A program made the position numbers and the translations under genes. A stretch of DNA of 57,931 nucleotides, taken from contig NZ_CP121649.1 in NCBI RefSeq assembly GCF_029714205.1, positions 1-57,931 on the forward strand. Direction: 5' to 3'. The notes under the pieces were generated by a model. That model saw only the letters and a program-made list of their open reading frames with translations, was not told where the DNA came from and did no database searches. The stretch is from Methylobacterium sp. CB376. Its GTDB lineage: Bacteria; Pseudomonadota; Alphaproteobacteria; Rhizobiales; Beijerinckiaceae. Positions 1 through 57,931 of this stretch are shown here, piece by piece; the stretch's first letter is position 1, and every line of letters begins with the position of its first letter.

Positions 1-672
1 ATGAAGACGCTTGCCATCATTTCCCAGAAAGGCGGCGTCGGAAAAACGACGCTCGCGACCGCCCTCGCTGTCGAGGCGGGCCGTGCCGGCAAAAGCACCG
101 TCGTCTTCGATCTTGATCCTCAGGCAAGCGCGTCGTTCTGGAAGGACACCCGCAAGGACGAACTGGTCGCCATGACCGCCATTCCGGCCGCACGCCTGGG
201 CCATGTGATCAAGGCGGCCGATGCGGCTGGCTGTGATTTCGCCATCGTCGACACCCCGCCGTTCTCGAAGGACATCGCCTATGAGGCCGCTCAGCACGCC
301 GACTTCGTGCTGATCCCTACTCGGCCGGCTGTGCTCGACGTGATGGCGACCAACAAGACGATCGAGCTGTTGCGCCACTACGGCAAACCATCCGCCGTGA
401 TCCTCACCTTCTGCCCGCCGATCGGCCGTGAGGTCGACGACTCCGTGGAGGCGGTCAACGCGCTTGGAGCCCGTATCTGCCCGGTGCGGATCGGCAACCG
501 CATCGCATTCAGTCGCGCACAGCAGACCGGCCAGGTTGCCCAGGAGATTGAACCCGAGGGCAAGGCGGCGCAGGAAATCCAGCGCCTATACTCGTATGTG
601 TGTATGCACTTAAACAACTCGGAGAGGAGCACGGCTGATGGCCGGAAACGCGTTTCAAGCCATACTGGATAA
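1..672 (+). CDS. parA: ParA-family partition ATPase
   Basis: This 223-residue protein is a MinD/ParA-type ATPase. The deviant Walker A KGGVGKTT lies at residues 10-17, the DLDPQ switch near 37-41 and the Walker B AIVDTPP near 81-87. Proteins of this family bind DNA non-specifically with ATP and move plasmid copies apart together with a DNA-binding partner. The next gene overlaps its 3' end by 35 bases and repA follows, so the three probably form one partition/replication operon. The length is typical of small ParAs without an N-terminal HTH. The ATG is the first base of the window; if the replicon is circular, its promoter region is 57840-57931. Confidence 0.93.
   Translation: MKTLAIISQKGGVGKTTLATALAVEAGRAGKSTVVFDLDPQASASFWKDTRKDELVAMTAIPAARLGHVIKAADAAGCDFAIVDTPPFSKDIAYEAAQHADFVLIPTRPAVLDVMATNKTIELLRHYGKPSAVILTFCPPIGREVDDSVEAVNALGARICPVRIGNRIAFSRAQQTGQVAQEIEPEGKAAQEIQRLYSYVCMHLNNSERSTADGRKRVSSHTG
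593..609 (+). promoter_or_regulatory. Second copy of the partition motif, before the RHH gene
   Basis: The sequence holds CGTATG followed by the core GTGTATGCAC (600-609). It lies inside the 3' end of parA, 28 bases before the start of the ribbon-helix-helix gene. The half-motifs are in a different order from the copies at 998 and 57845. Confidence 0.35.
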
Positions 673-988
673 GGCGGCACGCGAGCCCGCGCCGGAACCC
701 GAGCGTAAGCCTGCGGCGCGGCGCGCGCCCAAGCCTGCGAACCGATCGGCTGAGCCGGCCCCTGCCCCGGCTCCCGAGGCCAAGAAGTTTCATCGTCCGT
801 CGCGGGACAACCGGCGCTTCGTGGGTGGCCACTTCGAGCCGGCCGTGGGCAAGCAGCTGCGCATGATCGCGGTCGAGGACGACACGACCGTGCAGGCTCT
901 CCTGGAGGAGGCTTTGGACCTCCTGTTCGTGAAGAAGGGCCGGCAGAAAATCGCCGACCTGGCTCCACGCACCGATATTGGTATGTAG
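638..988 (+). CDS. Ribbon-helix-helix partition partner (ParB-like)
   Basis: This 116-residue protein has a low-complexity Ala/Pro/Lys/Arg tail (about residues 14-50) followed by a compact C-terminal domain (about 62-102: VGGHFEP strand, then two helices ending EALDLLF). That is the layout of RHH DNA-binding partners of small ParAs. The start overlaps parA and is preceded by GGAGAGGAG, a strong ribosome-binding site. It probably binds the repeated GTGTATGCAC motif and autoregulates the operon. It is not a classical ParB with an HTH and CTPase domain. The family is inferred from fold pattern and context. Confidence 0.75.
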   Translation: MAGNAFQAILDKAAREPAPEPERKPAARRAPKPANRSAEPAPAPAPEAKKFHRPSRDNRRFVGGHFEPAVGKQLRMIAVEDDTTVQALLEEALDLLFVKKGRQKIADLAPRTDIGM

Positions 989-997
989 CCACAGGGG

Positions 998-1012
998 CAT
1001 ACGTGCATACAC
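998..1012 (-). promoter_or_regulatory. Inverted copy of the partition motif before repA
   Basis: CATACGTGCATACAC is the exact reverse complement of the 15-mer at 57845-57859. It fills most of the 28-base gap between the RHH gene and repA. A further GTATG at 981-985 makes an inverted pair with CATAC here. It could couple copy control to partition. Confidence 0.45.
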
Positions 1013-1016
1013 CAAA

Positions 1017-2162
1017 ATGACGCGGCGGCAGTACATCGATCGGCAGTTTGACCTCTTCCTGCCCTACATCTCCGATCTGCCGCTGCGCGATCAGCGGGAG
1101 ACGATGGAGCGGCCGTTCTTCAGCCTGTCGAAGAACAAACGGCTCAAGCCGATCGAGTACACCAGCCCAGACGGCAAGGTGTTCGTTAGCGTCTACCCGA
1201 ACGAGAAGTTCGGCATGGCGACGATCTGGGATGCAGACGTGCTCATATGGGCTGCATCGACGCTCTCACGGCTCAAGAAGGCCGGGATCAACGACATTCC
1301 CCGCACGCTGCATTGCCAGCCCTACGACATTCTCAAGACCATCGGCCGCGCGACCGGCGGCCAGGAGTACAGGCTGTTGCGCGAAGCGCTCGGCCGCCTC
1401 CAATCGACGACGATCATCACCAACATCCGCGCCGAGCGTACCAAGACCAAGAAGCGGCAGTTTTCCTGGATCGAGTCCTTCACGGATCTGGTCGACGAGG
1501 AGACGCAGCAGAGCCGCGGCATGAGCATCACGCTTGCCGACTGGTTCTATGAGGGCGTGGTGATGGACGGGGGCATCCTGTCGATCGACCCGGCTTATTT
1601 CACGATCAGCGGCGGCCGTGAGCGGTGGCTTTACCGCGTCGCCCGCAAGCACGCCGGCGGCGCCAACGCCGAGGGCTTCGCGATCCCGCTGCGCACCCTG
1701 TTCGAGAAGTCCGGCGCCGAAGGCGAATACCGGCGGTTCAAGTTCGAGCTGCAGGCGATCGTTCGCCGCAACAACGTGCCCGAGTTCGTGTTCCGCCTCG
1801 AGGAGGACGAGCGGGGAGGGGAGCCGCTTCTGCGTATGGTGCGCCGCGACCTGATCGGCGACATCGCGGACATGCCCAAAGCCCCCCGGCGCCGGAAGGC
1901 GAAGACGCCGGCTACGTCCCCTGCACCTAGCGTATCCAAAGGCCATGTGGCGGCCAGCCTGCCCCTGTTCCAGGCGATCACGGACGAGACGATCGCAAGC
2001 GTGCGGCGCGATTTTCCGGGTTGGGATGTGTATGCCCTCAAGGGCGACTTCGATGCCTGGATCGCAGAGAACCCGTCAAAGCTGCCGGACGACTACAACG
2101 CGGCTTTCTATGGTTTCGTGAAACGCTACCACGCCCGCAATCGCCATCAGCTGCGCGGCTGA
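1017..2162 (+). CDS. repA: Plasmid replication initiator protein RepA (RPA family)
   Basis: This is a 381-residue initiator of the RPA family (replication initiator protein A). It is recognisable from the N-terminal block RRQYIDRQFDLFLPYISDLP, the segment ending KPIEYTSPDGKVFV, and the central winged-helix region with a DADVLIWAASTL segment. It would bind the iterons 125-230 bases downstream and open the origin. I chose the ATG at 1017, which begins where family similarity begins; an in-frame TTG at 978 would add 13 residues and overlap the RHH gene. The C-terminal domain (about residues 310-380) is a short globular tail after a basic Pro/Ala linker. The order parA, RHH, repA, iterons is usual for this plasmid class. 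Confidence 0.92.
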   Translation: MTRRQYIDRQFDLFLPYISDLPLRDQRETMERPFFSLSKNKRLKPIEYTSPDGKVFVSVYPNEKFGMATIWDADVLIWAASTLSRLKKAGINDIPRTLHCQPYDILKTIGRATGGQEYRLLREALGRLQSTTIITNIRAERTKTKKRQFSWIESFTDLVDEETQQSRGMSITLADWFYEGVVMDGGILSIDPAYFTISGGRERWLYRVARKHAGGANAEGFAIPLRTLFEKSGAEGEYRRFKFELQAIVRRNNVPEFVFRLEEDERGGEPLLRMVRRDLIGDIADMPKAPRRRKAKTPATSPAPSVSKGHVAASLPLFQAITDETIASVRRDFPGWDVYALKGDFDAWIAENPSKLPDDYNAAFYGFVKRYHARNRHQLRG

Positions 2163-2166
2163 TCCC

Positions 2167-2181
2167 GTTCCCGATATCCCG
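2167..2181 (-). repeat. Degenerate inverted iteron
   Basis: GTTCCCGATATCCCG matches the reverse complement of the iteron at 13 of 15 positions. It lies immediately after the repA stop, in opposite orientation to the five-copy array. Confidence 0.45.
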
Positions 2182-2287
2182 ACAGGCGCGTCCGCCTGGG
2201 CAGCAGAACGAATCGCTAAGCGCCTGCATCCCTTACAATATTACATATTGTCATGTCTGGGGACGACGAGTCACGCACCCGCGCTAT

Positions 2288-2390
2288 CGGGAGATCAGGA
2301 ACGCTCTTCGGGAGATCAGGAACGGATCGACGGGAGATCAGGAACGCTAAGTTCGGGAGATCAGGAACAAACCGTCGGGAGATCAGGAAC
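2288..2390 (+). repeat. Iteron array of the plasmid origin (5 copies)
   Basis: Five exact copies of CGGGAGATCAGGAAC start at 2288, 2309, 2331, 2354 and 2376. The 21-23-base period puts them on one face of the helix about two turns apart. These are the expected RepA-binding sites for replication start and copy control. Confidence 0.93.
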
Positions 2391-2445
2391 GAAGCGGCCG
2401 CACAAGCAGCTGTAAAATAAGGACGATTCAGCGCGAATCAGCTCC

Positions 2446-2481
2446 TTAACTCTTTAACTGATTCATATTTAACTCTTTAAC
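2446..2481 (+). other. AT-rich unwinding element with 13-mer direct repeats
   Basis: TTAACTCTTTAAC occurs at 2446-2458 and 2469-2481 in the most AT-rich part of the origin, directly after the iterons. Repeated AT-rich 13-mers next to iterons are the usual DNA unwinding element. I saw no clear DnaA box. Confidence 0.7.
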
Positions 2482-2512
2482 CCGCAAACCGGGCCCAAAC
2501 AGACCACGGTGC

Positions 2513-2527
2513 GTTCCTGATGTCCCG
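2513..2527 (-). repeat. Inverted iteron closing the origin
   Basis: GTTCCTGATGTCCCG is the reverse complement of the iteron with one mismatch. With the degenerate copy at 2167 it brackets the direct array and the AT-rich element. Confidence 0.6.
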
Positions 2528-3089
2528 AGAGATGCGGAATGGCCTACGGCCATGCTCTGTCGGTGTCGCTCGCAGAGGCGAGCGACAACATTCTTCCCGA
2601 CCAAGTGAAGGATGCCATCGTGCTCACTCCGGGGAAGCCCTCCCTGCGGCCACCCATCCGCTGCGCGGACGGGTCCCTGCGCCTCGGGATCGCGCTACGC
2701 GCGACAAGGGGCTTCCCCTACGCTGCGCGCGGCGGCCTGCCTGAAGGCAGGTCGGGACGAAGGAATGGTCAGATTCCCGCCTCCGGCGGGGTCGAACAAA
2801 GGAATTGGCTTGGCGGGGATGGAGCTGCCTCGCCGCTGAGCCCTACAGGAGGCCCGTGGAAGGGGTCCAACCCCTCGGAGGGGGGAGAGGACCAAAAAAC
2901 GATCCAGGCGCTTCAACGGCCACGCTAAGCCCGGGAAAGGGCTATCCGGAGTGACGCCATCGTCCGACCGTGATCGGAATGTCGGAATCGTATGGCCTGC
3001 GCAAATTCAGAATCTTGGGGTCAACGCGCGGGAAAACCTTGCCCAAGTGGTAACACCAGAGTCACCATCGGCGCCTGGACGATCCACCG
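2528..3089. other. Origin-proximal stretch without a supported gene
   Basis: It contains a perfect 10-bp stem with an AGAG loop (TGTCGCTCGC 2564-2573 with GCGAGCGACA 2578-2587) and smaller hairpins near 2735-2790. There is no T-run after the large stem, so it is not a standard terminator; a single-strand initiation site or structured RNA is possible. Reading frames here lack recognisable protein features. Confidence 0.5.
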
Positions 3090-3290
3090 ATGCCGCTGAC
3101 ACGCACATTCAAGAAAACCATTCAAGCCCGCGCCGAGCGCGATGCCGCCTTCCGCGAAAACCTTCTCACCGAAGGCGTGCAGGCGCTTGTCGCCGGCGAC
3201 CTCGAGACAGGGAAATCTGTGATCCGCGACTACATCAACGCCACGATCGGCTTCGACCAGCTCGCTGCCGCGACAGGAACACCGTCCAAA
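3090..3290 (+). pseudogene. Truncated HTH antitoxin (addiction-module antidote)
   Basis: About 65 residues remain of a HigA-like antidote. The preserved blocks are RTFKKTIQARAERD, GVQALVAGDLETGKSVIRDYI and FDQLAAATGTPSKSL, the last being the HTH entry. The family is normally about 95-100 residues. The reading then runs into an IS3 fragment at about 3290 and the rest of the HTH is lost. No intact toxin partner is visible upstream. Confidence 0.7.
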
Positions 3291-3620
3291 AGCCTAAAGC
3301 CGTGGCCCGCTTCAGGATCTCGCGTTCCTGGCGCAACACCTCGTTCTCCCGCCGCAGCCGCTTCAGCTCGGCGGCCATGTCCTCCTGGCGGTCGGAGGGC
3401 GGCGCCTCCATCTCGCGATCGCGCTGTCCGTCGATCCAGTGGCGCAACGTCGAGAGGCCGATGCCGAGATCCTCGGCGACCTCTCGGCGGCTGCGCCCGC
3501 TCGTGTGAGCAAGGCGCACGGCTTCGGCGCGAAACTCAGGGGTGAAGCGCTTCTTCGGTTCTCGCATCGGGAACCTCCTCCCTCACGGAAAGAGCTCTCC
3601 ACTTTCCCGAAGCAAGTCCA
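3291..3620 (-). mobile_element. IS3-family remnant (left end and orfA)
   Basis: A complete orfA start (ATG at 3565-3567, minus strand) is preceded by a plausible left end beginning TGGACTTGC at 3620. The product keeps the IS3 OrfA HTH (KKRFTPEFRAEAVRLA, then RREVAEDLGIGLSTLRHWI) and the leucine-zipper-like tail up to REILKRATA. orfB and the right end are missing. The fragment truncates the antitoxin on one side and a hypothetical gene on the other, so it is the scar of insertion followed by deletion. Confidence 0.75.
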
Positions 3621-4060
3621 ATCGGCGTCTCGCGCTGGGAGCGGTAGCCGAGCCTGTGAGCCTGACGCGACGCGAAGGTCAGGGCACCGCCCGGGAGATA
3701 AAGCTTGGCGACCCGCGCGCCGGTGCGGGGGCATATGAACCACCAGCGCCGCCCGCCGAAGGGCTGGGTCGTGGTGGTGAGCTCGATCCAGTCGTCCGAG
3801 TGGCGCTTCTCGCTGTTCGAGCGCGTGGTGGTGAAGTGCAGGCGCAGGCGGCCGTGTTCGGCGCCGAGATGGGCCTCGTAGGCGATGGAGGCGAGTTGGG
3901 CGCCGGTGCGGGTGTTGGTCCAGGTCAGGGTGCCGGCTCGGCTCTGGCCCGGTCGGCAGATACCGTCGCGCAAGAGCTTGCCGAGGGTGAGGGTCAGCCC
4001 GCTCTCGACGGTTGGCCGACCACCCCATTGTCCGCTTCCGACGCCGCCCATTTTCCGCAT
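3617..4060 (-). pseudogene. Conserved hypothetical protein, 3' end cut by IS3
   Basis: About 148 residues begin MRKMGGVGSGQWGGRPTVES and end near SQRETP at the IS3 left end. The Gly-rich N-terminus and the motif QPFGGRRWWFICPRTG followed by RVAKLYLPGG match a hypothetical family often seen on rhizobial and Methylobacterium replicons. The Trp-rich ICPRTG segment resembles half of a zinc ribbon. The function is unknown. An alternative start is the Met at 4051. Confidence 0.6.
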
Positions 4061-4176
4061 TCGCCTTTCTGGATTTTCCGAAATCTCGTGTGAATTTTGG
4101 TTGTTTTCAGCCGCCGGCCGGGTGGGTGGGCAGGCCCAAGCGAGAGGGCTCTTCTTGAACGGGGAGGCGCCGCCAA

Positions 4177-4420
4177 TTACGCACTCGACCGTGTGCGGCG
4201 ACCGAGGCCGATGCTCTTGGCGAGCTCGGAGCGCTGGGCGGCGTAGTTCGCCGCTACCATCGGGTAGTCCGACGGCAGACCCCACTTCACCCGGGTACTG
4301 CTCGGGCGTGAGGCCGCGCGTGTTCAGGTGGCGCCTGAGCGACTTGTAGGGCTTGCCGTCCTCCAGGCTGATGATCGCGTCCGGCGTCACCGTCTTCTCG
4401 ACCTGAACCGCCCCGGTTTT
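4177..4420 (-). pseudogene. MucR/Ros-family regulator fragment with frameshift
   Basis: The reading VEKTVTPDAIISLEDGKPYK continuing LRRHLNTRGLTPEQY is the core of the MucR/Ros zinc-finger regulators. After EQY one extra C (the CCCGGG at about 4289-4294) shifts the frame; correcting it restores the expected GLPSDYPM-like tail and a stop at 4177-4179. The N-terminal third is also missing. It is therefore a dead fragment. Intact family members control exopolysaccharide and motility genes. Confidence 0.7.
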
Positions 4421-4488
4421 TCCGGCAACTGTAATCAGGCGGCAGCTGCCCCGGCGCGGATGTCGCGCGTCGGCTTCCCGCCCGCGGG

Positions 4489-5604
<1,116 letters not shown>

Positions 5605-5886
5605 GGAAGATCTTCTCGTGCGAGTGTGGGTGGGAATGCCGGGCGTGTCGCAAAATTCGAGGACTGGCCCGTCGTATCGACCTGCGGCAATCGGGCTTGA
5701 TTCAGATCATGGCCCGACGGCCAGCGCTCCGCGGCCTCTGGAGAGGACTGGCCCGGGAGAGCGCCGCGATGGGTGGCGCGGGCAATCCCGCGGCAAGGGC
5801 CGAGTCTATTTGTCTGGCTATTCGCAGCCACGACAACCTTGAGCGCTCCGGGTTAGGCTGCTGCAGCAGGGAGGCGCTCTCAGAGT

Positions 5887-6285
5887 TCAGGGGGCGCCAC
5901 CCCGTCCGCCGCCGCCGCCGGGGCCACCAATCCCGCCGCGGACACCGTCACCGCCGCCGCCGCCGGGGCCACCAATCCCGCCGCGGATACCGTTACCGCC
6001 GCCGCCGCCGGGGCCACCAATCCCGCCGCGGACACCGTCACCGCCGCCGCCGCCGGGGCCACCAATCCCGCCGCGGATACCGTTACCGCCGCCGCCGCCG
6101 GGGCCACCAATCCCGCCGCGGACACCGTCACCGCCGCCGCCGCCGGGGCCACCAATCCCGCCGCGGATACCGTTACCGCCGCCGCCGCCGGGGCCACCAA
6201 TCCCGCCCTGACCGACGGCGAAAGCCTGCTGAGAGATGGCGAACATGCCGACTGCTGATATGGTCATTATTATCAACTTCTTCAT
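5887..6285 (-). CDS. Secreted glycine-rich repeat protein
   Basis: A 132-residue protein starts with a clear signal peptide (MKKLIIMTISAVGMF to AFA, residues 1-23) after a good Shine-Dalgarno GGAG. The mature part is almost only 15-residue repeats of the form GGIGGPGGGGG + NGIR or DGVR. The two variants alternate strictly for six units, then a shortened seventh unit ends in RGGAP. Such a Gly/Pro polymer has no enzymatic fold; an extracellular matrix, wall-associated or disordered adhesive role is possible. I chose the Met at 6285 rather than the longer open frame because it gives the signal peptide and the RBS. Confidence 0.7.
   Translation of the reverse strand: MKKLIIMTISAVGMFAISQQAFAVGQGGIGGPGGGGGNGIRGGIGGPGGGGGDGVRGGIGGPGGGGGNGIRGGIGGPGGGGGDGVRGGIGGPGGGGGNGIRGGIGGPGGGGGDGVRGGIGGPGGGGGRGGAP
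5898..6212. repeat. 45-bp tandem repeat in two alternating variants
   Basis: Seven units of 45 bp alternate between GGACACCGTCACC and GGATACCGTTACC cores, so the true period is 90 bp. All six frames stay open through it, which produces spurious overlapping reading frames. Confidence 0.85.
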
Positions 6286-6397
6286 GGTGCTCTCCACTCT
6301 TCGTAAGCGTGAACGCCTATCTGCTTGCGGGGGGCTCACTATTTTAGACCCCAGCCGATCTTCACTTCTTTCAGGCGAGTCATTTCGACCTGAAACA

Positions 6398-6870
6398 GCC
6401 GCCGCACTCGATAGCCAGAGCGTCAAGACGACCGCGAGCGGCGGCCCACGCCGCTATGACGCGGGAAAGAAGATGTCCTTCGACAAACTCAGGATGAGGG
6501 GGCCGCAAGCGTCAGGCCCTGGTGGACACGGACGGCCGCGCCCTTGTGCTGGAGCCGCCGCCCGCAGACGTTCAGGATCGCGATGGCGCTGGACCGGTGC
6601 TGCGCCTGTCGCGCCGCTTGTTCCCGTTCATCGCTACGGCGTTTGCCGACACGGGCTACGCTGGTGACGCGCCGGCCAGCGCCACGATCATCACCGTCGA
6701 GATCGTGCGCAAGCCGTCTGGGCAGGTCGGTTTCGCCGTGCAGCCCCGCAGGTGGGTTGTGGAACGCTTCTTCGCCTGGATCAGCCGCAACCGGCGCCTT
6801 TGGAAGGATCCTGAGGCGCCCCTCGCCTGGACCAAGGCCTTCTTCTGCGCCACTGCTGTCATGATCCTAG
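6398..6870 (+). pseudogene. IS5-family transposase C-terminal remnant
   Basis: The readings DSQSVKTTASGGPRRYDAGKK and, in another frame, VDTDGRALVLEPP, ADTGYAG and RRWVVERFFAWISRNRRLWK are the second half of an IS5-type DDE transposase. A short foreign insertion at about 6475-6500 (CCTTCGACAAACTCAGGATG) breaks it. The N-terminus is missing, and the 3' end is cut at 6871 by the start of a large inverted repeat. Confidence 0.75.
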
Positions 6871-6871
6871 T

Positions 6872-7505
6872 CGAGCCGGCTCCGAGAATCATATGTTTCA
6901 CGCGCGTCTCATGGTGCGCCCGATACCCGTGCGTCCACATCTGCTCTTCTCTCCTTTGGATTGTTAACTATATTATAGGTTGCGCCATTTGATTGGGGTC
7001 TTGGTCTTGGTCTTCGTCTTGGTCGTAATTCCTGTACTGATTTTCGGTGTCAAAGTCTTTCTCGTACCTTAGCCTCTGGCATTTCTCGTAGTCTAGCCTC
7101 AGGCAGGAGCTACCGATCTCGCCGGTATATTCGTGTCTTGAACTATTATGCGAGCGCCCATGAAGAGTGCCCGCCATAGCTGCCGAATAGGCTATCACAG
7201 CGCTCACAGCAACAATTGAACCCAGAGCCACCTTCTTCATATCGCAGTTTTTCATCATTATGCTCCATATTTTCTCAGCACCTGTTGGCTGTAGAGCTAT
7301 CAGCGTTCTGGCGACAGGATGAAATCACATGCGCAGCAACAGATTTTATTCATGCGTCAGCATGCTGGACAAATTGTTATGATGTCAAGTAGGTATAATC
7401 AGATTTTTTGGGGAATTTTCTCTATGTAAGAATTTGGCGGCGGAAATCAAAGCTTGGACAGAAGGTGTAGATTTGCCTTGTCAAAAGCAGGATGTCCCAG
7501 GACAA
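6872..7505. repeat. Large inverted repeat, left arm (634 bp)
   Basis: Nearly identical in reverse complement to 10583-11240. The whole length difference of 24 bp is one extra 8-codon unit in the small gene of the right arm. The arm carries a secreted-protein gene and its upstream region. Flanking sequences differ, so this is a recent inverted duplication. Confidence 0.9.
6968..7258 (-). CDS. Small secreted Asp/Gln-repeat protein, copy 1
   Basis: A 96-residue protein with a signal peptide (KKVALGSIVAVSAVIAYSA to AMA, about residues 8-29), a mature N-terminus containing SSCLRLDYEKCQRLRYEK with two cysteines, and a C-terminal acidic DQDEDQDQD tract. The family is not recognised. It is encoded inside the left arm of the inverted repeat, with RBS GGAG and an ATGATG start. 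It differs from the right-arm copy by lacking eight repeat residues and by the last residue. The acidic tail might bind cations. Confidence 0.65.
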   Translation of the reverse strand: MMKNCDMKKVALGSIVAVSAVIAYSAAMAGTLHGRSHNSSRHEYTGEIGSSCLRLDYEKCQRLRYEKDFDTENQYRNYDQDEDQDQDPNQMAQPII

Positions 7506-7529
7506 GAGAGCTTCACCAAGCTAACGTTG

Positions 7530-7997
7530 GGCCCAGGTGAAGAACGCGATCGGCGGGCGCCTCAGCGTCTCGGCGCAGAGCGTCATGCGCTGGGTCAGGG
7601 ATCACGCCCGGGCATTGCCCCAAGCCGGAGCCGATCGGCCGGGCGGTCGTCGTCGAGATCGACAAGGTCTGGCTCTTCGTCAAAAAAAGACGCGCAAACT
7701 CTGGATCTGGAAGGCCCTCGAGCGCGCGACCGGCTGGAGCCCTGGGACGTGCGCCTGTTCTGCACCGACAACTATGCGCCCTACGCCGCCGCCCTGCCCG
7801 CGGGTCGGCATCACGTCGGCAAGGACCAGACGCAGCTTGTCGAGAGTAACAATGCCAGGCAACGGCACTGGTTCGCCCGCTTCCGCCGCCGCACTTGCGT
7901 CGTCTCCAAGTCGGTTGAGATGGTCGAGGCGACCATGGCGCTCTTCGCCTTCTACCACTGCAACGGGAGCGAACTCACCTCAGCATTAGTCGGGTGA
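7530..7997 (+). pseudogene. IS1-family transposase remnant
   Basis: Fragments in two frames match IS1 transposase: NAIGGRLSVSAQSVMRWVRD, KLWIWKALERATG, PWDVRLFCTDNYAPYAAALP, GRHHVGKDQT and RQRHWFARFRRRT followed by MVEATMALFAFYH. Frameshifts and a missing middle show it is dead. It begins just inside the left arm of the inverted repeat. Confidence 0.75.
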
Positions 7998-8059
7998 AAC
8001 CCTCGGACAAATGGCAGTATCCGACTACGCGTCTCGGCAATCCTGAATTTCCTCTTGCG

Positions 8060-8401
8060 TCGAAGGGGCGTCCACAGCGATGGGAAAGGACCTGACCAGC
8101 GCGTGGGCCGGCGAGGGCCAGGTCGCGACGTTCGTGGCCGTCCTGGCGTTCCTCGGAATCGCGAGTTCGCCCACTTTCGTGCGCGCCGCCCGAGGGCAAC
8201 GGCTGCGCCGAGCGCTTCATCCGCACGCTCAAGGAGAACCTGCCCTGGGTGGAGCGCTTCGGCACGGTCGAGGAGCTCCGCCGCGCGCTTCTGGTATTTC
8301 GTGAGACCGACAACGCGACCTGGCTGATCGAGCGCCGCGGTTTCCGACCACCGGCAGCCATTCGCGCCGCACAGCATTCATCCGCCGCCCTGGCAGCGTA
8401 G
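8060..8401 (+). pseudogene. Integrase-core transposase C-terminal remnant (IS3/IS481 type)
   Basis: AFLGIASSPTFVRA in one frame and PEGNGCAERFIRTLKENLPW with LVFRETDNATWLIERRG in another are the end of an rve-type transposase, including the Glu of the DDE triad. A frameshift near 8187 separates the parts. It stops at 8399-8401. Confidence 0.7.
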
Positions 8402-8431
8402 GCCCCAAATCGGGGTCTCATACCGACGCGC

Positions 8432-8906
8432 TTATGAATTGATTTGTTGCAGGTAGGGATAGGCGCAGAGGGACTTGATGCGTCCGGTCTCTGCCGCGAG
8501 CGCATTCCAGGCCCGGCAGCACGCCTCGACCACGGCCTTGTAGTCAGCCAGGAGCCGATGAGAGAGGGAGCGCTCGCGTAGGTAGAGCCAGACGCGCTCG
8601 ACCGGGTTCAACTCCGGGCTGTAAGGCGGCAGCGGCACGAAGGTGAGGTTGGGCGGGAGCGTGACCGCGCGCGGGTCGTGCCAGCCCGGCCAGCCCCTCG
8701 GCGTTGAACCGGATCACCGCGTCGCGCAGAGCTTGGCGCTCCATGCCGGCCGCCCGGGCCGCGTCGGCACGGCTCATGCCCTCCAGCGCGTTGGCCACGG
8801 CCAGGAGGCGCTGCATCGTGCGGCGGCGGGGCTCGCGCCGGGCCAAGCGACGCAACTCAGCGGGGCTCGCGAGATCGGTGCGGATCGTCAGGCCCGGTCG
8901 TGCCAT
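8432..8906 (-). pseudogene. IS630-family transposase with internal deletion
   Basis: An intact N-terminal HTH (MARPGLTIRTDLASPAELRR, then SRADAARAAGMERQALRDAV) is joined out of frame to the C-terminal catalytic end LPPYSPELNPVERVWLYLRE. The middle with the first two catalytic Asp residues is gone (junction about 8640-8690). Confidence 0.75.
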
Positions 8907-9477
8907 CGCGGCCTCCTGCTGCACAGGCAGCAGGCCAGCACAGACGCGCCTCACAACCAACTCACGTTCGAGTCACCGACAAAGCGCGGCGGTATCACAA
9001 ACCGCGGGCGGTACACTTGCGGCCTATCACCGGCCTATCACCTTCCTGTCAGCATCGGAGCCGCACCCGCTCTGCGGCGCGTCGCGCTTCACCGATTGTG
9101 CATCGACGATCGCGAGAGTTGGGCTGTCTTCTCTCCCCGCTTTTTCTCAATAGCGCATCACCAGATGATGGGTAACCCGCTCCAGGCCGCCACTATCGGT
9201 CAGTACGCGCCAGCAATCGAAAGAGATGCTCGCGGCGGAAAATCCCTTAGAATCGTATTGTAATCTCTTCAGCACCTCATGCAGCCTTTTTCCATAGAAC
9301 ACGCATGGGTTTCCCAGTATTCCTCTTGATAAACATCTCGCTTCAGGTCAGGGTGTACACTGACCAATCCTGATAGATGCCGGGAGCGGTCTGACACAAG
9401 GGGCATGCAATGTCGCGTGCCCCAGTCGCGAGTGGGCGCAGACCAGTCTAATCGAAACTGGTCGCGATCCTCTCCGC
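8907..9477. other. Stretch without a supported gene
   Basis: No convincing coding frame. A near-palindrome GGTCAGGGTGTACACTGACC at 9346-9365 could be an operator for the gene at 9478. Confidence 0.45.
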
Positions 9478-10266
9478 ATGATGTCTTGGACAGCAAGTAT
9501 GCCTAAAATCACGAGGATCGGCTTCAACTACGCGGAGCTTGAAAGCAGTGTGGCGAAAGAGGCGCGCGACACCGCGCATCGCCTTCGCGAGCAGGGGAAT
9601 GCCTTCATCATCGAGGTTGGTCTCACTCTTCTCCGCATGAAGGGTCTCCTCGGCCACGGTGCGTTCGGCCCCTGGGTCCGCACAGAACTCCGGTGGACCG
9701 ATCGCACAGCGCAGAACTATATGCGTGCGGCTGAGGTCTTCGCCGGCAAATCCGAAATCATTTCGCATTTGCCGAGCACAACAGTGTATGACCTCGCGGC
9801 CAAGAGCGTACCAAACGACCTCCGGAACGAGATCATCCGTGAGTTCCAGGAGAGCGGCTGCACCGACAAGGACGTGGCCGCCAAAAAGATCCGGGATTTC
9901 AAGCTCTCCACGAAGAAGACAGTCGCCCCGAACAAGCGGGAGAAACACCAAGCGGGAGAAACACAATGCTGTGTCTCGCACCCCACAGAGGGAGGGCGGC
10001 AGAAGACGCCGGGGGCCGCCGCGGAGGCCGCAGCGCTGATTGTCGAAGCGCTCGGGGACGGCACCGACCATCTCTTCAGATTGATGGAGAAGGCGTCCTG
10101 GAATGATATCAAAGCAGAGTTGATGGTGCTTATCAGCAAGCCGAAGCAGCCCGAGCCCCAGGCTTCCTCGCGGGTCAGCAAGCCGAAGCAGCCCGAGCCC
10201 CAGGCTTCCTCGCGGGTCAGCAAGCCGAAGCAGCCCGAGCCCCAGGCTCCCTCGCGGGTCCACTGA
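9478..10266 (+). CDS. DUF3102-domain protein with C-terminal tandem repeats
   Basis: The 262-residue product has a DUF3102 core at about residues 20-110 (FIIEVGLTLLRMKGLLGHG, FGPWVRTELRWTDRTAQNYM), a domain common on plasmids and phages and thought to be a DNA-associated or replication-linked factor. A basic linker follows. The C-terminus is three 14-residue repeats SKPKQPEPQASSRV. ATG codons at 9478, 9481 and 9499 are all possible starts and none has a strong RBS. It is the only intact gene between the arms of the large inverted repeat. Confidence 0.7.
   Translation: MMSWTASMPKITRIGFNYAELESSVAKEARDTAHRLREQGNAFIIEVGLTLLRMKGLLGHGAFGPWVRTELRWTDRTAQNYMRAAEVFAGKSEIISHLPSTTVYDLAAKSVPNDLRNEIIREFQESGCTDKDVAAKKIRDFKLSTKKTVAPNKREKHQAGETQCCVSHPTEGGRQKTPGAAAEAAALIVEALGDGTDHLFRLMEKASWNDIKAELMVLISKPKQPEPQASSRVSKPKQPEPQASSRVSKPKQPEPQAPSRVH
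10135..10260 (+). repeat. 42-bp tandem repeat, 3 copies
   Basis: Units 10135-10176, 10177-10218 and 10219-10260 are identical except for one base in the third. They encode a Lys/Pro/Gln-rich tail. Confidence 0.9.
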
Positions 10267-10582
10267 CGCATCAGGGGGGCCCACATTGGGGCTGTGGCCT
10301 CGCTGCGCCCCGTCCTGCGCATCTGGAGGCGCACCGCCCACAGCTGCCCTGGGTGCGCAGCTTCAGGCGCTCAAACGAGCTTGCCTTGCTGAGAAGGGGG
10401 GAAGGGCACCCGTCGATTACGGTCGATGGGTGCCCTGCATCGTCGGCTTGTCTATGATCCGCCAGCCACGTGGTGGCACTTTCTTTTGTGCGTGCGAGAA
10501 AAATGGCCCAGATCTTGTCGAAAAATCTACCGCAACATAAATTAAAAGCACATGCTTTGCTATGTTCCATTATGTGGCGCAT
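10267..10582. other. Stretch without a supported gene
   Basis: It contains a hairpin GGGCACCC (10404-10411) with GGGTGCCC (10428-10435). No convincing coding frame was found. Confidence 0.4.
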
Positions 10583-11240
10583 TTGTCCTGGGACATCCTG
10601 CTTTTGACAAGGCAAATCTACACCTTCTGTCCAAGCTTTGATTTCCGCCGCCAAATTCTTACATAGAGAAAATTCCCCAAAAAATCTGATTATACCTACT
10701 TGACATCATAACAATTTGTCCAGCATGCTGACGCATGAATAAAATCTGTTGCTGCGCATGTGATTTCATCCTGTCGCCAGAACGCTGATAGCTCTACAGC
10801 CAACAGGTGCTGAGAAAATATGGAGCATAATGATGAAAAACTGCGATATGAAGAAGGTGGCTCTGGGTTCAATTGTTGCTGTGAGCGCTGTGATAGCCTA
10901 TTCGGCAGCTATGGCGGGCACTCTTCATGGGCGCTCGCATAATAGTTCAAGACACGAATATACCGGCGAGATCGGTAGCTCCTGCCTGAGGCTAGACTAC
11001 GAGAAATGCCAGAGGCTAAGGTACGAGAAAGACTTTGACACCGAAAATCAGTACAGGAATTACGACCAAGACGAAGACCAAGACCAAGACCAAGACGAAG
11101 ACCAAGACCAAGACCCCAATCAAATGGCGCAGCCTATACTATAGTTAACAATCCAAAGGAGAGAAGAGCAGATGTGGACGCACGGGTATCGGGCGCACCA
11201 TGAGACGCGCGTGAAACATATGATTCTCGGAGCCGGCTCG
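10583..11240. repeat. Large inverted repeat, right arm (658 bp)
   Basis: Reverse complement of 6872-7505 with only scattered point differences and one extra 24-bp unit inside the Asp/Gln-repeat gene. Confidence 0.9.
10830..11144 (+). CDS. Small secreted Asp/Gln-repeat protein, copy 2
   Basis: This 104-residue copy has the same signal peptide and Cys-containing segment as copy 1, but its tail has one more DQDEDQDQ-type unit of eight residues. The shared upstream region holds TTGACA at 10700-10705, a good -35 box, though a clear -10 is hard to place. An RBS TGGAGC precedes the ATGATG start. Two copies in opposite orientation keep the gene with its own control region. The function is unknown. 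Confidence 0.65.
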   Translation: MMKNCDMKKVALGSIVAVSAVIAYSAAMAGTLHGRSHNSSRHEYTGEIGSSCLRLDYEKCQRLRYEKDFDTENQYRNYDQDEDQDQDQDEDQDQDPNQMAQPIL

Positions 11241-11492
11241 CGAGTTCGCGAGCCCCCTGGAACGCGACGATCCACCGGCCAGCCGGGGGCGCGGCCGATG
11301 CGCCAAGTCGTAGCGGCCCTCGCCTCGCATCTGCGGGTGGGTTGGGTCCTGACGCGCCATTCCGAGGGGCATAAAGTTTACTGGCAGAGCAATCGGCGGT
11401 TTAATCCCAGTGCACTAACGCCTTCAAAACGTACAAAGCTCAGCGTGATTTCTCGCGCGCTCGCAAGCGGCTTAAGTTCTTCGTCCCATAAT

Positions 11493-13244
11493 ATGCGAAG
11501 AAGTGGCGCTTATTACCTACTTTACCTACCCATTGTTGGTCTGGGCTTCGCCGCCTCTGCGGCGGACCTGCCGCAGCTTACGCCACCCATGATGGCGTTC
11601 GCGCCACTGGTCACGCCGTCGTTCACATGGACCGGCCCCTATGCAGGCGTGTTCTTCGGCTACGGCTCGCTGGACGAGAGCGGCACCGGACGGTGCATCG
11701 GTCCGCGCTGTGTCCGGCTCCCGGCGTTGTCACCGGGCGCCCGGGCGGCCGATCTCTCGGCGGGAAGCGAGGTTGGCTACAATCTTCAAGCATCGCCGGG
11801 CTCTGGCCTCGTGATCGGTGCCGCCGTAGACTACCAGACGACCCGGCTACGCGGCTACGGCGAGAGCATACTCGTCCGCGAGGTCGACGAAAACTCTGAT
11901 TTTGCTGCGTTTTATCATCTAGGCCAGCGCCTAGATACCTTCGGGGCAGTGCGCGGCAAGGCCGGATACGCTTTTGACCGCTTGTTTGTCTACGGCACCG
12001 GCGGCCTCGCCTATGGCTATGTCCGCATCGACGTTGGCACTGCCCTCACTGTCGGTGACCGCCAATTCGCGGCGCAGGGGCTCACGAGCGGATTTCGCCT
12101 CGGCTACGCGGCCGGCGGTGGCGCCGAGTACGCGATCAGCCCGCACCTGTCGGTCAAGGCGGAAGGTCTCTACTACGACCTCGGCCAGCGCACGGTCAGC
12201 ATCCAGGCTGCCCTGCCCCGCTCCGTCTATGGAGGCACAATCGCCACGCACGGCTTCCTCGCCCGCGCCAGCCTGAACTATCGGTTCGGCGATGGCATCC
12301 CGGGCCTCGGCCTGCCGGAGCACATCCGCACTCTGCTGAACCCGGTCGCGTACACGCCGCTTCCGGCCTCGGATTGGGTGTTCGAAGTGGGAATACGCTA
12401 CTTTTACAGCACCGGTCGGTCTAGCCTCCTGCTCGGCGACTCCGAAAACGCCGGGCATAAGAACTCGCGCGTTATCTACCACGATGTCGGCGCGCATGCG
12501 AGTGAAAACTTTGTGCGCGTCGACGACAATTCGACCGGACGGTTTGCCAAAGCTTTCGTCGGCTCCGGTATCATTACCTCCGGCCGCTTTACTGACGAGG
12601 ACTTCCCTCCGAGAATGCCGCTCTACTCGCACACGATATCGAAGATCCCTGGCCGAGACATCGGCTACGCGGTCGCGGATGTCGGCTACAACGTCCTAGT
12701 CGGCGAAACGTACAGGCTCGGCGCGTTCGCCGGCTATCAGTACGTCTCGGAATTCGCCGACTCCTCCGGCTGCGCGCAGAAGGCCGACAACAGCACCTGC
12801 GGCTGGCCTTTTATACCGCGGAGTGTAGAAGTAGTCACCCACGATATGCATTGGCACGGCATGAGGATCGGTCTGGCGGGCGAGCTGCGCTACGATCGCC
12901 TGAAGCTTTCCGCCGAGGCCGCCTACCTGCCGATTGCGGATCTCTCAGGTTTCGACCATCACTGGCTGAGGCCTGACATCAACCCTTTGCCGGTGTATGG
13001 ATTGGGTAACGGCTACTTTCTGCAAGGCGTGGTCTCTTACGACCTCACCCCGGAGATCAGCATCGGCGTCGGCGCCCGCTACTGGAAAATGGTAACCGAC
13101 CGCGGTCACACGAAATTCCCGTATGCCGAGCCGAGCGCACTGCCGACCCCACTAAAGTACGAGAGCAGCCGTGCCGGCGTGTTCGTGCAGGCTTCCTACA
13201 AGTTCACCGACAACAGCTTCGATCTGGGCCCCTTCCTACGGTAG
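11493..13244 (+). CDS. Outer-membrane protein with two beta-barrel domains
   Basis: The 583-residue protein has an N-terminal hydrophobic signal (YYLLYLPIVGLGFAASAAD). A first barrel (about 40-290, FTWTGPYAGVFFGYG, ending ARASLNYRFG) is of the Omp25/RopB porin-like type common in Rhizobiales. A second barrel (about 310-583, SDWVFEVGIRYFYSTGRSS to VFVQASYKFTDN) contains TDEDF and GFDHHW, which recall the catalytic Asp pair and Asp/His sites of omptin proteases. Both halves show alternating aromatic strands. The omptin relation is tentative. The ATG at 11493 was chosen to expose the signal; upstream codons in the frame are unrelated. Confidence 0.75.
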   Translation: MRRSGAYYLLYLPIVGLGFAASAADLPQLTPPMMAFAPLVTPSFTWTGPYAGVFFGYGSLDESGTGRCIGPRCVRLPALSPGARAADLSAGSEVGYNLQASPGSGLVIGAAVDYQTTRLRGYGESILVREVDENSDFAAFYHLGQRLDTFGAVRGKAGYAFDRLFVYGTGGLAYGYVRIDVGTALTVGDRQFAAQGLTSGFRLGYAAGGGAEYAISPHLSVKAEGLYYDLGQRTVSIQAALPRSVYGGTIATHGFLARASLNYRFGDGIPGLGLPEHIRTLLNPVAYTPLPASDWVFEVGIRYFYSTGRSSLLLGDSENAGHKNSRVIYHDVGAHASENFVRVDDNSTGRFAKAFVGSGIITSGRFTDEDFPPRMPLYSHTISKIPGRDIGYAVADVGYNVLVGETYRLGAFAGYQYVSEFADSSGCAQKADNSTCGWPFIPRSVEVVTHDMHWHGMRIGLAGELRYDRLKLSAEAAYLPIADLSGFDHHWLRPDINPLPVYGLGNGYFLQGVVSYDLTPEISIGVGARYWKMVTDRGHTKFPYAEPSALPTPLKYESSRAGVFVQASYKFTDNSFDLGPFLR

Positions 13245-13266
13245 CCTTGAGAGTCCGTCCGATAAC

Positions 13267-13500
13267 TCAGGCTGAGTGAGCGAGGCGTCGGACGAGGATC
13301 ATGACAGCTGCCGCGTAGAGGAAGGCCTTGGCTGAGGCGAGGGCCGCCTCCGGATCCTTCCAGAGGCGGCGGTTGCGGCTGATCCAGGCGAAGAAGCGTT
13401 CGACCACCCACCTGCGGGGATGCACGGCAAAGCCGACCTGTCCGGGCGGCTTGCGCACGATCTCGACCTCGATGAGGGTCGCTGCTGCGGGCGGTACACT
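13267..13500 (-). pseudogene. IS5-family transposase C-terminal remnant, second copy
   Basis: IEVEIVRKPPGQVGFAVHP, then RRWVVERFFAWISRNRRLWK, is the same transposase tail as at 6398-6870, in opposite orientation and slightly diverged. Only the last 80 or so codons remain, with a normal stop. Confidence 0.7.
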
Positions 13501-13585
13501 GGCCGGCAGCGTCCCGGCCGCGCCCATACTCCAGCCCGTGCGCGCCTTCAGCCGGGCGTAGATCCCGACGGCGGCGCTGTATGGG

Positions 13586-13708
13586 GTGCGCGTGGCGGGA
13601 GAGGGCTACAGGACGCGGCAGGACTACGAGAAGCAGCGCGCCGCGTGTGAACGGGGCGACTATGGCCCGGCCGGGCCTGCTGTCCCCTGTGCGCCTAAAG
13701 ATCGTTAG
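13586..13708 (+). CDS. Short hypothetical protein or gene tail
   Basis: A 40-codon frame (GTG start) reads VAGEGYRTRQDYEKQRAACE, then RGDYGPAGPAVPCAPKDR and stop. The composition looks coding, but no family is recognised and it may be the end of a gene cut by the IS5 remnant. It converges with the next feature and overlaps it by 14 bases. Confidence 0.25.
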   Translation: MRVAGEGYRTRQDYEKQRAACERGDYGPAGPAVPCAPKDR

Positions 13709-13922
13709 ACGGTAGCAAGTCGAGAACTTGGCTGCGGATGAGGTAGGTGAAAAACTCCTGATCCGTCATGCCGTGCGATGCGGCCACAGCTTCAAAGACT
13801 TTGCGGCCGCGCTCGCTCATCACCGGCTCAACGATACTGCCGCCGTCAGGCTCTTTGACGATGCGGATATCTCAATCTTCACGGGGCAGTCTTTTAAATA
13901 CTGTGTCTAGGTCGGGCATCAT
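13695..13922 (-). pseudogene. Small protein gene with in-frame TGA
   Basis: From ATG at 13922 the frame reads MMPDLDTVFKRLPRED, then TGA (13872-13874), then continues without a shift for 58 codons as DIRIVKEPDGGSIVEPVMSE, followed by GMTDQEFFTYLIRSQVLDLL, to a stop at 13695. The downstream part looks fully coding, so the TGA is most simply a nonsense mutation in a gene of about 75 codons. A restart at the internal ATG (MSERGRK) would give 41 residues. The family is not recognised. Confidence 0.4.
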
Positions 13923-14330
13923 GGGGCGAGTGCCGGGGGCGGTTCCTGCATCTCGCCCGGCTCCCATGCGTCCGGGTCGAACTCGCGTTCCTTCCGCTCG
14001 GTCGTGTCCATGTAGAACCGCAACAGGCCATTGATTTCCTGCGTTGTCGTTCATCGCACCGTGTCGAGTTCCTGCTTTCTACCCGGCCATAATACCATAA
14101 AAATCTAGGCGCTCATGGAAGAGCTGCCTCCCTCGAAGGCAATGGGGTGGTGCGGCCGGGTGCCGTTTCCGGCCGTTTTAAGCGGCCGTGGATGGCCTCC
14201 AGATTTCCGGGGGTAGTTGGCGTAGGGTCGGGAAGCGAGAGGCTATCAGGCGGCCCGGAAATCGGCCGCCATCCCCCTGCCCGCTTCCGGTGCTGCATGG
14301 GGGCTTCGGCACCGTTACCGGGGGCGGGTC
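13923..14330. other. Stretch without a supported gene
   Basis: GC-rich, with inverted motifs around GGCCG near 14155-14190. No recognisable coding frame. Confidence 0.35.
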
Positions 14331-14707
14331 ATGCTGGCATGGGTAAGAGAGTGGTTCCGGGGCAACGCGGGCATCGGCGGCTGGTGGACGGCGGAGCGGC
14401 AGCAGCACGCGGTCGACGTGCTGGTGAAGGGCGGCGTCTCGGAGCTGGGCGCGAAAGCCCTGGTGGCGCGCTGGTCGGGCGTGTCGCAAACGTTCAACGC
14501 CCGAAAAAAATCGTCTCCGAACAAGGCGTGACGAGGCCTGCTCACCGCCTGCTGACCCCCTCCGACGAGGCTGGCGAAGCAGTTTGACGAGCCCGGTATC
14601 GGCCTGACGGACCGGTGTGCGCCTACGCGGGGAGCATAATTTTCTCCGCCAAAAATCTTTGCGACACGCCCCATAAGGACTGCGTGTCTTGTTTTCAGCG
14701 AAGGCTG
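14331..14707 (+). pseudogene. Small hypothetical gene interrupted by the miniature element
   Basis: The 5' part (14331-14476) encodes MLAWVREWFRGNAGIGGWWT, then QHAVDVLVKGGVSELGAKAL and VARW, an Ala/Val helical protein. It is interrupted by the 195-bp element at 14477-14671. Joining across the element gives IRTACLVFSEG and a stop at 14705-14707, an original length near 60 residues. The function is unknown. Confidence 0.4.
14477..14671 (+). mobile_element. Miniature inverted-repeat element, copy A (195 bp)
   Basis: Ends are GGGCGTGTCGCAAA and its exact reverse complement TTTGCGACACGCCC. The interior has no coding capacity for a transposase. Subtype 1: seven-A run and AACAAGG. Identical in type to copy B and different from copies C and D. 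No target duplication is obvious. Confidence 0.9.
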
Positions 14708-15175
14708 ACCAGCCAGGCGCGGTACGCACCCGGTACGCAGGCCCAACACACGCGACCGCGTACCTCAAATGTGGCGCCGTTCGGCCGGGACACGCATGGC
14801 GGCGGCTCTTGCGCTTCAGCGCAGCACACGTCCGGTTACAGCCGGGGTTACAGGCTGCAAGCGTAGGGAGGATGTAACCGTGGCAACCGAGATCCCGTCC
14901 GAAGCCCGCCGTCTGTGTTTTGCGTCACGGCAGTTCAAATCTGCCGCGACGCCTGGGTGGGGAGCGGACCGATATTTTCATGCTTTGAGTTTTGAAAACA
15001 ATCAAAGAAAATCAAATCAGGTTCGACCCACCGGGGGCGAGTGATCCGCCTCACGGACAAGCGATTTATCAGGGCAGGTCAGGGCTTCCACTCTGCACGG
15101 CTCGGCGCCGAGCGCGCTGCGACGAGGCGCATTCTCGTGGTTGGTACATCATGAGGATGACGGTAATTCCCGCCT
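14708..15175. other. Stretch without a supported gene; hairpin at 14922-14952
   Basis: GCGTCACGGCAG (14922-14933), a 7-base TTCAAAT loop and CTGCCGCGACGC form a 12-bp stem with one mismatch. The loop and upper stem resemble a tRNA T-arm, but no rest of a tRNA is present. It could be an old attachment site. Confidence 0.35.
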
Positions 15176-15343
15176 ATGAAAAGGCTGCTCGTGCGAGATG
15201 CGATGAACGCGCGCTCGCGCTCGCTGATCAAACGGTTCCTCGATGCACCGCTCCCGCATCAGATGCGGACCCCCGAGCAGATCGAGGCGTACTGGAAGGA
15301 GCTGGGGGCGGAGATCGGCCCCGTCACCGAAACGCCGCGGTAA
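15176..15343 (+). CDS. Small hypothetical protein (55 aa)
   Basis: The frame reads MKRLLVRDAMNARSRSLIKR, then FLDAPLPHQMRTPEQIEAYW and KELGAEIGPVTETPR. An in-frame TAA lies 12 bases upstream, fixing the start. The amphipathic helix IEAYWKELGAEIG and basic N-terminus look like a real small protein. No family is recognised and no strong RBS is seen. Confidence 0.45.
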   Translation: MKRLLVRDAMNARSRSLIKRFLDAPLPHQMRTPEQIEAYWKELGAEIGPVTETPR

Positions 15344-15451
15344 CGCCCGAGGCCCCGCGAACGACAAAGGTCCCACCAGCGCGGGCCGGTAGGGCCTTCG
15401 TTTAGGGCCAGTCGCGTCAACGGCCGACCCCTTAGGTCCCCGAAGGAATGG

Positions 15452-15871
15452 TTAGTCCACCAGCTCGCGCTGGCGCGTGCGCGGACGGCCGCCGAGCTTC
15501 CCGTTCTCCCGGGAGGCTTGCGCCTTGCGCTCCGTCCGGGCGCTGCCGCCCGCGCGGCCGAGGTGCTGCGCCATCCACTTGCCCGAGCCTGTCACGCCCT
15601 CGATCAGTGCCGGCACGTACACGTCGGCGTCGAGGCGCGGGAAGTGCAGGCCGAGGCCGGCCGGCGTGACCTCGATCTCGCGCAGGTCCTCCGGCGAGGC
15701 GCCAGCCAGCCCCTCGATAATGGCGACGGGCACGCGCAGCTCGGCTCCCGTCGAGAGCCCCACGACAAGGCGCCCGCCGGCGGTCAGGTAGCGCGCAGAG
15801 GTCGCGTGCGGACCCGCCTGCCGGACGCGCTTCGCCCGAGCGGTGACCCACTCGAATGCAGCCTCATCCAT
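15452..15871 (-). CDS. DUF2442-domain protein
   Basis: The 139-residue protein has a DUF2442 core at about 15-95 (AKRVRQAG, YLTAGGRLVVGLSTGAELRV, EVTPAGLGLHFPRLDADVYV). The C-terminal 40 residues are basic and AT-hook-like (GKLGGRPRTRQREL). It overlaps the upstream DUF4160 gene by eight bases, so both are translated together. DUF4160/DUF2442 pairs behave like toxin-antitoxin operons in genome surveys; here the basic tail would suit the DNA-binding regulator. The start is the ATG overlapping the DUF4160 stop. Confidence 0.8.
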   Translation of the reverse strand: MDEAAFEWVTARAKRVRQAGPHATSARYLTAGGRLVVGLSTGAELRVPVAIIEGLAGASPEDLREIEVTPAGLGLHFPRLDADVYVPALIEGVTGSGKWMAQHLGRAGGSARTERKAQASRENGKLGGRPRTRQRELVD

Positions 15872-16106
15872 GGATCTTCCTCCACTCCTCACAGAGGTGG
15901 GTGAGGTTCGCCTCAAGCTCCCGGGCGAGGGCCGCGGCGCGCTGGAGGGCGAACCCGTGGTTCTCTCGGATCTTGACCGGCCCGTCAGGGCAGTTGAGGT
16001 TGAACACCGCCTCGCAGTCCTCGCCGATGACGTGGACGTGCGCGGGGCGATGGTCGTTGGGGTAGATCACCACGCGGAGCGATTCGATCCGAAGAACCGT
16101 TGGCAT
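15864..16106 (-). CDS. DUF4160-domain protein
   Basis: This 80-residue protein has the full DUF4160 signature: TVLRIESLRVVIYPNDHRPA, then HVHVIGEDCEAVFNL and the C-terminal helix LARELEANLTHLCEEWRKIH. The DHRPAHVHV histidines are the family hallmark. It is the first gene of a two-gene operon with DUF2442. The biochemical role is unknown; a toxin-like role is a literature hypothesis, not proven by sequence. Confidence 0.85.
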   Translation of the reverse strand: MPTVLRIESLRVVIYPNDHRPAHVHVIGEDCEAVFNLNCPDGPVKIRENHGFALQRAAALARELEANLTHLCEEWRKIHG

Positions 16107-16165
16107 GGTGATAGCAGAAACCCAACCGCTTAGGAACAGGCGAAACGTCGCGCGGTTCCCTCGCC

Positions 16166-16717
16166 TCAGGCGTTGGCCTCGCCGAGGAGGCGGTAGACGC
16201 TCGCCCGGCCGATGCCGAGGCGCCGGGCGATCTCGGCCGGGCCAATGCCTTCCGCCTTGAGCGCCCGGACCTGCGCCACGTCGATGGAGGCCGGGCGCCC
16301 CTTGTAGACGCCCTCCGCCTTCGCCTTGGCGATGCCCTCAAGCTGGCGCTCGCGGCGAAGGTTCGTCTCGAACTCGGCGAAGACGCCCAGCATGTCGAGG
16401 AACGCCTTGCCGGCCGCGGTGGCGGTATCAATGGGCTGTTCCGTGGCCTGGAGGGCCGCACCCTTCACCCGCAGGCTCCGCACGATGTCCTGGAGGTCCC
16501 CAATCGAGCGGGCGAGCCGGTCGATGCGGGTGACCACCAGCACGTCGCCTCGGCCGATGAAGTCGAGGATGGTGGCGAGTTCGGTCCGGCCGTTGGTGCT
16601 GGTGCCGGAGACCTTCTCGGACCGCACCACGTCACAGCCCGCGGCCTTGAGGCCGGCGAGCTGGAGGGCGAGGTCCTGGTCGGTGGAGCTGACGCGGGCG
16701 TAGCCGATGCGGGCCAT
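16166..16717 (-). CDS. Serine resolvase/invertase (Tn3 resolvase-like)
   Basis: The 183-residue recombinase has the catalytic N-terminus IGYARVSSTDQD (Ser 10), the arginine-rich active-site region VTRIDRLARSIGDLQ, the long E-helix, and a C-terminal HTH (IGPAEIARRLGIGRASVYRL, about 155-176). Such resolvases resolve plasmid multimers or transposon cointegrates by cutting at a res site. A candidate res region lies directly upstream. No Tn3 transposase is present, so plasmid dimer resolution is the likelier role. Confidence 0.92.
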   Translation of the reverse strand: MARIGYARVSSTDQDLALQLAGLKAAGCDVVRSEKVSGTSTNGRTELATILDFIGRGDVLVVTRIDRLARSIGDLQDIVRSLRVKGAALQATEQPIDTATAAGKAFLDMLGVFAEFETNLRRERQLEGIAKAKAEGVYKGRPASIDVAQVRALKAEGIGPAEIARRLGIGRASVYRLLGEANA

Positions 16718-16830
16718 GGAATGTCTCGGACGGGTCTAGACCCGGAGATTATAGCGTCTCATAAATGCGATATCAATCCATATGAGACGCCAAGAGTGTC
16801 TCACGCGGGCGTCTCGGATGGGTATACCCC
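16718..16830. promoter_or_regulatory. Candidate res site / resolvase operator
   Basis: A perfect palindrome CGGGTCTAGACCCG (16731-16744) is followed by inverted arms GCGTCTCATA (16754-16763) and TATGAGACGC (16781-16790) around a 17-base AT-rich spacer, then by GTGTCTCACG and CGTCTCGGATGGG. The spaced TCTC/GAGA half-sites fit resolvase subsites. CGTCTCGGATGG recurs at 18031, after the next gene. Confidence 0.6.
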
Positions 16831-17044
16831 AATGAGGCGGTCCTATCACGATCTCGGCAGGGTGGTGAAGGAGGCTGCCGTCATCGGCCTTCTGCAAGGC
16901 GTCGATCAATGCCACTCTGTCATCGGTTATCGGGCAGTGCTCCCGGCTTGAGTTGAAGTCCGCGAACTCCATCTTTGCCGCGCCGCCCGTCTTCTCAGAG
17001 CCTTGCCGGGGGTCAATCCAGCCCGAGCATCGCGAGGTGATGGA

Positions 17045-18031
17045 ATGAGACGGCGCGAGTTTCTCATTTCTCTTGCGATGAGCGCGAGTGGGCTGCGCAC
17101 CAGCCGGGCCGAGGCGGCAGGGGTCATCCGGGTGGGCGTTCTGAATACTGGACAAGAGAGCGCCGGTAGAAGGGCGCGTGCGGCAGCGCTTCGGCAAGGA
17201 ATAGCAGAGCAGAGCCTTGCTTCTGATCGACAAATCGCTCTCGACTTCATCTGGGCTGGAGCGGAGCCTGAGGCTACACGCCTGGCAGCGAGAGCCCTTG
17301 TCGAGGCGCGAACCGAAGTGCTGGTCGGTGCGGGGACATCGGCTACTGCTGCGCTAATGCGGGAAACGCGCACTCTCCCGATAGTTTTCGTCTCCGTGTC
17401 CGACCCGATCGGTGAGGGATTTGCAGCGAGCTACTCCAAGCCTGGCGGTAACGCCACCGGACTATCTAACTTCGAGCCGTCTATGACAGCGAAGTGGTTG
17501 GAATTGCTCGAAGAGATCGCGCCGGGCACGACTCGTCCTGCGCTCCTGTTTCACCCTAAAACGGCGGCAGGGCAGGGTCAGTTCTTTTGGCGGCCCTTCA
17601 GTGCCGCGGCCGCGTCCCTCAATCTCGATCCCATTCCAGTTTCCGTGGACCGCATGGAGGACGTCGAAGCAGCGACCGTCGAACTGGCTCGACAACCCGG
17701 GACTGCTTTGGCGATCGCACCGAGCAGTTTCACAAGCCTTCACGGGCTTGAGATCGCTAGTTCAGCCAATCGCCGTGGCTTGCCCACGGTGTTTCCATTT
17801 TCTGAGTTCGCCAGGGGAGGAGGTCTGATCTCCTACGGGGCGCATGTCTTGGACTTGTTTCGACGTGCAGGAAGCTTCGTGATCAGGATCGCCAATGGGG
17901 AGCATCCAGCAGACCTCCCCGTCGAGGCACCGACGCATTTCGAACTGGTCGTGAACGCCAGAACCGCAAAGATGCTGGGCCTGGCGGTCCCGCCGCTGCT
18001 CCTCGCCCGCGCCGACGAGGTAATCGAGTAA
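17045..18031 (+). CDS. ABC transporter substrate-binding protein (TrpX/PF04392-like)
   Basis: A 328-residue exported protein with an N-terminal RRREFLISLAMSASG that resembles a Tat signal. The mature domain fits the two-lobe ABC substrate-binding fold of the family with AAGVIRVGVLNTG, SDPIGEGFAASYSKPGGNAT and LARADEVIE at the end. RBS GAGGTGAT precedes the ATG at 17045, which I prefer over an upstream frame extension. No permease or ATPase gene accompanies it, so it is an orphan binding protein; ligand unknown. Resolvase-like motifs flank it on both sides. Confidence 0.85.
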   Translation: MRRREFLISLAMSASGLRTSRAEAAGVIRVGVLNTGQESAGRRARAAALRQGIAEQSLASDRQIALDFIWAGAEPEATRLAARALVEARTEVLVGAGTSATAALMRETRTLPIVFVSVSDPIGEGFAASYSKPGGNATGLSNFEPSMTAKWLELLEEIAPGTTRPALLFHPKTAAGQGQFFWRPFSAAAASLNLDPIPVSVDRMEDVEAATVELARQPGTALAIAPSSFTSLHGLEIASSANRRGLPTVFPFSEFARGGGLISYGAHVLDLFRRAGSFVIRIANGEHPADLPVEAPTHFELVVNARTAKMLGLAVPPLLLARADEVIE

Positions 18032-18655
18032 CGTCTCGGATGGCTGCTTCCGACACGTCTCAGAATTGAAGATCGGACCTCAACGGGACACATACGCCCG
18101 CTTGGGTATACCCATCGAGAACCGACGTGGCCGCATGGCTGGAGCCGGGCGGCAATCTCCGCAATGGCTCTACGATGGGGAACGACCGACACACTGCACG
18201 ACAAATGTCTTAGATCTCTTCGACTATGGTTTTGTGTTTCGGTTTTGGTTGTCTATTGCTTTTCTTATAACTTTCCTAATATGTTCTCGAATTCGCGCGC
18301 TTCGCTCCGCTGAATTATCCGTCGCTTCATGGGTTTCGGGTTTGATCGGATCGCGCATCGATTGGGTTCCCGGCGCCAGAGAGCCTGCATACTCAACAAG
18401 GAGCCCAGCCTCTTAGGCAGGGCGGCATGTCGGTGTGACTACACAACCTACTCTGCCCTGAACCTGCTAGATAGTGCAGCGATCCCGAAGTCACGTAGTC
18501 ATTATGCCCCACATTTGATCTTTCAGTTAATTTAACAAATATTCGGTAGGCATATTAAGCTTCCGTAAACCAAGTATGCGTATTTACTTGCTGTCGAATA
18601 CGTAGGCTGCCGGACGGAGCCGCGCACTCCCGACCGCCCAGAAAAGGGTCACCTG
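18032..18655. other. AT-richer stretch without a supported gene
   Basis: It starts with CGTCTCGGATGG and CACGTCTCAG (res-like motifs shared with 16718-16830). The remainder, notably 18220-18310 and 18530-18600, is AT-rich and lacks a recognisable frame. It may carry the promoter of the gene at 18656. Confidence 0.4.
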
Positions 18656-18871
18656 ATGCAGCGCTTCTACTTCGACCTCGCTGACGGGGTGACGACTATC
18701 CGGGATGACGTAGGGGTCGAGGCCGTAAATTTGGATGAGGCGCTGGAGGAGGCCGAAGCCGTGATCCGGGAGATGCGAGCCAATGGCGAGCTGGCGCACC
18801 TCGGAGACGGCTGGACCCTCTCCATCCGCGCGGAGGCCGAGACCGTCCTGGCGATCCTGCTCGTGGAGTAG
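18656..18871 (+). CDS. DUF6894-family small protein
   Basis: The 71-residue protein MQRFYFDLADGVTTIRDDVG, then VEAVNLDEALEEAEAVIREM and TLSIRAEAETVLAILLVE, matches the small DUF6894 family, abundant in Methylobacterium and Bradyrhizobium. The family opens with a RFYFDL-type strand and a D-D-V/EG turn. Function is unknown. The usual length is 65-90 residues, so it is complete. Confidence 0.75.
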   Translation: MQRFYFDLADGVTTIRDDVGVEAVNLDEALEEAEAVIREMRANGELAHLGDGWTLSIRAEAETVLAILLVE

Positions 18872-18985
18872 CGGCTGGTCGCAGAGGGTGTGGTGCTCGA
18901 CCTCGCGGCGATCCTGCTGGCGCGGCCCGCATAAGCCAGAACCCACGGCAAGCCCCACCACACCTCGGTGCCGTACCACCCCGTC

Positions 18986-19369
18986 ATGCCGACCGCCGAC
19001 CCGACCGCCGATCACTCCACCTTCGTCTCCGAGTGGAACCGCGGGCTCGCCTCCCTCTCGCCCGGGCAGCCGCCGTGCCCCGGCTTCCGCCCGGAGGACT
19101 GGGCCACCACCCTGGAGAACTGCCGCCGCTTCGTCGACGAGTTCGGCGCCGAGGCGGCCCGGCTCGGCTGGGACACGATCCTGCTGTTCGGCGTGCACCC
19201 GCAGGCCGGCATCATCCGGGGCGACTGGAGCGGGGTGATGATGCCGTGCTCCTACCCCGTGTTCGAGGTCACCGAGGCGTACCTGAAGAAGCACCTCTAG
19301 ACGTCGTGGAAGCGCAAGCCGGGGCGCTACCGCGGCGTGCCGGTCTGGGAGTTCGGGAAGAAGACCTAA
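18986..19369 (+). pseudogene. Hypothetical protein gene with in-frame amber stop
   Basis: From ATG 18986 the frame encodes about 104 residues (FVSEWNRGLASLSPGQPPCP, GWDTILLFGVHPQAGIIRGD, ending YLKKHL) and meets TAG at 19298-19300. The same frame then continues TSWKRKPGRYRGVPVWEFGK KT to TAA at 19367-19369. The tail looks coding, so the TAG is probably a recent nonsense change. Related proteins with the LFGVHP segment occur on Methylobacterium replicons. The function is unknown. Confidence 0.5.
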
Positions 19370-19595
19370 GCCCTGTTGTGGCGGCCGGACGGTGAAGCGC
19401 CAATCCGGCCGCCCACTGCGCCGCCCCGCAACCGGGTGAAGCACGACGATGCAGCGTCCGACACTGTAGGAACCAGCTACAAAGAAATCGTAGCGGGACC
19501 GCAAGCTCGGCCCTAGCCTGCACCGATTGTCAACGGGCTTCGAACCTTCCGCAATTTCGGGCGCGCAATTTTCCTCAGATCGGCGGGCTCGGCGG

Positions 19596-20471
19596 TCAGG
19601 CGATGCCGAGGTGAGCACCTCCATTCTTGGGCGGGCGTCCGCGCCGACGCGGAGGCGGGGCGAGCGGCGGAGCCTGCAGGGCTGCCTTCGAGCGGATGTG
19701 CTCGGGCATGAGCGCGGTGTGCTGGCGCAGCCGGTAGCTTGAGCCCTCGATCTGCACCACCACGGCGTGGTGAAGCAACCGGTCCAGCAGCGCGGTCGCC
19801 ACCACCGGATCGCCGAACACCTCCCCCCACTCTGCAAAGCCGCGGTTCGAGGTCAGGACCATCGCGCCCCGCTCGTAGCGCGCGTTGACGAGCTGGAAGA
19901 ACAGGTTGCCCCCGCCCGGCACCACCGGCAGGTAGCCGATCTCGTCCACGATCAGCAGCGCCGGCCGGCAGAAGTAGCGGATCTTCTCGCGCAACGTTCC
20001 TTCCCGCTCGGCCCGCGCCAGCGTTCCCACAAGGTCGGCCAGGGTGGTGAAGTACACGCTGCGGCCCGCCTTCACCGCCTCGACCCCGAGGGCCACCGCC
20101 AAGTGGCTCTTGCCGGTGCCGGGCGGGCCGAGGAAGTGCAGCACCTCGCAGCGGTCCACGAAGCCCAGCTCGGCCAGGGCCAGGATGCGGGTGCGGTCGA
20201 GCGAGGGCTGGAAGGCGAAGTCGAAGCCCGACAGCGTCTTGACCGTCGAGAGCCGCGCCATCACCAGCGCGGTCTTCACCCGCCGGCTCTCGCGTAGGCT
20301 CAGCTCCTCGCTCAGCAGGGCATCGACCGCCTCCAGCGCGCTGAGTTCGCCGCGCTCCAGCCGCCGCACGGTGGTGTCGACGATCTCCAGGGCGCGCGGC
20401 ATCTTCAGCCCTACCAGCGTGGCCTTGATCCGCTCGACCAGTGGGGGGATCAGCTCGCCAGTTCCGCTCAT
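19596..20471 (-). CDS. istB: IS21 helper ATPase IstB
   Basis: This 291-residue AAA+ protein has a Walker A GPPGTGKSHLAVALG near 113-127, a Walker B ALLIVDEIGYLP near 171-182, and the sensor segment VLTSNRGFAEWGEVF. It helps the IstA transposase choose and hold target DNA. The C-terminus is an unusually long basic tail (PPLAPPPRRRGRPPKNG). Full length for the family, so the element may be active. Confidence 0.93.
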   Translation of the reverse strand: MSGTGELIPPLVERIKATLVGLKMPRALEIVDTTVRRLERGELSALEAVDALLSEELSLRESRRVKTALVMARLSTVKTLSGFDFAFQPSLDRTRILALAELGFVDRCEVLHFLGPPGTGKSHLAVALGVEAVKAGRSVYFTTLADLVGTLARAEREGTLREKIRYFCRPALLIVDEIGYLPVVPGGGNLFFQLVNARYERGAMVLTSNRGFAEWGEVFGDPVVATALLDRLLHHAVVVQIEGSSYRLRQHTALMPEHIRSKAALQAPPLAPPPRRRGRPPKNGGAHLGIA

Positions 20472-21751
20472 GCCGCGTCTCCCCGGTCGGTCCTGGGCAC
20501 GCCGGCTCCCGCGAGTTGGCGGGCTACGGCGTCGTAGATGGCCAGCGGGCGACGCGCGACCTGGTCGCCGGCGCGCCTGACGACCACCGGCTCGGCAGGG
20601 TCTCGTGGCTCGGGCGGGGGAGATCGCGGCCGCCGATGGGCTGGATCGACCTGCGTCAGCCCACGCCCTTCCAGGGGCAGGTGGCAGGCAACGAGCTCAC
20701 CCGCCTCGTAGATGCGGATCTGATCGGCCAGCACGTGCACCTCCAGGGCGCGGCGGCGGGTGGTGTCGGGCACGCTGTAGAGATTGCCCGCCACCGAGAC
20801 GAAGCCCTCGTGGGTGACGCGCCGCTCCAGGCTGAGCACGGCTTCGTAGGGCACGGGCGGCAGCGCCCGCAGCTGGCTGCGCTCCTCCGCGAAGGCGTCG
20901 GCGACGATCCGCTTGGTCGTGGCGTGCCGGCGGGCGTTGGCCACGGTGTCGAGCCAGTGCCGCAGCTGGTCGTTCAGGTCGTCGAGGTTGCGGAACGAGC
21001 GGGCGAGGAAGAAGTCCTCGCGCAGGTAGCGGAACGGGCGCTCGACCTTGCCCTTGGTCTTGGCCCGGTAGGGACGGCAGGCGCGCGGCAGGAACCCGTA
21101 GTGGCGCGCGAGATCGAGAAGGCTGCGGTTATAGATGACCAAGCCGTCGGGATCCTCGCCGATCACGGCGGTCTTCATGCGGTCGTAGAGGATCTCGCGC
21201 GGGGCGCCTCCAAGGGCCTGGAAGGCGGCGATGTGGCAGCGCAGGACCGTCTGCAGATCCTGGTGGACGACGAAGCGGGCCCAGAGATAGCGCGAGTGGC
21301 CCAGCACCATCGCGAACAGCCAGACGATGCGGGTCACGCCCGGCTCGTCGGCGAAGACGACCTCGAAGCGGGCGAGGTCGACCTGGGCCTGCTCGCCCGG
21401 CGGGGTCTCGAAGCGGCGCTCGATAGGCAGAGGAGCTGAGGGGCGAAGCAGGGCCACGGCTCGCTTCACGGCGGTGTAGGCCCCTGCGAAGCCGCGCTCC
21501 TTCAACTCGCGCCAGAGACGGACGGCCGTAAGCTGCGGGTAGGCGGCCAGGCGCTCGCGCAGGTAGGGCAGGAAGGCGTCGGTGGCCCGCGCGCGGGGGG
21601 ATCGCGGTCCGTAGACGGGCGGCTCGAGGCCGCGGGCGATGTACTTGGCGACGGTCTTGCGGTCGAGGCCGAGCTGGCGGGCGATGGCGGTGACCGAGAG
21701 GCCCTGCCGGTGGAGGTCCAGGATCGTCATGAGTTCCCCGAGGCTGACCAC
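20468..21751 (-). CDS. istA: IS21 transposase IstA
   Basis: About 427 residues. The N-terminal HTH MTILDLHRQGLSVTAIARQL GLDRKTVAKYI is followed by the DDE integrase core (ARFEVVFADEPGVTRIVWLF, REILYDRMKTAVIG, YRAKTKGKVERPFRYLREDF). The start is uncertain: the frame is open to a TTG at 21820, but a GTG at 21751 or the ATG at 21730 fits the family N-terminus better. It overlaps istB by four bases (ATGA). Confidence 0.9.
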   Translation of the reverse strand: MVSLGELMTILDLHRQGLSVTAIARQLGLDRKTVAKYIARGLEPPVYGPRSPRARATDAFLPYLRERLAAYPQLTAVRLWRELKERGFAGAYTAVKRAVALLRPSAPLPIERRFETPPGEQAQVDLARFEVVFADEPGVTRIVWLFAMVLGHSRYLWARFVVHQDLQTVLRCHIAAFQALGGAPREILYDRMKTAVIGEDPDGLVIYNRSLLDLARHYGFLPRACRPYRAKTKGKVERPFRYLREDFFLARSFRNLDDLNDQLRHWLDTVANARRHATTKRIVADAFAEERSQLRALPPVPYEAVLSLERRVTHEGFVSVAGNLYSVPDTTRRRALEVHVLADQIRIYEAGELVACHLPLEGRGLTQVDPAHRRPRSPPPEPRDPAEPVVVRRAGDQVARRPLAIYDAVARQLAGAGVPRTDRGDAA

Positions 21752-21921
21752 CGCGCCGCTCCCTCCCGCCACGGGGACCAGCTTCGGTGAGACGGCCGCC
21801 GCGCGGGCATCCCGCCTCAAACAGGAGGCTCAGGGGCGGCCGGGAGGGTGGGGAAAATTGCAGGCCCACAAGTGAGGAGGATCCAACGCCCGCTCACACC
21901 GATCACAGCGTGACCGTGCCC

Positions 21922-22356
21922 ATGCCGATCCGACCCGAGCACCGCGGCTTCTACCCGATCGACTGGCCCCAGCTCTCGGACGTGATCCGCTTCCGGCGCG
22001 CGGGCGGGCGATGCGAGGGCTGCGGTCGGCCGCACCTGCAACGGATCGCATGCTTGCCGGACGGGCGATGGTTCGACGCCGCCACCGACACGTGGCGCGA
22101 CGGGTGCGGCCGGATCCTGCGCAGCCGGATGCTCCTGGAGAACCTGCTCTACACGGTGCGCTTCACCCGCGTGGTCCTGGCGACCGCGCACCGGAACCAC
22201 GACACGTCCGACAACGCGCCCGGCAACCTCGCGGCGCTCTGCCAGCGCTGTCACATGATCCACGACCGGCCGGAGCACCAGCGGCGGCGCCGGTTCACCC
22301 TGTTCAGCCGTAAGGCGGCGGGCGACCTCTTCCGCGGTCCGTACCGTAAGCTTTAA
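21922..22356 (+). CDS. HNH-endonuclease-like protein
   Basis: This 144-residue protein has a split zinc site: CEGCGRPH near residues 34-41 and CQRCHMIHD near 112-120, with the HNH-like HRNHDTSDNAPGNLAALC between. That is the treble-clef layout of HNH nucleases. The C-terminal RRRFTLFSRKAAGDLFRG recurs at 41900 in a remnant. It is complete, with the IS21 ending just upstream. It probably came with a phage. Whether it cuts DNA is not shown. Confidence 0.75.
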   Translation: MPIRPEHRGFYPIDWPQLSDVIRFRRAGGRCEGCGRPHLQRIACLPDGRWFDAATDTWRDGCGRILRSRMLLENLLYTVRFTRVVLATAHRNHDTSDNAPGNLAALCQRCHMIHDRPEHQRRRRFTLFSRKAAGDLFRGPYRKL

Positions 22357-22367
22357 GCGCAATACGA

Positions 22368-22898
22368 TTATCCGCCGGCCCCGCCCTCAACGAGATCAAT
22401 GATTGTCCGTATAGGAATAAGCATCTTTGGCGCAATATTGTCCCGAGTGTAGGGCTCAAAACCTAAACTCTCGTAGAACATGGTTGACTGTCTATCAATA
22501 GACTGTAAAGTAAGCGCATAGAGACCGGCAAGCAGGGAGACTTTATAGGCTTTATCTATAACATCCTTCAGTAAAATTGTTCCTACACCCTTTCTCTGAT
22601 ATTCTTTTTGCACTCCTAAGTACGCCAAATGCAGCGCCGGAAAAGCGGTATAATTCTTGGTGTGGTCGTCCGGCTTGTTCTCAAGTTCGGCCATGCTCTC
22701 GCTGCCTATCTGGAGAGCATGGAAACCGGCAACCGCATTCGTGTCTTCGTCTACAGCAATAGTAATGCGTGCTTCTGCGCGATCAGACCACTTCTTTGAG
22801 TGGTTTCTGTACCATTGATCAATACCCCTTCTGCCGCACTCGAATGTATTGCGAGAGCGGGTCCTATCAAACGGCTGTACAATAATTCTTCCGGTCAA
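22368..22898 (-). CDS. GNAT acetyltransferase, TacT-like toxin candidate
   Basis: The 176-residue GNAT protein opens with the TacT-type block FDRTRSRNTFECGRRGIDQW and has the acetyl-CoA loop QRKGVG at 101-106 and the C-terminal Tyr motif MFYESLGFEPY near 140-150. TacT toxins acetylate the amino group of charged tRNAs. The start is a TTG that overlaps the stop of the upstream small gene by four bases (TTGA), as in toxin-antitoxin operons. Its base composition is clearly less GC-rich than its neighbours, which points to transfer. The toxin role is inferred. Confidence 0.75.
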   Translation of the reverse strand: MTGRIIVQPFDRTRSRNTFECGRRGIDQWYRNHSKKWSDRAEARITIAVDEDTNAVAGFHALQIGSESMAELENKPDDHTKNYTAFPALHLAYLGVQKEYQRKGVGTILLKDVIDKAYKVSLLAGLYALTLQSIDRQSTMFYESLGFEPYTRDNIAPKMLIPIRTIIDLVEGGAGG

Positions 22899-23107
22899 GC
22901 GGCAGATGCTTTTTTGATAACTCTACCATCACGCTCAAGCTGGTCAGCTTTATTGTAAAGATCGCGAAGCTTTTGATTAGGTGCCCCGTTTTGATTATAT
23001 ATACGACGCACAAATTCGGCTGCTTCGCGCTGGCTCTTGAATTCTAGCTTCTCTGCCTTGTCGCTGGATTGGGTAAACCAGCGCAGAAATTCCCTGAAGG
23101 TATACAT
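22895..23107 (-). CDS. Small partner of the GNAT protein (putative antitoxin)
   Basis: This 70-residue protein (MYTFREFLRWFTQSSDKAEK, then REAAEFVRRIYNQNG and LYNKADQLERDGRVIKK) lies directly upstream of the GNAT gene with a 4-base overlap. It is helical and charged, and lacks the RHH signature of the usual DUF1778/TacA antitoxins. The EFKSQREAAEFVRRIY segment could wrap the toxin. I do not recognise the family; the antitoxin role rests on position, size and coupling only. Confidence 0.6.
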   Translation of the reverse strand: MYTFREFLRWFTQSSDKAEKLEFKSQREAAEFVRRIYNQNGAPNQKLRDLYNKADQLERDGRVIKKASAA

Positions 23108-23256
23108 TCCGCGCCCCTGCCCCCAGACCTCTACCAGACTGCCGCCGATTGAGCTGTCAAGCAGTTAATCGCAGAACGGCCCATTTGTTCACATGTCGCT
23201 CCTACGCAGCGTGCGTACGCAATCGTCGCGCAACGAGCGAGGTCTACATCTCGGTG

Positions 23257-23607
23257 ATGACCCGCCACCCGCGCCGCGCCCACGACGACCAGGGCCGCGA
23301 GATCCCGCCGCCCACGATCGGCTGGCTCCGGTCCGAGGAGGGCGACCGCACCGCCTTCGTCCACTGCAACGCGACCGGCTGCGGCCACGAGGCGACGATC
23401 AGCACCGATCCGTTTCCGGACAGCCTGCCCTTCCCCGACATCGCCTTGCGCCTGCGCTGCGCCGCCTGCGGGTCGAGGGAGGTTGGGGTCATGCGCGACG
23501 TCGTGGGGATCTACGCCCGGCTCGGACGGCGCACGGGGTGGAGCATGGGCGCGGCCGGGGCGCGGCCGGTCGCCCGAAGGGATGCGCCTGATCGCGACCG
23601 CCCCTGA
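23257..23607 (+). CDS. Zinc-ribbon-like hypothetical protein
   Basis: The 116-residue protein contains VHCNATGCGHEATISTDPFP followed by LPFPDIALRLRCAACGSREV, with two cysteine pairs about 40 residues apart that suggest a zinc ribbon. The second half (RLRCAACGSR) is a frequent pattern in small Rhizobiales proteins of unknown function. The C-terminus is low-complexity. The ATG at 23257 was chosen because similarity-like composition begins there. Confidence 0.6.
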   Translation: MTRHPRRAHDDQGREIPPPTIGWLRSEEGDRTAFVHCNATGCGHEATISTDPFPDSLPFPDIALRLRCAACGSREVGVMRDVVGIYARLGRRTGWSMGAAGARPVARRDAPDRDRP

Positions 23608-23823
23608 AACGCAGAAAGGCCCGCCGCGGCCGGAGCCGGGCGGGCCGTGGAGATCCAACATGATCGAAAGCATCGAGAGCCTGCGCGTCAAGCGGGCGCA
23701 CGGCGTGCCGCTGCCCCGGACCCGGATCTGCGGGGCCTAGCGCGGCCCCGCCTTGATCGAGCTGTCGACCTGCCGGCGCTGGGTGATCGAGACGTCCTTG
23801 AACAGATCGTCCATCGAGGCCCG

Positions 23824-25251
23824 GGTCGTGTCCCTGGTGGTGGTGTAGCTCGACGGGAGCGAGAGAGCCCGTCTGCGCGCCCTCCACAGCGCCGAAGCAG
23901 GCGGGATCTCTCGCGGGGTGGTCATCGGCGGTTGCCGGGTAGGGTCGGGGTGCGAGCACCAACCTCGAACCCGAGAGACCTCCGATGACCGACGAGATGA
24001 TGAGCCTGCGCGGGCTGCTGGAGAAGAGCGCCGACGCCGACCTGCTGCGCGAGATGATCGGCTTTGCGGCCGAGCGGCTGATGGAACTGGAGGTGGGCGG
24101 CCTGACCGGGGCGGCCCACGGCGAGAAGAGCGCCGAGCGGCTGGTCCAGCGCAACGGCTATCGTGACCGGGATTGGCAGACGCGGGCCGGCACGGTCGAG
24201 CTGCGCATCCCCAAGCTGCGCAAGGGCTCGTACTTCCCGGCTTTCCTGGAGCCGCGCCGGATGGCCGAGAAGGCACTCACGGCGGTGATCCAGGAGGCGT
24301 ACATCCAGGGCATCTCGACCCGCTCGGTGGATGACCTCGTCCAAGCCATGGGCGGCACGGGCGTGTCCAAGAGCCAGGTCAGCCGGCTCTGCCAGGAGAT
24401 CGACGAGCGCGTGGGCGCGTTCCTCGACCGGCCGCTCGAGGGGGAGTGGCCCTATCTCTGGATCGATGCGACCTACGTGAAGGTGCGCCAAGCCGGGCGC
24501 ATCGTCTCCGTCGCGGTGATCGTGGCGGTCGGTGTGAACAGCGATGGCCGACGCGAGGTGCTCGGCATGGACGTCGGCCCCTCCGAGGCCGAGACGTTCT
24601 GGACCGGGTTCCTGCGCAAGCTGGCGCGCCGCGGCCTGCGCGGTGTGAAGCTGGTGATTTCGGACGCCCACACGGGCCTCAAGGCGTCGGTCGCCAAGGT
24701 GATGAACGCGACTTGGCAGCGGTGCCGCGTCCACTTCATGAGGACCGTGCTCGCCCACGCTGGCCGCAGCGGGCGGCGCGTCGTGTCCGCCTTCATCGCC
24801 ACCGCCTTCGCCCAGGACGACGCCGAGGCCGCCCGTCAGCAATGGCGACGCGTGGCCGACCAACTCCGACCCAAGGTGCCCAAGCTCGCAGCCCTGATGC
24901 ATGAGGCGGAACCCGACGTGCTGGCCTACATGGGCTTCCCGGCCGCCCACCGGGTCAAGCTTCACAGCACGAACCCGCTGGAGCGCCTCAACGGCGAGAT
25001 CAAGCGGCGCACCGAGGTGGTCGGCATCTTCCCCAATGAGGCGGCCATCACCCGCTTGGTCGGCGCGCTCCTGCTCGAACAGAACGACGAGTGGGCCGTC
25101 CAGCGCGCCCGCTACCTGACCCTGGAAAGCATCGCCCCGATCAGCGATGATCCTCTTGTCAGCCTGCCCACCCTGGCAGCCTGATCGTCCCGGCCCCGCC
25201 CGGTGACCGTGGCCGCCACGCCGCAGCTACACCACGCCTGGGGACACGACC
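23824..25251 (+). mobile_element. Complete IS256-family insertion sequence
   Basis: Terminal inverted repeats GGTCGTGTCCCTGG and CCTGGGGACACGACC enclose one transposase gene. An 8-bp target duplication GAGGCCCG is present at 23816-23823 and 25252-25259. The intact ends, duplication and transposase show a recent insertion. Confidence 0.93.
23985..25184 (+). CDS. IS256-family transposase (mutator type)
   Basis: The full-length 399-residue DDE transposase has the family blocks [20 protein letters not shown], the first Asp in [15 protein letters not shown], the second in [13 protein letters not shown], and the Glu in [21 protein letters not shown]/DxxC-type [12 protein letters not shown] is also present. 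The start lies 161 bases inside the left end. It catalyses transposition of the surrounding element. Confidence 0.95.
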
Positions 25252-25859
25252 GAGGCCCGGGCGCGCGTCCCGGTCGGGAAGCCGTCCATGGTGATGTGCA
25301 GGTGGCCCTTGCCGCTACCGGCCGAGGCGCCCGCGCTGTTGAAGCGGCGCTGCATCATGTCGTCGCCGACGCGCGACATCGCGATCTTCTGAGACGGCGG
25401 TCCGTCCTTGAGGTCGTTCACGACCTCGTCGTCGCGCAGGCGCGAGTAGCCACCGGCCTTGGACGGGTAGTAGCGGTCGCGCTTGTACCAGAGCACGTCG
25501 CCACCGCTCGCGACCTGCACCGGCTCACCCGGAGGGCCGACCTTCAGCCCCCCCATCGCCGCGGCCGTGCGGCCGGTGAACAGGTCGACGCCCGTGCGCG
25601 CGTTGTAGCCCTCCGCCCGCTCGAACATCGAAGCCCCGGTCGCGGCCTCGAACGGGGTCTTGGCGGAGTTGAGCTTCGCGAGCGCCCGGCGCTCGGTCGT
25701 GTGCAGCTCGTGCAAGGCGTGCCGGAGCTGCGCGTCGAAGTCGGTGTTGCCGCGGATCGGAGCCAGACGGTCCCGAGACAGCCACTGCGCGATCCCGAAC
25801 GCGCCCGAGCGCGGGTTCACCGAGGTCGGGCCGCCGCGGGCCTCCACGGCTGACCAGCG

Positions 25860-26054
25860 GGGCGTGTCGCAAAGATTTTTGGCGGAGAAAATTATGCTCC
25901 CCGCGTAGGCGCACACCGGTCCGTCAGGCCGATACCGGGCTCGTCAAACTGCTTCGCCAGCCTCGTCGGAGGGGGTCAGCAGGCGGTGAGCAGGCCTCGT
26001 CACGCCTTGTTCGGAGACGATTTTTTTCGGGCGTTGAACGTTTGCGACACGCCC
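25860..26054 (-). mobile_element. Miniature inverted-repeat element, copy B (195 bp, inverted)
   Basis: Same 14-bp ends as copy A and the same subtype (seven-A run, AACAAGG on its own strand), but opposite orientation in the window. It forms the 5' boundary of the lysozyme fragment and lies 53 bases from the stop of the polygalacturonase gene. Confidence 0.9.
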
Positions 26055-26107
26055 CCCCGCGATTACCCGATGTCCACCCCATCACGCCCGGTCGAAGCCA
26101 TCCCCTC

Positions 26108-27457
26108 TCAATGGGACTGCACCGCCGTGTCGCCCGGAAACGGCGTCCAAAGAGCCTTGCAGTTCGGCCCGTTGACCGCCGACCACGCCGCCGCCGGGGC
26201 GCCAATCGGCGGGGTCACGCCACCCGCCATGACGATGGCCTGGGTGTTGACCACGTCCCACGTCGCGTTGTCGACGAAGCGAACGCCATCCAGCGAAACG
26301 CCCAAGGGGTGAGCGGCGTCGTACCCGTGCATGACCAGCCGACCGCCCTCTCCGGCAACTTGGCGCAGGACGATGTTGCTATACACGGGGATCTTCGTAC
26401 CCTGAGCGCGTGGATCATAGCGCGTGTCGAAGTCGATCGGCCGCCGACTTCCGCGCACGCAAACGTTCTCGTAGCGGACCGCCTGCACCAAACCGCCCCG
26501 ACTCGGATCGCTCTTGATTCTCAGGCCTGACACCGCGCCGTCGATGGTGACGTTTCGGACGAGGACGTCGCTGACGCCACTGTTCGTCTCACTGCCAATC
26601 GAGAGCCCGTGCCCCGAATAGATGTGGATGTCCAAGATGGAGACGTGGCGGGTCGCTCCGTTGTCGCCGGCCTTGATGGCGATGTCGTCGTCGCCGGTGC
26701 TGATGAAGGTGCGGGCGATGGTCACGTCCATCGCCGCGCCTGGATCAATCCCGTCCGTGTTTCGGGCATCGGCCGGGGTGTTGATGGTGACGCCCCACAC
26801 CGTCACGCCCTGGACCTTGTTCATGGCGATGTGTACGTTCGGCGCGTTGCGCAGCGTGATCCGGTATACGGTGATGTTGTTCGAGCTGTCGATCTGCACC
26901 AGCCGGGGGACGTTCTGCTCCCTACCCTCGACCTGAGCGCGACTGGCCAGGGCCCACCAGGTCTCCGCCTTGCCGATCATGACCGCCCCGCCCTGGCCGT
27001 CGATCGTGCCGTCGCCCATCAGGCCCGCGCCGTTGGCCTTGTGAAAATTGAGGAAAGGCCGGCATCCCCCCCCCGCGTTATTGATCAGTCCGCAACGGCC
27101 GTCGCCGAGGTCGTAGAGGCGAGGATCGGGCTCGGCGGCGAGCACGGCCCCGGCGTCGAGCCAGAGAACCACGCCGGCCCGCATCTCGATCGGCCCGCTC
27201 GCGAACACCGCCTTCGTCCTGCTGGGCGTGAGCCGCACCGCTTGGCCCGTCCGGCAGCCGTCCAGGGCGGCCTGCAATTTCGCTTGTCCGACCTTGGCCG
27301 ACGGAGCGTCGTCCGCACTCAGGACTGCGCAGACCTGCGTCGGCGGAACCGGCTCCTGGACGTTTCGCCTGTCCTGGGACTGTGCCGAATGAGTGGCGCC
27401 GACGGTCATCAAGCCTGCCGTTGCAACCAGAACGGCGCGTGCGGTAAGAACTTTCAT
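26108..27457 (-). CDS. Glycoside hydrolase family 28 (polygalacturonase-like), secreted
   Basis: A 449-residue exported protein with an N-terminal signal (about 1-28, ending THSAQS). All GH28 catalytic motifs are present: NTDGID at 223-228, TGDDD at 244-248, GHGLSIGSE at 272-280 and RIKS at 303-306. The right-handed beta-helix repeats surround them. GH28 enzymes cleave polygalacturonan in plant pectin by inversion. This suggests a plant-associated host. Its stop is next to miniature element B. A run of ten C at 27067-27076 lies in frame and does not disturb it. Confidence 0.92.
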   Translation of the reverse strand: MKVLTARAVLVATAGLMTVGATHSAQSQDRRNVQEPVPPTQVCAVLSADDAPSAKVGQAKLQAALDGCRTGQAVRLTPSRTKAVFASGPIEMRAGVVLWLDAGAVLAAEPDPRLYDLGDGRCGLINNAGGGCRPFLNFHKANGAGLMGDGTIDGQGGAVMIGKAETWWALASRAQVEGREQNVPRLVQIDSSNNITVYRITLRNAPNVHIAMNKVQGVTVWGVTINTPADARNTDGIDPGAAMDVTIARTFISTGDDDIAIKAGDNGATRHVSILDIHIYSGHGLSIGSETNSGVSDVLVRNVTIDGAVSGLRIKSDPSRGGLVQAVRYENVCVRGSRRPIDFDTRYDPRAQGTKIPVYSNIVLRQVAGEGGRLVMHGYDAAHPLGVSLDGVRFVDNATWDVVNTQAIVMAGGVTPPIGAPAAAWSAVNGPNCKALWTPFPGDTAVQSH

Positions 27458-27682
27458 TGCGAGCCGTGCTCGCCCTGGTGCCCCCGGACCATCCGGACCG
27501 CCCCGCTCGCGGATCTCAGGCGAGAGGGGGGGTATGCTTCCTCATGGCTCCATCCTCTCAAGAGTTGGAGCCTCCTGTCTGTCGGGATTGACCTACTCTG
27601 CGCTCGCGGACGGCATCCCGCGAGCCTCCGGAAATCCCGGGGCGGTTCAATCTTGTTCTTGAGCGCCACGGTCGTTCGTCCC
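27458..27682. other. Intergenic stretch between GH28 and the PHA operon
   Basis: About 225 bases without a supported gene. It must hold the GH28 promoter on the minus strand and the end of the phaC transcript. No clear terminator was seen. Confidence 0.35.
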
Positions 27683-28794
27683 TTACTCGCGCCCAGTCAA
27701 CCACTCGGCGATGCCGGTCCCAAGCAGGCTCTGCGCCCTCCCGCCGACGAATACGCCGACGTGCCCGCCTGGGAGCGGCAGCTCGGTATAGTCCGACGTG
27801 CCTACGAATTGCTTGAGTGCCCGCGATGTTGCCGGTGGAATAATATGATCATATTTTGCGTAGATGTTCAAGACTGGGCATTTGATGTTGCCAAGATCGA
27901 CGGTTCTGCCGGCTAGCTGGAACGAGTTTTGCACCAGCTTGTTGTCCTGATACAGATTTTTCAGCCACTGCTTGGCGGCCTCACCGGGATGGTGCGGCCG
28001 ATCGGAAATCCACTTTTCCATACGCAAGAAGTTCATAAACCTTTTCTTATTGTCGATTACGTCAAGAAGATCAAGGTTGTACTTGGTCATCGTGCGCATC
28101 GGCGTCATCAGCGCGAACACCGAGCCCATGAATTCACCCGGCAACGTGCCGTGCGCCTCGATGAGGCGGTCAATGTCATCAGGCTCAAGGCTGCGCGTCC
28201 ACATGTTGATGAAGCCGTGACCTTTGCGGTTCTCGACAGTGTCGGCGTGGAAGTCGATCGGCGTGATCGTCAGCACCATCGCGTTGACGTCCTCGGGGTG
28301 CAGCGCCGCGTAGCAAGTCGTGAAGGTCCCACCCTCGCAAATCCCGAGTAGATTGATCTTCGCCCCCCCCCCCCCCCCGCCTCGGAGATGACGTTCACGC
28401 ATTCAGCGAGATAGCCGTCGATGTAGTCATCAAGCGTCACGAAGCGGTCGGCTCGGCTCGGATTGCCCCAGTCCACTACGTAGAGGTCAACACCGAGCTT
28501 CAGCAGATTGCGAACGAGCGAGCGATCCTCCTGCAGGTCGGCTATCGTGTGGCGACCGATAAGCCCATAGACGATGAGGACGGGTGTCCTGACCTTCTGC
28601 TCGGCAAGAGATCGGTAGCGGTACAGTGTGACCTTATCCTGCTGCCAGATTACAACTTTCTCGCTCGTCGCAATCTGAACGTCCTCGTCGCGGACCTCCT
28701 GGAAGAGCTTGGCTCCTTCCGCGAGCCGCTTTCCAAGCGCTGCCGCCTCCGCGACGGGGTCAAGCGCGGCTTTGGATTTGGCAGAGCGGCTCAT
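27683..28794 (-). pseudogene. phaC: Class III polyhydroxyalkanoate synthase subunit PhaC, frame broken by G16
   Basis: Two overlapping frames give one PhaC. The first has KVTLYRYRSLAEQKVRTPVL, VDLYVVDWGNPSRADR and YLAECVNVISEA. The second has INLLGICEGGTFTTCYAALH with the nucleophile Cys in GICEGG, then IYAKYDHIIPPATSRAL and LPGGHVGVFVGG with the catalytic Asp and His. The switch falls in a run of 16 G (coding strand; 28363-28378). With 14 or 17 G the gene would be one open frame of 369-370 residues. PhaC polymerises 3-hydroxyacyl-CoA together with PhaE. It overlaps phaE by four bases. Confidence 0.85.
28363..28378 (-). repeat. Homopolymer run of 16 C (16 G in phaC)
   Basis: It sits inside the phaC coding region just before the nucleophile motif. 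It would encode a stretch of Gly. The length is out of frame by one base relative to 17 and by two relative to 14. Confidence 0.95.
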
Positions 28795-29615
28795 GTCGGC
28801 TCTCCTTCTGATTTTCCGCTGGTCCGCCTCTGGCGACTGAGCGCCCTGACTTCCCGGCGCAGCTGCGTGAGGCTCTGATGCACGTCGTCGAGTTCGGCGC
28901 GGGTCGGGTAGCCGAACATCTGGCTGTAGAACTCAGCGATATCCTGCTGAGCAAGCCGCAAATCCGTCGAGGCTTTCAGCGTCTCGCGCTGGCTCTTGAG
29001 AAACTCCTCCGACCGCTGCGCCTCCAGCAGAACGTCGTTGGCAGTCTCGACCCAGAGCGCCATCAGCTCGCGGCTCGACGCGATCCCCTGCTCGTTCTTG
29101 GACCGTTCATTGACCACGGCGGAGAAGGCTGCCGTCGCCTTCTTCCAGACCTCCATCATCAGGGCGTTGTGTTCGAGGTTGCGCCGGTGCAGCGCCACCC
29201 AGGCCGTGAACACGGCCGCGAACTTGCGCTCGACGTTCCAGAGATCGGCGAGGCGCGGTCCTTCGGCCATCCGTTTCAGCGCTTCATCGACCGCGCCCGT
29301 GATGCAGATCCATCCGTGCGGGTCGAAGATCTTGGCCAGGACATCGGCCGCGATTGGATCTCGCACCTCGCCTCCGCCCTTCAGGCTCTTGGCAAAGGTC
29401 GCCGAGACCGCCTGAGCGGCCTCCCAGCCCTGCTGATACGAGTGTTGGGCCTGTTCCAGGGCTTCCCAGTCCGGGATGAGGGGAAGGCTCGGCTTGCCAT
29501 CCTTGTCCAAGGCCGTCGTCATGGCCCCGTACATGTTGCGCTGAGCTTCGAGAAAGCACTGGGTGCCTTTGCCCCAGAGCTCTCCCATTGCCTTAAAGGT
29601 ATCGAATAGATCCAT
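28791..29615 (-). CDS. phaE: Class III PHA synthase subunit PhaE
   Basis: The 274-residue helical protein starts MDLFDTFKAMGELWGKGTQC and has the PhaE-type central region with IFDPHGWICITGAVDEALKR, then LADLWNVERKFAAVFTAW. It ends in the conserved FGYPTRAELDDVHQSLTQLR coiled coil. PhaE pairs with PhaC to form the active class III synthase on PHA granules. RBS GAGGAG precedes the ATG. It lies 21 bases after the alcohol dehydrogenase stop and overlaps phaC by four bases (ATGA). Bases 29054-29471 are duplicated at 39594-40011. Confidence 0.88.
   Translation of the reverse strand: MDLFDTFKAMGELWGKGTQCFLEAQRNMYGAMTTALDKDGKPSLPLIPDWEALEQAQHSYQQGWEAAQAVSATFAKSLKGGGEVRDPIAADVLAKIFDPHGWICITGAVDEALKRMAEGPRLADLWNVERKFAAVFTAWVALHRRNLEHNALMMEVWKKATAAFSAVVNERSKNEQGIASSRELMALWVETANDVLLEAQRSEEFLKSQRETLKASTDLRLAQQDIAEFYSQMFGYPTRAELDDVHQSLTQLRREVRALSRQRRTSGKSEGEPT
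29054..29471. repeat. 418-bp inverted duplication, copy 1 (inside phaE)
   Basis: Reverse complement of 39594-40011, identical as far as I could compare. Confidence 0.85.
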
Positions 29616-29636
29616 GGCTTGAGCTCCTCAAGCGAC

Positions 29637-30815
29637 TCAAGCAACGGTTCTGAGCTTGCCGTCGAGTGCCTCGGAGTAGATCGCGAAGGCGTCCGGGTAG
29701 GTGACCTCGCGTGGGTTGTTCACGAGAAGTCGCGTCTGCTTCATGGCATCGGTTGCGAGGCGCGCGAGATCCTCCTCGCGAACACCGACCTCGGCGAGTG
29801 AGGCGGGCGCACCGCAGTCCCGGCAGATGGCCGCGAGGCTGTCGACGAATCGGGTGGCAGCCTCGGCGGCCGGGAGACTGGCTGCCTGCGGATCGAAGAT
29901 CGGGGCGAGTTCCGCGTAGAGGGCCTCCGCTTGCGGGAGGTTGAAGCGCATCACGCCCGTCAGCACGAGGGCGTTCGACACCCCGTGCGTCACGTGGAAG
30001 ACGGCGCCGATCGGATAGGCCAGCGCATGGACCGCGGCGACGGGAGCGTTGGCAAAGGCCATGCCCGCGAGCATGGAGCCGAGCAGCATGTTGGAGCGCG
30101 CCTCGACGTTGCGGCCGTCGCTGCAGGCCGTGCGAATGCTGCCTGCGAGCAGCGCCAAGGCCTTCCGGGCGAGCTGGTCCGAGATCGGGTTCTTCTTGTG
30201 ACGGCTGGTGTAGGCCTCGATCGCGTGCACCATCGCGTCGATGCCGGTCGCGGCCGTCACGTGGGCCGGCAGTCCGAGGGTCAGATCGGGATCAAGGACC
30301 GCGCAGTCCGGCAGCAGCCGGGGCGAGACCACGCCCTTCTTCTCGCCCGTCGGCGTCGTCACGATCGAGATCGGCGTCACCTCGGAGCCGGTCCCGGCCG
30401 TGGTCGGCATCAGGATGAGCGGCAAGCGCTGGCCCTGGGCGAGGCCGACCCCGTAGATGCGGTCGAGCTGATCGCCGCTGCGCGCGAGGTACGCCACGAG
30501 CTTGGCAGTGTCGAGAGTGGAGCCGCCCCCAATCGCGAGCACAAGGTCCACTGTCTGCTGCTGGGCAAGTTGCGCTGCAGTCTCGATGACGTGCGAGGGC
30601 GGGTCGGCCACGACGTCCTCGAAGACGGTGACCTGAAGGCCCGCCGAGGCCAGGGCAGCCTCCGCAGCGCGGGTCAGACCCGCGCCGCGAACATTTTTGC
30701 CGGTCACCAGCATGATCCGTTGAGCGCGGAAGCTCGCCACGAGGTCGGGCAGCTTCGCCGAGGCGCCGGGCTCGAACAGAATATTGGGGCAGGTTTGGAA
30801 CGTGAATGGGGTCAT
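29637..30815 (-). CDS. Iron-containing alcohol dehydrogenase
   Basis: The 392-residue protein has the family NAD-binding GGGSTLDTAK near residues 94-103, the PTTAGTGSE block, and the metal-site helices IDAMVHAIEAYTSRH and VHALAYPIGAVFHVTHGVSN. Such enzymes reduce aldehydes or ketones to alcohols, or the reverse, with NAD(P)H in the cytoplasm. I chose the ATG at 30815 with GGAG in front. It sits between the acetolactate-synthase-like gene (34 bases upstream) and phaE, so it belongs to the same transcript. Confidence 0.9.
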   Translation of the reverse strand: MTPFTFQTCPNILFEPGASAKLPDLVASFRAQRIMLVTGKNVRGAGLTRAAEAALASAGLQVTVFEDVVADPPSHVIETAAQLAQQQTVDLVLAIGGGSTLDTAKLVAYLARSGDQLDRIYGVGLAQGQRLPLILMPTTAGTGSEVTPISIVTTPTGEKKGVVSPRLLPDCAVLDPDLTLGLPAHVTAATGIDAMVHAIEAYTSRHKKNPISDQLARKALALLAGSIRTACSDGRNVEARSNMLLGSMLAGMAFANAPVAAVHALAYPIGAVFHVTHGVSNALVLTGVMRFNLPQAEALYAELAPIFDPQAASLPAAEAATRFVDSLAAICRDCGAPASLAEVGVREEDLARLATDAMKQTRLLVNNPREVTYPDAFAIYSEALDGKLRTVA

Positions 30816-30849
30816 GATGAGCTCCGGGAGCACGTCGGTGAGCTAGAAC

Positions 30850-32571
30850 TTATTCTTCCGGCTCGATATTGCTGGCCTTATGGTGATGTTCTTGGATCAG
30901 GACCCGCTTGTTCTCGGAGTCGTCGATCGGTACCGCCACGAGGTGAACCCCACCGGCCTTGAAGGCGGCCTCGAGCGTCGGAGCCAGGTCGCGGACCGCG
31001 GTGACGCAGTGGCCCGTCGCCCCATAGGAATTGGCGTACGCGACGAAATCCGGGTTGGTGAACGTCGTGCCGTATTCGGCGAAGCCCCCCTCCCTCTGCT
31101 TCCTGCGGATCATGCCGTATGCCGAGTTGTCCAGGATCAGCGCCACGAGGTTGAGCCTGAGCCGGACAGCTGTCTCCATCTCTTGGCTGTTCATCATGAA
31201 GCCACCATCGCCGCACACCGCCAACACGCGACGTTCTGGATAGAGCTCCGCCGCCATCATGGCGGAGGGCAGCCCCGCTCCCATCGTGGCAAGCGCGTTG
31301 TCGAGCAGCAGCGTGTTGGGAGCGTACGTCAGGTAGTAGCGCGCAAACTCGATCTTGTACTCGCCGTTGTCGAGGCAGACGAAGCCGTCCTCCGGCATTA
31401 CCGTACGAACGGCATGCACGATGCGCCGCACCGTCATTGAAGAAGTGGCCTCTTCGGTCCCATCGTTGATGCCGTTGATGCGCTCCAGGAGCGACTGGCG
31501 CAGCTCGAGCATGCCGGGATCCGGCTCGAGCCGCCCGCCGAGCCGGTCGGCGAGCGCCGTCACCGTCGAACTGATATCGCCCACCACCTCGGCATCCGGG
31601 TGAAAGACCTGCTCGACGCTCGCCGGAGTGTAACCGATGTGGATGACCTTGAGGCCGCCCGCGATCTTCTCGTACAGGAAGGGGGGTTTCTCGACCGCGT
31701 CGTGCCCGATCGAGATGATCAGGTCCGCCCGGTCTATCGCCGCATGCACGTAATCCCGCTCGGAGAGCGCCGCGGTGCCGAGATAGAGGCTCGAGGCGCC
31801 CGTGACCGCGCCCTTGCCCATCTGCGTGTCGCAGAAGGGAATCTGGGTCCGCCGCACAAACTCGGAGAGCGGCTCGCCCAGCCCCGGCCGGTTGCCGGCC
31901 GCGCCGATCATGATCAGCGGGCTTTGCGCACTCAGGATCATCGCAGCCGCGTGCTCGATGGCGGCTTCCGCCGCCACTGGCCGGTCGATCGGGTGAGAGG
32001 GCGCCAGGGCGACTTCGGCCATTTCGGTAGCAACGTCTTCGGTAGCAACGTCCTTGGGCACTTCGAGATGAACCGCGCCCCGGCGCTCGTCGGTGGCGAC
32101 CCGGAAGGCCTCGCGCACCAGCGTCGGGATCGAGGCCGCCGAGACGATCTGGCGCGTCATCTTGGTGAGCGGGCGCATCACCGAGACGGTATCGATGAGC
32201 TGGAAGCGGGACTGGGGTGGGGCGCTGATCGGCTTCTGGCCGGTGATTATCAACACCGGCATGGCGCCGAGCTGCGCGTAGGCCACGCCTGTCACCAAGT
32301 TCAGCGCGCCCGGGCCGCAGGTCGCGAGGCAGACGCCCGGCCGGCCGGTCAGCCGCCCGTGCGTGGCGGCCATCATGACGGCCGCCTGCTCGTGGCGGAC
32401 GGGGATGAACCTGATCTTCGAGTTGTGCAAGCTCTCGATGATTTCGAGGATCTCCTCCCCGGGTATGCCGATGACGTAGTCGACGCCCATGTTCTCGAGG
32501 GCTTTGACTATGAGATCAGAACCCTTAATTTTAGACGATGCTCCCACGTTCTCATCCTCGCAAGCTGGCAT
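30850..32571 (-). CDS. Acetolactate-synthase-like ThDP enzyme
   Basis: The 573-residue enzyme has all three ThDP-enzyme domains. The N-terminal one has the catalytic Glu in VRHEQAAVMMAATHGRLTGR. GPGALNLVTGVAYAQLGAMP, the FAD/UQ-like middle, and the ThDP motif GDGGFMMNSQEMETAVRLRL N follow. The best family match is acetolactate synthase large subunit, which condenses two pyruvates. No small regulatory subunit gene is next to it, so a catabolic or special 2-keto-acid ligase is as likely as valine biosynthesis. It is the first gene of the operon with ADH, phaE and phaC. Confidence 0.85.
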   Translation of the reverse strand: MPACEDENVGASSKIKGSDLIVKALENMGVDYVIGIPGEEILEIIESLHNSKIRFIPVRHEQAAVMMAATHGRLTGRPGVCLATCGPGALNLVTGVAYAQLGAMPVLIITGQKPISAPPQSRFQLIDTVSVMRPLTKMTRQIVSAASIPTLVREAFRVATDERRGAVHLEVPKDVATEDVATEMAEVALAPSHPIDRPVAAEAAIEHAAAMILSAQSPLIMIGAAGNRPGLGEPLSEFVRRTQIPFCDTQMGKGAVTGASSLYLGTAALSERDYVHAAIDRADLIISIGHDAVEKPPFLYEKIAGGLKVIHIGYTPASVEQVFHPDAEVVGDISSTVTALADRLGGRLEPDPGMLELRQSLLERINGINDGTEEATSSMTVRRIVHAVRTVMPEDGFVCLDNGEYKIEFARYYLTYAPNTLLLDNALATMGAGLPSAMMAAELYPERRVLAVCGDGGFMMNSQEMETAVRLRLNLVALILDNSAYGMIRRKQREGGFAEYGTTFTNPDFVAYANSYGATGHCVTAVRDLAPTLEAAFKAGGVHLVAVPIDDSENKRVLIQEHHHKASNIEPEE

Positions 32572-32634
32572 TAAGCAACCCGCCCGACTGTCGTCGGGCT
32601 CTGGCTGTCGTCGAGCTCTTGCTCCGCCCAGGCG

Positions 32635-32829
32635 GCGACATCGCTCCCCACGTCACGGCCAGCAGCGACTTCCGCCGCCGTCGCACCCTCGTTGCGCAAG
32701 CGATGTGCCAGCGCCGCCCGACGAACTTTTCGCAATTATTGCAATGCTTTATGGCTGCCGTGGGGGATTGGCGCAGACGCCACCGGGCTGTCGGGAGCCC
32801 GACAAAGTCCGACAGGCCATGGAGGCGCG
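32635..32829. repeat. 195-bp inverted repeat, copy 1
   Basis: Reverse complement of 38309-38503 with about four mismatches. It contains no recognised gene. Together with the 418-bp pair it nests around the 35.4-kb palindrome. Confidence 0.85.
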
Positions 32830-32923
32830 GCGGGCCGGATGGGGTGTAGCCGGGCGGTAGCGCCCTGTACGAGGCCGGCAAGCCGTCCGGAGGGCTAGGG
32901 CCTGAACCGAACCAAGGTGTTGC

Positions 32924-33747
32924 AGGGTCTATGGTTTTGTGATTCAGGGCGGCCGCTTGCAGCACGGAGGCGGCCATGGCGGACCTGTTCTGGCTCTCGG
33001 ACGCGCAGTGGGCGGTGATCGCGCCGTTCATGCCGCGCAACCAGCCCGGCCCCGAGCGCAAGGACGATCGCCAGATCATCTCCGGCATCCTGCACGTGCT
33101 GACCTCCGGCTGCCGCTGGCGCGATGGCCCGTCCGCGTATGGACACCGCACCACGGTCTACAACCGCTTCAACAGGTGGTCGCGGCGTGGCTTCTGGACG
33201 GCGATGCTGGCGGCCCTGGCCAAAGCTGGATGGTCGGGCGAGGCGGCTGCCATCGACAGCACCTACGTGCGGGTCCATCGCTCGGCTCACGGGGGCAAAG
33301 GGGGGCGACAGCGCAGGCGATCGGCCCGTCGCGGGGTGGCCAGACGACCAAGATCCACGCCCTCGTCGACGTGCTTGGCCGCCCCGGTGTCCTCCTGCTG
33401 ACACCCGGCAACGCCAGCGACGTGCGCACCGCCCCGGCGGTGCTGGCCGAGGCTCCCGGCCGGATCCGCCGCCTGATCGCCGACAAGGGCTACGACGCCG
33501 ATTGGCTGCGGGCTGATCTGCGGGAGAAGGGCATCACCCCGGTCATCCCCGGCACCCGCGCCCGCAAGCGCAGGCTGCGCCACGACAAGCGCCGCTCCCG
33601 GAAACGCTGGCGCATCGAGGCCGCCTTTTGTCGTCTCAAGGACTTCCGCCGGATCGCCACCCGCTACGACAAGCTGGCCCGCAACTACGCCTCCGCTCTC
33701 GCCCTGGCCGCCGTGATCGCGTTCTGGTGCTGATTGAGTCCTGACCC
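32924..33747 (+). mobile_element. IS5-family (IS427 group) insertion sequence
   Basis: Ends are approximate: GGGTCTATGG at 32924 and the inverted GGGTCAGGAC ending at 33747. It carries a transposase in two overlapping frames, as usual for this group. It truncates the 3' end of the small secreted-protein gene that follows. Confidence 0.75.
32976..33733 (+). CDS. IS5/IS427-group transposase (two frames)
   Basis: Frame 1 (to about 33300) encodes MADLFWLSDAQWAVIAPFMP, TSGCRWRDGPSAYGHRTTVY and the first catalytic Asp in AAAIDSTYVRVH. Frame 2 continues GGQTTKIHALVDVLGRPGVL, LIADKGYDADWL (second Asp) and SRKRWRIEAAFCRLKDFRRI with the Glu. The switch lies at the G-rich GGGGGCAAAGGGGGGC (33293-33308), a typical programmed frameshift site for this group. 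With a shift the protein is about 250 residues, so the element may be functional. Confidence 0.85.
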
Positions 33748-33989
33748 CAATCCTCCGGCGGCACGCAGGTTTTCACGAAGGTGGTCCGGGCCCCGCCCCT
33801 GAGCCGCTTCTCGGCGGCGTGCCGGCGGCACTGGGCGAGGAGGGCCGGGTCGACTTCCGCCATGTCGTCCTCGGCCGGCGCGGGGGCCGGCTTGGCCGCC
33901 TGCGGGGCGTGACGGGGCACCTGCGCCGCCGCCGACCCGGCGAGGCCCGCCGCCAGGATCAGCGCGCAGGCGGCAGGGAGGTGTCTCAT
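33748..33989 (-). pseudogene. Small secreted PsiF-like protein, 3' end cut by IS5
   Basis: About 80 residues: a signal peptide (MRHLPAACALILAAGLAGSA AA), a Pro/Ala linker, and VDPALLAQCRRHAAEKRLRG GARTTFVKTCVPPED. The two cysteines and the K/R-x-LRG core are shared with the protein at 56676-56936, so these are paralogs. The last residues are replaced by IS5 sequence, although nearly the full domain remains. Confidence 0.6.
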
Positions 33990-34062
33990 GGGCTCGGAGC
34001 CCCGGTTCTCCGGCCGCTTCGTGGCGAGGGGAGGGCGAGCTCCGACGGGGCGGCCGCGGCTC

Positions 34063-35028
34063 TTACTTCAGCAGCACCTCACGAAGGAAGCCGACCACCG
34101 CCGCCCGCGCCGCCTCGGTCGAGGCCGGGTTGTGGCCCACATGGGCGCCGACGGCGACGCAGGGGTCTGTCCGCAGGCTGTAGGGCCGGCCCGTCGCGGC
34201 GTCGAGGATCGTGCCGCCCGGCCCCTCTTTCAGTCGGCAGTCGCGCGTGCTCTGCGCCTTCGGGATCGAGACCAGCGGCGGGCTCGTCGGCGTGTCAAAG
34301 CTGTGCTGCGTGTCGGGATACTCGGTCAGCATCACGTCCGCGCCGGCCTGCTTCAGCCGGGCGACGTAGTCCCGGCAGGGCAAGACGCTGACGTAGTCGT
34401 CGCTGGTGCCGTGGAACAGCCGGATCGGCGCCGGGCCGACCTTGTCGTCTTCCCGATAGGTCACGTTGCAGGGCGTGTAGAGGCCGATATGGGCGGCGAA
34501 GCGGTTCGGGCCGCCATAGGCCGCGTGGAACCGCTCCGCCGCCGAGTAGACCGACGCGACCGCCCCCTTGGAGAAGCCCATCACGGCGATGCGGTCCGCC
34601 CGCACCCGCGGGTGCGCCGCGAGCGCGTCGAGGGCGCGGTAGGCGTCGACCATCATGGCGAGGGAGTTGAGCTGCTCCTGGTCCTCGATCGTGCTGACAA
34701 TGCCGCGGCCCGTGAAGGCGTCGAGGATGAAGGCGCCGATCCCCGCTTCGTTGAGCACCCGCGCCCAGGCGTCCGGGCCGGCGCTGATCCCGCCCGAGCC
34801 GTGGACAAGCACCACCACCGGCACCTTCGGCGGCGCGCCGACGGGCAGGCGCAACTCGCCGCCGAGCACCACCTCGCGCCCCGGCGCGTCGCCGCGCAGG
34901 AACTCTTCCCCGGTCAGGGTCCGGCTCTTCACCGCGTGGATCTCGATGCGGCCGGGCAGGGGGGAGGCGGCCTCGGCGGCCGGTGCGGCGATGCCGAGGG
35001 CGACGAGCGTGGCGGCCAGGATGCGCAT
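34063..35028 (-). CDS. Secreted alpha/beta hydrolase (dienelactone-hydrolase type)
   Basis: This 321-residue exported protein has a signal peptide (MRILAATLVALGIAAPAAEA). The oxyanion block VVLVHGSGGIS, the nucleophile elbow GFSKGAVAS, Asp in FHGTSDDYVSVLPC and His in DTQHSFDTP complete the catalytic triad. Cys pairs (YTPCNVTY, LPCRDYV, TRDCRL, DPCVAV) suit the periplasm. The family hydrolyses ester or lactone bonds; the substrate is unknown. Neighbouring PHA genes make a polyester or oligomer substrate conceivable but unproven. Confidence 0.85.
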   Translation of the reverse strand: MRILAATLVALGIAAPAAEAASPLPGRIEIHAVKSRTLTGEEFLRGDAPGREVVLGGELRLPVGAPPKVPVVVLVHGSGGISAGPDAWARVLNEAGIGAFILDAFTGRGIVSTIEDQEQLNSLAMMVDAYRALDALAAHPRVRADRIAVMGFSKGAVASVYSAAERFHAAYGGPNRFAAHIGLYTPCNVTYREDDKVGPAPIRLFHGTSDDYVSVLPCRDYVARLKQAGADVMLTEYPDTQHSFDTPTSPPLVSIPKAQSTRDCRLKEGPGGTILDAATGRPYSLRTDPCVAVGAHVGHNPASTEAARAAVVGFLREVLLK

Positions 35029-35109
35029 GGTTCCTCCCGAGGATGCGTTGCCCCCACCCTCGACCGGGCGCCGCCCGTGTCAACGGCGGATCTCCCGCCG
35101 CGGAAGGCT

Positions 35110-35285
35110 TCAGGCCTCGACCGGCGCCTCGCGCAGCCAGCACAGCATGTGAGGGAAGGGCGGCACGCCCCGCGCCGCGGCCGCGCGCGCATCGAGGGTC
35201 AGGCCCATCCATTGCAGCAGCGGCAGCCCGGGATACTGGCCCTCAAAGAAGACCCTGATGTGGAACGGCGAGGCGCCGCGGTCTT
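35110..35285 (-). pseudogene. C-terminal fragment of an unrecognised gene
   Basis: The frame reads SPFHIRVFFEGQYPGLPLLQ, then WMGLTLDARAAAARG and PPFPHMLCWLREAPVEA with a stop at 35110-35112. The composition is strongly protein-like, but the 5' part is missing near 35290. Confidence 0.4.
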
Positions 35286-35418
35286 TTGACCGCAGCCGCG
35301 CCCGAGGCGCCGGCCGCGTCCGGCGAAGCCGCCGGACAACATACGGCCATACGACATTACGACGATAGCAGCGTACGGTGCTAACGCGGTACGGAAAGGT
35401 GTCACGGGGTGCGGCTCT

Positions 35419-35683
35419 CTAGTTGTCTGGATGCGAGACCTCCTTGGCGTCTGCGACCACCTTGAGCGCTGCGGGGAGCGCGTCCGGATCAGGCGGCCTA
35501 GTGACGGGCTTGGCCAGCTCCGGCTTCGCCTTCAGCCGCTCACGCAGGACCCTGTCCGGTGAGCGGCTGAAGGCGAAGCCGGAGCTGGCCAAGCCCGTCA
35601 CTAGGCCGCCTGATCCGGACGCGCTCCCCGCAGCGCTCAAGGTGGTCGCAGACGCCAAGGAGGTCTCGCATCCAGACAACTAG
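35419..35683. repeat. 265-bp near-perfect palindrome (two 125-bp arms)
   Basis: 35419-35543 and 35559-35683 are exact reverse complements around a 15-base centre. Each arm encodes the same gene tail: ERLKAKPELAKPVTRPPDP, then ALPAALKVVADAKEVSHPDN and a stop. Such a long palindrome would form a cruciform and is usually deleted in cells, so it is either very recent or an assembly artefact. The tail belongs to an unrecognised protein. Confidence 0.9.
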
Positions 35684-35692
35684 TGCAGTGAC

Positions 35693-35832
35693 TCAGACGG
35701 ATGGTGCAGCCTGGCTGTTGAGGATAGCGGCCGCGGGCTTGGTCCAGACGAAGGGCCTGGGCTGCTCGTTGTTCTCGGCGATGTAGCGCTTGATCGCCGC
35801 TTGCAGGTCCACGATCCCGGTGAACGTCCCGC
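35693..35832 (-). pseudogene. IS630-family C-terminal remnant (minus strand)
   Basis: VDLQAAIKRYIAENNEQPRP, then FVWTKPAAAILNSQAAPSV and stop, is the end of an IS630-type DDE transposase. Confidence 0.65.
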
Positions 35833-35845
35833 GCCGCAGCCGCCG

Positions 35846-35940
35846 AGGGGCTATGGTCGGCCATCGGGAGGCTCGTCGACACCATCACGCCCGACGAGTG
35901 TGCCCACTTCTTCGCCGCTGCAGGCTACGATCCAGATTAA
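35846..35940 (+). pseudogene. IS630-family C-terminal remnant (plus strand)
   Basis: EGLWSAIGRLVDTITPDECA, then HFFAAAGYDPD and TAA at 35938-35940, matches the tail of another IS630 transposase subtype. Confidence 0.6.
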
Positions 35941-36064
35941 ACCGAAAACGCTCTAGACGGTCCAGAAGATCGGCGTCGATCGTCAGTGTCACCTCAAGCC
36001 GCGGCGGGACTGGTGCAGCGGCAATATCAAATTCAGCGGATGGCCTTTCCAGTACATCGACCAT
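35941..36064 (-). pseudogene. Antitoxin-like gene truncated by the IS630 remnant
   Basis: The frame reads MVDVLERPSAEFDIAAAPVP, then PRLEVTLTIDADLLDRLERF and is then cut. The RLEVTLTIDADLLDRLERF segment resembles the strand-helix entry of small antitoxins. A TATAAT lies nine bases before the ATG, which would give a nearly leaderless message. No toxin is adjacent. Confidence 0.45.
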
Positions 36065-36123
36065 GGCAGGCCTATTATACTACGAGATCGATTTAAAAAC
36101 TGCTTAAGCCTCGTGCTGGCAGG

Positions 36124-36288
36124 TCATCGCTTTGGCGCCTGCTCCAGGAGGTCGCGCGGTGCATCCAGCTTTCCGGCCTGTAAGGCTTCGCGCAGCACCT
36201 TTTCTATGCGGGGGACATGACCACGGCCCGTCGCTTTGATTGCCTTTGCCTGATCGGCGGGGAGGTACAGCGTGCGCCGTCCGGTCAT
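36124..36288 (-). CDS. 54-residue RHH-like third gene of the HigBA operon
   Basis: MTGRRTLYLPADQAKAIKAT, then GRGHVPRIEKVLREALQAGK and LDAPRDLLEQAPKR. The strand RRTLYLP and the helix GRGHVPRIEKVLREAL resemble BrnA-type RHH antitoxins (GRGYQTRIN-like core). Its ATG overlaps the higA stop by four bases (ATGA), so it is translated with HigBA. It is very small and complete. The role may be DNA binding for autoregulation or a second antitoxin. Confidence 0.6.
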   Translation of the reverse strand: MTGRRTLYLPADQAKAIKATGRGHVPRIEKVLREALQAGKLDAPRDLLEQAPKR

Positions 36289-36566
36289 GCCAGCTCCAGC
36301 CGCACTTTGCGGCCAACGACGGCGGCGGCACGCTTCACAGTGTCGAGCTGCACCTTGTCATTCTCCGGGTCCAGCAGGCGGTCGAGCTGGGCGCGGCTGG
36401 TGTGCATGCGCTTCGCCATGACGCTTTTTGTGATGCCCTGCTCCTTCATGGCCTGCTCGATCTGCCAGGCCAGGACGCGCTTGGTCGCCTGTTCGTTGAC
36501 CTCCTCGCGGGTGCCTTCCTCTTCGAGGAAGCTGTCGAACGACGATCCGATATGTTTATTTGTCAT
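36285..36566 (-). CDS. higA: HigA-type antitoxin (XRE HTH)
   Basis: The 93-residue protein has an XRE HTH at about 36-66 (WQIEQAMKEQGITKSVMAKR MHTSRAQLDRLL) and a C-terminal strand region VQLDTVKRAAAVVGRKVRLE. The N-terminal acidic segment SFDSFLEEEGTREEV probably binds the toxin. It overlaps higB by 11 bases and the third gene by four. It would repress the operon through the palindrome at 36929. Confidence 0.88.
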   Translation of the reverse strand: MTNKHIGSSFDSFLEEEGTREEVNEQATKRVLAWQIEQAMKEQGITKSVMAKRMHTSRAQLDRLLDPENDKVQLDTVKRAAAVVGRKVRLELA

Positions 36567-36915
36567 TTTTCTCCACCTTCTTCTGTCGTTTGCGGGCTTT
36601 GGTCAGTTCGGCATCGGGCGTCTTCTGCGTTTTCTTAATGAAGGCGTGCAGCAGAACCATATGACCGTGGGCAATGCAGAACAGGACGCGCGAAATCCGC
36701 CCGTCCGAAAGGTCGCTGCGCACCTCCCACAGGCCTGCGCCCATGGGCCGGCACGTCGGCATGCCGACCGGCCAGCCGAATTCGACCGTGGCAATGTCCT
36801 GGCCGATGACCTTGCGATCGTCCGGGGTCTGGTCCTTCAACCATTCCCTGACCGGCTCCTTGCCGCTGTCGGTGGCGTAGAACGCCGCCGGCAGCTTTTT
36901 CAGCTCCTGCTCCAT
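36556..36915 (-). CDS. higB: HigB-type toxin (RelE/ParE, phage Gp49-like)
   Basis: The 119-residue protein matches the Gp49-like HigB family: FYATDSGKEPVREWLKDQTP, then MGAGLWEVRSDLSDGRISRV and LFCIAHGHMVLLHAFIKKTQ KTP. Such toxins cleave mRNA at the ribosome. The toxin comes first in the operon, as in HigBA. The start could be the Met at 36915 or two codons earlier; GAAGGTG lies in front. Confidence 0.88.
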   Translation of the reverse strand: MEQELKKLPAAFYATDSGKEPVREWLKDQTPDDRKVIGQDIATVEFGWPVGMPTCRPMGAGLWEVRSDLSDGRISRVLFCIAHGHMVLLHAFIKKTQKTPDAELTKARKRQKKVEKNDK

Positions 36916-36928
36916 CCGCACCTTCTAC

Positions 36929-36941
36929 GGTACATCGTACC
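36929..36941. promoter_or_regulatory. Palindromic operator of the HigBA operon
   Basis: GGTACATCGTACC lies 14 bases upstream of higB, a typical position for HigA autorepression. Confidence 0.55.
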
Positions 36942-37208
36942 TTAAAAGATACAGGGTTTGCCAGCAGAAAAGCGATTTTCTCCATAAAGCCCCTCGGATG
37001 CCGTTCCCCCCTCGCCAAGCCCCTTACGCTGGCGCCGCCTGGCGCGATTTCCGGCTCCGTGGCTGCGGTGTGATGCTTCGAGGGTGTCGGAGTAGGGTCA
37101 GAAGACCAGAGGCCCACAGGCGGCGATTTTTGAGCCGCCACGCCGCCGCCGCGCTTCCAGTGCTCAATGGCCAGCCGGGAGGTCGCCATGCTGTTACGCG
37201 TGATCCAG
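36942..37208. other. Stretch between HigBA and IS6
   Basis: No supported gene. It should hold the higB promoter. It contains an MATSRLAIEHWK-like open frame on the minus strand that I could not support. Confidence 0.35.
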
Positions 37209-38101
37209 GGGCCTGTCGCAAACGCGAACGGGCTCGCGTTCATGGGTCGTTAGCCATACCCGCCCAGCTTGCCGCTCCGCCTCGGAGCCGGCCCATGATC
37301 CTGAACGCCCTCGCCCTCAAGCTGAAGAGAGAGGCCCGCGGCGACTTCACGGGCCGGCACTTCGAAGCCACTCTCATCGTCCAGGCCGTCTCCTGGTACC
37401 TGCGCTACGCGCTCAGCTACCGCGACATCGAGGAGATGCTGCTGGAGCGGGGTATGGGGGTGGACCACTCCACCATCAACCGCTGGGTGCTGGCCTACGC
37501 GCCCGCCATCGAGCGGCGCCTGCGCCGGTTCCGCAAGCCGCATTGCGGGTCCGTGAGGGTGGACGAGACCTATATCAAGGTGCGTGGCCAGTGGCGCTAT
37601 CTGTACCGGGCCATCGACAAGCATGGCGAGGCGGTCGACTTCCTGCTCACCGCCAACCGCGACCTGGAAGCGGCCAAGCGCTTCTTCCGCAAGATGCTAC
37701 AGGATCAGCCGCTTCTCGCGCCCGACCGCATCGGCACCGATGGTGCTGGCCCTTACCCGCCGGCGATCGCCGAGAGCCGCAAGGAGGGCCTGCTGCCACG
37801 CGCGCCCATCCACCACGTCACCAAGCACTTGCAGCAAGGGATTGAGAGCGACCACTTCCGGGTCAAGCGGCCGATGCCACGGGTCGGGGGCTTCCGCGCG
37901 TTCCACACGGCGCGGCGGACGATCCAGGGCTTCGAGGCCATGCTTTGGCTGCGCAAGGGTTTCGGGTTCTCAGGGGCGTGGACGGTCCGGGAGCAGAACC
38001 GACTGCTCGCGCAGTGCTTCGGACTTCCCGTGGCGAACAAAGCGTGAAAGCGGGACGGCAGAGACCCTTCTGCGGCCTGGACCCCAGTTTGCGACAGGCC
38101 C
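37209..38101 (+). mobile_element. IS6-family insertion sequence
   Basis: Ends GGGCCTGTCGCAAAC at 37209 and the exact inverse ending at 38101 enclose one transposase gene (893 bp total). No 8-bp duplication flanks it. A truncated second copy abuts it at 38102. Confidence 0.9.
37295..38047 (+). CDS. IS6-family transposase
   Basis: The full-length 250-residue transposase has the N-terminal zinc-finger-less IS6 start FTGRHFEATLIVQAVSWYLR YALSYRDIEEML. The DDE residues lie in SVRVDETYIKVRGQWRYLYR, IGTDGAGPYPPAI and QGIESDHFRVKRPMPRVGGF. IS6 elements move by replicative cointegration, which readily produces inversions and deletions like those seen nearby. Confidence 0.93.
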   Translation: MILNALALKLKREARGDFTGRHFEATLIVQAVSWYLRYALSYRDIEEMLLERGMGVDHSTINRWVLAYAPAIERRLRRFRKPHCGSVRVDETYIKVRGQWRYLYRAIDKHGEAVDFLLTANRDLEAAKRFFRKMLQDQPLLAPDRIGTDGAGPYPPAIAESRKEGLLPRAPIHHVTKHLQQGIESDHFRVKRPMPRVGGFRAFHTARRTIQGFEAMLWLRKGFGFSGAWTVREQNRLLAQCFGLPVANKA

Positions 38102-38305
38102 GGGCGTAGCGCAGGTACCAGGAGACGGCCTGGACGATGAGGGTGGCTTCGAAGTGCCGGCCCCGGAAGTCGCCACGGGCCTCTCTCTTCAGCGCGAGGG
38201 CGAGGGCGTTCAGGATCATGGGCCGGCTCCGAGGCGGAGGCGGCAAACTGGGCAGGTATGGCTAACGATCGGTGAATGCCGGCCCGTTCGCGTTTGCGAC
38301 AGGCC
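38102..38305 (-). mobile_element. Truncated IS6 left end, inverted
   Basis: Reading on the minus strand from 38305: GGGCCTGTCGCAAAC, then the start of the same transposase (MILNALALALKREARGDFRG) to WYLRYA, where the intact IS6 begins. The sequence is slightly diverged from the intact copy. Confidence 0.8.
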
Positions 38306-38308
38306 CGA

Positions 38309-38503
38309 CGCGCCTCCATGGCTTGTCGGACTTTGTCGGGCTCCCAACAGCCCGGTGGCGTCTGCGCCAATCCCCCACGGCAGCCATAAAGCATTGCAAT
38401 AATTGCGAAAAGTTCGTCGGGCGGCGCTGGCACATCGCTTGCGCAACGAGGGTGCGACGGCAGCGGAAGTCGCTGCCGGCCGTGACGTGGGGAGCGATGT
38501 CGC
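38309..38503. repeat. 195-bp inverted repeat, copy 2
   Basis: Reverse complement of 32635-32829 with about four mismatches; directly adjacent to the truncated IS6 end. Confidence 0.85.
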
Positions 38504-38580
38504 TACCAACCACGCGCGGTTCGACCGAGGGTAGGAAGGCGCCACCCTGGGACGACTGCGGCAATCAGTGGAGAGCTGAT

Positions 38581-39351
38581 ATGAATACGTTCAGTGAAGA
38601 CGATGCTGTGAAGAGCTGGATCCATAATGCTCCTCAGTATCACGATTATTTCTTGTTCGCCGACAACGTCGCGGCGACGGCGGGCGGGACGTTTCTCGGT
38701 GAGAACACTGCCGATCCGAATGCGACCGGCACGGCGATCTACACGGAACTCAGCAACCTTCCGACCGCCGTCTCCAGCATCCTCAAGCACAGCCAGAAGC
38801 GCGCCAATTTCCACCCGGCCACGACCAGCCCGGAGGTGCTGGCGGCAGCGTTCAACGGCTACGTGACCGAGATCGACAACAACCCTTTCTTGGCCCTCTC
38901 GAGGAATACCGCCACCAAGATGGCCTATGAAGACAAAAATTACAACGCCCTCTTCGATCAAATCTGCAGCCTGTACGCAGGACTTTCGGAGGATGACCTG
39001 AGAAATATTGAGAAAACCATCTCTGATATGGCGAAATCTGTCTCCAGCGAGAACCATTCAGAAGAATGGAAGAATTTGTTCTCTCAATCTACCATCAACA
39101 TGAGGGACCCATCGCAGCCTAAGCTCTATTTGTACTACACTGCACTGTACATGTCCCACGACAAGAGTAAAAAGAAGGAGGTTGCGCGGCAGGGCTTTGA
39201 GGTGCGTTGCACCGAGTTCTCTATCCTGACTCTGAAAATCAAGGCCAGCGCCGGCAAGCTTGTGGCGCTCGATACGACGAACGTCACCGACTGGCTGCGC
39301 GACTCCACGAGTCCCACGGACCCCAACGTCAAGCTCTGCTTCCAGGCGTAA
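38581..39351 (+). CDS. Orphan 256-residue protein
   Basis: It starts MNTFSEDDAVKSWIHNAPQY after GGAGAG and ends KLCFQA. The protein is rich in polar residues, lacks a signal peptide and has helical segments (ALFDQICSLYAGLSEDDLRN IEKTISDMA) followed by a C-terminal strand-rich part (EFSILTLKIKASAGKLVALD). Base composition is less GC-rich than the surroundings, suggesting transfer. I do not recognise the family. It stands alone between IS debris and the phaE duplicate. Confidence 0.6.
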   Translation: MNTFSEDDAVKSWIHNAPQYHDYFLFADNVAATAGGTFLGENTADPNATGTAIYTELSNLPTAVSSILKHSQKRANFHPATTSPEVLAAAFNGYVTEIDNNPFLALSRNTATKMAYEDKNYNALFDQICSLYAGLSEDDLRNIEKTISDMAKSVSSENHSEEWKNLFSQSTINMRDPSQPKLYLYYTALYMSHDKSKKKEVARQGFEVRCTEFSILTLKIKASAGKLVALDTTNVTDWLRDSTSPTDPNVKLCFQA

Positions 39352-39509
39352 CCCGTCCGGGGCCGGCCCGCCCGCCGACGAGCGAGGGCCGGCACCACGG
39401 ATCGTCGGCTCCCCCCCGCTCGCCGGGGTTCGCGAGCCGGGCGACCTCGGCGAGGCGTTGTGGCGGATCGGTGCTCATGGGTCACCTTGCCCGCAGCTCT
39501 AGGGGGAGA

Positions 39510-40157
39510 ATGGACATGACAGAAACCGAGAGGCTTTATGAGACCCTGTCCAAGATCGCCGAGGCGGCCAACACCGCCGTCAGGCATTGGCACGACTGGG
39601 AAGCCCTGGAACAGGCCCAACACTCGTATCAGCAGGGCTGGGAGGCCGCTCAGGCGGTCTCGGCGACCTTTGCCAAGAGCCTGAAGGGCGGAGGCGAGGT
39701 GCGAGATCCAATCGCGGCCGATGTCCTGGCCAAGATCTTCGACCCGCACGGATGGATCTGCATCACGGGCGCGGTCGATGAAGCGCTGAAACGGATGGCC
39801 GAAGGACCGCGCCTCGCCGATCTCTGGAACGTCGAGCGCAAGTTCGCGGCCGTGTTCACGGCCTGGGTGGCGCTGCACCGGCGCAATCTCGAACACAACG
39901 CCCTGATGATGGAGGTCTGGAAGAAGGCGACGGCGGCCTTCTCCGCCGTGGTCAATGAACGGTCCAAGAACGAGCAGGGGATCGCGTCGAGCCGCGAGCT
40001 GATGGCGCTCTTCGCCATCTGCTGGTTTTGTTCCGGTTGGTCTGGCGGTTCCAATCCTTCGCTAGTGCACAGATGCCGACGAACGCATCACACGCTCGGT
40101 CATCAACTTCTTGCTGAAACACGAGAAATCACGCTGAGCTTTAGAGCTCGCGCCTAG
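39510..40157 (+). CDS. Chimeric PhaE-like protein
   Basis: The 215-residue frame begins with a unique MDMTETERLYETLSKIAEAA NTAVRHWH, then enters the exact duplicate of phaE at 39594 (DWEALEQAQHSYQQGWEAAQ) and leaves it at 40011, ending in an unrelated FAICWFCSGWSGGSNPS tail. The RBS is AGGGGGAGA. The PhaE C-terminal coiled coil is missing. It lies 18 bases before the acyl-CoA synthetase. It could be a functional PhaE variant or a rearrangement relic. Confidence 0.5.
   Translation: MDMTETERLYETLSKIAEAANTAVRHWHDWEALEQAQHSYQQGWEAAQAVSATFAKSLKGGGEVRDPIAADVLAKIFDPHGWICITGAVDEALKRMAEGPRLADLWNVERKFAAVFTAWVALHRRNLEHNALMMEVWKKATAAFSAVVNERSKNEQGIASSRELMALFAICWFCSGWSGGSNPSLVHRCRRTHHTLGHQLLAETREITLSFRARA
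39594..40011. repeat. 418-bp inverted duplication, copy 2
   Basis: Same sequence as the reverse complement of 29054-29471, joined to different DNA at both ends. Confidence 0.85.
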
Positions 40158-40175
40158 ATCGCAGGAGGCATCCTC

Positions 40176-41810
40176 ATGACTGCCAAGACCATCTACGACC
40201 ATGGCCTCGACCGGAACCCGGCCAATTTCCAGCCGCTGACGCCCCTCACCTTCCTGGAGCGCACCGCGACGGTCTTCCCGGACCATGTCGCGGTCATCTA
40301 CGGTTCTCTGCGGCGCAGCTACCGCGACTTCTATGCCCGCACGCGGCGTCTCGCCTCGGCCCTCGCGGCCCGCGGGATCGGGCGCGGCGACACGGTGGCG
40401 GTCATGCTCCCCAACACGCCCGCCTTGATCGAGTGCCACTACGGCGTGCCGATGACCGGCGCCGTGCTCAACACCCTCAACACCCGTCTGGACGCGGCGA
40501 TGATCGCCTCCTTCCTCGATCATGGCGAAGCCAAGGTGCTGATCACCGACCGGGAATTCGCGCGGGTGATCAAGCCGGCGCTCGCGCACGCGAAGGTCAG
40601 ACCCCTCGTCATCGACTACGACGACCCGGAATTCAGCGGTGAGGGCGAGCGCCTGGGCAGCCTGGACTACGAGGCGTTCCTGGCCTCCGGCGACCCCGCC
40701 CATGCCTGGTCCCTGCCCGGCGACGAGCGGGACGCGATCACGCTCAACTACACGTCCGGGACCACGGGCGATCCCAAGGGGGTGGTCTACGATCACCGCG
40801 GCGCCTGTCTGCAAGCGGTTGGCAACGTCGTGACCACCGGCCTCGGCAAGCACCCGGTCTATCTCTGGACGCTGCCGATGTTCCACTGCAACGGCTGGTG
40901 CTTTCCCTGGACGCTGTCGGTGGTGGCGGGCACGCATGTCTGCCTGCGGCAGGTGCGGGCCAAGGCGGTGTACGACGCGATCGCGGACCACGGCGTCACG
41001 CATCTCTGCGGCGCCCCGGTCGTGATGCAGCAGCTGCTGAACGCGCCTGCGGCGGAGCGCCGGGCACTGCCGCACCCGGTGTCGTTCGTCGTCGGCGGCG
41101 CGCCCCCGCCCGAGGCGGGCTTGGCCGGAATGGCGGAGGCGGGCTTCGACGTGACCCACGTCTACGGCCTCACCGAGACCTACGGGCCGGCCGTGGTCAA
41201 CGAGTGGCACGCGGATTGGGACGCGCTGACCACGCCCGAGCAGGCGGCCCGCAAGGCGCGCCAGGGCGTGCGCTACCCGCCCCTCGAGGCGCTCGACGTG
41301 CTCGATCCCAAGACGATGCGGCCAGTGCCGGCGGACGGCCAGACCGTCGGCGAGGTGATGTTCCGCGGCAACGTGGTGATGCGCGGCTACCTCAAGAACC
41401 CGAAGGCCACCGAGGAGGCATTCCGGGGCGGCTGGTTCCATTCGGGCGACCTCGGCGTGAAGCACCCGGACGGCTACCTCCAGCTCAAGGACCGCTCGAA
41501 GGACATCATCATCTCGGGGGGCGAGAACATCTGGTCGATCGAGGTCGAGGAGGCGTTGTTCAAGCACCCGGCGGTCGCGGACGCCGGGGTGGTCGGCAAG
41601 CCGGACGAGAAGTGGGGCGAGGCGGTCTGCGCCTTCGTTGAGCGGAAGAACGGCTTCGAGATGGTCTCGGCCGAGGAGCTGATCGACTGGTGCCGCCAGT
41701 CGCTCGCCAGCTACAAGGTGCCCAAGCACGTCTTCTTCACCGAGCTTCCGAAGAACTCGACCGGCAAGACCAACAAGGTCCAACTTCGGGAAATGGGCAA
41801 GGCACTGTGA
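40176..41810 (+). CDS. Acyl-CoA synthetase (AMP-binding)
   Basis: This 544-residue ANL-family enzyme has the P-loop LNYTSGTTGDPKGVVYDH, the A5 motif VYGLTETYGPA, the A7/A8 hinge GWFHSGDLGVKHPDGYLQLK DRSKDIIISGG and the catalytic Lys in NSTGKTNKVQL. It is most like medium/long-chain fatty-acyl-CoA synthetases. An AGGAGG RBS precedes the ATG. Activated acyl-CoA could feed a PHA synthase, which fits the chimeric phaE in front. The substrate is not readable from sequence. Confidence 0.92.
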   Translation: MTAKTIYDHGLDRNPANFQPLTPLTFLERTATVFPDHVAVIYGSLRRSYRDFYARTRRLASALAARGIGRGDTVAVMLPNTPALIECHYGVPMTGAVLNTLNTRLDAAMIASFLDHGEAKVLITDREFARVIKPALAHAKVRPLVIDYDDPEFSGEGERLGSLDYEAFLASGDPAHAWSLPGDERDAITLNYTSGTTGDPKGVVYDHRGACLQAVGNVVTTGLGKHPVYLWTLPMFHCNGWCFPWTLSVVAGTHVCLRQVRAKAVYDAIADHGVTHLCGAPVVMQQLLNAPAAERRALPHPVSFVVGGAPPPEAGLAGMAEAGFDVTHVYGLTETYGPAVVNEWHADWDALTTPEQAARKARQGVRYPPLEALDVLDPKTMRPVPADGQTVGEVMFRGNVVMRGYLKNPKATEEAFRGGWFHSGDLGVKHPDGYLQLKDRSKDIIISGGENIWSIEVEEALFKHPAVADAGVVGKPDEKWGEAVCAFVERKNGFEMVSAEELIDWCRQSLASYKVPKHVFFTELPKNSTGKTNKVQLREMGKAL

Positions 41811-41877
41811 GGGCAAGTGGCCGTCGGCACAACTGGAGAGGCGACGGCCCGAGAGGGCCGGGGATGAACCCTGCCGT

Positions 41878-41975
41878 TTGACGAGCCGCTCGCGCCGGCT
41901 GACGCTGTTCGGTCGCAAGGCGTCGGGCGACCTCTTCCGGGACCTTACCAGTCCTGATGCTCAGGCGGTTTGCCG
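41878..41975 (+). pseudogene. C-terminal remnant of an HNH-like protein
   Basis: SRSRRLTLFGRKASGDLFRD repeats the C-terminus of the HNH protein at 22280-22356. The rest is missing; miniature element C starts at 41976. Confidence 0.5.
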
Positions 41976-42169
41976 GGGCGTGTCGCAAACGTTCAACGCC
42001 CGAAAAAATCGTCTCCGAACAGGGCGTGACGAGGCCTGCTCACCGCCTGCTGACCCCCTCCGACGAGGCTGGCGAAGCAGTTTGACGAGCCCGGTATCGG
42101 CCTGACGGACCGGTGTGCGCCTACGCGGGGAGCATAATTTTCTCCGCCAAAAATCTTTGCGACACGCCC
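41976..42169 (+). mobile_element. Miniature inverted-repeat element, copy C (194 bp)
   Basis: The same 14-bp ends as the other copies. Subtype 2: six-A run and AACAGGG, shared only with copy D. Confidence 0.9.
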
Positions 42170-42287
42170 GGATGAAGCGCCAGGGCGCCGCCTAGCACGG
42201 CAGCAGCACGCACAACCTAAAGTCACCAACCCGATTTGCGAGAGCAGATCCGGGAACAGGAAACCTATGTTCAAATCAAACGACGGA

Positions 42288-42325
42288 AGACCCGGCGGTT
42301 TGGTTGGCTCCCGGCCGCCGGGTCT
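42288..42325 (+). other. Hairpin in the leader of the primase operon
   Basis: AGACCCGGCGG (42288-42298) pairs with CCGCCGGGTCT (42315-42325), an 11-bp perfect stem 18 bases before the first gene. There is no T-run; it could be a leader structure. Confidence 0.45.
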
Positions 42326-42342
42326 GAAGTGTAGGAGTAAAT

Positions 42343-42726
42343 ATGCAAGGAAAATCTCTACACGAGCGCGCTGCCTCTGGCAAGCGTGACGATGAAGCCG
42401 CGGCCAAGCGCGCGGAAGAGTACCTGCGGCAACATTTCCCCGGCTTCAGCGGCTGGGCTCCCTGTGACGACCCGACCGGCCACATCAGCCACGGCACGCC
42501 CGAGATGCTGGCCGTGTTCGCAATCGGGTGCTTGGAGGGCTTGATCGCTCACGCGGACATGGCAATCCGCTGCCTGCAGCGGCACGACCAGCCCGGCATG
42601 CGGGCGCACATCCGCAGCCACATCCGCGCCGAGCGCGAGTTCGAGCGGACTGGCGTCGAGATCATCGGCATGCTGTTCGAGCCGAAGATGCAGGCCAAAG
42701 CCGCAATCGCCGGGGTGGCCGCATGA
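42343..42726 (+). CDS. Small protein preceding the primase
   Basis: The 127-residue helical protein (RAEEYLRQHFPGFSGWAPCD, then AVFAIGCLEGLIAHADMAIR and ERTGVEIIGMLFEPKMQ) starts after AGGAG and overlaps the primase start by four bases (ATGA). It is the first gene of the replication operon of the mobile module. The family is not recognised; a replication accessory is likely by position. Confidence 0.7.
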   Translation: MQGKSLHERAASGKRDDEAAAKRAEEYLRQHFPGFSGWAPCDDPTGHISHGTPEMLAVFAIGCLEGLIAHADMAIRCLQRHDQPGMRAHIRSHIRAEREFERTGVEIIGMLFEPKMQAKAAIAGVAA

Positions 42727-44075
42727 CGGCGAACGTGCGCCCCATCCGCCGCCCCGCTCCGCCCGACAACGATCCGGTGCTCACCGAGAGCAGCATCGCG
42801 GCCCTGGTCGTGGAGCGATTTCGCGACCAGCTCCTCTACGACCACGGCCAGGCCTTATGGTTCGAGTGGGCCGGCACCTGCTGGGTGCCGGACACCACCG
42901 GGGGCGTCTTCGACCGCTGCCACACCGTGGTGCAGGAGCAGATGCGCCTCCTCTCCCCCAAGAAGCAGGTGCGGCTTGGCACGGCCAAGTTCGTGTCCGG
43001 CGTCGAGAAGCTGTGCCGTCATGCCCGGACCTTCGTCGCGCAGAGCGAGGATTGGGACGGCGACCCGATGGTGCTCGGCACGCCCGGCGGCGTCGTGGAC
43101 CTCACCACCGGCAAGATGCGTCGGGCCGAGCCGGGCGACCGGATCACGAAGCAGACGGCGGTGGCGCCGGCCGACACGGCGGATTGCCCGCGCTTCCTGC
43201 GCTTCCTCAACGAGGCGACCGGCTCAGACCTGGGGCTGATGCGGTTCCTTCAACAGTGGGCCGGATACAGCCTCACCGGCCGCACCACCGAGCACGCCGT
43301 CGTCTTCGTGTTCGGCGGCGGCGGCAACGGCAAGTCGGTCTACCTGAAGGTGCTCGCGACCGCGCTGGCGTCCTACGCCGCGACGGCGACCATGGACGCG
43401 TTCGTTGCCAGCAAGCACGCCCAGCACACGACCGACCTCGCGATGCTCAAAGGCGCCCGGTTCGTGTCCGCGTCCGAGACGCAGGAAGGCCGAGCGTGGG
43501 ATGAGGCCCGGCTGAAGTCGTTCACGGGCGGCGACGCGATCACCGCGCGCTTCATGCATAGGGACAACATGACCTTCGTGCCGACGTGCAAGATCACGAT
43601 CGTTGGGAACCACAAGCCCAAGATCCGCACCGTGGACGAGGCGATGCGGCGCCGCCTCAACATCGTGCCGTTCATCCGCAAGCCCGCCGAGCCCGATCCC
43701 GATCTGGAGCGCAAGCTGCTGGCCGAGTTGCCCGGCATCCTGCGGTGGCCCATCGACGGCTGCCTGGACTGGCAGGAGCACGGTCTCATCCGGCCCGACG
43801 CCGTCCTGGCCGCGACGGATGAGTACTTGGCCGACGAGGACCTGTTCGGTCAGTGGGTCGAGGACCGGTGCAAGGTGGATCCCGGCAATCGGCAGATGCG
43901 AACGCCGAACCAGGACCTCTACGCCTCGTGGTGCGACTTCGCCGAACGGGTCGGGGCGCGGCACGGCACGCTGCACGAGCTGGGCGAGAAGCTGAGCAAG
44001 CTCGGGCTCGCGCGCTACAAGTCGGGCGGCGTCCGCGGCTTCGAAGGCATCTACGTGACGAGCACGGGCGCGTAG
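42723..44075 (+). CDS. D5/P4-type primase-helicase (SF3)
   Basis: The 450-residue protein is a phage/plasmid primase C-terminal module. D5_N is at about 60-180 (DWDGDPMVLGTPGGVVDLTT), the SF3 Walker A GGGGNGKS is at 198-205, Walker B is in LKGARFVSASETQE, and sensor 1 is in TCKITIVGNHKPKI. A C-terminal winged-helix region follows. It unwinds DNA at an origin; P4 alpha protein is the model. No N-terminal primase domain is present. The GGGACAC repeats begin 13 bases downstream. Confidence 0.92.
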   Translation: MTANVRPIRRPAPPDNDPVLTESSIAALVVERFRDQLLYDHGQALWFEWAGTCWVPDTTGGVFDRCHTVVQEQMRLLSPKKQVRLGTAKFVSGVEKLCRHARTFVAQSEDWDGDPMVLGTPGGVVDLTTGKMRRAEPGDRITKQTAVAPADTADCPRFLRFLNEATGSDLGLMRFLQQWAGYSLTGRTTEHAVVFVFGGGGNGKSVYLKVLATALASYAATATMDAFVASKHAQHTTDLAMLKGARFVSASETQEGRAWDEARLKSFTGGDAITARFMHRDNMTFVPTCKITIVGNHKPKIRTVDEAMRRRLNIVPFIRKPAEPDPDLERKLLAELPGILRWPIDGCLDWQEHGLIRPDAVLAATDEYLADEDLFGQWVEDRCKVDPGNRQMRTPNQDLYASWCDFAERVGARHGTLHELGEKLSKLGLARYKSGGVRGFEGIYVTSTGA

Positions 44076-44087
44076 GCCCAGAGGCCA

Positions 44088-44397
44088 GGGACACCTTGGG
44101 ACGGCATTGGGACGCGGGCCTCGGTCTGCGTCCTTTTTCGTTCGCGAACCGTTCGGCGGCCTGCCGATCGATTGGGACACCTGCCCTGGATTTGGGACAC
44201 GTCAGGGACGCCTGCTCCGACCGGTGTCCCAACCTCCTGCCCTAAAATTGATAGGCCATGAAAGGGCTTAAGCCACGTCTTGGGGCATTTGGGACGCTTG
44301 GGACACCGAAATCGGGTATCTCAGAGATACCGCGCACACACAGGCGCACGATCAGGGATTTGCCGCTTTTGGTGTCCCAGGTGTCCCAGTGTCCCAA
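44088..44397. repeat. Cluster of about 12 GGGACAC-type repeats (candidate origin)
   Basis: TTGGGAC(A/G)C(C) or its inverse occurs at 44088, 44096, 44107, 44172, 44192, 44223 (inverse), 44289, 44298, 44371, 44380 and 44389 (inverse), with a weaker GGGACGCC near 44205. The array has both orientations, as in P4-like iterons. A perfect 17-bp palindrome GGTATCTCAGAGATACC lies at 44315-44331. Confidence 0.8.
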
Positions 44398-44789
44398 CCT
44401 CCCAGCCGCTTCGCGTGAGAGAACCGTCGCAGGCTGCCGGGGGATCAGTGCTTCCCGTGGCCACCGACACGACGTTCTGAGGATGGATCGCGGGATGCTG
44501 TGTCTCCCGGTAGCCCTACGACGGTGCCGACGCTCTGATGCTCAAAGGATGCCAGACAGTCGCCAGCGCAACGGTTCGGTGAAGGCGAGGGGTCAGGAGA
44601 GCAGTTCTGGCGGGGCTCGGGGACGGCACATGAGAGGCCGGATCCTTATGGATCAAAGACTTGGCCTGAATGACGCGAATCGAAGTACGGTGGAATGGTC
44701 AGCCGCACAGCCAAACCTCGACGGCGACCGTAACCTGCCCCTCGTAACGTGACGCAGCGTCATAGATTAGCAGGTCAGCTGTTCTAGCC
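44398..44789. other. Stretch without a supported gene
   Basis: Between the repeat array and the recombinase. It probably belongs to the same replication/recombination control region. No frame is convincing. Confidence 0.4.
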
Positions 44790-44861
44790 GTAAACCTCTC
44801 TTGATGGCTTTACAGACGGGTCGGAATAATGTAAGCCTGATGCAGCAGTTTAGTGGTTTAC
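44790..44861. promoter_or_regulatory. Candidate recombination site before the serine recombinase
   Basis: GTAAACC (44790-44796), CTTTACAG (44808-44815), GTAAGCC (44831-44837) and GGTTTAC (44855-44861) form spaced direct and inverted half-sites directly before the recombinase ATG. Confidence 0.4.
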
Positions 44862-44865
44862 AGTC

Positions 44866-45540
44866 ATGGCGACCTACGGCTATCAGCGGGTGTCGAGCGA
44901 GGGCCAGGAGGACGGCACGTCGCTCGACGAGCAGGGCAAGCGCATCCGCGGCCTGTGCATGATGCAGGGCCTCGACGAGCCGGTGTTCTTCCGGGACGTA
45001 TGCCAGGGCAAGATCCCGCTCGGGGACCGCCCAGGCGGTTGCCGCCTCCTTCACGCGCTGAAGCCGGGCGACAACCTCGTCGTCTTGAAGCTCGACCGCA
45101 TCTTCCGCAACGCGACCGACGCACTCACGCAGGCGGACGCCTTCAAGGCCAAGGGCGTGAACCTCTATCTCATCGACATGGGCACCGAGCCGGTGACGAA
45201 CAACGGCACGAGCCGCATGTTCTTCGGCATGCTGGCTTTGATGGCCGAGTTCGAGCGCGAGCGGATCCGGGAGCGCACGCAGGACGGCAAGGCGGCCAAG
45301 GCAGCCAGGGGCGGCTACATCGGGGGGTCGAGGCCCTTCGGGTACGACGTCGTCGGCACCGGCAAGGACGCCGTCCTGAGGCCCCGTGAGAGCGAGCACG
45401 AGTACGTCCAGCAGATCGTAGCGCGACGCGAGGCCGGCGAATCCCTGCGCAGCATCAGCGCGTGGCTGGCGACCCGGGGCGTGAAACTCTCGCATGTCGG
45501 TGTCGCCAACGTGCGAGAGCGCGATGCGAACCCCAATTGA
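44866..45540 (+). CDS. Serine recombinase (resolvase family)
   Basis: The 224-residue recombinase has the catalytic block YGYQRVSSEGQ (Ser 10 or 11), KLDRIFRNATDALTQ, and the E-helix LALMAEFERERIRERTQDGK. The C-terminus has a short zinc-less DNA-binding segment (RPFGYDVVGTGKDAVLRP, EYVQQIVARREAGESLRSIS). At this length it is not a large serine integrase; it may invert or resolve DNA, or integrate with help. The gene belongs to the phage-like module. Confidence 0.88.
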   Translation: MATYGYQRVSSEGQEDGTSLDEQGKRIRGLCMMQGLDEPVFFRDVCQGKIPLGDRPGGCRLLHALKPGDNLVVLKLDRIFRNATDALTQADAFKAKGVNLYLIDMGTEPVTNNGTSRMFFGMLALMAEFERERIRERTQDGKAAKAARGGYIGGSRPFGYDVVGTGKDAVLRPRESEHEYVQQIVARREAGESLRSISAWLATRGVKLSHVGVANVRERDANPN

Positions 45541-45559
45541 ATGGTGGCGAGCGTTGTTG

Positions 45560-45679
45560 CTATCTTGAAAATGAAGTAACAAGCATAAACAAAACAAAGA
45601 AGAATAATATAGATCCGCCAATCATGAGTGGCATGGCAAAATCTTTTCCTTCCGGATCATGTCTCTCTGTCTCTGACAT
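45560..45679 (-). CDS. Small single-pass membrane protein (39 aa)
   Basis: MSETERHDPEGKDFAMPLMI, then GGSILFFFVLFMLVTSFSR. A charged N-terminus precedes one hydrophobic helix (about residues 16-37). RBS GAGAGGGG stands at good spacing. It lies convergent to the recombinase, 19 bases from its stop. The function is unknown. Confidence 0.6.
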   Translation of the reverse strand: MSETERHDPEGKDFAMPLMIGGSILFFFVLFMLVTSFSR

Positions 45680-46006
45680 ATTGAATCCCCTCTCTTTATG
45701 GTCGGACCTACGTAGCGCGCCGGCATGCGGCCAGCCAAGCTGAGCCGAAGATCTTAAAGTGTGCCTGAGGGTGGCGGCCCGGCTGAGGCCCGTCTGCAAC
45801 ACCTCGTCTCCGCTTCGACGCGCACGTTCCAGACCGGCTCGGTTTGCTGTAGTCTAGATACCGGGCCCCGAAGGTCCGCGCCGGTGCCCGCGTGATGCGG
45901 GGTACCGGTCCGCTGGTAGATCCAGCACCGGGACGTTGCGCACGCCTGCGCATGACGCCGTGGTCCACATGGACCGCACCCTCAGGCCGCTCAGTGGAGC
46001 GCCCCA
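45680..46006. other. Stretch without a supported gene
   Basis: It includes the promoter side of the small membrane gene. Nothing else is recognised. Confidence 0.35.
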
Positions 46007-46522
46007 TTGCTTCCCCCGACCTCACCCACCGCCTCGACGCGGCACGATTTTCATCTCGACATCGACATCGCCCCGCCCCGGGTGAATCCCTGCCCCTTCG
46101 ACCGCCTACGCAACCGCGGCGAGCTTGACATGGACCGCGTCCGCAACAACGCGCTCTACGCCGCCGGCAGTCGCCTGCGCGAGCACGCGCAGCACGCCGC
46201 CCTCGACGGCCTCGCCCGCGCTCGCCTGGACGGCACGCCCGGCAGCGGCCCGGGATCCCGCTGCCCGATCACGGAGACCGTCGAGCGCCACCGCCACACG
46301 CTCTTGCTCGCGAAGCAATCGATGCAGTCCCATGAATGGCAGATCGTGATTGCCGTTGTGATCGACGAGGCGACCCTTGAGCAGGCGGGCCGGTCCGCAG
46401 GCTACGGCAACAAGGCCGGTGCAACTGCCGTTGCGCTCGACCGCCTCCGGCACGGCCTCGCAGCCCTGGTCATGGCCTGGCGTCTGCTCCCGCCCGGTGA
46501 ACACCCGCTGTCCGTCGCGTGA
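46007..46522 (+). CDS. Putative HTH phage regulator
   Basis: The frame contains VNPCPFDRLRNRGELD, then ETVERHRHTLLLAKQSMQSH, WQIVIAVVIDEATLEQAGRS and AGYGNKAGATAVALDRLRHG. The second half resembles an HTH with DEATLEQAGRSAGYGNKAGA as the recognition region. The start is uncertain: TTG at 46007, GTG at 46082 or ATG at 46130. It sits at the head of the packaging genes. Confidence 0.55.
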   Translation: MLPPTSPTASTRHDFHLDIDIAPPRVNPCPFDRLRNRGELDMDRVRNNALYAAGSRLREHAQHAALDGLARARLDGTPGSGPGSRCPITETVERHRHTLLLAKQSMQSHEWQIVIAVVIDEATLEQAGRSAGYGNKAGATAVALDRLRHGLAALVMAWRLLPPGEHPLSVA

Positions 46523-46689
46523 TACATTTCGTCATATTTTGAGCCTGACGTATTCTTCTTGACAGGGTGGACGCCAGTCGGTTAGGTTTGGGTACCTTCC
46601 GCAACTGCGTCCAAATCCTGCCCCGCACTCGTGCGGGCGGTGACGCGTTCGCCTGCGGCGGGTTCTTTGAGCGTGTTAGCCAAACTCAC

Positions 46690-46716
46690 GGCCGTCCCTT
46701 CCGGGGCGGCCTTTTT
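46690..46716 (+). terminator. Intrinsic terminator
   Basis: GGCCGTCCC, loop TTCC, GGGGCGGCC and TTTTT. It ends the upstream transcript 20 bases before the next gene. Confidence 0.75.
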
Positions 46717-46735
46717 CTTATCGAGAGGAGTCCAC

Positions 46736-46963
46736 ATGTCTCCCCAAGATGATCGCCTTGATCTGCTGACCGGCTTCCAGACCATCGGCGATTATCTCGG
46801 CTGGTCTTATCGTAAAACACAGTATCGATCGTCAATCGGCGATCTTCCGACCTTCAAGGTTGGTCAACATGTCTGCGCCCGTCGCTCAACTTTGCGCGAT
46901 TGGGCCATGAAGATGGAGGCGAAAGCTTCCCGAGAAGGCAAGCTCGCCGATGTCGCGCCATAA
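46736..46963 (+). CDS. Excisionase/HTH-like small protein
   Basis: The 75-residue protein (LLTGFQTIGDYLGWSYRKTQ, then YRSSIGDLPTFKVGQHVCAR RSTLRDWAMKME) has the winged-helix pattern of excisionases and small MerR-like proteins that recognise phage att or promoter sites. RBS GAGAGGAG fixes the ATG at 46736. It overlaps the next gene by 14 bases. Confidence 0.65.
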   Translation: MSPQDDRLDLLTGFQTIGDYLGWSYRKTQYRSSIGDLPTFKVGQHVCARRSTLRDWAMKMEAKASREGKLADVAP

Positions 46964-47507
46964 TGCAGCCGCGCGAGCCCGACACGTCGAAGCCCAACGC
47001 CGGTACGCCAAGCGATGGCCCGAGAAGATCAGGGCGCAGCGCAAGGCACAGTACGCCCGCAAGCGCGGCAAGATCATCTTCGGATCGTGCGCTCACTGCG
47101 GCGAGACCGACCGTCTCGAAGCTCATCACGAAGATTACGACGCGCCGCTCGCTGTGATCGTGGTCTGCGGACCGTGCCATCGGGAGATCCACGCCCGCAT
47201 CCGGCTCCGCACCCTTGCTGAGCGCGCAATGGCCAAGCTGAGAACCCTGGAGGCACTGCCAGCGGCCAAGATGCCTCGTTGGCTACGGCACCCACTCCGA
47301 AACCGCGAACGGCCGTCCTGGGCCATCCTGGAGCCCCTAAAGCTATGCCGCGCAAGCCCGCATCCAATGCCGTGGCGAAGTCCGCGGTCAGCAACGGCAC
47401 GAGCCTGTTCCTGGTCGATGAGGTCGATCGCCGGTCAGCTCCGGCCCGCCGCTTCCGAGATATCGTCGGCGACGTCACCTCCGATCTCGGCGGCCGAGAC
47501 GAGGTGA
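46950..47507 (+). CDS. HNH-like phage endonuclease
   Basis: A basic N-terminus (AQRRYAKRWPEKIRAQRKAQ YARKR) precedes the treble-clef core CAHCGETDRLEAHHEDYDAP LAVIVVCGPCHREIHARI (about residues 49-86), with both Cys pairs and the HH. HNH proteins before terminases help in DNA packaging. The open frame runs to 47507 and overlaps the next gene by 163 bases; the last 50 residues look less coding-like, so the true gene may be shorter or shifted. Confidence 0.7.
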   Translation: MSRHNAAARARHVEAQRRYAKRWPEKIRAQRKAQYARKRGKIIFGSCAHCGETDRLEAHHEDYDAPLAVIVVCGPCHREIHARIRLRTLAERAMAKLRTLEALPAAKMPRWLRHPLRNRERPSWAILEPLKLCRASPHPMPWRSPRSATARACSWSMRSIAGQLRPAASEISSATSPPISAAETR

Positions 47508-47737
47508 CGGCTGTCCAGCAGCAGCTGATCCGCCGCTTCGCCACGCTCGCCCTGACCCTGGAACTCCAGGAGGCCGCGATCGTGGAGGGCGGGCAAGTCG
47601 ACCTGGATCTCTACGGCCGCCTGTCCGGCCAGATGAACCGGCTCGCCTCGACCCTCGGGCTCAAGCGGGTAATGCGCGACGCCAACGAACTCGACCTCAA
47701 AGCGTACATGGCGCGGAAAGCGGGGGTGTTGTCGTGA
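47345..47737 (+). CDS. Small terminase subunit candidate
   Basis: The 130-residue protein (VDEVDRRSAPARRFRDIVGD, RDEVTAVQQQLIRRFATLAL, SGQMNRLASTLGLKRVMRDA) is helical and overlaps the large terminase start by four bases (47734-47737). Its position and length fit a small terminase, which recognises pac or cos sites. ATG 47345 follows GGAG; a TTG at 47279 is an alternative. Confidence 0.6.
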   Translation: MPRKPASNAVAKSAVSNGTSLFLVDEVDRRSAPARRFRDIVGDVTSDLGGRDEVTAVQQQLIRRFATLALTLELQEAAIVEGGQVDLDLYGRLSGQMNRLASTLGLKRVMRDANELDLKAYMARKAGVLS

Positions 47738-49134
47738 CGATCATCGACGCGCTCACCGACCCGCATCTGTTCGGCTCGGCCATCCGCGACCCGGCGACCT
47801 TCACGGCGTGGCGGGTCTTCCTGAAAGCGTTCTTCGGCCTGTCCATGAACGAGGCCGAGTTGGAGATCTTCCGGGCCTGTACCGGCCGCGAGGTGCCGCC
47901 CACCACCCCGATGGCCGAGGCCCATCTGCCGACCGGGCGGAGAGCCGGGAAGTCGTTCGTCCTCGCCCTGATCGCGGTCTACCTCGCGGCCTTCCGTGAG
48001 TACCGCGGTTACCTCGCCCCGGGCGAGCGCGCCACCGTGATGGTCCTCGCCGCCGATCGTCGGCAGGCGCGTGTCATCTTCCGCTACTGCAAAGGTCTGC
48101 TCGCCGGCTCACCGCTCCTCGCCAACCTGATCGAACGCGAGACGGCCGAGGCGCTGGACCTCGCGAACGGCGTCACGATCGAGATCGGCACCGCCTCGGT
48201 GAAGACGACGCGCGGCTACAGTCTAGCGGCGGTGCTGTGCGACGAGATCGCGTTCTGGGAGACCAGTGAGGACAGCGCGTCGCCGGACTACGAGATCCTG
48301 AACGCGCTGCGCCCCGGTATGGCGACGATCCCGGGCTCGGTGCTGCTCTGCGCCTCGTCTCCCTACGCCCGCAAAGGCGCGCTCTGGGACGCCTTCTCGC
48401 GGCACTTCGGGCAGGACAACTCGGACGTGCTCGTGTGGCGAGCCGCTACCCGGGTGATGAACCCCACGGTGCCGGAGCGGACCATCGACGAGGCGTACCA
48501 GCGCGACCCCGCAGCCGCCGCGGCCGAGTACGGGGCCGAGTTCCGCAGCGACATCGAGTCCTTCGTTAGTCTCGACGTCGTCAAGGCGTGCATCGACTCC
48601 GGGGTCATGGAACGTCTGCGCCACGCGGGCCGGCACGTCGCGTTCGTGGATCCCTCGGGCGGCTCGGCCGACAGCATGACGCTGGCCATCGCGCACCACC
48701 AGGCGGGCAAGGCCGTGCTGGACGCCGTCCGTGAGATACGCCCGCCGTTCTCGCCCGAGCAGGTCGTCGAGGAATTCGCCGGCCTCATGAAGTCCTATGG
48801 AATCCGTGAGGTCACGGGCGACAGGTACGCGGGCGAGTGGCCGCGGGAGCGGTTCCGAGTACACGGCATCAACTACAAGGTCTCGGAGAAGTCGAAGTCC
48901 GACCTCTACCGCGACCTCCTGCCGTTGCTGAACTCGGCGAAGGTCTCGCTCCTCGACCACCCGCGCCTCGTTCAGCAGCTCGTTGCGCTCGAACGCCGGA
49001 CCGCCCGCGGCGGGCGCGACTCCATCGATCACCCGCGCGGCGGACACGACGACCTGGCGAACGCCGTCGCGGGTGTCCTGGTCGGACTCGCTCGCCCCCA
49101 GAACACCTTCCAGGTGTTGCCCTTCCCGTTTTGA
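47734..49134 (+). CDS. Large terminase subunit
   Basis: This 466-residue packaging motor has the ATPase Walker A GRRAGKS at 68-74, Walker B LAAVLCDEIAFW with CDE near 169-171, and the coupling segment VLLCASSPYARKG. The RNase H-like nuclease has VAFVDPSGGSADSMT, VTGDRYAGEW and HDDLANAVAGVL as acidic sites. The gene is complete and probably active. No portal or capsid gene follows, which is unusual for a prophage. Confidence 0.93.
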   Translation: MTIIDALTDPHLFGSAIRDPATFTAWRVFLKAFFGLSMNEAELEIFRACTGREVPPTTPMAEAHLPTGRRAGKSFVLALIAVYLAAFREYRGYLAPGERATVMVLAADRRQARVIFRYCKGLLAGSPLLANLIERETAEALDLANGVTIEIGTASVKTTRGYSLAAVLCDEIAFWETSEDSASPDYEILNALRPGMATIPGSVLLCASSPYARKGALWDAFSRHFGQDNSDVLVWRAATRVMNPTVPERTIDEAYQRDPAAAAAEYGAEFRSDIESFVSLDVVKACIDSGVMERLRHAGRHVAFVDPSGGSADSMTLAIAHHQAGKAVLDAVREIRPPFSPEQVVEEFAGLMKSYGIREVTGDRYAGEWPRERFRVHGINYKVSEKSKSDLYRDLLPLLNSAKVSLLDHPRLVQQLVALERRTARGGRDSIDHPRGGHDDLANAVAGVLVGLARPQNTFQVLPFPF

Positions 49135-49166
49135 CATCCAAACAGAACTAAGGATCCGACGACCCA

Positions 49167-49511
49167 ATGGCTTATCCTACCAAGACCCTGCCGCTAGATG
49201 ACTCCGGTAATGTCAGCGGCGCCGCCACGGCAATCACGACGCTAAGGGCTGCCGCCGGCACTCGCTATGCAAATGCCGTCACCGCTCTACACGCGGCGTT
49301 CGTTGACCTCCAAGCACTGGACGTACTCACGAACAACACGAATGTTGGCGGCAACGGCATGGCGGTCAACACCTTCACGGGTGGCGAGGCCGAATGGCGC
49401 CTGCCGCTGATGCTCCGGCACCCGGTCTACATCCCGAACATCCCGGGCAATCCGAATTGGGCCGCCGAGTCACGTGCTCGTCTCGACATTTACTTCTCGA
49501 ACCTGAGCTGA
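49167..49511 (+). CDS. Unknown protein after the terminase (114 aa)
   Basis: MAYPTKTLPLDDSGNVSGAA opens a protein with a helical middle (RYANAVTALHAAFVDLQALD) and a strand-rich end (RLDIYFSNLS). It is in the packaging operon, 32 bases after terL. No family is recognised; a virion-associated role is possible by position. Confidence 0.65.
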   Translation: MAYPTKTLPLDDSGNVSGAATAITTLRAAAGTRYANAVTALHAAFVDLQALDVLTNNTNVGGNGMAVNTFTGGEAEWRLPLMLRHPVYIPNIPGNPNWAAESRARLDIYFSNLS

Positions 49512-49519
49512 GATACACG

Positions 49520-50215
49520 ATGTCCAACAAAGGCAACATCGCCGAATTCTGGCAGCAGGCCGTCCGGCAGCAGCTCGATCAGTGTCCAGCGCTGCGGTCC
49601 GATTCCCAGACGGGCAGCCCGGTCGTGGCCGCGCTCCGCTCTGCCACGTCGCGCGCGGCGGAGATCTCCGCGGCCTTCGGTCGGATCGGCGAGCGCACCC
49701 GCCGCGATCCCCATCTCACCGAGGCTGGCAAGCGGGACAAGATCACGACCGTGGCGACCCGCGACACGCTCGGTCCGCTGAGGCGGACGCAGCGCGAGGT
49801 GGCCGAGGTGAAGGCGCAGGTCGCCGCGAAGCGTGCCGCGTGCGTCGTCCGGCGCGGCACCGACCCCGTCGAGGAGATGAGACGCCAGGAGGTCCGCGCT
49901 TTCCTTCGCAGTCTGCCCGATCCAGGCAAGCGGATCGGCGCAGCGATGCAGGATCCCGAGATCGCCCGCGCCGTCGTGGAGGCCAGCCCGATGCTGTCCG
50001 GCATGGATGCGGCGAACTACCAGCGTATCCACGATGAAGTCGTCAAGGCCGAGCATGGCGACGTGCTTGCCGAACTGGATGGGCTGAAGGAAGTCATCCA
50101 ATACGCTGAGAACATCATGGCGTTCTGCCACAACTCAGTCCGTGATACGCTCGGCGAAAACCGGGAGACTGACAAGCTGATCGCGGATTTCAACAAGGAA
50201 TACGACGCAAGCTAA
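49520..50215 (+). CDS. Unknown helical protein (231 aa)
   Basis: The long helical protein (AEFWQQAVRQQLDQCPALRS, LRRTQREVAEVKAQVAAKRA, LDGLKEVIQYAENIMAFCHN) lies eight bases after the preceding gene. A scaffold or packaging accessory is conceivable. It has no signal or membrane segment. The family is not recognised. Confidence 0.65.
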   Translation: MSNKGNIAEFWQQAVRQQLDQCPALRSDSQTGSPVVAALRSATSRAAEISAAFGRIGERTRRDPHLTEAGKRDKITTVATRDTLGPLRRTQREVAEVKAQVAAKRAACVVRRGTDPVEEMRRQEVRAFLRSLPDPGKRIGAAMQDPEIARAVVEASPMLSGMDAANYQRIHDEVVKAEHGDVLAELDGLKEVIQYAENIMAFCHNSVRDTLGENRETDKLIADFNKEYDAS

Positions 50216-50360
50216 GCGTCAGAGATCGCGCCGTCCCGTGGTGGGTGGCGGCGCGATGGAGGCCCTGGCCGCTCCGCCGTCAGCCACGCGGCGTCGAGCG
50301 GCCGGGCCGACCCTGAGTTTTTCCGGCGGCTCCCCTTCGCCGGAACGGGAAAAACCATCC

Positions 50361-50588
50361 ATGACCGACACCGATCGCGCCAACATGGGCGCTTTATTCC
50401 GTGAGGTCGCGACGAAATTGGGCGGCTACGTGCCCGGTCGCGGCATGGTATTCAGCGACTGCGTTGCCCGCGCTCTCGGCTACTACGATGCTACTTTGCT
50501 CAGAGCGCACATGCGAGACCCCAACAATGTCGAGTGGCGCCGCCGCCTGATCGACGCGGTCGCCATGCTGAAGGCGGCGCGTCCGTGA
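50361..50588 (+). CDS. Small unknown protein (75 aa)
   Basis: TDRANMGALFREVATKLGGY, then VFSDCVARALGYYDATLLRA HMRDPNNVEW. It resembles short helical proteins at the end of phage modules. The ATG at 50361 was chosen over longer frames because of the coding-like composition after it. A hairpin-like GGCGGCTCCCC...GCC stretch lies just upstream. Confidence 0.5.
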   Translation: MTDTDRANMGALFREVATKLGGYVPGRGMVFSDCVARALGYYDATLLRAHMRDPNNVEWRRRLIDAVAMLKAARP

Positions 50589-50679
50589 GCGGGATCGGCC
50601 GATCCGCCGGATCCTCGCCGAGCAAGAATGGCAATGCCCACCGGGGCCCGCGTCGTCGACATTAGATCGTCTGTGGCTA

Positions 50680-51798
50680 TCAACTGCCGCGGTGATCCTT
50701 CCGCCATGCGCTCGGCGCCATGCCAGTCCAGCGGTGGAAGGCACGCGTGAACGCGGGCGGCTCCGAGAACTCCAGGGCGGCCGAGATCCTCGCTAAGCTC
50801 AGGTTGGTGTTGGCCAGCAACTGCTTGGCCATTGCGAGTCGCGTCTGATTCGCGACGGACCGAAACGTCGTTCCCTCGGCCTTCAGGCGGCGGGCCAGTG
50901 TGCGCTGATGGATCGCCAGCGACTGCGCGACGTGAAGCCTCTCGATCCGCTTCTCGCTCACCGTCGAGCGCACGCGCCGCCGGACCTCGTCGGTCAGGCC
51001 GGACGGGATGACGGCCTCAAGCTGCTGGATGCGCCGCTCTACGGCCGCTCGAATGAGCGGGTTGGCGCCCTCGACCGGTCGCCTCAGAACCCGGGCTGGG
51101 AACACCAGCGCCGCGATCTCCTGCGAGAACCGGACCGGGGCTCGGAAGAAGCGCGTGTAGGGTGTGGTATCCTCTGGTTCCAGACGCGGTAGCAGCACCT
51201 CCTCCGGGCTCCAGTGAGGGCTGCACAGCGACCGCAACACGCTGGTCAGCGCCGCAATGGCTCTCTCGCAGTGGAGCGCCACCCCCTCGATGTCAGGCTC
51301 ATACGGCGCATAGCTCACGATCGCGACCGGGCCGTCGATCGACAGCTCAATCACGGCACCGCGGTTCAGGAGATCGTGGTGCGTCCGCACGGCCTGCAAG
51401 GCGTCGCCGACCGTCTCTGAGTGACGCATCCGCGTCCCGAGCAGACCAAGCGAGGCGAGAGTGACGCGCTGACCAATGAGGAGGCCGAAGTGGGCGCACT
51501 GCGTCTGGTCGGCGGCCAGCGCCGTCAAGCGGCCCAACGACGCGAACGAGATTGCTTCGATGGTACCAAAGATCTGCGTGTCAATGCCGGCCAGCTTGAG
51601 GATCTTCTCGGGCTCGATTTTCAGCTCAACCAGAATGTCGCAGATCGCCTGTACCGCATGAACGTGAACGAAATCAATAGGAACATGTCCTGAAGGAATG
51701 ACCCGCAAAGGGGTGATTTGCCCCTTGCATTTAGACAAACCTATATTTAATCCTAAGTCATAGCCTTGACCGTCGCCAGACGACGCATCAGAGTCCAT
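50680..51798 (-). CDS. AraC-family transcriptional regulator
   Basis: The 372-residue protein has an N-terminal sensor of the arabinose-binding-like type (AISFASLGRLTALAADQTQC, GTRMRHSETVGDALQAVRTH) and a C-terminal AraC double HTH (LHVAQSLAIHQRTLARRLKA, LARISAALEFSEPPAFTRAF HRWTGMAPSAWR). It activates or represses target genes in response to a small ligand. No obvious target operon is adjacent. Confidence 0.88.
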   Translation of the reverse strand: MDSDASSGDGQGYDLGLNIGLSKCKGQITPLRVIPSGHVPIDFVHVHAVQAICDILVELKIEPEKILKLAGIDTQIFGTIEAISFASLGRLTALAADQTQCAHFGLLIGQRVTLASLGLLGTRMRHSETVGDALQAVRTHHDLLNRGAVIELSIDGPVAIVSYAPYEPDIEGVALHCERAIAALTSVLRSLCSPHWSPEEVLLPRLEPEDTTPYTRFFRAPVRFSQEIAALVFPARVLRRPVEGANPLIRAAVERRIQQLEAVIPSGLTDEVRRRVRSTVSEKRIERLHVAQSLAIHQRTLARRLKAEGTTFRSVANQTRLAMAKQLLANTNLSLARISAALEFSEPPAFTRAFHRWTGMAPSAWRKDHRGS

Positions 51799-52033
51799 GG
51801 CTGCGTCTCCAGTGTTTCTGGGTCAGCTAACTCACGTAGATCACGATCTCATCGTCTTCGCAATAGAGAAGCAAGGGGTCAAACCCGTAGCTGTAACAGC
51901 TACGGGCTTGACCCAAAGCATATCATTGGCATTGAATTGCGAACAATCGATTTGCGCTGAGGGCGTTTGAGACCTTCTCATCGTAGCCTCGACCCGCGCC
52001 ACAGCGGTGTGGGCCTCAGGAAGCTCTGCTTCT
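51799..52033. other. Intergenic stretch with a long hairpin
   Basis: 51876-51914 forms an 18-bp stem with one mismatch: GGGTCAAACCCGTAGCTG, TAA loop, CAGCTACGGGCTTGACCC. There is no T-run after either arm. It may be a repetitive palindromic element. Confidence 0.5.
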
Positions 52034-52294
52034 TCACCGCGCGGGCCGCGCCAGCAGGATCGCCGTCCTGACTGCCATCCGCATCTCGGCCTCGGACGAG
52101 CCCCTCGCTGCCAAGACCTCACGAGCGTGAGAGCTGGCCGCCATAATCGCGCAAACATCGATCGCGATGTCCTCCGCGAGCGGGCGAGGGCCGGGCTTCG
52201 GATCGCTCAGGAAGTCCATTACGGCTGCGTCGAGTTGCTCGTCGGTGACGAGCTTGAGCTTGTAGAGGTCGCCGATTGTCAGGGTATCAGCCAC
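52034..52294 (-). CDS. Hypothetical protein (86 aa)
   Basis: From GTG 52294 (RBS GGGAG, seven-base spacing) the protein reads ADTLTIGDLYKLKLVTDEQL, DAAVMDFLSDPKPGPRPLAE and ends in a helix with RMAVRTAILLARPAR. The composition is clearly coding. No family is recognised. An ATG at 52315 would add seven residues without an RBS. Confidence 0.6.
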   Translation of the reverse strand: MADTLTIGDLYKLKLVTDEQLDAAVMDFLSDPKPGPRPLAEDIAIDVCAIMAASSHAREVLAARGSSEAEMRMAVRTAILLARPAR

Positions 52295-52380
52295 GCTTGA
52301 ACTCCCGGACCGCATCGGGATGCGGACTGGCCGATGCGGGTCTCGATCACGCCTTCGGTGGTGATCTGGACGTCCCCCTA

Positions 52381-52650
52381 TCAGTCTCGCGCGTTTCTGC
52401 GACGGCGCTCGTTCACCGCCTTATGGCCGGCGGCGCGGTGGGGCGCCGCGGCGCGTGTCGCCTGGCCCGGGGGCTTGGCCTGCCCGGGGAAAGTGTCGGG
52501 GGTGCCGCCCGGGGCGCCGGCTGCGCGCTCCGCGCCGCCCACGGGACCTCCGGCTTGCGACCCCGCCTTGTTGTAAGGCGAGCCACCCTGCGCGAGGACC
52601 GCTGCGGGCAGTAGGGCCAACGACGCGGCGAGAAGAGCTGCTTTGATCAC
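52381..52650 (-). CDS. Small secreted protein (89 aa)
   Basis: A GTG start after TGAGGAT gives a clean signal peptide (IKAALLAASLALLPAAVLA, cleavage after AVLA). The mature part is Gly/Pro/Ala-rich (SQAGGPVGGAERAAGAPGGT), ending in a basic RRRRNARD. Similar low-complexity secreted proteins are common in Methylobacterium. The role is unknown. Confidence 0.6.
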   Translation of the reverse strand: MIKAALLAASLALLPAAVLAQGGSPYNKAGSQAGGPVGGAERAAGAPGGTPDTFPGQAKPPGQATRAAAPHRAAGHKAVNERRRRNARD

Positions 52651-53003
52651 GGGCGGTATCCTCAGCACTATCCTTGTCTCTGTACGATGCCATGCTGCGG
52701 TATGCGCCACTTGACCCAGTGGGACTCCGCTGACACCAGCCGATCCTGCCAGGGCGGGCGGGCTCTTGTCGTCCAAACGGGCACCCATGCGAACGGCCGG
52801 CTTCTCGGACGCCGCACTCAGCCTGCGGAACGTCCAGACCGCGATGGGCTAGCTCAGGTGAATGCGCCGCCCCGGCGGGCGTGGTCGGGTAGCAACCTCA
52901 TGCGAACCCTCGAACTGGCCCGCCCGGCGCCCCCGTCGAGGCGGGCTTCCTTCTGCAAGGCGTCACGCTCTACGGCTAAGCCGCTCGTGGCAGGAGGCAG
53001 CGC
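52651..53003. other. Stretch without a supported gene
   Basis: No convincing frame. It must hold the promoters of the divergent genes on both sides. Confidence 0.35.
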
Positions 53004-53204
53004 ATGGCCGACGACTTCAACATCCGGGACGCGCTTGAGGCGCTCCTCCGCGAGGCCGGCCAGATCTTCGACGTATGCGACCGGGACGACAGCTGGGCCC
53101 CGACGGCGTCGTTCGTCGTCGAGATCCAGGCTCACGCCTGCTGCGAAGCGCTGAACGGCCTGGAGGGCCGCGAGCGGTATAAGGTGACGAAGCGGGCGGC
53201 CTAA
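53004..53204 (+). CDS. Small hypothetical protein (66 aa)
   Basis: ADDFNIRDALEALLREAGQI, then FDVCDRDDSWAPTASFVVEI and ALNGLEGRERYKVTKRAA. GGAGG stands eight bases before ATG. It is soluble and acidic. The family is not recognised. Confidence 0.6.
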   Translation: MADDFNIRDALEALLREAGQIFDVCDRDDSWAPTASFVVEIQAHACCEALNGLEGRERYKVTKRAA

Positions 53205-53499
53205 GGGTCCCCTCCCGAGCCGGCGTTCCTTTGTGCGGGCCGGGTCCTTGAGGACCCAGGGAGCCCGACCCGCGGCCCGTCCGGGAGTTGGGACCTAGGA
53301 GCAGGCGCGCACAGACTAGCACAGTTTAGCCGCCCGCCCGCGACGCCCCGCCGGAGGCCGATCAACTGGCCCTCGACTGGCGCCCGGCCCGAGGCCCGCG
53401 CGAGACCTTCGGAATGCTGTCCTGAGGGCCCATAACGCGCACCATACTGCCACTTATGCGAATGGGCCGCCGTCACGCGCGTGAGGGCGAGCACAACCC
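53205..53499. other. Intergenic stretch with hairpin
   Basis: GGGTCCTTGAGGACCC near 53247-53262 is a perfect 6-bp stem. Nothing else is recognised. Confidence 0.35.
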
Positions 53500-53808
53500 T
53501 CATTCCGCTACACGCAACAGCCGGTTGTCGGTGGGATTCAGACGCTTCGTCACCTCAACCGAGGCTTTGAATTTCACGTCGCGCTTGGCCGGAACCGTGA
53601 CCAGTTCTCCCGTGCGAGGGTTGCGGCTTGGCCGGGCATCTCTCGTTACCGTTTTGAACGCCCCGAAGCCGCGCAGCTCAACCCTGCTACCATCGGCCAA
53701 GCCCTCTGCGATCCTGTCCAAGACCGCGCGTACGACCGCGTTAGCCTGGCCAGAGCGGAGATGCGGGTTCAGTTCCGCGATGCGTCGGGTGAACTGCGAT
53801 CTAAGCAT
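53500..53808 (-). CDS. IHF/HU-family DNA-bending protein
   Basis: This 102-residue protein has the IHF-beta pattern: RSQFTRRIAELNPHLRSGQA, VVRAVLDRIAEGLADGSRVE LRGFGAFKTV, and the DNA-intercalating arm RDARPSRNPRTGELVTVPAK with its NPRTGE motif. It bends DNA for replication or recombination, so it could serve the plasmid origin or the recombinases here. ATG 53808 was chosen because similarity begins there. Confidence 0.88.
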   Translation of the reverse strand: MLRSQFTRRIAELNPHLRSGQANAVVRAVLDRIAEGLADGSRVELRGFGAFKTVTRDARPSRNPRTGELVTVPAKRDVKFKASVEVTKRLNPTDNRLLRVAE

Positions 53809-54099
53809 ATAGCCATGGTGGAGCGCGGCTCGACGAGGGCAACCCTGTCGATGGTTGGATCCTGCACGGCCCTTCGCGCGCGAGGCCGAGCACAACCTAC
53901 ATTCCAGCAGTACCAACCTGAAGCTTGGGCGCGTTCCAAGGTCGGTGGCGGTCTCAAGCGGCAGTCCGGTCTGCGGACGTCCGTTCACCCGGACCGGCTC
54001 GCCTGTCTGGGAACAGTAGACACCCCAGCCACCACCGATGCCGTCACGGAACGGGCCTCGGCCGCGAGCCGTTTAACGGTCTCATAGGAGGAGATCGCC

Positions 54100-54306
54100 A
54101 TGGCCGACAAAGACCGCATCGAAGGGTCCGCCGATCAGATGAAGGGCTCGCTCAAACAGACCGCCGGCGACTTGACCGGTGACCAGAAATTGAAAAGCGA
54201 AGGGACGATGGACAAGGTCTCCGGCAAGATCCAGAACGCGGTCGGAGGAGCCAAAGACGCGATTCGCGACACGTTCTCGTCCGACAAGGACAAAAAGCCC
54301 ACGTAA
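54100..54306 (+). CDS. CsbD-family stress protein
   Basis: The 68-residue protein ADKDRIEGSADQMKGSLKQT, AGDLTGDQKLKSEGTMDKVS and GKIQNAVGGAKDAIRD is a standard CsbD-like protein, which rises under general stress. An AGGAGGAGA RBS precedes it and a terminator follows at 54316. Function within the family is unclear. Confidence 0.9.
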   Translation: MADKDRIEGSADQMKGSLKQTAGDLTGDQKLKSEGTMDKVSGKIQNAVGGAKDAIRDTFSSDKDKKPT

Positions 54307-54315
54307 CCACAACGA

Positions 54316-54337
54316 GGGAGCCCGCGGGCTCCCTTTC
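54316..54337 (+). terminator. Intrinsic terminator after csbD-like gene
   Basis: GGGAGCCCGCGGGCTCCC is a perfect 9-bp inverted repeat followed by TTTCT. Confidence 0.7.
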
Positions 54338-54434
54338 TCGTTGAACCAATCCCGTTCCTGTACAAACGGCCGGACCCCAATACGCGCCGACCCACGCCAG
54401 CCAAGCTGTCTACTCCTCCCATCGGGGGCACAGC

Positions 54435-54625
54435 ATGGCGCAGGTTCGCGTCCTCGACCCGCTGACGGGCCGCGTCGTCTCGGTCGACCTGCCCTGCCCC
54501 CTGCTACGCGTCCCGCTCCACGCCCCGCCGAAGCTGTTCGAGAGCCGCGTCCAAGCCCGGTGCAGGGCGCGACGGCGCCGGAGAAGCCGCAGACGGTGCC
54601 GCCGACCGCCGTCCCGGCAGCTTGA
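54435..54625 (+). pseudogene. Small hypothetical gene with frameshift
   Basis: The first frame encodes MAQVRVLDPLTGRVVSVDLP, then CPLLRVPLHAPPKLFESRVQ. At about 54556 the coding-like reading moves to the next frame (VQGATAPEKPQTVPPTAVPA A, stop 54623-54625). A one-base shift would restore a 60-residue protein. The function is unknown. Confidence 0.4.
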
Positions 54626-54631
54626 GGACGG

Positions 54632-55222
54632 TCACCACGGGGCGTTCCGGCTTCCTAGTAGGTCTCTGACTATCTGAAGGGCGCGCATTTCTGCATCCAG
54701 GGGGCGGCGGCGCTTTAGCCAAGCCGACCATTCCCGCGAGAGCACGGTCACCCGGTTCGGCAGGTTACGGTCACCGCGTCGGCGGCGCTCTTCGATCCGC
54801 ACCAAGCCGTCCAGCTCGGCGAGCCGGATCGCGTCCTGGGCGAGCCGGTGCGAGACGCCGGCCCGGGCCGCGATCTCGCCGACCGTCAGGGTGCAGTCGC
54901 CGTTCGCCGCGATCTCGTCGCCGACGATGCCCAGGACCGCGAGCTGGCCCGTCGTGAAGCGCGCAGCCGTGGCGGGCGGCAGCGGCCCGGAGAAGGCGAT
55001 CGTGCGACGCCTCTCCAGGGTCTTGAGGCGGTCAGGGCTCCTACAGCGGCGTTTCGGGGGGAAGAGGGTCCGCAGTCGACCGAGCGGCACGACGGTCGCT
55101 GGCGCGCGTCTGGCGGGCATCCTGGCCCTGATCGCGGCGTCGGCTTTCTCATACTCGGCCTCGGTGATCCGCCCGTCCGCGTAGGCGCGGGCGAGGTCCC
55201 GTAGCTCTTGGTCGTGATTCAT
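54632..55222 (-). CDS. Winged-HTH protein
   Basis: The 196-residue protein has an N-terminal short helical segment (ELRDLARAYADGRITEAEYE), a basic linker, and a clear winged HTH at about 90-160 (TTGQLAVLGIVGDEIAANGD, LTVGEIAARAGVSHRLAQDA IRLAELDGLVRIEERR). It probably binds DNA as a plasmid regulator or replication accessory. The N-terminal segment is also seen in some recombinase-linked proteins. Confidence 0.7.
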   Translation of the reverse strand: MNHDQELRDLARAYADGRITEAEYEKADAAIRARMPARRAPATVVPLGRLRTLFPPKRRCRSPDRLKTLERRRTIAFSGPLPPATAARFTTGQLAVLGIVGDEIAANGDCTLTVGEIAARAGVSHRLAQDAIRLAELDGLVRIEERRRRGDRNLPNRVTVLSREWSAWLKRRRPLDAEMRALQIVRDLLGSRNAPW

Positions 55223-55647
55223 CAGTCCCGGCCCTCATAGGGCCGCGGCAGATCGATCGGGCGCGCCGGTCAGGGCGGTCCGTCTCCAGACAAAGCCTCG
55301 CCGTGCCGGAACTGCCACGTTCCGGCTTGACTCCCGAGGGAGGCTCTGGCGATATCCGGAGTGCGAACTTTCGGACATCGCCGCTTCGGCGGTTCAGCGG
55401 CCTCCCGGTGCCACCCGGGGGGCCGTTGGCTTTTTAGGGGTTCACTGCGGCGGCGGTGGATCTCCTGCGTGTCGACTCGGCGGAATGCGGGCCGCACGAC
55501 GTGGCATCAGGCCCCAAGCGGCGCCGTTCGTCAAACCGACGCACGAACACCTGGCCGCCACCCGTTCGACACCAATTCGCAATCCTTCGTTAACCATCAC
55601 GTGCCAGCGTCGGACGCCCGTCCATCGGGTGTACGGCGGGTGTCTAG
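55223..55647. other. Stretch without a supported gene
   Basis: It contains GCGGCCTCCCGGTGCCACCC GGGGGGCCG followed by a short T-run at 55429-55434, a possible terminator, and no convincing frame. Confidence 0.4.
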
Positions 55648-56187
55648 ATGGCAGAGGAATGGTTTACATACAGTGCGTTAGGCGAACGCCTTGGCATCTC
55701 ACCTGAAGCAGCGAGACAGAAGGCGATCCGCAACCACTGGCCTCGCCGGGCAGGCAATGATGGGAAGGCGCAGGTCCGAGTCGACATCGAAGAGGTGATC
55801 GCCTCGACCATTCCCCGGAAGCCGCGGGAAGAGGAGCCGTCCGACGCCTGTCCGACACCCGAAGCACTGCCCGTCGAACCCCCGTCGGACGCCCGCACCT
55901 TCGCAGCCCTGGAGGAGCACATAGCCACGCTCAAGGCTATGGCTGCAAAGGCGGAAGAGATCGCGGAACGTGAGCGCCAGCGTGCGGACCAGGAGGGTGT
56001 ACGGGCCGACGCCGAAAGGGCTCGCGCGGATGCCGAACGTGCCCGAGCCAACGAGCTGGTTGACCGCATCACGCAGCTCCAGAACGACGAGCGCGCGAGC
56101 CGCGCCACGATCGAACGCGAACTGTCCGAGCTGCGCGGCGTCGTTGACCGTCTGAAGCGCCCATGGTGGCGGCGTCTGGCCGGCTGA
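55648..56187 (+). CDS. HTH plus coiled-coil plasmid protein
   Basis: The 179-residue protein starts with an HTH (EWFTYSALGERLGISPEAAR QKAIRNHWPRR), followed by a variable linker and a long coiled coil (about 85-165) with the repeat RADAERARADAERARANEL. It resembles KfrA-like plasmid proteins, which bind DNA through the N-terminus and assemble via the coiled coil, and may support stability. It is complete and has an aromatic basic end RPWWRRLAG. Confidence 0.75.
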   Translation: MAEEWFTYSALGERLGISPEAARQKAIRNHWPRRAGNDGKAQVRVDIEEVIASTIPRKPREEEPSDACPTPEALPVEPPSDARTFAALEEHIATLKAMAAKAEEIAERERQRADQEGVRADAERARADAERARANELVDRITQLQNDERASRATIERELSELRGVVDRLKRPWWRRLAG

Positions 56188-56401
56188 CGCCCGTTCGACA
56201 CCCGTCGTACGCGCGAACCCACGTGGGCCGAGCACAGCCTCGTGAACGGGCGTACGGCTTCCACGGTGTGTGGGTGTCGGCCGGGCGTCGGACAGGTGAT
56301 CGCCTCGGGCGCGGCTCCTCCCATCGCTGCCCGCCGGCTTACACCCCACCTTAACCCCACGGCCCCAAGCTCCCCGACAGGCAAGCGCCCCCTTGCTTGC
56401 C

Positions 56402-56449
56402 AACGAGGCGGCCGGGCCTGGCCAGACTTATCGGCCCGGCCGCCTCGTT
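56402..56449. terminator. Long perfect hairpin
   Basis: AACGAGGCGGCCGGGCC (56402-56418) pairs perfectly with GGCCCGGCCGCCTCGTT (56433-56449), a 17-bp stem with a 14-base loop. With flanking A/T it could terminate transcription in either direction. Confidence 0.45.
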
Positions 56450-56473
56450 CTCCAGACCGGCCCCGAGCGGCGA

Positions 56474-56644
56474 ATGCAGATCTACCGCCGGCTGCGGGAG
56501 CGCGGCTTCAGCCCCGTCCAGACGCTCGCCATGATCGGCGTCAGCGTTCCGCTTCTGGTGGCCGGCGCGAGCATCACCCTGCTCGGCACGCTCGACGCAT
56601 GGGGCCTGGTCGAACCGCTCCGGGCGAGCATCCCCCGCGGGTAG
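56474..56644 (+). CDS. Small membrane protein (56 aa)
   Basis: MQIYRRLRERGFSPVQTLAM, then IGVSVPLLVAGASITLLGTL. A basic amphipathic N-terminus is followed by one hydrophobic helix (about 20-42). ATG 56474 has no strong RBS. Its family is not recognised. Confidence 0.45.
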   Translation: MQIYRRLRERGFSPVQTLAMIGVSVPLLVAGASITLLGTLDAWGLVEPLRASIPRG

Positions 56645-56675
56645 CAGGGACCTGTCGGTCCTCCGCAAGCGACGT

Positions 56676-56936
56676 TTAATCGTCGCCCTCGGGCTCGACA
56701 CAGGACTCGACGAACACCCGGCGCACCTCGCCCCGCAGCCGCTTCCTCACAGCTTCAGCGTCACATCGCGCCAGTAGGGCGGGATCCACATCAGTCATGC
56801 GATCCGGGGTGGCGGCGTCTTCGCTGACCTCCGGGGCTGGTTGGTCAGGAGCAAGCAAGGCGGCGTGTGCGAATACCGCGCCGGGCAAGCTCGCCAGGAG
56901 CACTGAGGCGCGGAGCGCAACGACGTAAGCCTTCAT
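56676..56936 (-). CDS. Small secreted PsiF-like protein
   Basis: The 86-residue exported protein has a signal peptide (about 1-23) and the same domain as 33748-33989: VDPALLARCDAEAVRKRLRG, then EVRRVFVESCVEPEGDD. Two cysteines bracket the helix. Spacing matches the PsiF repeat only loosely. The role is unknown. Confidence 0.65.
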   Translation of the reverse strand: MKAYVVALRASVLLASLPGAVFAHAALLAPDQPAPEVSEDAATPDRMTDVDPALLARCDAEAVRKRLRGEVRRVFVESCVEPEGDD

Positions 56937-57384
56937 CAGCCCCCCACCCTGAACTGCCAAGATTGGCCTTGAACTTGCGGCATAGCGTAGGCGAGTGGGG
57001 CCAGTCACTACACACTGCTTGAGTCCAAGCGCGCTGGGCTTCTGGACTCACATGATGGACAGGCCGCGTCGGCTCGGCAGGGCCAGCGCGGCGCTGGTGG
57101 TGGGGACCAGCGGGCTGAAGCCTCGCGGTACCGCGAAACTCAAGCCGGATTGACGCGTCACAACCCAAATCGCTCCCGCGCAACTACGAGGCGGGCTTGA
57201 GTAATCGAGCCCGCCCCTGACGGGATGTCGCAATTGTCGCACCAGAACAAATAGTGTCCGAGCCGCGCGGCGCCGGCATTGACGGTCAATCCCTGTCGTC
57301 GCACCCTTACGTCCGTGCGCGGGCTCGGAAACGCAATGCGGTCCTGGCCGGAGACGTGGAACATGGACGGCGAAGGAGATCTTG
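56937..57384. other. Stretch without a supported gene
   Basis: A hairpin GGCGGGCT (57190-57197) with AGCCCGCC (57208-57215) is visible. No convincing frame. Confidence 0.4.
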
Positions 57385-57827
57385 ATGGCTAGGAGAAAGC
57401 CGAAGCCCGACTGGCCTGCACAGGGCCGGATCAGAGCCTGGAGGGCGTGTCGCAAACGTTCAACGCCCGAAAAAATCGTCTCCGAACAGGGCGTGACGAG
57501 GCCTGCTCACCGCCTGCTGACCCCCTCCGACGAGGCTGGCGAAGCAGTTTGACGAGCCCGGTATCGGCCTGACGGACCGGTGTGCGCCTACGCGGGGAGC
57601 ATAATTTTCTCCGCCAAAAATCTTTGCGACACGCCCCGCTCGATTACACCAAGCCGCCGCGTCCTCTGTGGCAGGAGCGTGAGGCCAGGGCCGAACGGGC
57701 GCAACTGCACGGCAACTTCGCCCGCGCGGTCAGTGCCACTGGCAAGGGCGCAGCCGTTCGGGAGTTCAAGAACGCTCACCTGTTTATGAAGGGCAAGCCG
57801 AGCCGTGACTTCGGGCGGGAGAGGTAG
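57385..57827 (+). pseudogene. Small hypothetical gene interrupted by miniature element D
   Basis: It starts MARRKPKPDWPAQGRIRAW after GAAGGAGA. Removing 57443-57636 (194 bases) joins the codons exactly as RAWTLDYTKPPRPLWQ and gives a single 82-residue protein that continues REARAERAQLHGNFARAVSA and ends KPSRDFGRER. The element therefore disrupts a real gene. A basic, soluble protein of unknown function. Confidence 0.65.
57443..57636 (+). mobile_element. Miniature inverted-repeat element, copy D (194 bp)
   Basis: Same ends and subtype 2 features as copy C (six-A run, AACAGGG). Clean excision of GGG...CCC restores the host reading frame without leaving a target duplication. Confidence 0.92.
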
Positions 57828-57844
57828 CACTGCAACGCGCAGAC

Positions 57845-57859
57845 GTGTATGCACGTATG
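57845..57859 (+). promoter_or_regulatory. Candidate partition operator upstream of parA
   Basis: The 15-mer GTGTATGCACGTATG lies about 72 bases before the window end, that is just upstream of parA if the plasmid is circular, next to an AT-rich stretch GATAAAATAC that could hold a -10 box. The same 15-mer occurs inverted at 998-1012, and its 10-base core recurs at 600-609. The repetition is seen directly; the role as a ParA/RHH operator or centromere is inferred. Confidence 0.45.
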
Positions 57860-57931
57860 ATAAAATACGGGCATAGCCGTAGTGGTGTGTGCGTGGTACG
57901 CTCCTAGGCGGATGATTCGAACAGGCCGCCC

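Follow-up and report, generated by a model that had tools for sequence, protein, structure and literature searches.

The plasmid contig NZ_CP121649.1 of Methylobacterium sp. CB376, which matches pM44601 of Methylobacterium sp. 4-46, carries four copies of a short element without a transposase gene, raising the question of which enzyme moves this element and what its movement does to the DNA around it. The window analysed here is the whole 57,931-bp stretch at the start of this contig. As a preliminary description of the window had indicated, the four copies are miniature inverted-repeat elements (MITEs), with copy B inverted, at the following positions:

14477..14671, plus strand: MITE copy A, 195 bp, seven-A subtype; element-left flank CGCTGGTC, element-right flank CATAAGGA
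25860..26054, minus strand: MITE copy B, 195 bp, identical to A; element-left flank TCGCGGGG, element-right flank CGCTGGTC
41976..42169, plus strand: MITE copy C, 194 bp, six-A subtype; flanks GTTTGCCG and GGATGAAG
57443..57636, plus strand: MITE copy D, 194 bp, identical to C; flanks AGCCTGGA and CGCTCGAT

All eight ends of these copies are exactly GGGCGTGTCGCAAA, confirming the perfect 14-bp ends reported earlier, and the two subtypes differ as had been described, with seven A and AACAAGG in A and B, and six A and AACAGGG in C and D. Copy A contains no complete ORF of at least 20 aa, and the five ORFs that overlap it each cross an element end. Extending the search to the host chromosome, as the preliminary description had proposed, added five full-length copies, 73-85% identical, together with a partial one, giving nine full-length copies in the genome. 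Together with an 8-bp duplication at one copy in strain WSM2598 and three pairs of copies that share 8-mers (see below), these features are those of a multicopy, mobile MITE.

The ends of the element point to the IS6 family. Within the window, the 14-mer was matched 19 times with up to 3 mismatches, compared to a mean of 9.7 in 100 shuffled sequences, none of which reached 19. In the whole genome (7.69 Mb) there are 20 exact occurrences and none of the backwards-read control. Based on our own assignment from MITE and IS6 positions, 14 of these are MITE ends, five are ends of IS6-family elements (one a fragment), and one is solitary, so that IS6 ends account for five of the six occurrences outside MITEs. 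The solitary occurrence is the ninth 14-mer of the window:

5641..5654, plus strand: solitary 14-bp end, with no element recognised alongside

According to a rule given in PMC6807381, the ends of IS6/IS26-type elements are 14 bp long and carry G as the bases 1, 2, and 7. The MITE ends conform to this rule and are identical to ends of resident IS6 elements. Imperfect ends were found in the divergent MITE copies of two genomes (G006 and G057), and a test of four copies for an extended terminal repeat at positions 15-60, to which we attach no weight, had 0 (G055), 2 (H), 24 (A), and 181 (G011) of 500 shuffles scoring as well.

The preliminary description had stated that no autonomous parent with these exact ends is present in the window. 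While no element carries the exact sequence on both sides, an IS6 element that differs by a single mismatch per end had been overlooked:

37209..38101, plus strand: ISMtsp1, autonomous IS6-family element and candidate helper, with ends GGGCCTGTCGCAAA, one mismatch per end
37295..38047, plus strand: ISMtsp1 transposase, 250 aa without internal stop (NF033587, 260.8 bits)
38104..38306, minus strand: truncated second IS6 copy, inverted, first 202 bp

Of the genome's nine near-full-length IS6 copies, four match GGGCGTGTCGCAAA exactly at one end and none at both. Among seven MITE-bearing genomes sampled for IS6 copies, a set that leaves out G057, five hold a copy with one exactly identical end; the IS6 end in G055 has a single mismatch, and G006 holds an IS6 fragment only. 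ISMtsp1 and the other Methylobacterium IS6 copies occur in the same genomes as the MITE and resemble its ends closely (13/14 for ISMtsp1 and 14/14 at one end for others), but they are about 893 bp in length with a transposase gene, and the MITE interior differs. No sequence was shared between the MITE and any inspected IS6 element beyond about the end, and a search of 111 Methylobacterium genomes with a pattern of the left 25 bp (up to 2 mismatches) turned up no autonomous element. In these comparisons, derivation of the MITE by internal deletion of a known IS6 element was not supported, since no parent with a common interior or subterminal sequence was found. Target duplications were detected at none of the nine near-full-length IS6 copies of the genome and at none of 20 sampled IS6 end pairs, eight of which are among those nine copies.

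Copies A and B divide a single gene between them:

14331..14476, plus strand: phage-tail-lysozyme-like gene, 5' part, cut by copy A
14469..14476, plus strand: 8-bp target CGCTGGTC, first copy
14672..25859, no strand: segment of 11.2 kb probably inverted between A and B, as indicated by the inverted common 8-mer and the split gene
25227..25859, minus strand: phage-tail-lysozyme-like gene, 3' part, cut by copy B
25852..25859, minus strand: 8-bp target CGCTGGTC, second copy, inverted

The 3' part of this gene matches PF18013 with an E-value of 8.7e-6 and 26.4 bits, under the cut-off of 28.2 for that model. In homologues the gene is contiguous, and in five of five stretches from two related chromosomes in which both flanks match, the outer flanks of A and B adjoin one another, overlapping by exactly 8 bp; two further genomes are concordant at the protein level. 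Because the 8-bp target is shared in inverted orientation and one gene is split, the 11.2 kb between A and B appears to have been inverted. The arrangement in the NC_010373 record is identical to that in the window. In the public record, a 66-aa hypothetical protein begins at 14331 and extends into copy A.

These findings alter two earlier claims. Every copy had been placed in or next to a broken gene; this is shown for A and B, where it is one gene, but is not shown for C, which the public record places between annotated genes, or for D, where two flanking peptide pieces had no relative in the loci compared. Each pair had also been attributed to separate recent transpositions, and while the subtypes are indeed distinct, A and B resemble two products of a single event. 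A recent event common to C and D is not supported, as their flanks are unmatched, and flank comparison gave no target duplication at either copy. The site at the element-left flank of B, TCGCGGGG, is shared with WSM2598 save for one G and a nearby substitution, and the half-copy of the MITE present there matches the C/D subtype throughout its 86 bp. Given that A and B are identical, the two changes that define their subtype therefore most simply predate the duplication.

Pieces of the A-B interval were also observed on a WSM2598 plasmid scaffold (C3), with 78-90% identity and in an order that agrees with that of the window. This is a possible conflict, as a relative preceding the inversion would be expected to show the reverse order. 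The outer matches on this scaffold have 95-99% identity, and its lysozyme-like stretch matches residues 154-204 only. Because the interval pieces have diverged further than these outer matches and the lysozyme match is partial, we tentatively assign them to a different module.

Footprints in other strains extend the pattern. One WSM2598 copy (G050 C3 10575-10768) is flanked by a perfect 8-bp target duplication, GCGGGCCG, in agreement with the 8-bp overlaps at the A/B homologues; this scaffold contains N-gaps within MITE copies. Strain BTF04 displays a signature resembling that of the A/B pair, with its two copies differing at 3 positions. In another Methylobacterium genome (G011), two direct, identical copies split another gene around a 113-kb arc, and the outer flanks abut in three of three homologues compared, with 6 aligned and 2 unaligned bases at the junction. 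Both RPA genes of this contig (C2) are located within the remaining 862-kb arc, and no RepC gene was found on it. From its arrangement, the direct pair looks like a cointegrate joining two DNA molecules, although these gene positions do not show the 113-kb arc to be a replicon. In a survey of 23 MITE copies from 8 genomes, within-genome comparison of element-left with element-right flanks gave identical 8-mers in 4 of 129 cases, and comparison of same-side flanks in 0 of 106. Flank matches involve only seven of the 23 copies; the other 16, to which C, D, and the five on the chromosome belong, have none. None of this makes the 8-mers rare as words: the plasmid, counting both strands, contains CGCTGGTC 8 times, and GCGGGCCG is present 19 times within the 45.7-kb scaffold of WSM2598. 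The split genes therefore weigh more than the words alone.

Based on these data, we propose, with a probability of roughly three in four, that the family is a non-autonomous IS6/IS26-type MITE mobilised replicatively by a resident IS6 transposase acting in trans. The transposase of a resident element of the ISMtsp1 group would act on the 14-bp ends, and the MITE would move by copy-in transposition with an 8-bp target duplication. An intermolecular event would merge two replicons, and the target 8-mer would be divided over the outer sides of two MITE copies in direct orientation. If the event took place inside one molecule, the DNA separating the original copy from the new one would be inverted (or deleted), with the 8-mer left inverted. 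In the window, a MITE at the B site (element-left TCGCGGGG, originally with CATAAGGA at its right) would have attacked CGCTGGTC in the lysozyme-like gene and inverted 11.2 kb, A and B being the two products of this intramolecular event. IS6 elements are described in the available text of PMC7986276 as generating 8-bp repeats, cointegrates, and intramolecular deletions or inversions. What the data show directly is an 8-bp duplication, a gene split between two identical copies (A and B) that share an 8-mer in inverted orientation, and resident IS6 elements with the same end; from these we infer an IS6 transposase as the acting enzyme, and a single step for copying and inversion. The footprints themselves establish insertion and rearrangement, not their occurrence in one step. 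Also weighing against the proposal are the lack of IS6 likeness in the MITE beyond about the end, the 16 copies outside any flank match, the IS6 copies without target duplications, the frequency of the 8-mers as words, and the 3 differences between the BTF04 copies.

For this reason, simple insertion with an 8-bp duplication, followed by recombination between copies (by RecA or by an IS26-type conservative targeted reaction) or by an exchange during assembly, has to be weighed as a serious rival, though we consider it unlikely. It would leave the same end products as the inversion or cointegrate that fits the A/B, BTF04, and G011 footprints, in that the left flank at one copy would recur as the right flank at its partner. 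In WSM2598, one copy represents a simple insertion flanked by both duplications, and two of the three rearranged pairs (G011 and BTF04, a draft) come from assemblies in which repeats may be misjoined; the WSM2598 scaffold has N-gaps. Also in favour of this rival, a RecA-independent reaction between existing IS26 copies has been described (PMC7986276, in part). However, rearranged forms make up three of the four matched insertions, and each of them would need a second event; the arrangement in the window recurs in NC_010373, and 195 bp is a short homology for RecA. Simple insertions of IS6-family elements are themselves described as likely to derive from cointegrates resolved by recombination, according to portions of PMC6807381 and PMC7986276.

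An origin from another IS family, with an autonomous member absent from the genomes searched and a convergent likeness to IS6, is improbable. Duplications of about 8 bp are found in other families such as IS1, IS1595, ISL3, and IS66, and the subterminal sequence of the MITE is shared with no inspected IS6 copy. Starts of the GGnnnTG type also occur in the IS1 family (PMC6807381, in part). Against this stand the 14/14 identity with resident IS6 ends and the location of five of the six non-MITE 14-mers at such ends; moreover, inversion and cointegrate footprints are not expected from pure cut-and-paste families. Even less probable, to the point of being negligible, is a structured RNA gene or regulatory element that is not mobile, which the preliminary description had named as an outcome that would overturn its view. 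Copies in other species are 182-194 bp long with interiors 71-76% identical to copy A, as conservation of such an element would predict, but Rfam gave no match in the window, and folding as RNA, for four partial stretches of copy A, gave z-scores of -0.01 to 0.56, on which grounds the RNA gene was rejected. The z-score of -3.07 for the full element as a DNA strand is that expected from perfect 14-bp terminal repeats, and the copies lie at differing sites, with flank matches.

The other such outcome, a larger known IS containing this sequence, was not encountered, with no larger element sharing the interior found in 111 Methylobacterium genomes. An apparent 1.56-kb autonomous version (G068 C88 326-1887) was dismissed, as its gene belongs to a 1361-bp putative IS66-like insertion, labelled from protein reading, which lies inside a MITE copy and has its own duplication, GAAAATTC. 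A plasmid of M. currus was likewise discarded as parent; it has only the right-end stretch of the MITE, near an IS5-family transposase, without a left partner in the 6-kb locus. A contig-wide scan for exact ends, from which records very near the window may have been left out, detected eight stretches, seven in Methylobacterium and one in Labrenzia sp. OB1; the latter was not accepted as a member, its subterminal likeness covering only about 20-37 bp. Viral contigs gave no matches. With stricter filters, 10 of 397 genomes sampled from the family had matches, four strong (all Methylobacterium) and six at 20-25 bits (one Methylobacterium), which were not accepted. Among the genomes searched, the MITE family, at 182-195 bp, thus appears to occur in Methylobacterium only.

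IS6/IS26 elements are known to fuse and rearrange plasmids by their own transposase, and if a 195-bp element does so in trans, joints of plasmid rearrangement without an annotated IS could go unnoticed; 8-mers common to MITE flanks would then be a simple means of finding them. More tentatively, at somewhat short of even odds, a long-lived, gene-less 195-bp Methylobacterium lineage might repeatedly invert plasmid segments and fuse replicons via resident IS6 transposases. IS26-style remodelling by the MITE as well, as in the joining of the 113-kb arc to the 862-kb arc, would form part of that picture and is just as tentative. The conserved interior might itself serve a function, such as binding a host factor, and the MITE offers a small substrate for asking what sequences an IS6 transposase needs.

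IS6-type MITEs are already known, and the present family adds a member with clear mechanistic footprints. Miniature IS6 relatives have scarcely been described; the available parts of PMC6807381 and PMC7986276 mention two, the former naming MITEBth2 and MITEHarch3 of ISfinder, the latter noting elements of 227 and 336 bp. Like the present family they are transposase-less and assigned to IS6, whereas the elements here are 182-195 bp long, come from Methylobacterium, and show inversion and cointegrate footprints, a distinction drawn from descriptions only. The Tn3-derived TIMEs of Pseudomonas are also miniature and can mobilise DNA between two copies, but have 38-bp ends and 5- or 6-bp duplications rather than 14-bp ends and 8 bp (PMC4133298, in part). 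MiniMdi3 of Methylobacterium extorquens AM1 and DM4 is likewise a Methylobacterium MITE and, compared by description only from part of PMC2680597, differs in being about 400 bp long and related to ISMdi3.

The window spans 57,931 bp and makes up the complete second contig of its genome, which totals 7.69 Mb. Aligned end to end with pM44601, the circular plasmid of Methylobacterium sp. 4-46 (57,951 bp, NC_010373.1), it is 99.95-100% identical; a single mismatch and 20 gap positions separate the two. Scanned inward, the first difference is a shorter C run at 28,379 and the last is a base at 35,479; the C run has approximately 20 bases fewer than its NC_010373 counterpart, which probably reflects slippage or a sequencing difference. 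The four miniature inverted-repeat elements (MITEs) were found as the preliminary description reported them, with A identical to B and C identical to D, and copy A contains no open reading frame of at least 20 aa wholly inside it.

14477-14671, plus strand: MITE copy A, 195 bp, seven-A subtype
25860-26054, minus strand: MITE copy B, 195 bp, seven-A subtype
41976-42169, plus strand: MITE copy C, 194 bp, six-A subtype
57443-57636, plus strand: MITE copy D, 194 bp, six-A subtype
37209-38101: ISMtsp1 (name from the public record), ends GGGCCTGTCGCAAA, 250-aa transposase with no internal stop

The chromosome carries five further full-length copies (73-85%) and one partial copy. All but one of these full-length copies, together with the partial one, lie at 2.116-2.159 Mb.

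The 14-bp MITE end, GGGCGTGTCGCAAA, has G at positions 1, 2 and 7, the rule for IS6/IS26 ends stated in PMC6807381. This 14-mer occurs 20 times in the whole genome, compared to zero for a backwards control, and the occurrences were assigned to 14 MITE ends, five IS6 ends (one on a fragment) and one solitary end. Among the nine near-full-length IS6 copies of the genome, the exact MITE end was present on one side in four and on both sides in none. In six other MITE-bearing genomes, 40 IS6 places were listed and the ends examined at 14, of which 12 gave an end pair; in seven of these pairs, one end is identical to that of the MITE. The resemblance between MITE and IS6 is confined to about the end, and the 25-bp left end of the MITE matched no autonomous element among 111 Methylobacterium genomes. 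The solitary end, at 5641-5654, has no recognised element alongside and may be what a one-sided deletion left behind. A second IS6 copy, truncated (first 202 bp, 93%) and inverted, adjoins ISMtsp1 at 38104-38306.

The flanks of A and B indicate how these copies may have arisen. The 8-mer CGCTGGTC forms the left flank of A, and the same 8-mer, inverted on the plasmid, forms the left flank of B. The start of a protein is encoded left of A, and its remainder (P0001), which has a weak, below-cut-off match to PF18013 (phage tail lysozyme), is encoded left of B on the opposite strand. Searched separately, the two pieces are adjacent in homologues: in all five chromosomal stretches of two related strains with both flanks matched, some of them frameshifted, the overlap is exactly 8 bp, and proteins from two further genomes, G087 and G036, agree with contiguous pieces. 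Based on the shared inverted 8-mer and this contiguity, we infer that the MITE entered this split gene with duplication of 8 bp and that the 11.2-kb A-B segment was inverted. The outer flank of B is common to strain WSM2598 except for one G and one substitution, and the WSM2598 B site holds an 86-bp half-copy of the C/D subtype. On this sequence comparison, the B site is the older one, and, given the subtype of the half-copy, the two changes defining A and B would most simply predate the duplication that made them identical. The WSM2598 scaffold may conflict with this account of A and B. N-gaps lie within its MITE copies (contig C3, 10453-10552 and just before 29183), leaving the order of that plasmid across the gaps uncertain.

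We surveyed the 8 bases on each side of 23 MITE copies from eight genomes, read in element orientation, with transposition products expected to show a left flank identical to some right flank. The five WSM2598 copies orthologous to the chromosomal copies of the window genome supply no independent events. Left and right 8-mers matched in 4 of 129 within-genome comparisons, compared to 0 of 106 same-side comparisons. The four comprise one WSM2598 copy (C3 10575-10768) that is a simple insertion bordered left and right by GCGGGCCG, the A/B pair, and pairs in strain BTF04 and genome G011; 16 of the 23 copies, including C, D and the five chromosomal copies, had no flank match. The flank words themselves are not rare: the plasmid contains eight occurrences of CGCTGGTC, and the WSM2598 scaffold contains 19 of GCGGGCCG.

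On a 6.3-kb draft contig of BTF04, two inverted copies with A/B-like geometry share the 8-mer ACTAGAAC; three differences distinguish them, and one copy has been disrupted by an IS66-like insertion. This IS66-like element (locus L074, 53-1413; 1361 bp) is nested in the MITE copy with an 8-bp duplication. The G011 pair is as follows.

G011 contig C2, 47378-47571 and 909194-909387: identical MITE copies in direct orientation, ACTTCTTC on the outer sides of both

The outer flanks of this pair can be interpreted as the two portions of a single protease-like gene. One flank had matches in 97 of the 111 genomes, for the most part to short repeats, and the flanks were compared at the three loci outside G011 containing at least 734 of the 806 bases. 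They are contiguous at all three, with alignments overlapping by 6 bp and one flank ending 2 bases early. If C2 is circular, a 113-kb arc would lie within the protease-like gene between two MITE copies, a cointegrate-like arrangement. A search of C2 for RepC genes gave none, and its two RPA genes are located in the other arc, so we do not claim the 113-kb arc as a former plasmid.

According to PMC7986276, IS6 elements form cointegrates and duplicate 8 bp, and when acting inside a single molecule they delete or invert DNA; an IS6-type transposase acting on the MITE in trans would produce the footprints observed. We consider such a replicative route probable, at roughly 0.75. Simple insertion followed by later recombination between copies would leave the same footprints, as would misassembly in genomes other than that of the window. 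The A/B case depends on an arrangement that is identical in the public record.

The MITE was matched in 11 of 111 Methylobacterium genomes. Full-length copies occur in seven (G000, G006, G011, WSM2598 [G050], M. nonmethylotrophicum 6HR-1 [G031], Leaf117 [G055] and BTF04 [G068]), with those in other species measuring 182-194 bp at 71-76% identity to copy A; a degenerate 183-bp copy is present in G057 and short stretches alone in three others. RNA folds of partial stretches were no better than shuffles. Two of 72,556 plasmid records matched, one being pM44601 itself, and likeness outside Methylobacterium was weak or partial. A 192-bp element in Labrenzia sp. OB1 (locus L216, 919-1110) has identical perfect 14-bp ends and a largely unrelated interior, and is possibly another IS6-type MITE family.

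Two IS6-type MITEs are mentioned in PMC6807381 and PMC7986276, and TIMEs are known miniature elements of the replicative Tn3 family (PMC4133298), so the present MITE adds to a known type of element. The MITE itself is not previously described in the portions of open-access literature covered, including these three sources, PMC2680597 and PMC10969869, with subscription papers and ISfinder outside this scope.

Elsewhere in the window, self-matches revealed tandem repeats with a period of about 45 bp at 5906-6207, in a frame read as Gly-rich that the public record annotates as 'PE family protein'. An inverted repeat pair of about 650 bp and 96% identity (6872-7505 and 10583-11240) is also present, and the public record annotates an IS1-family transposase gene close to it.
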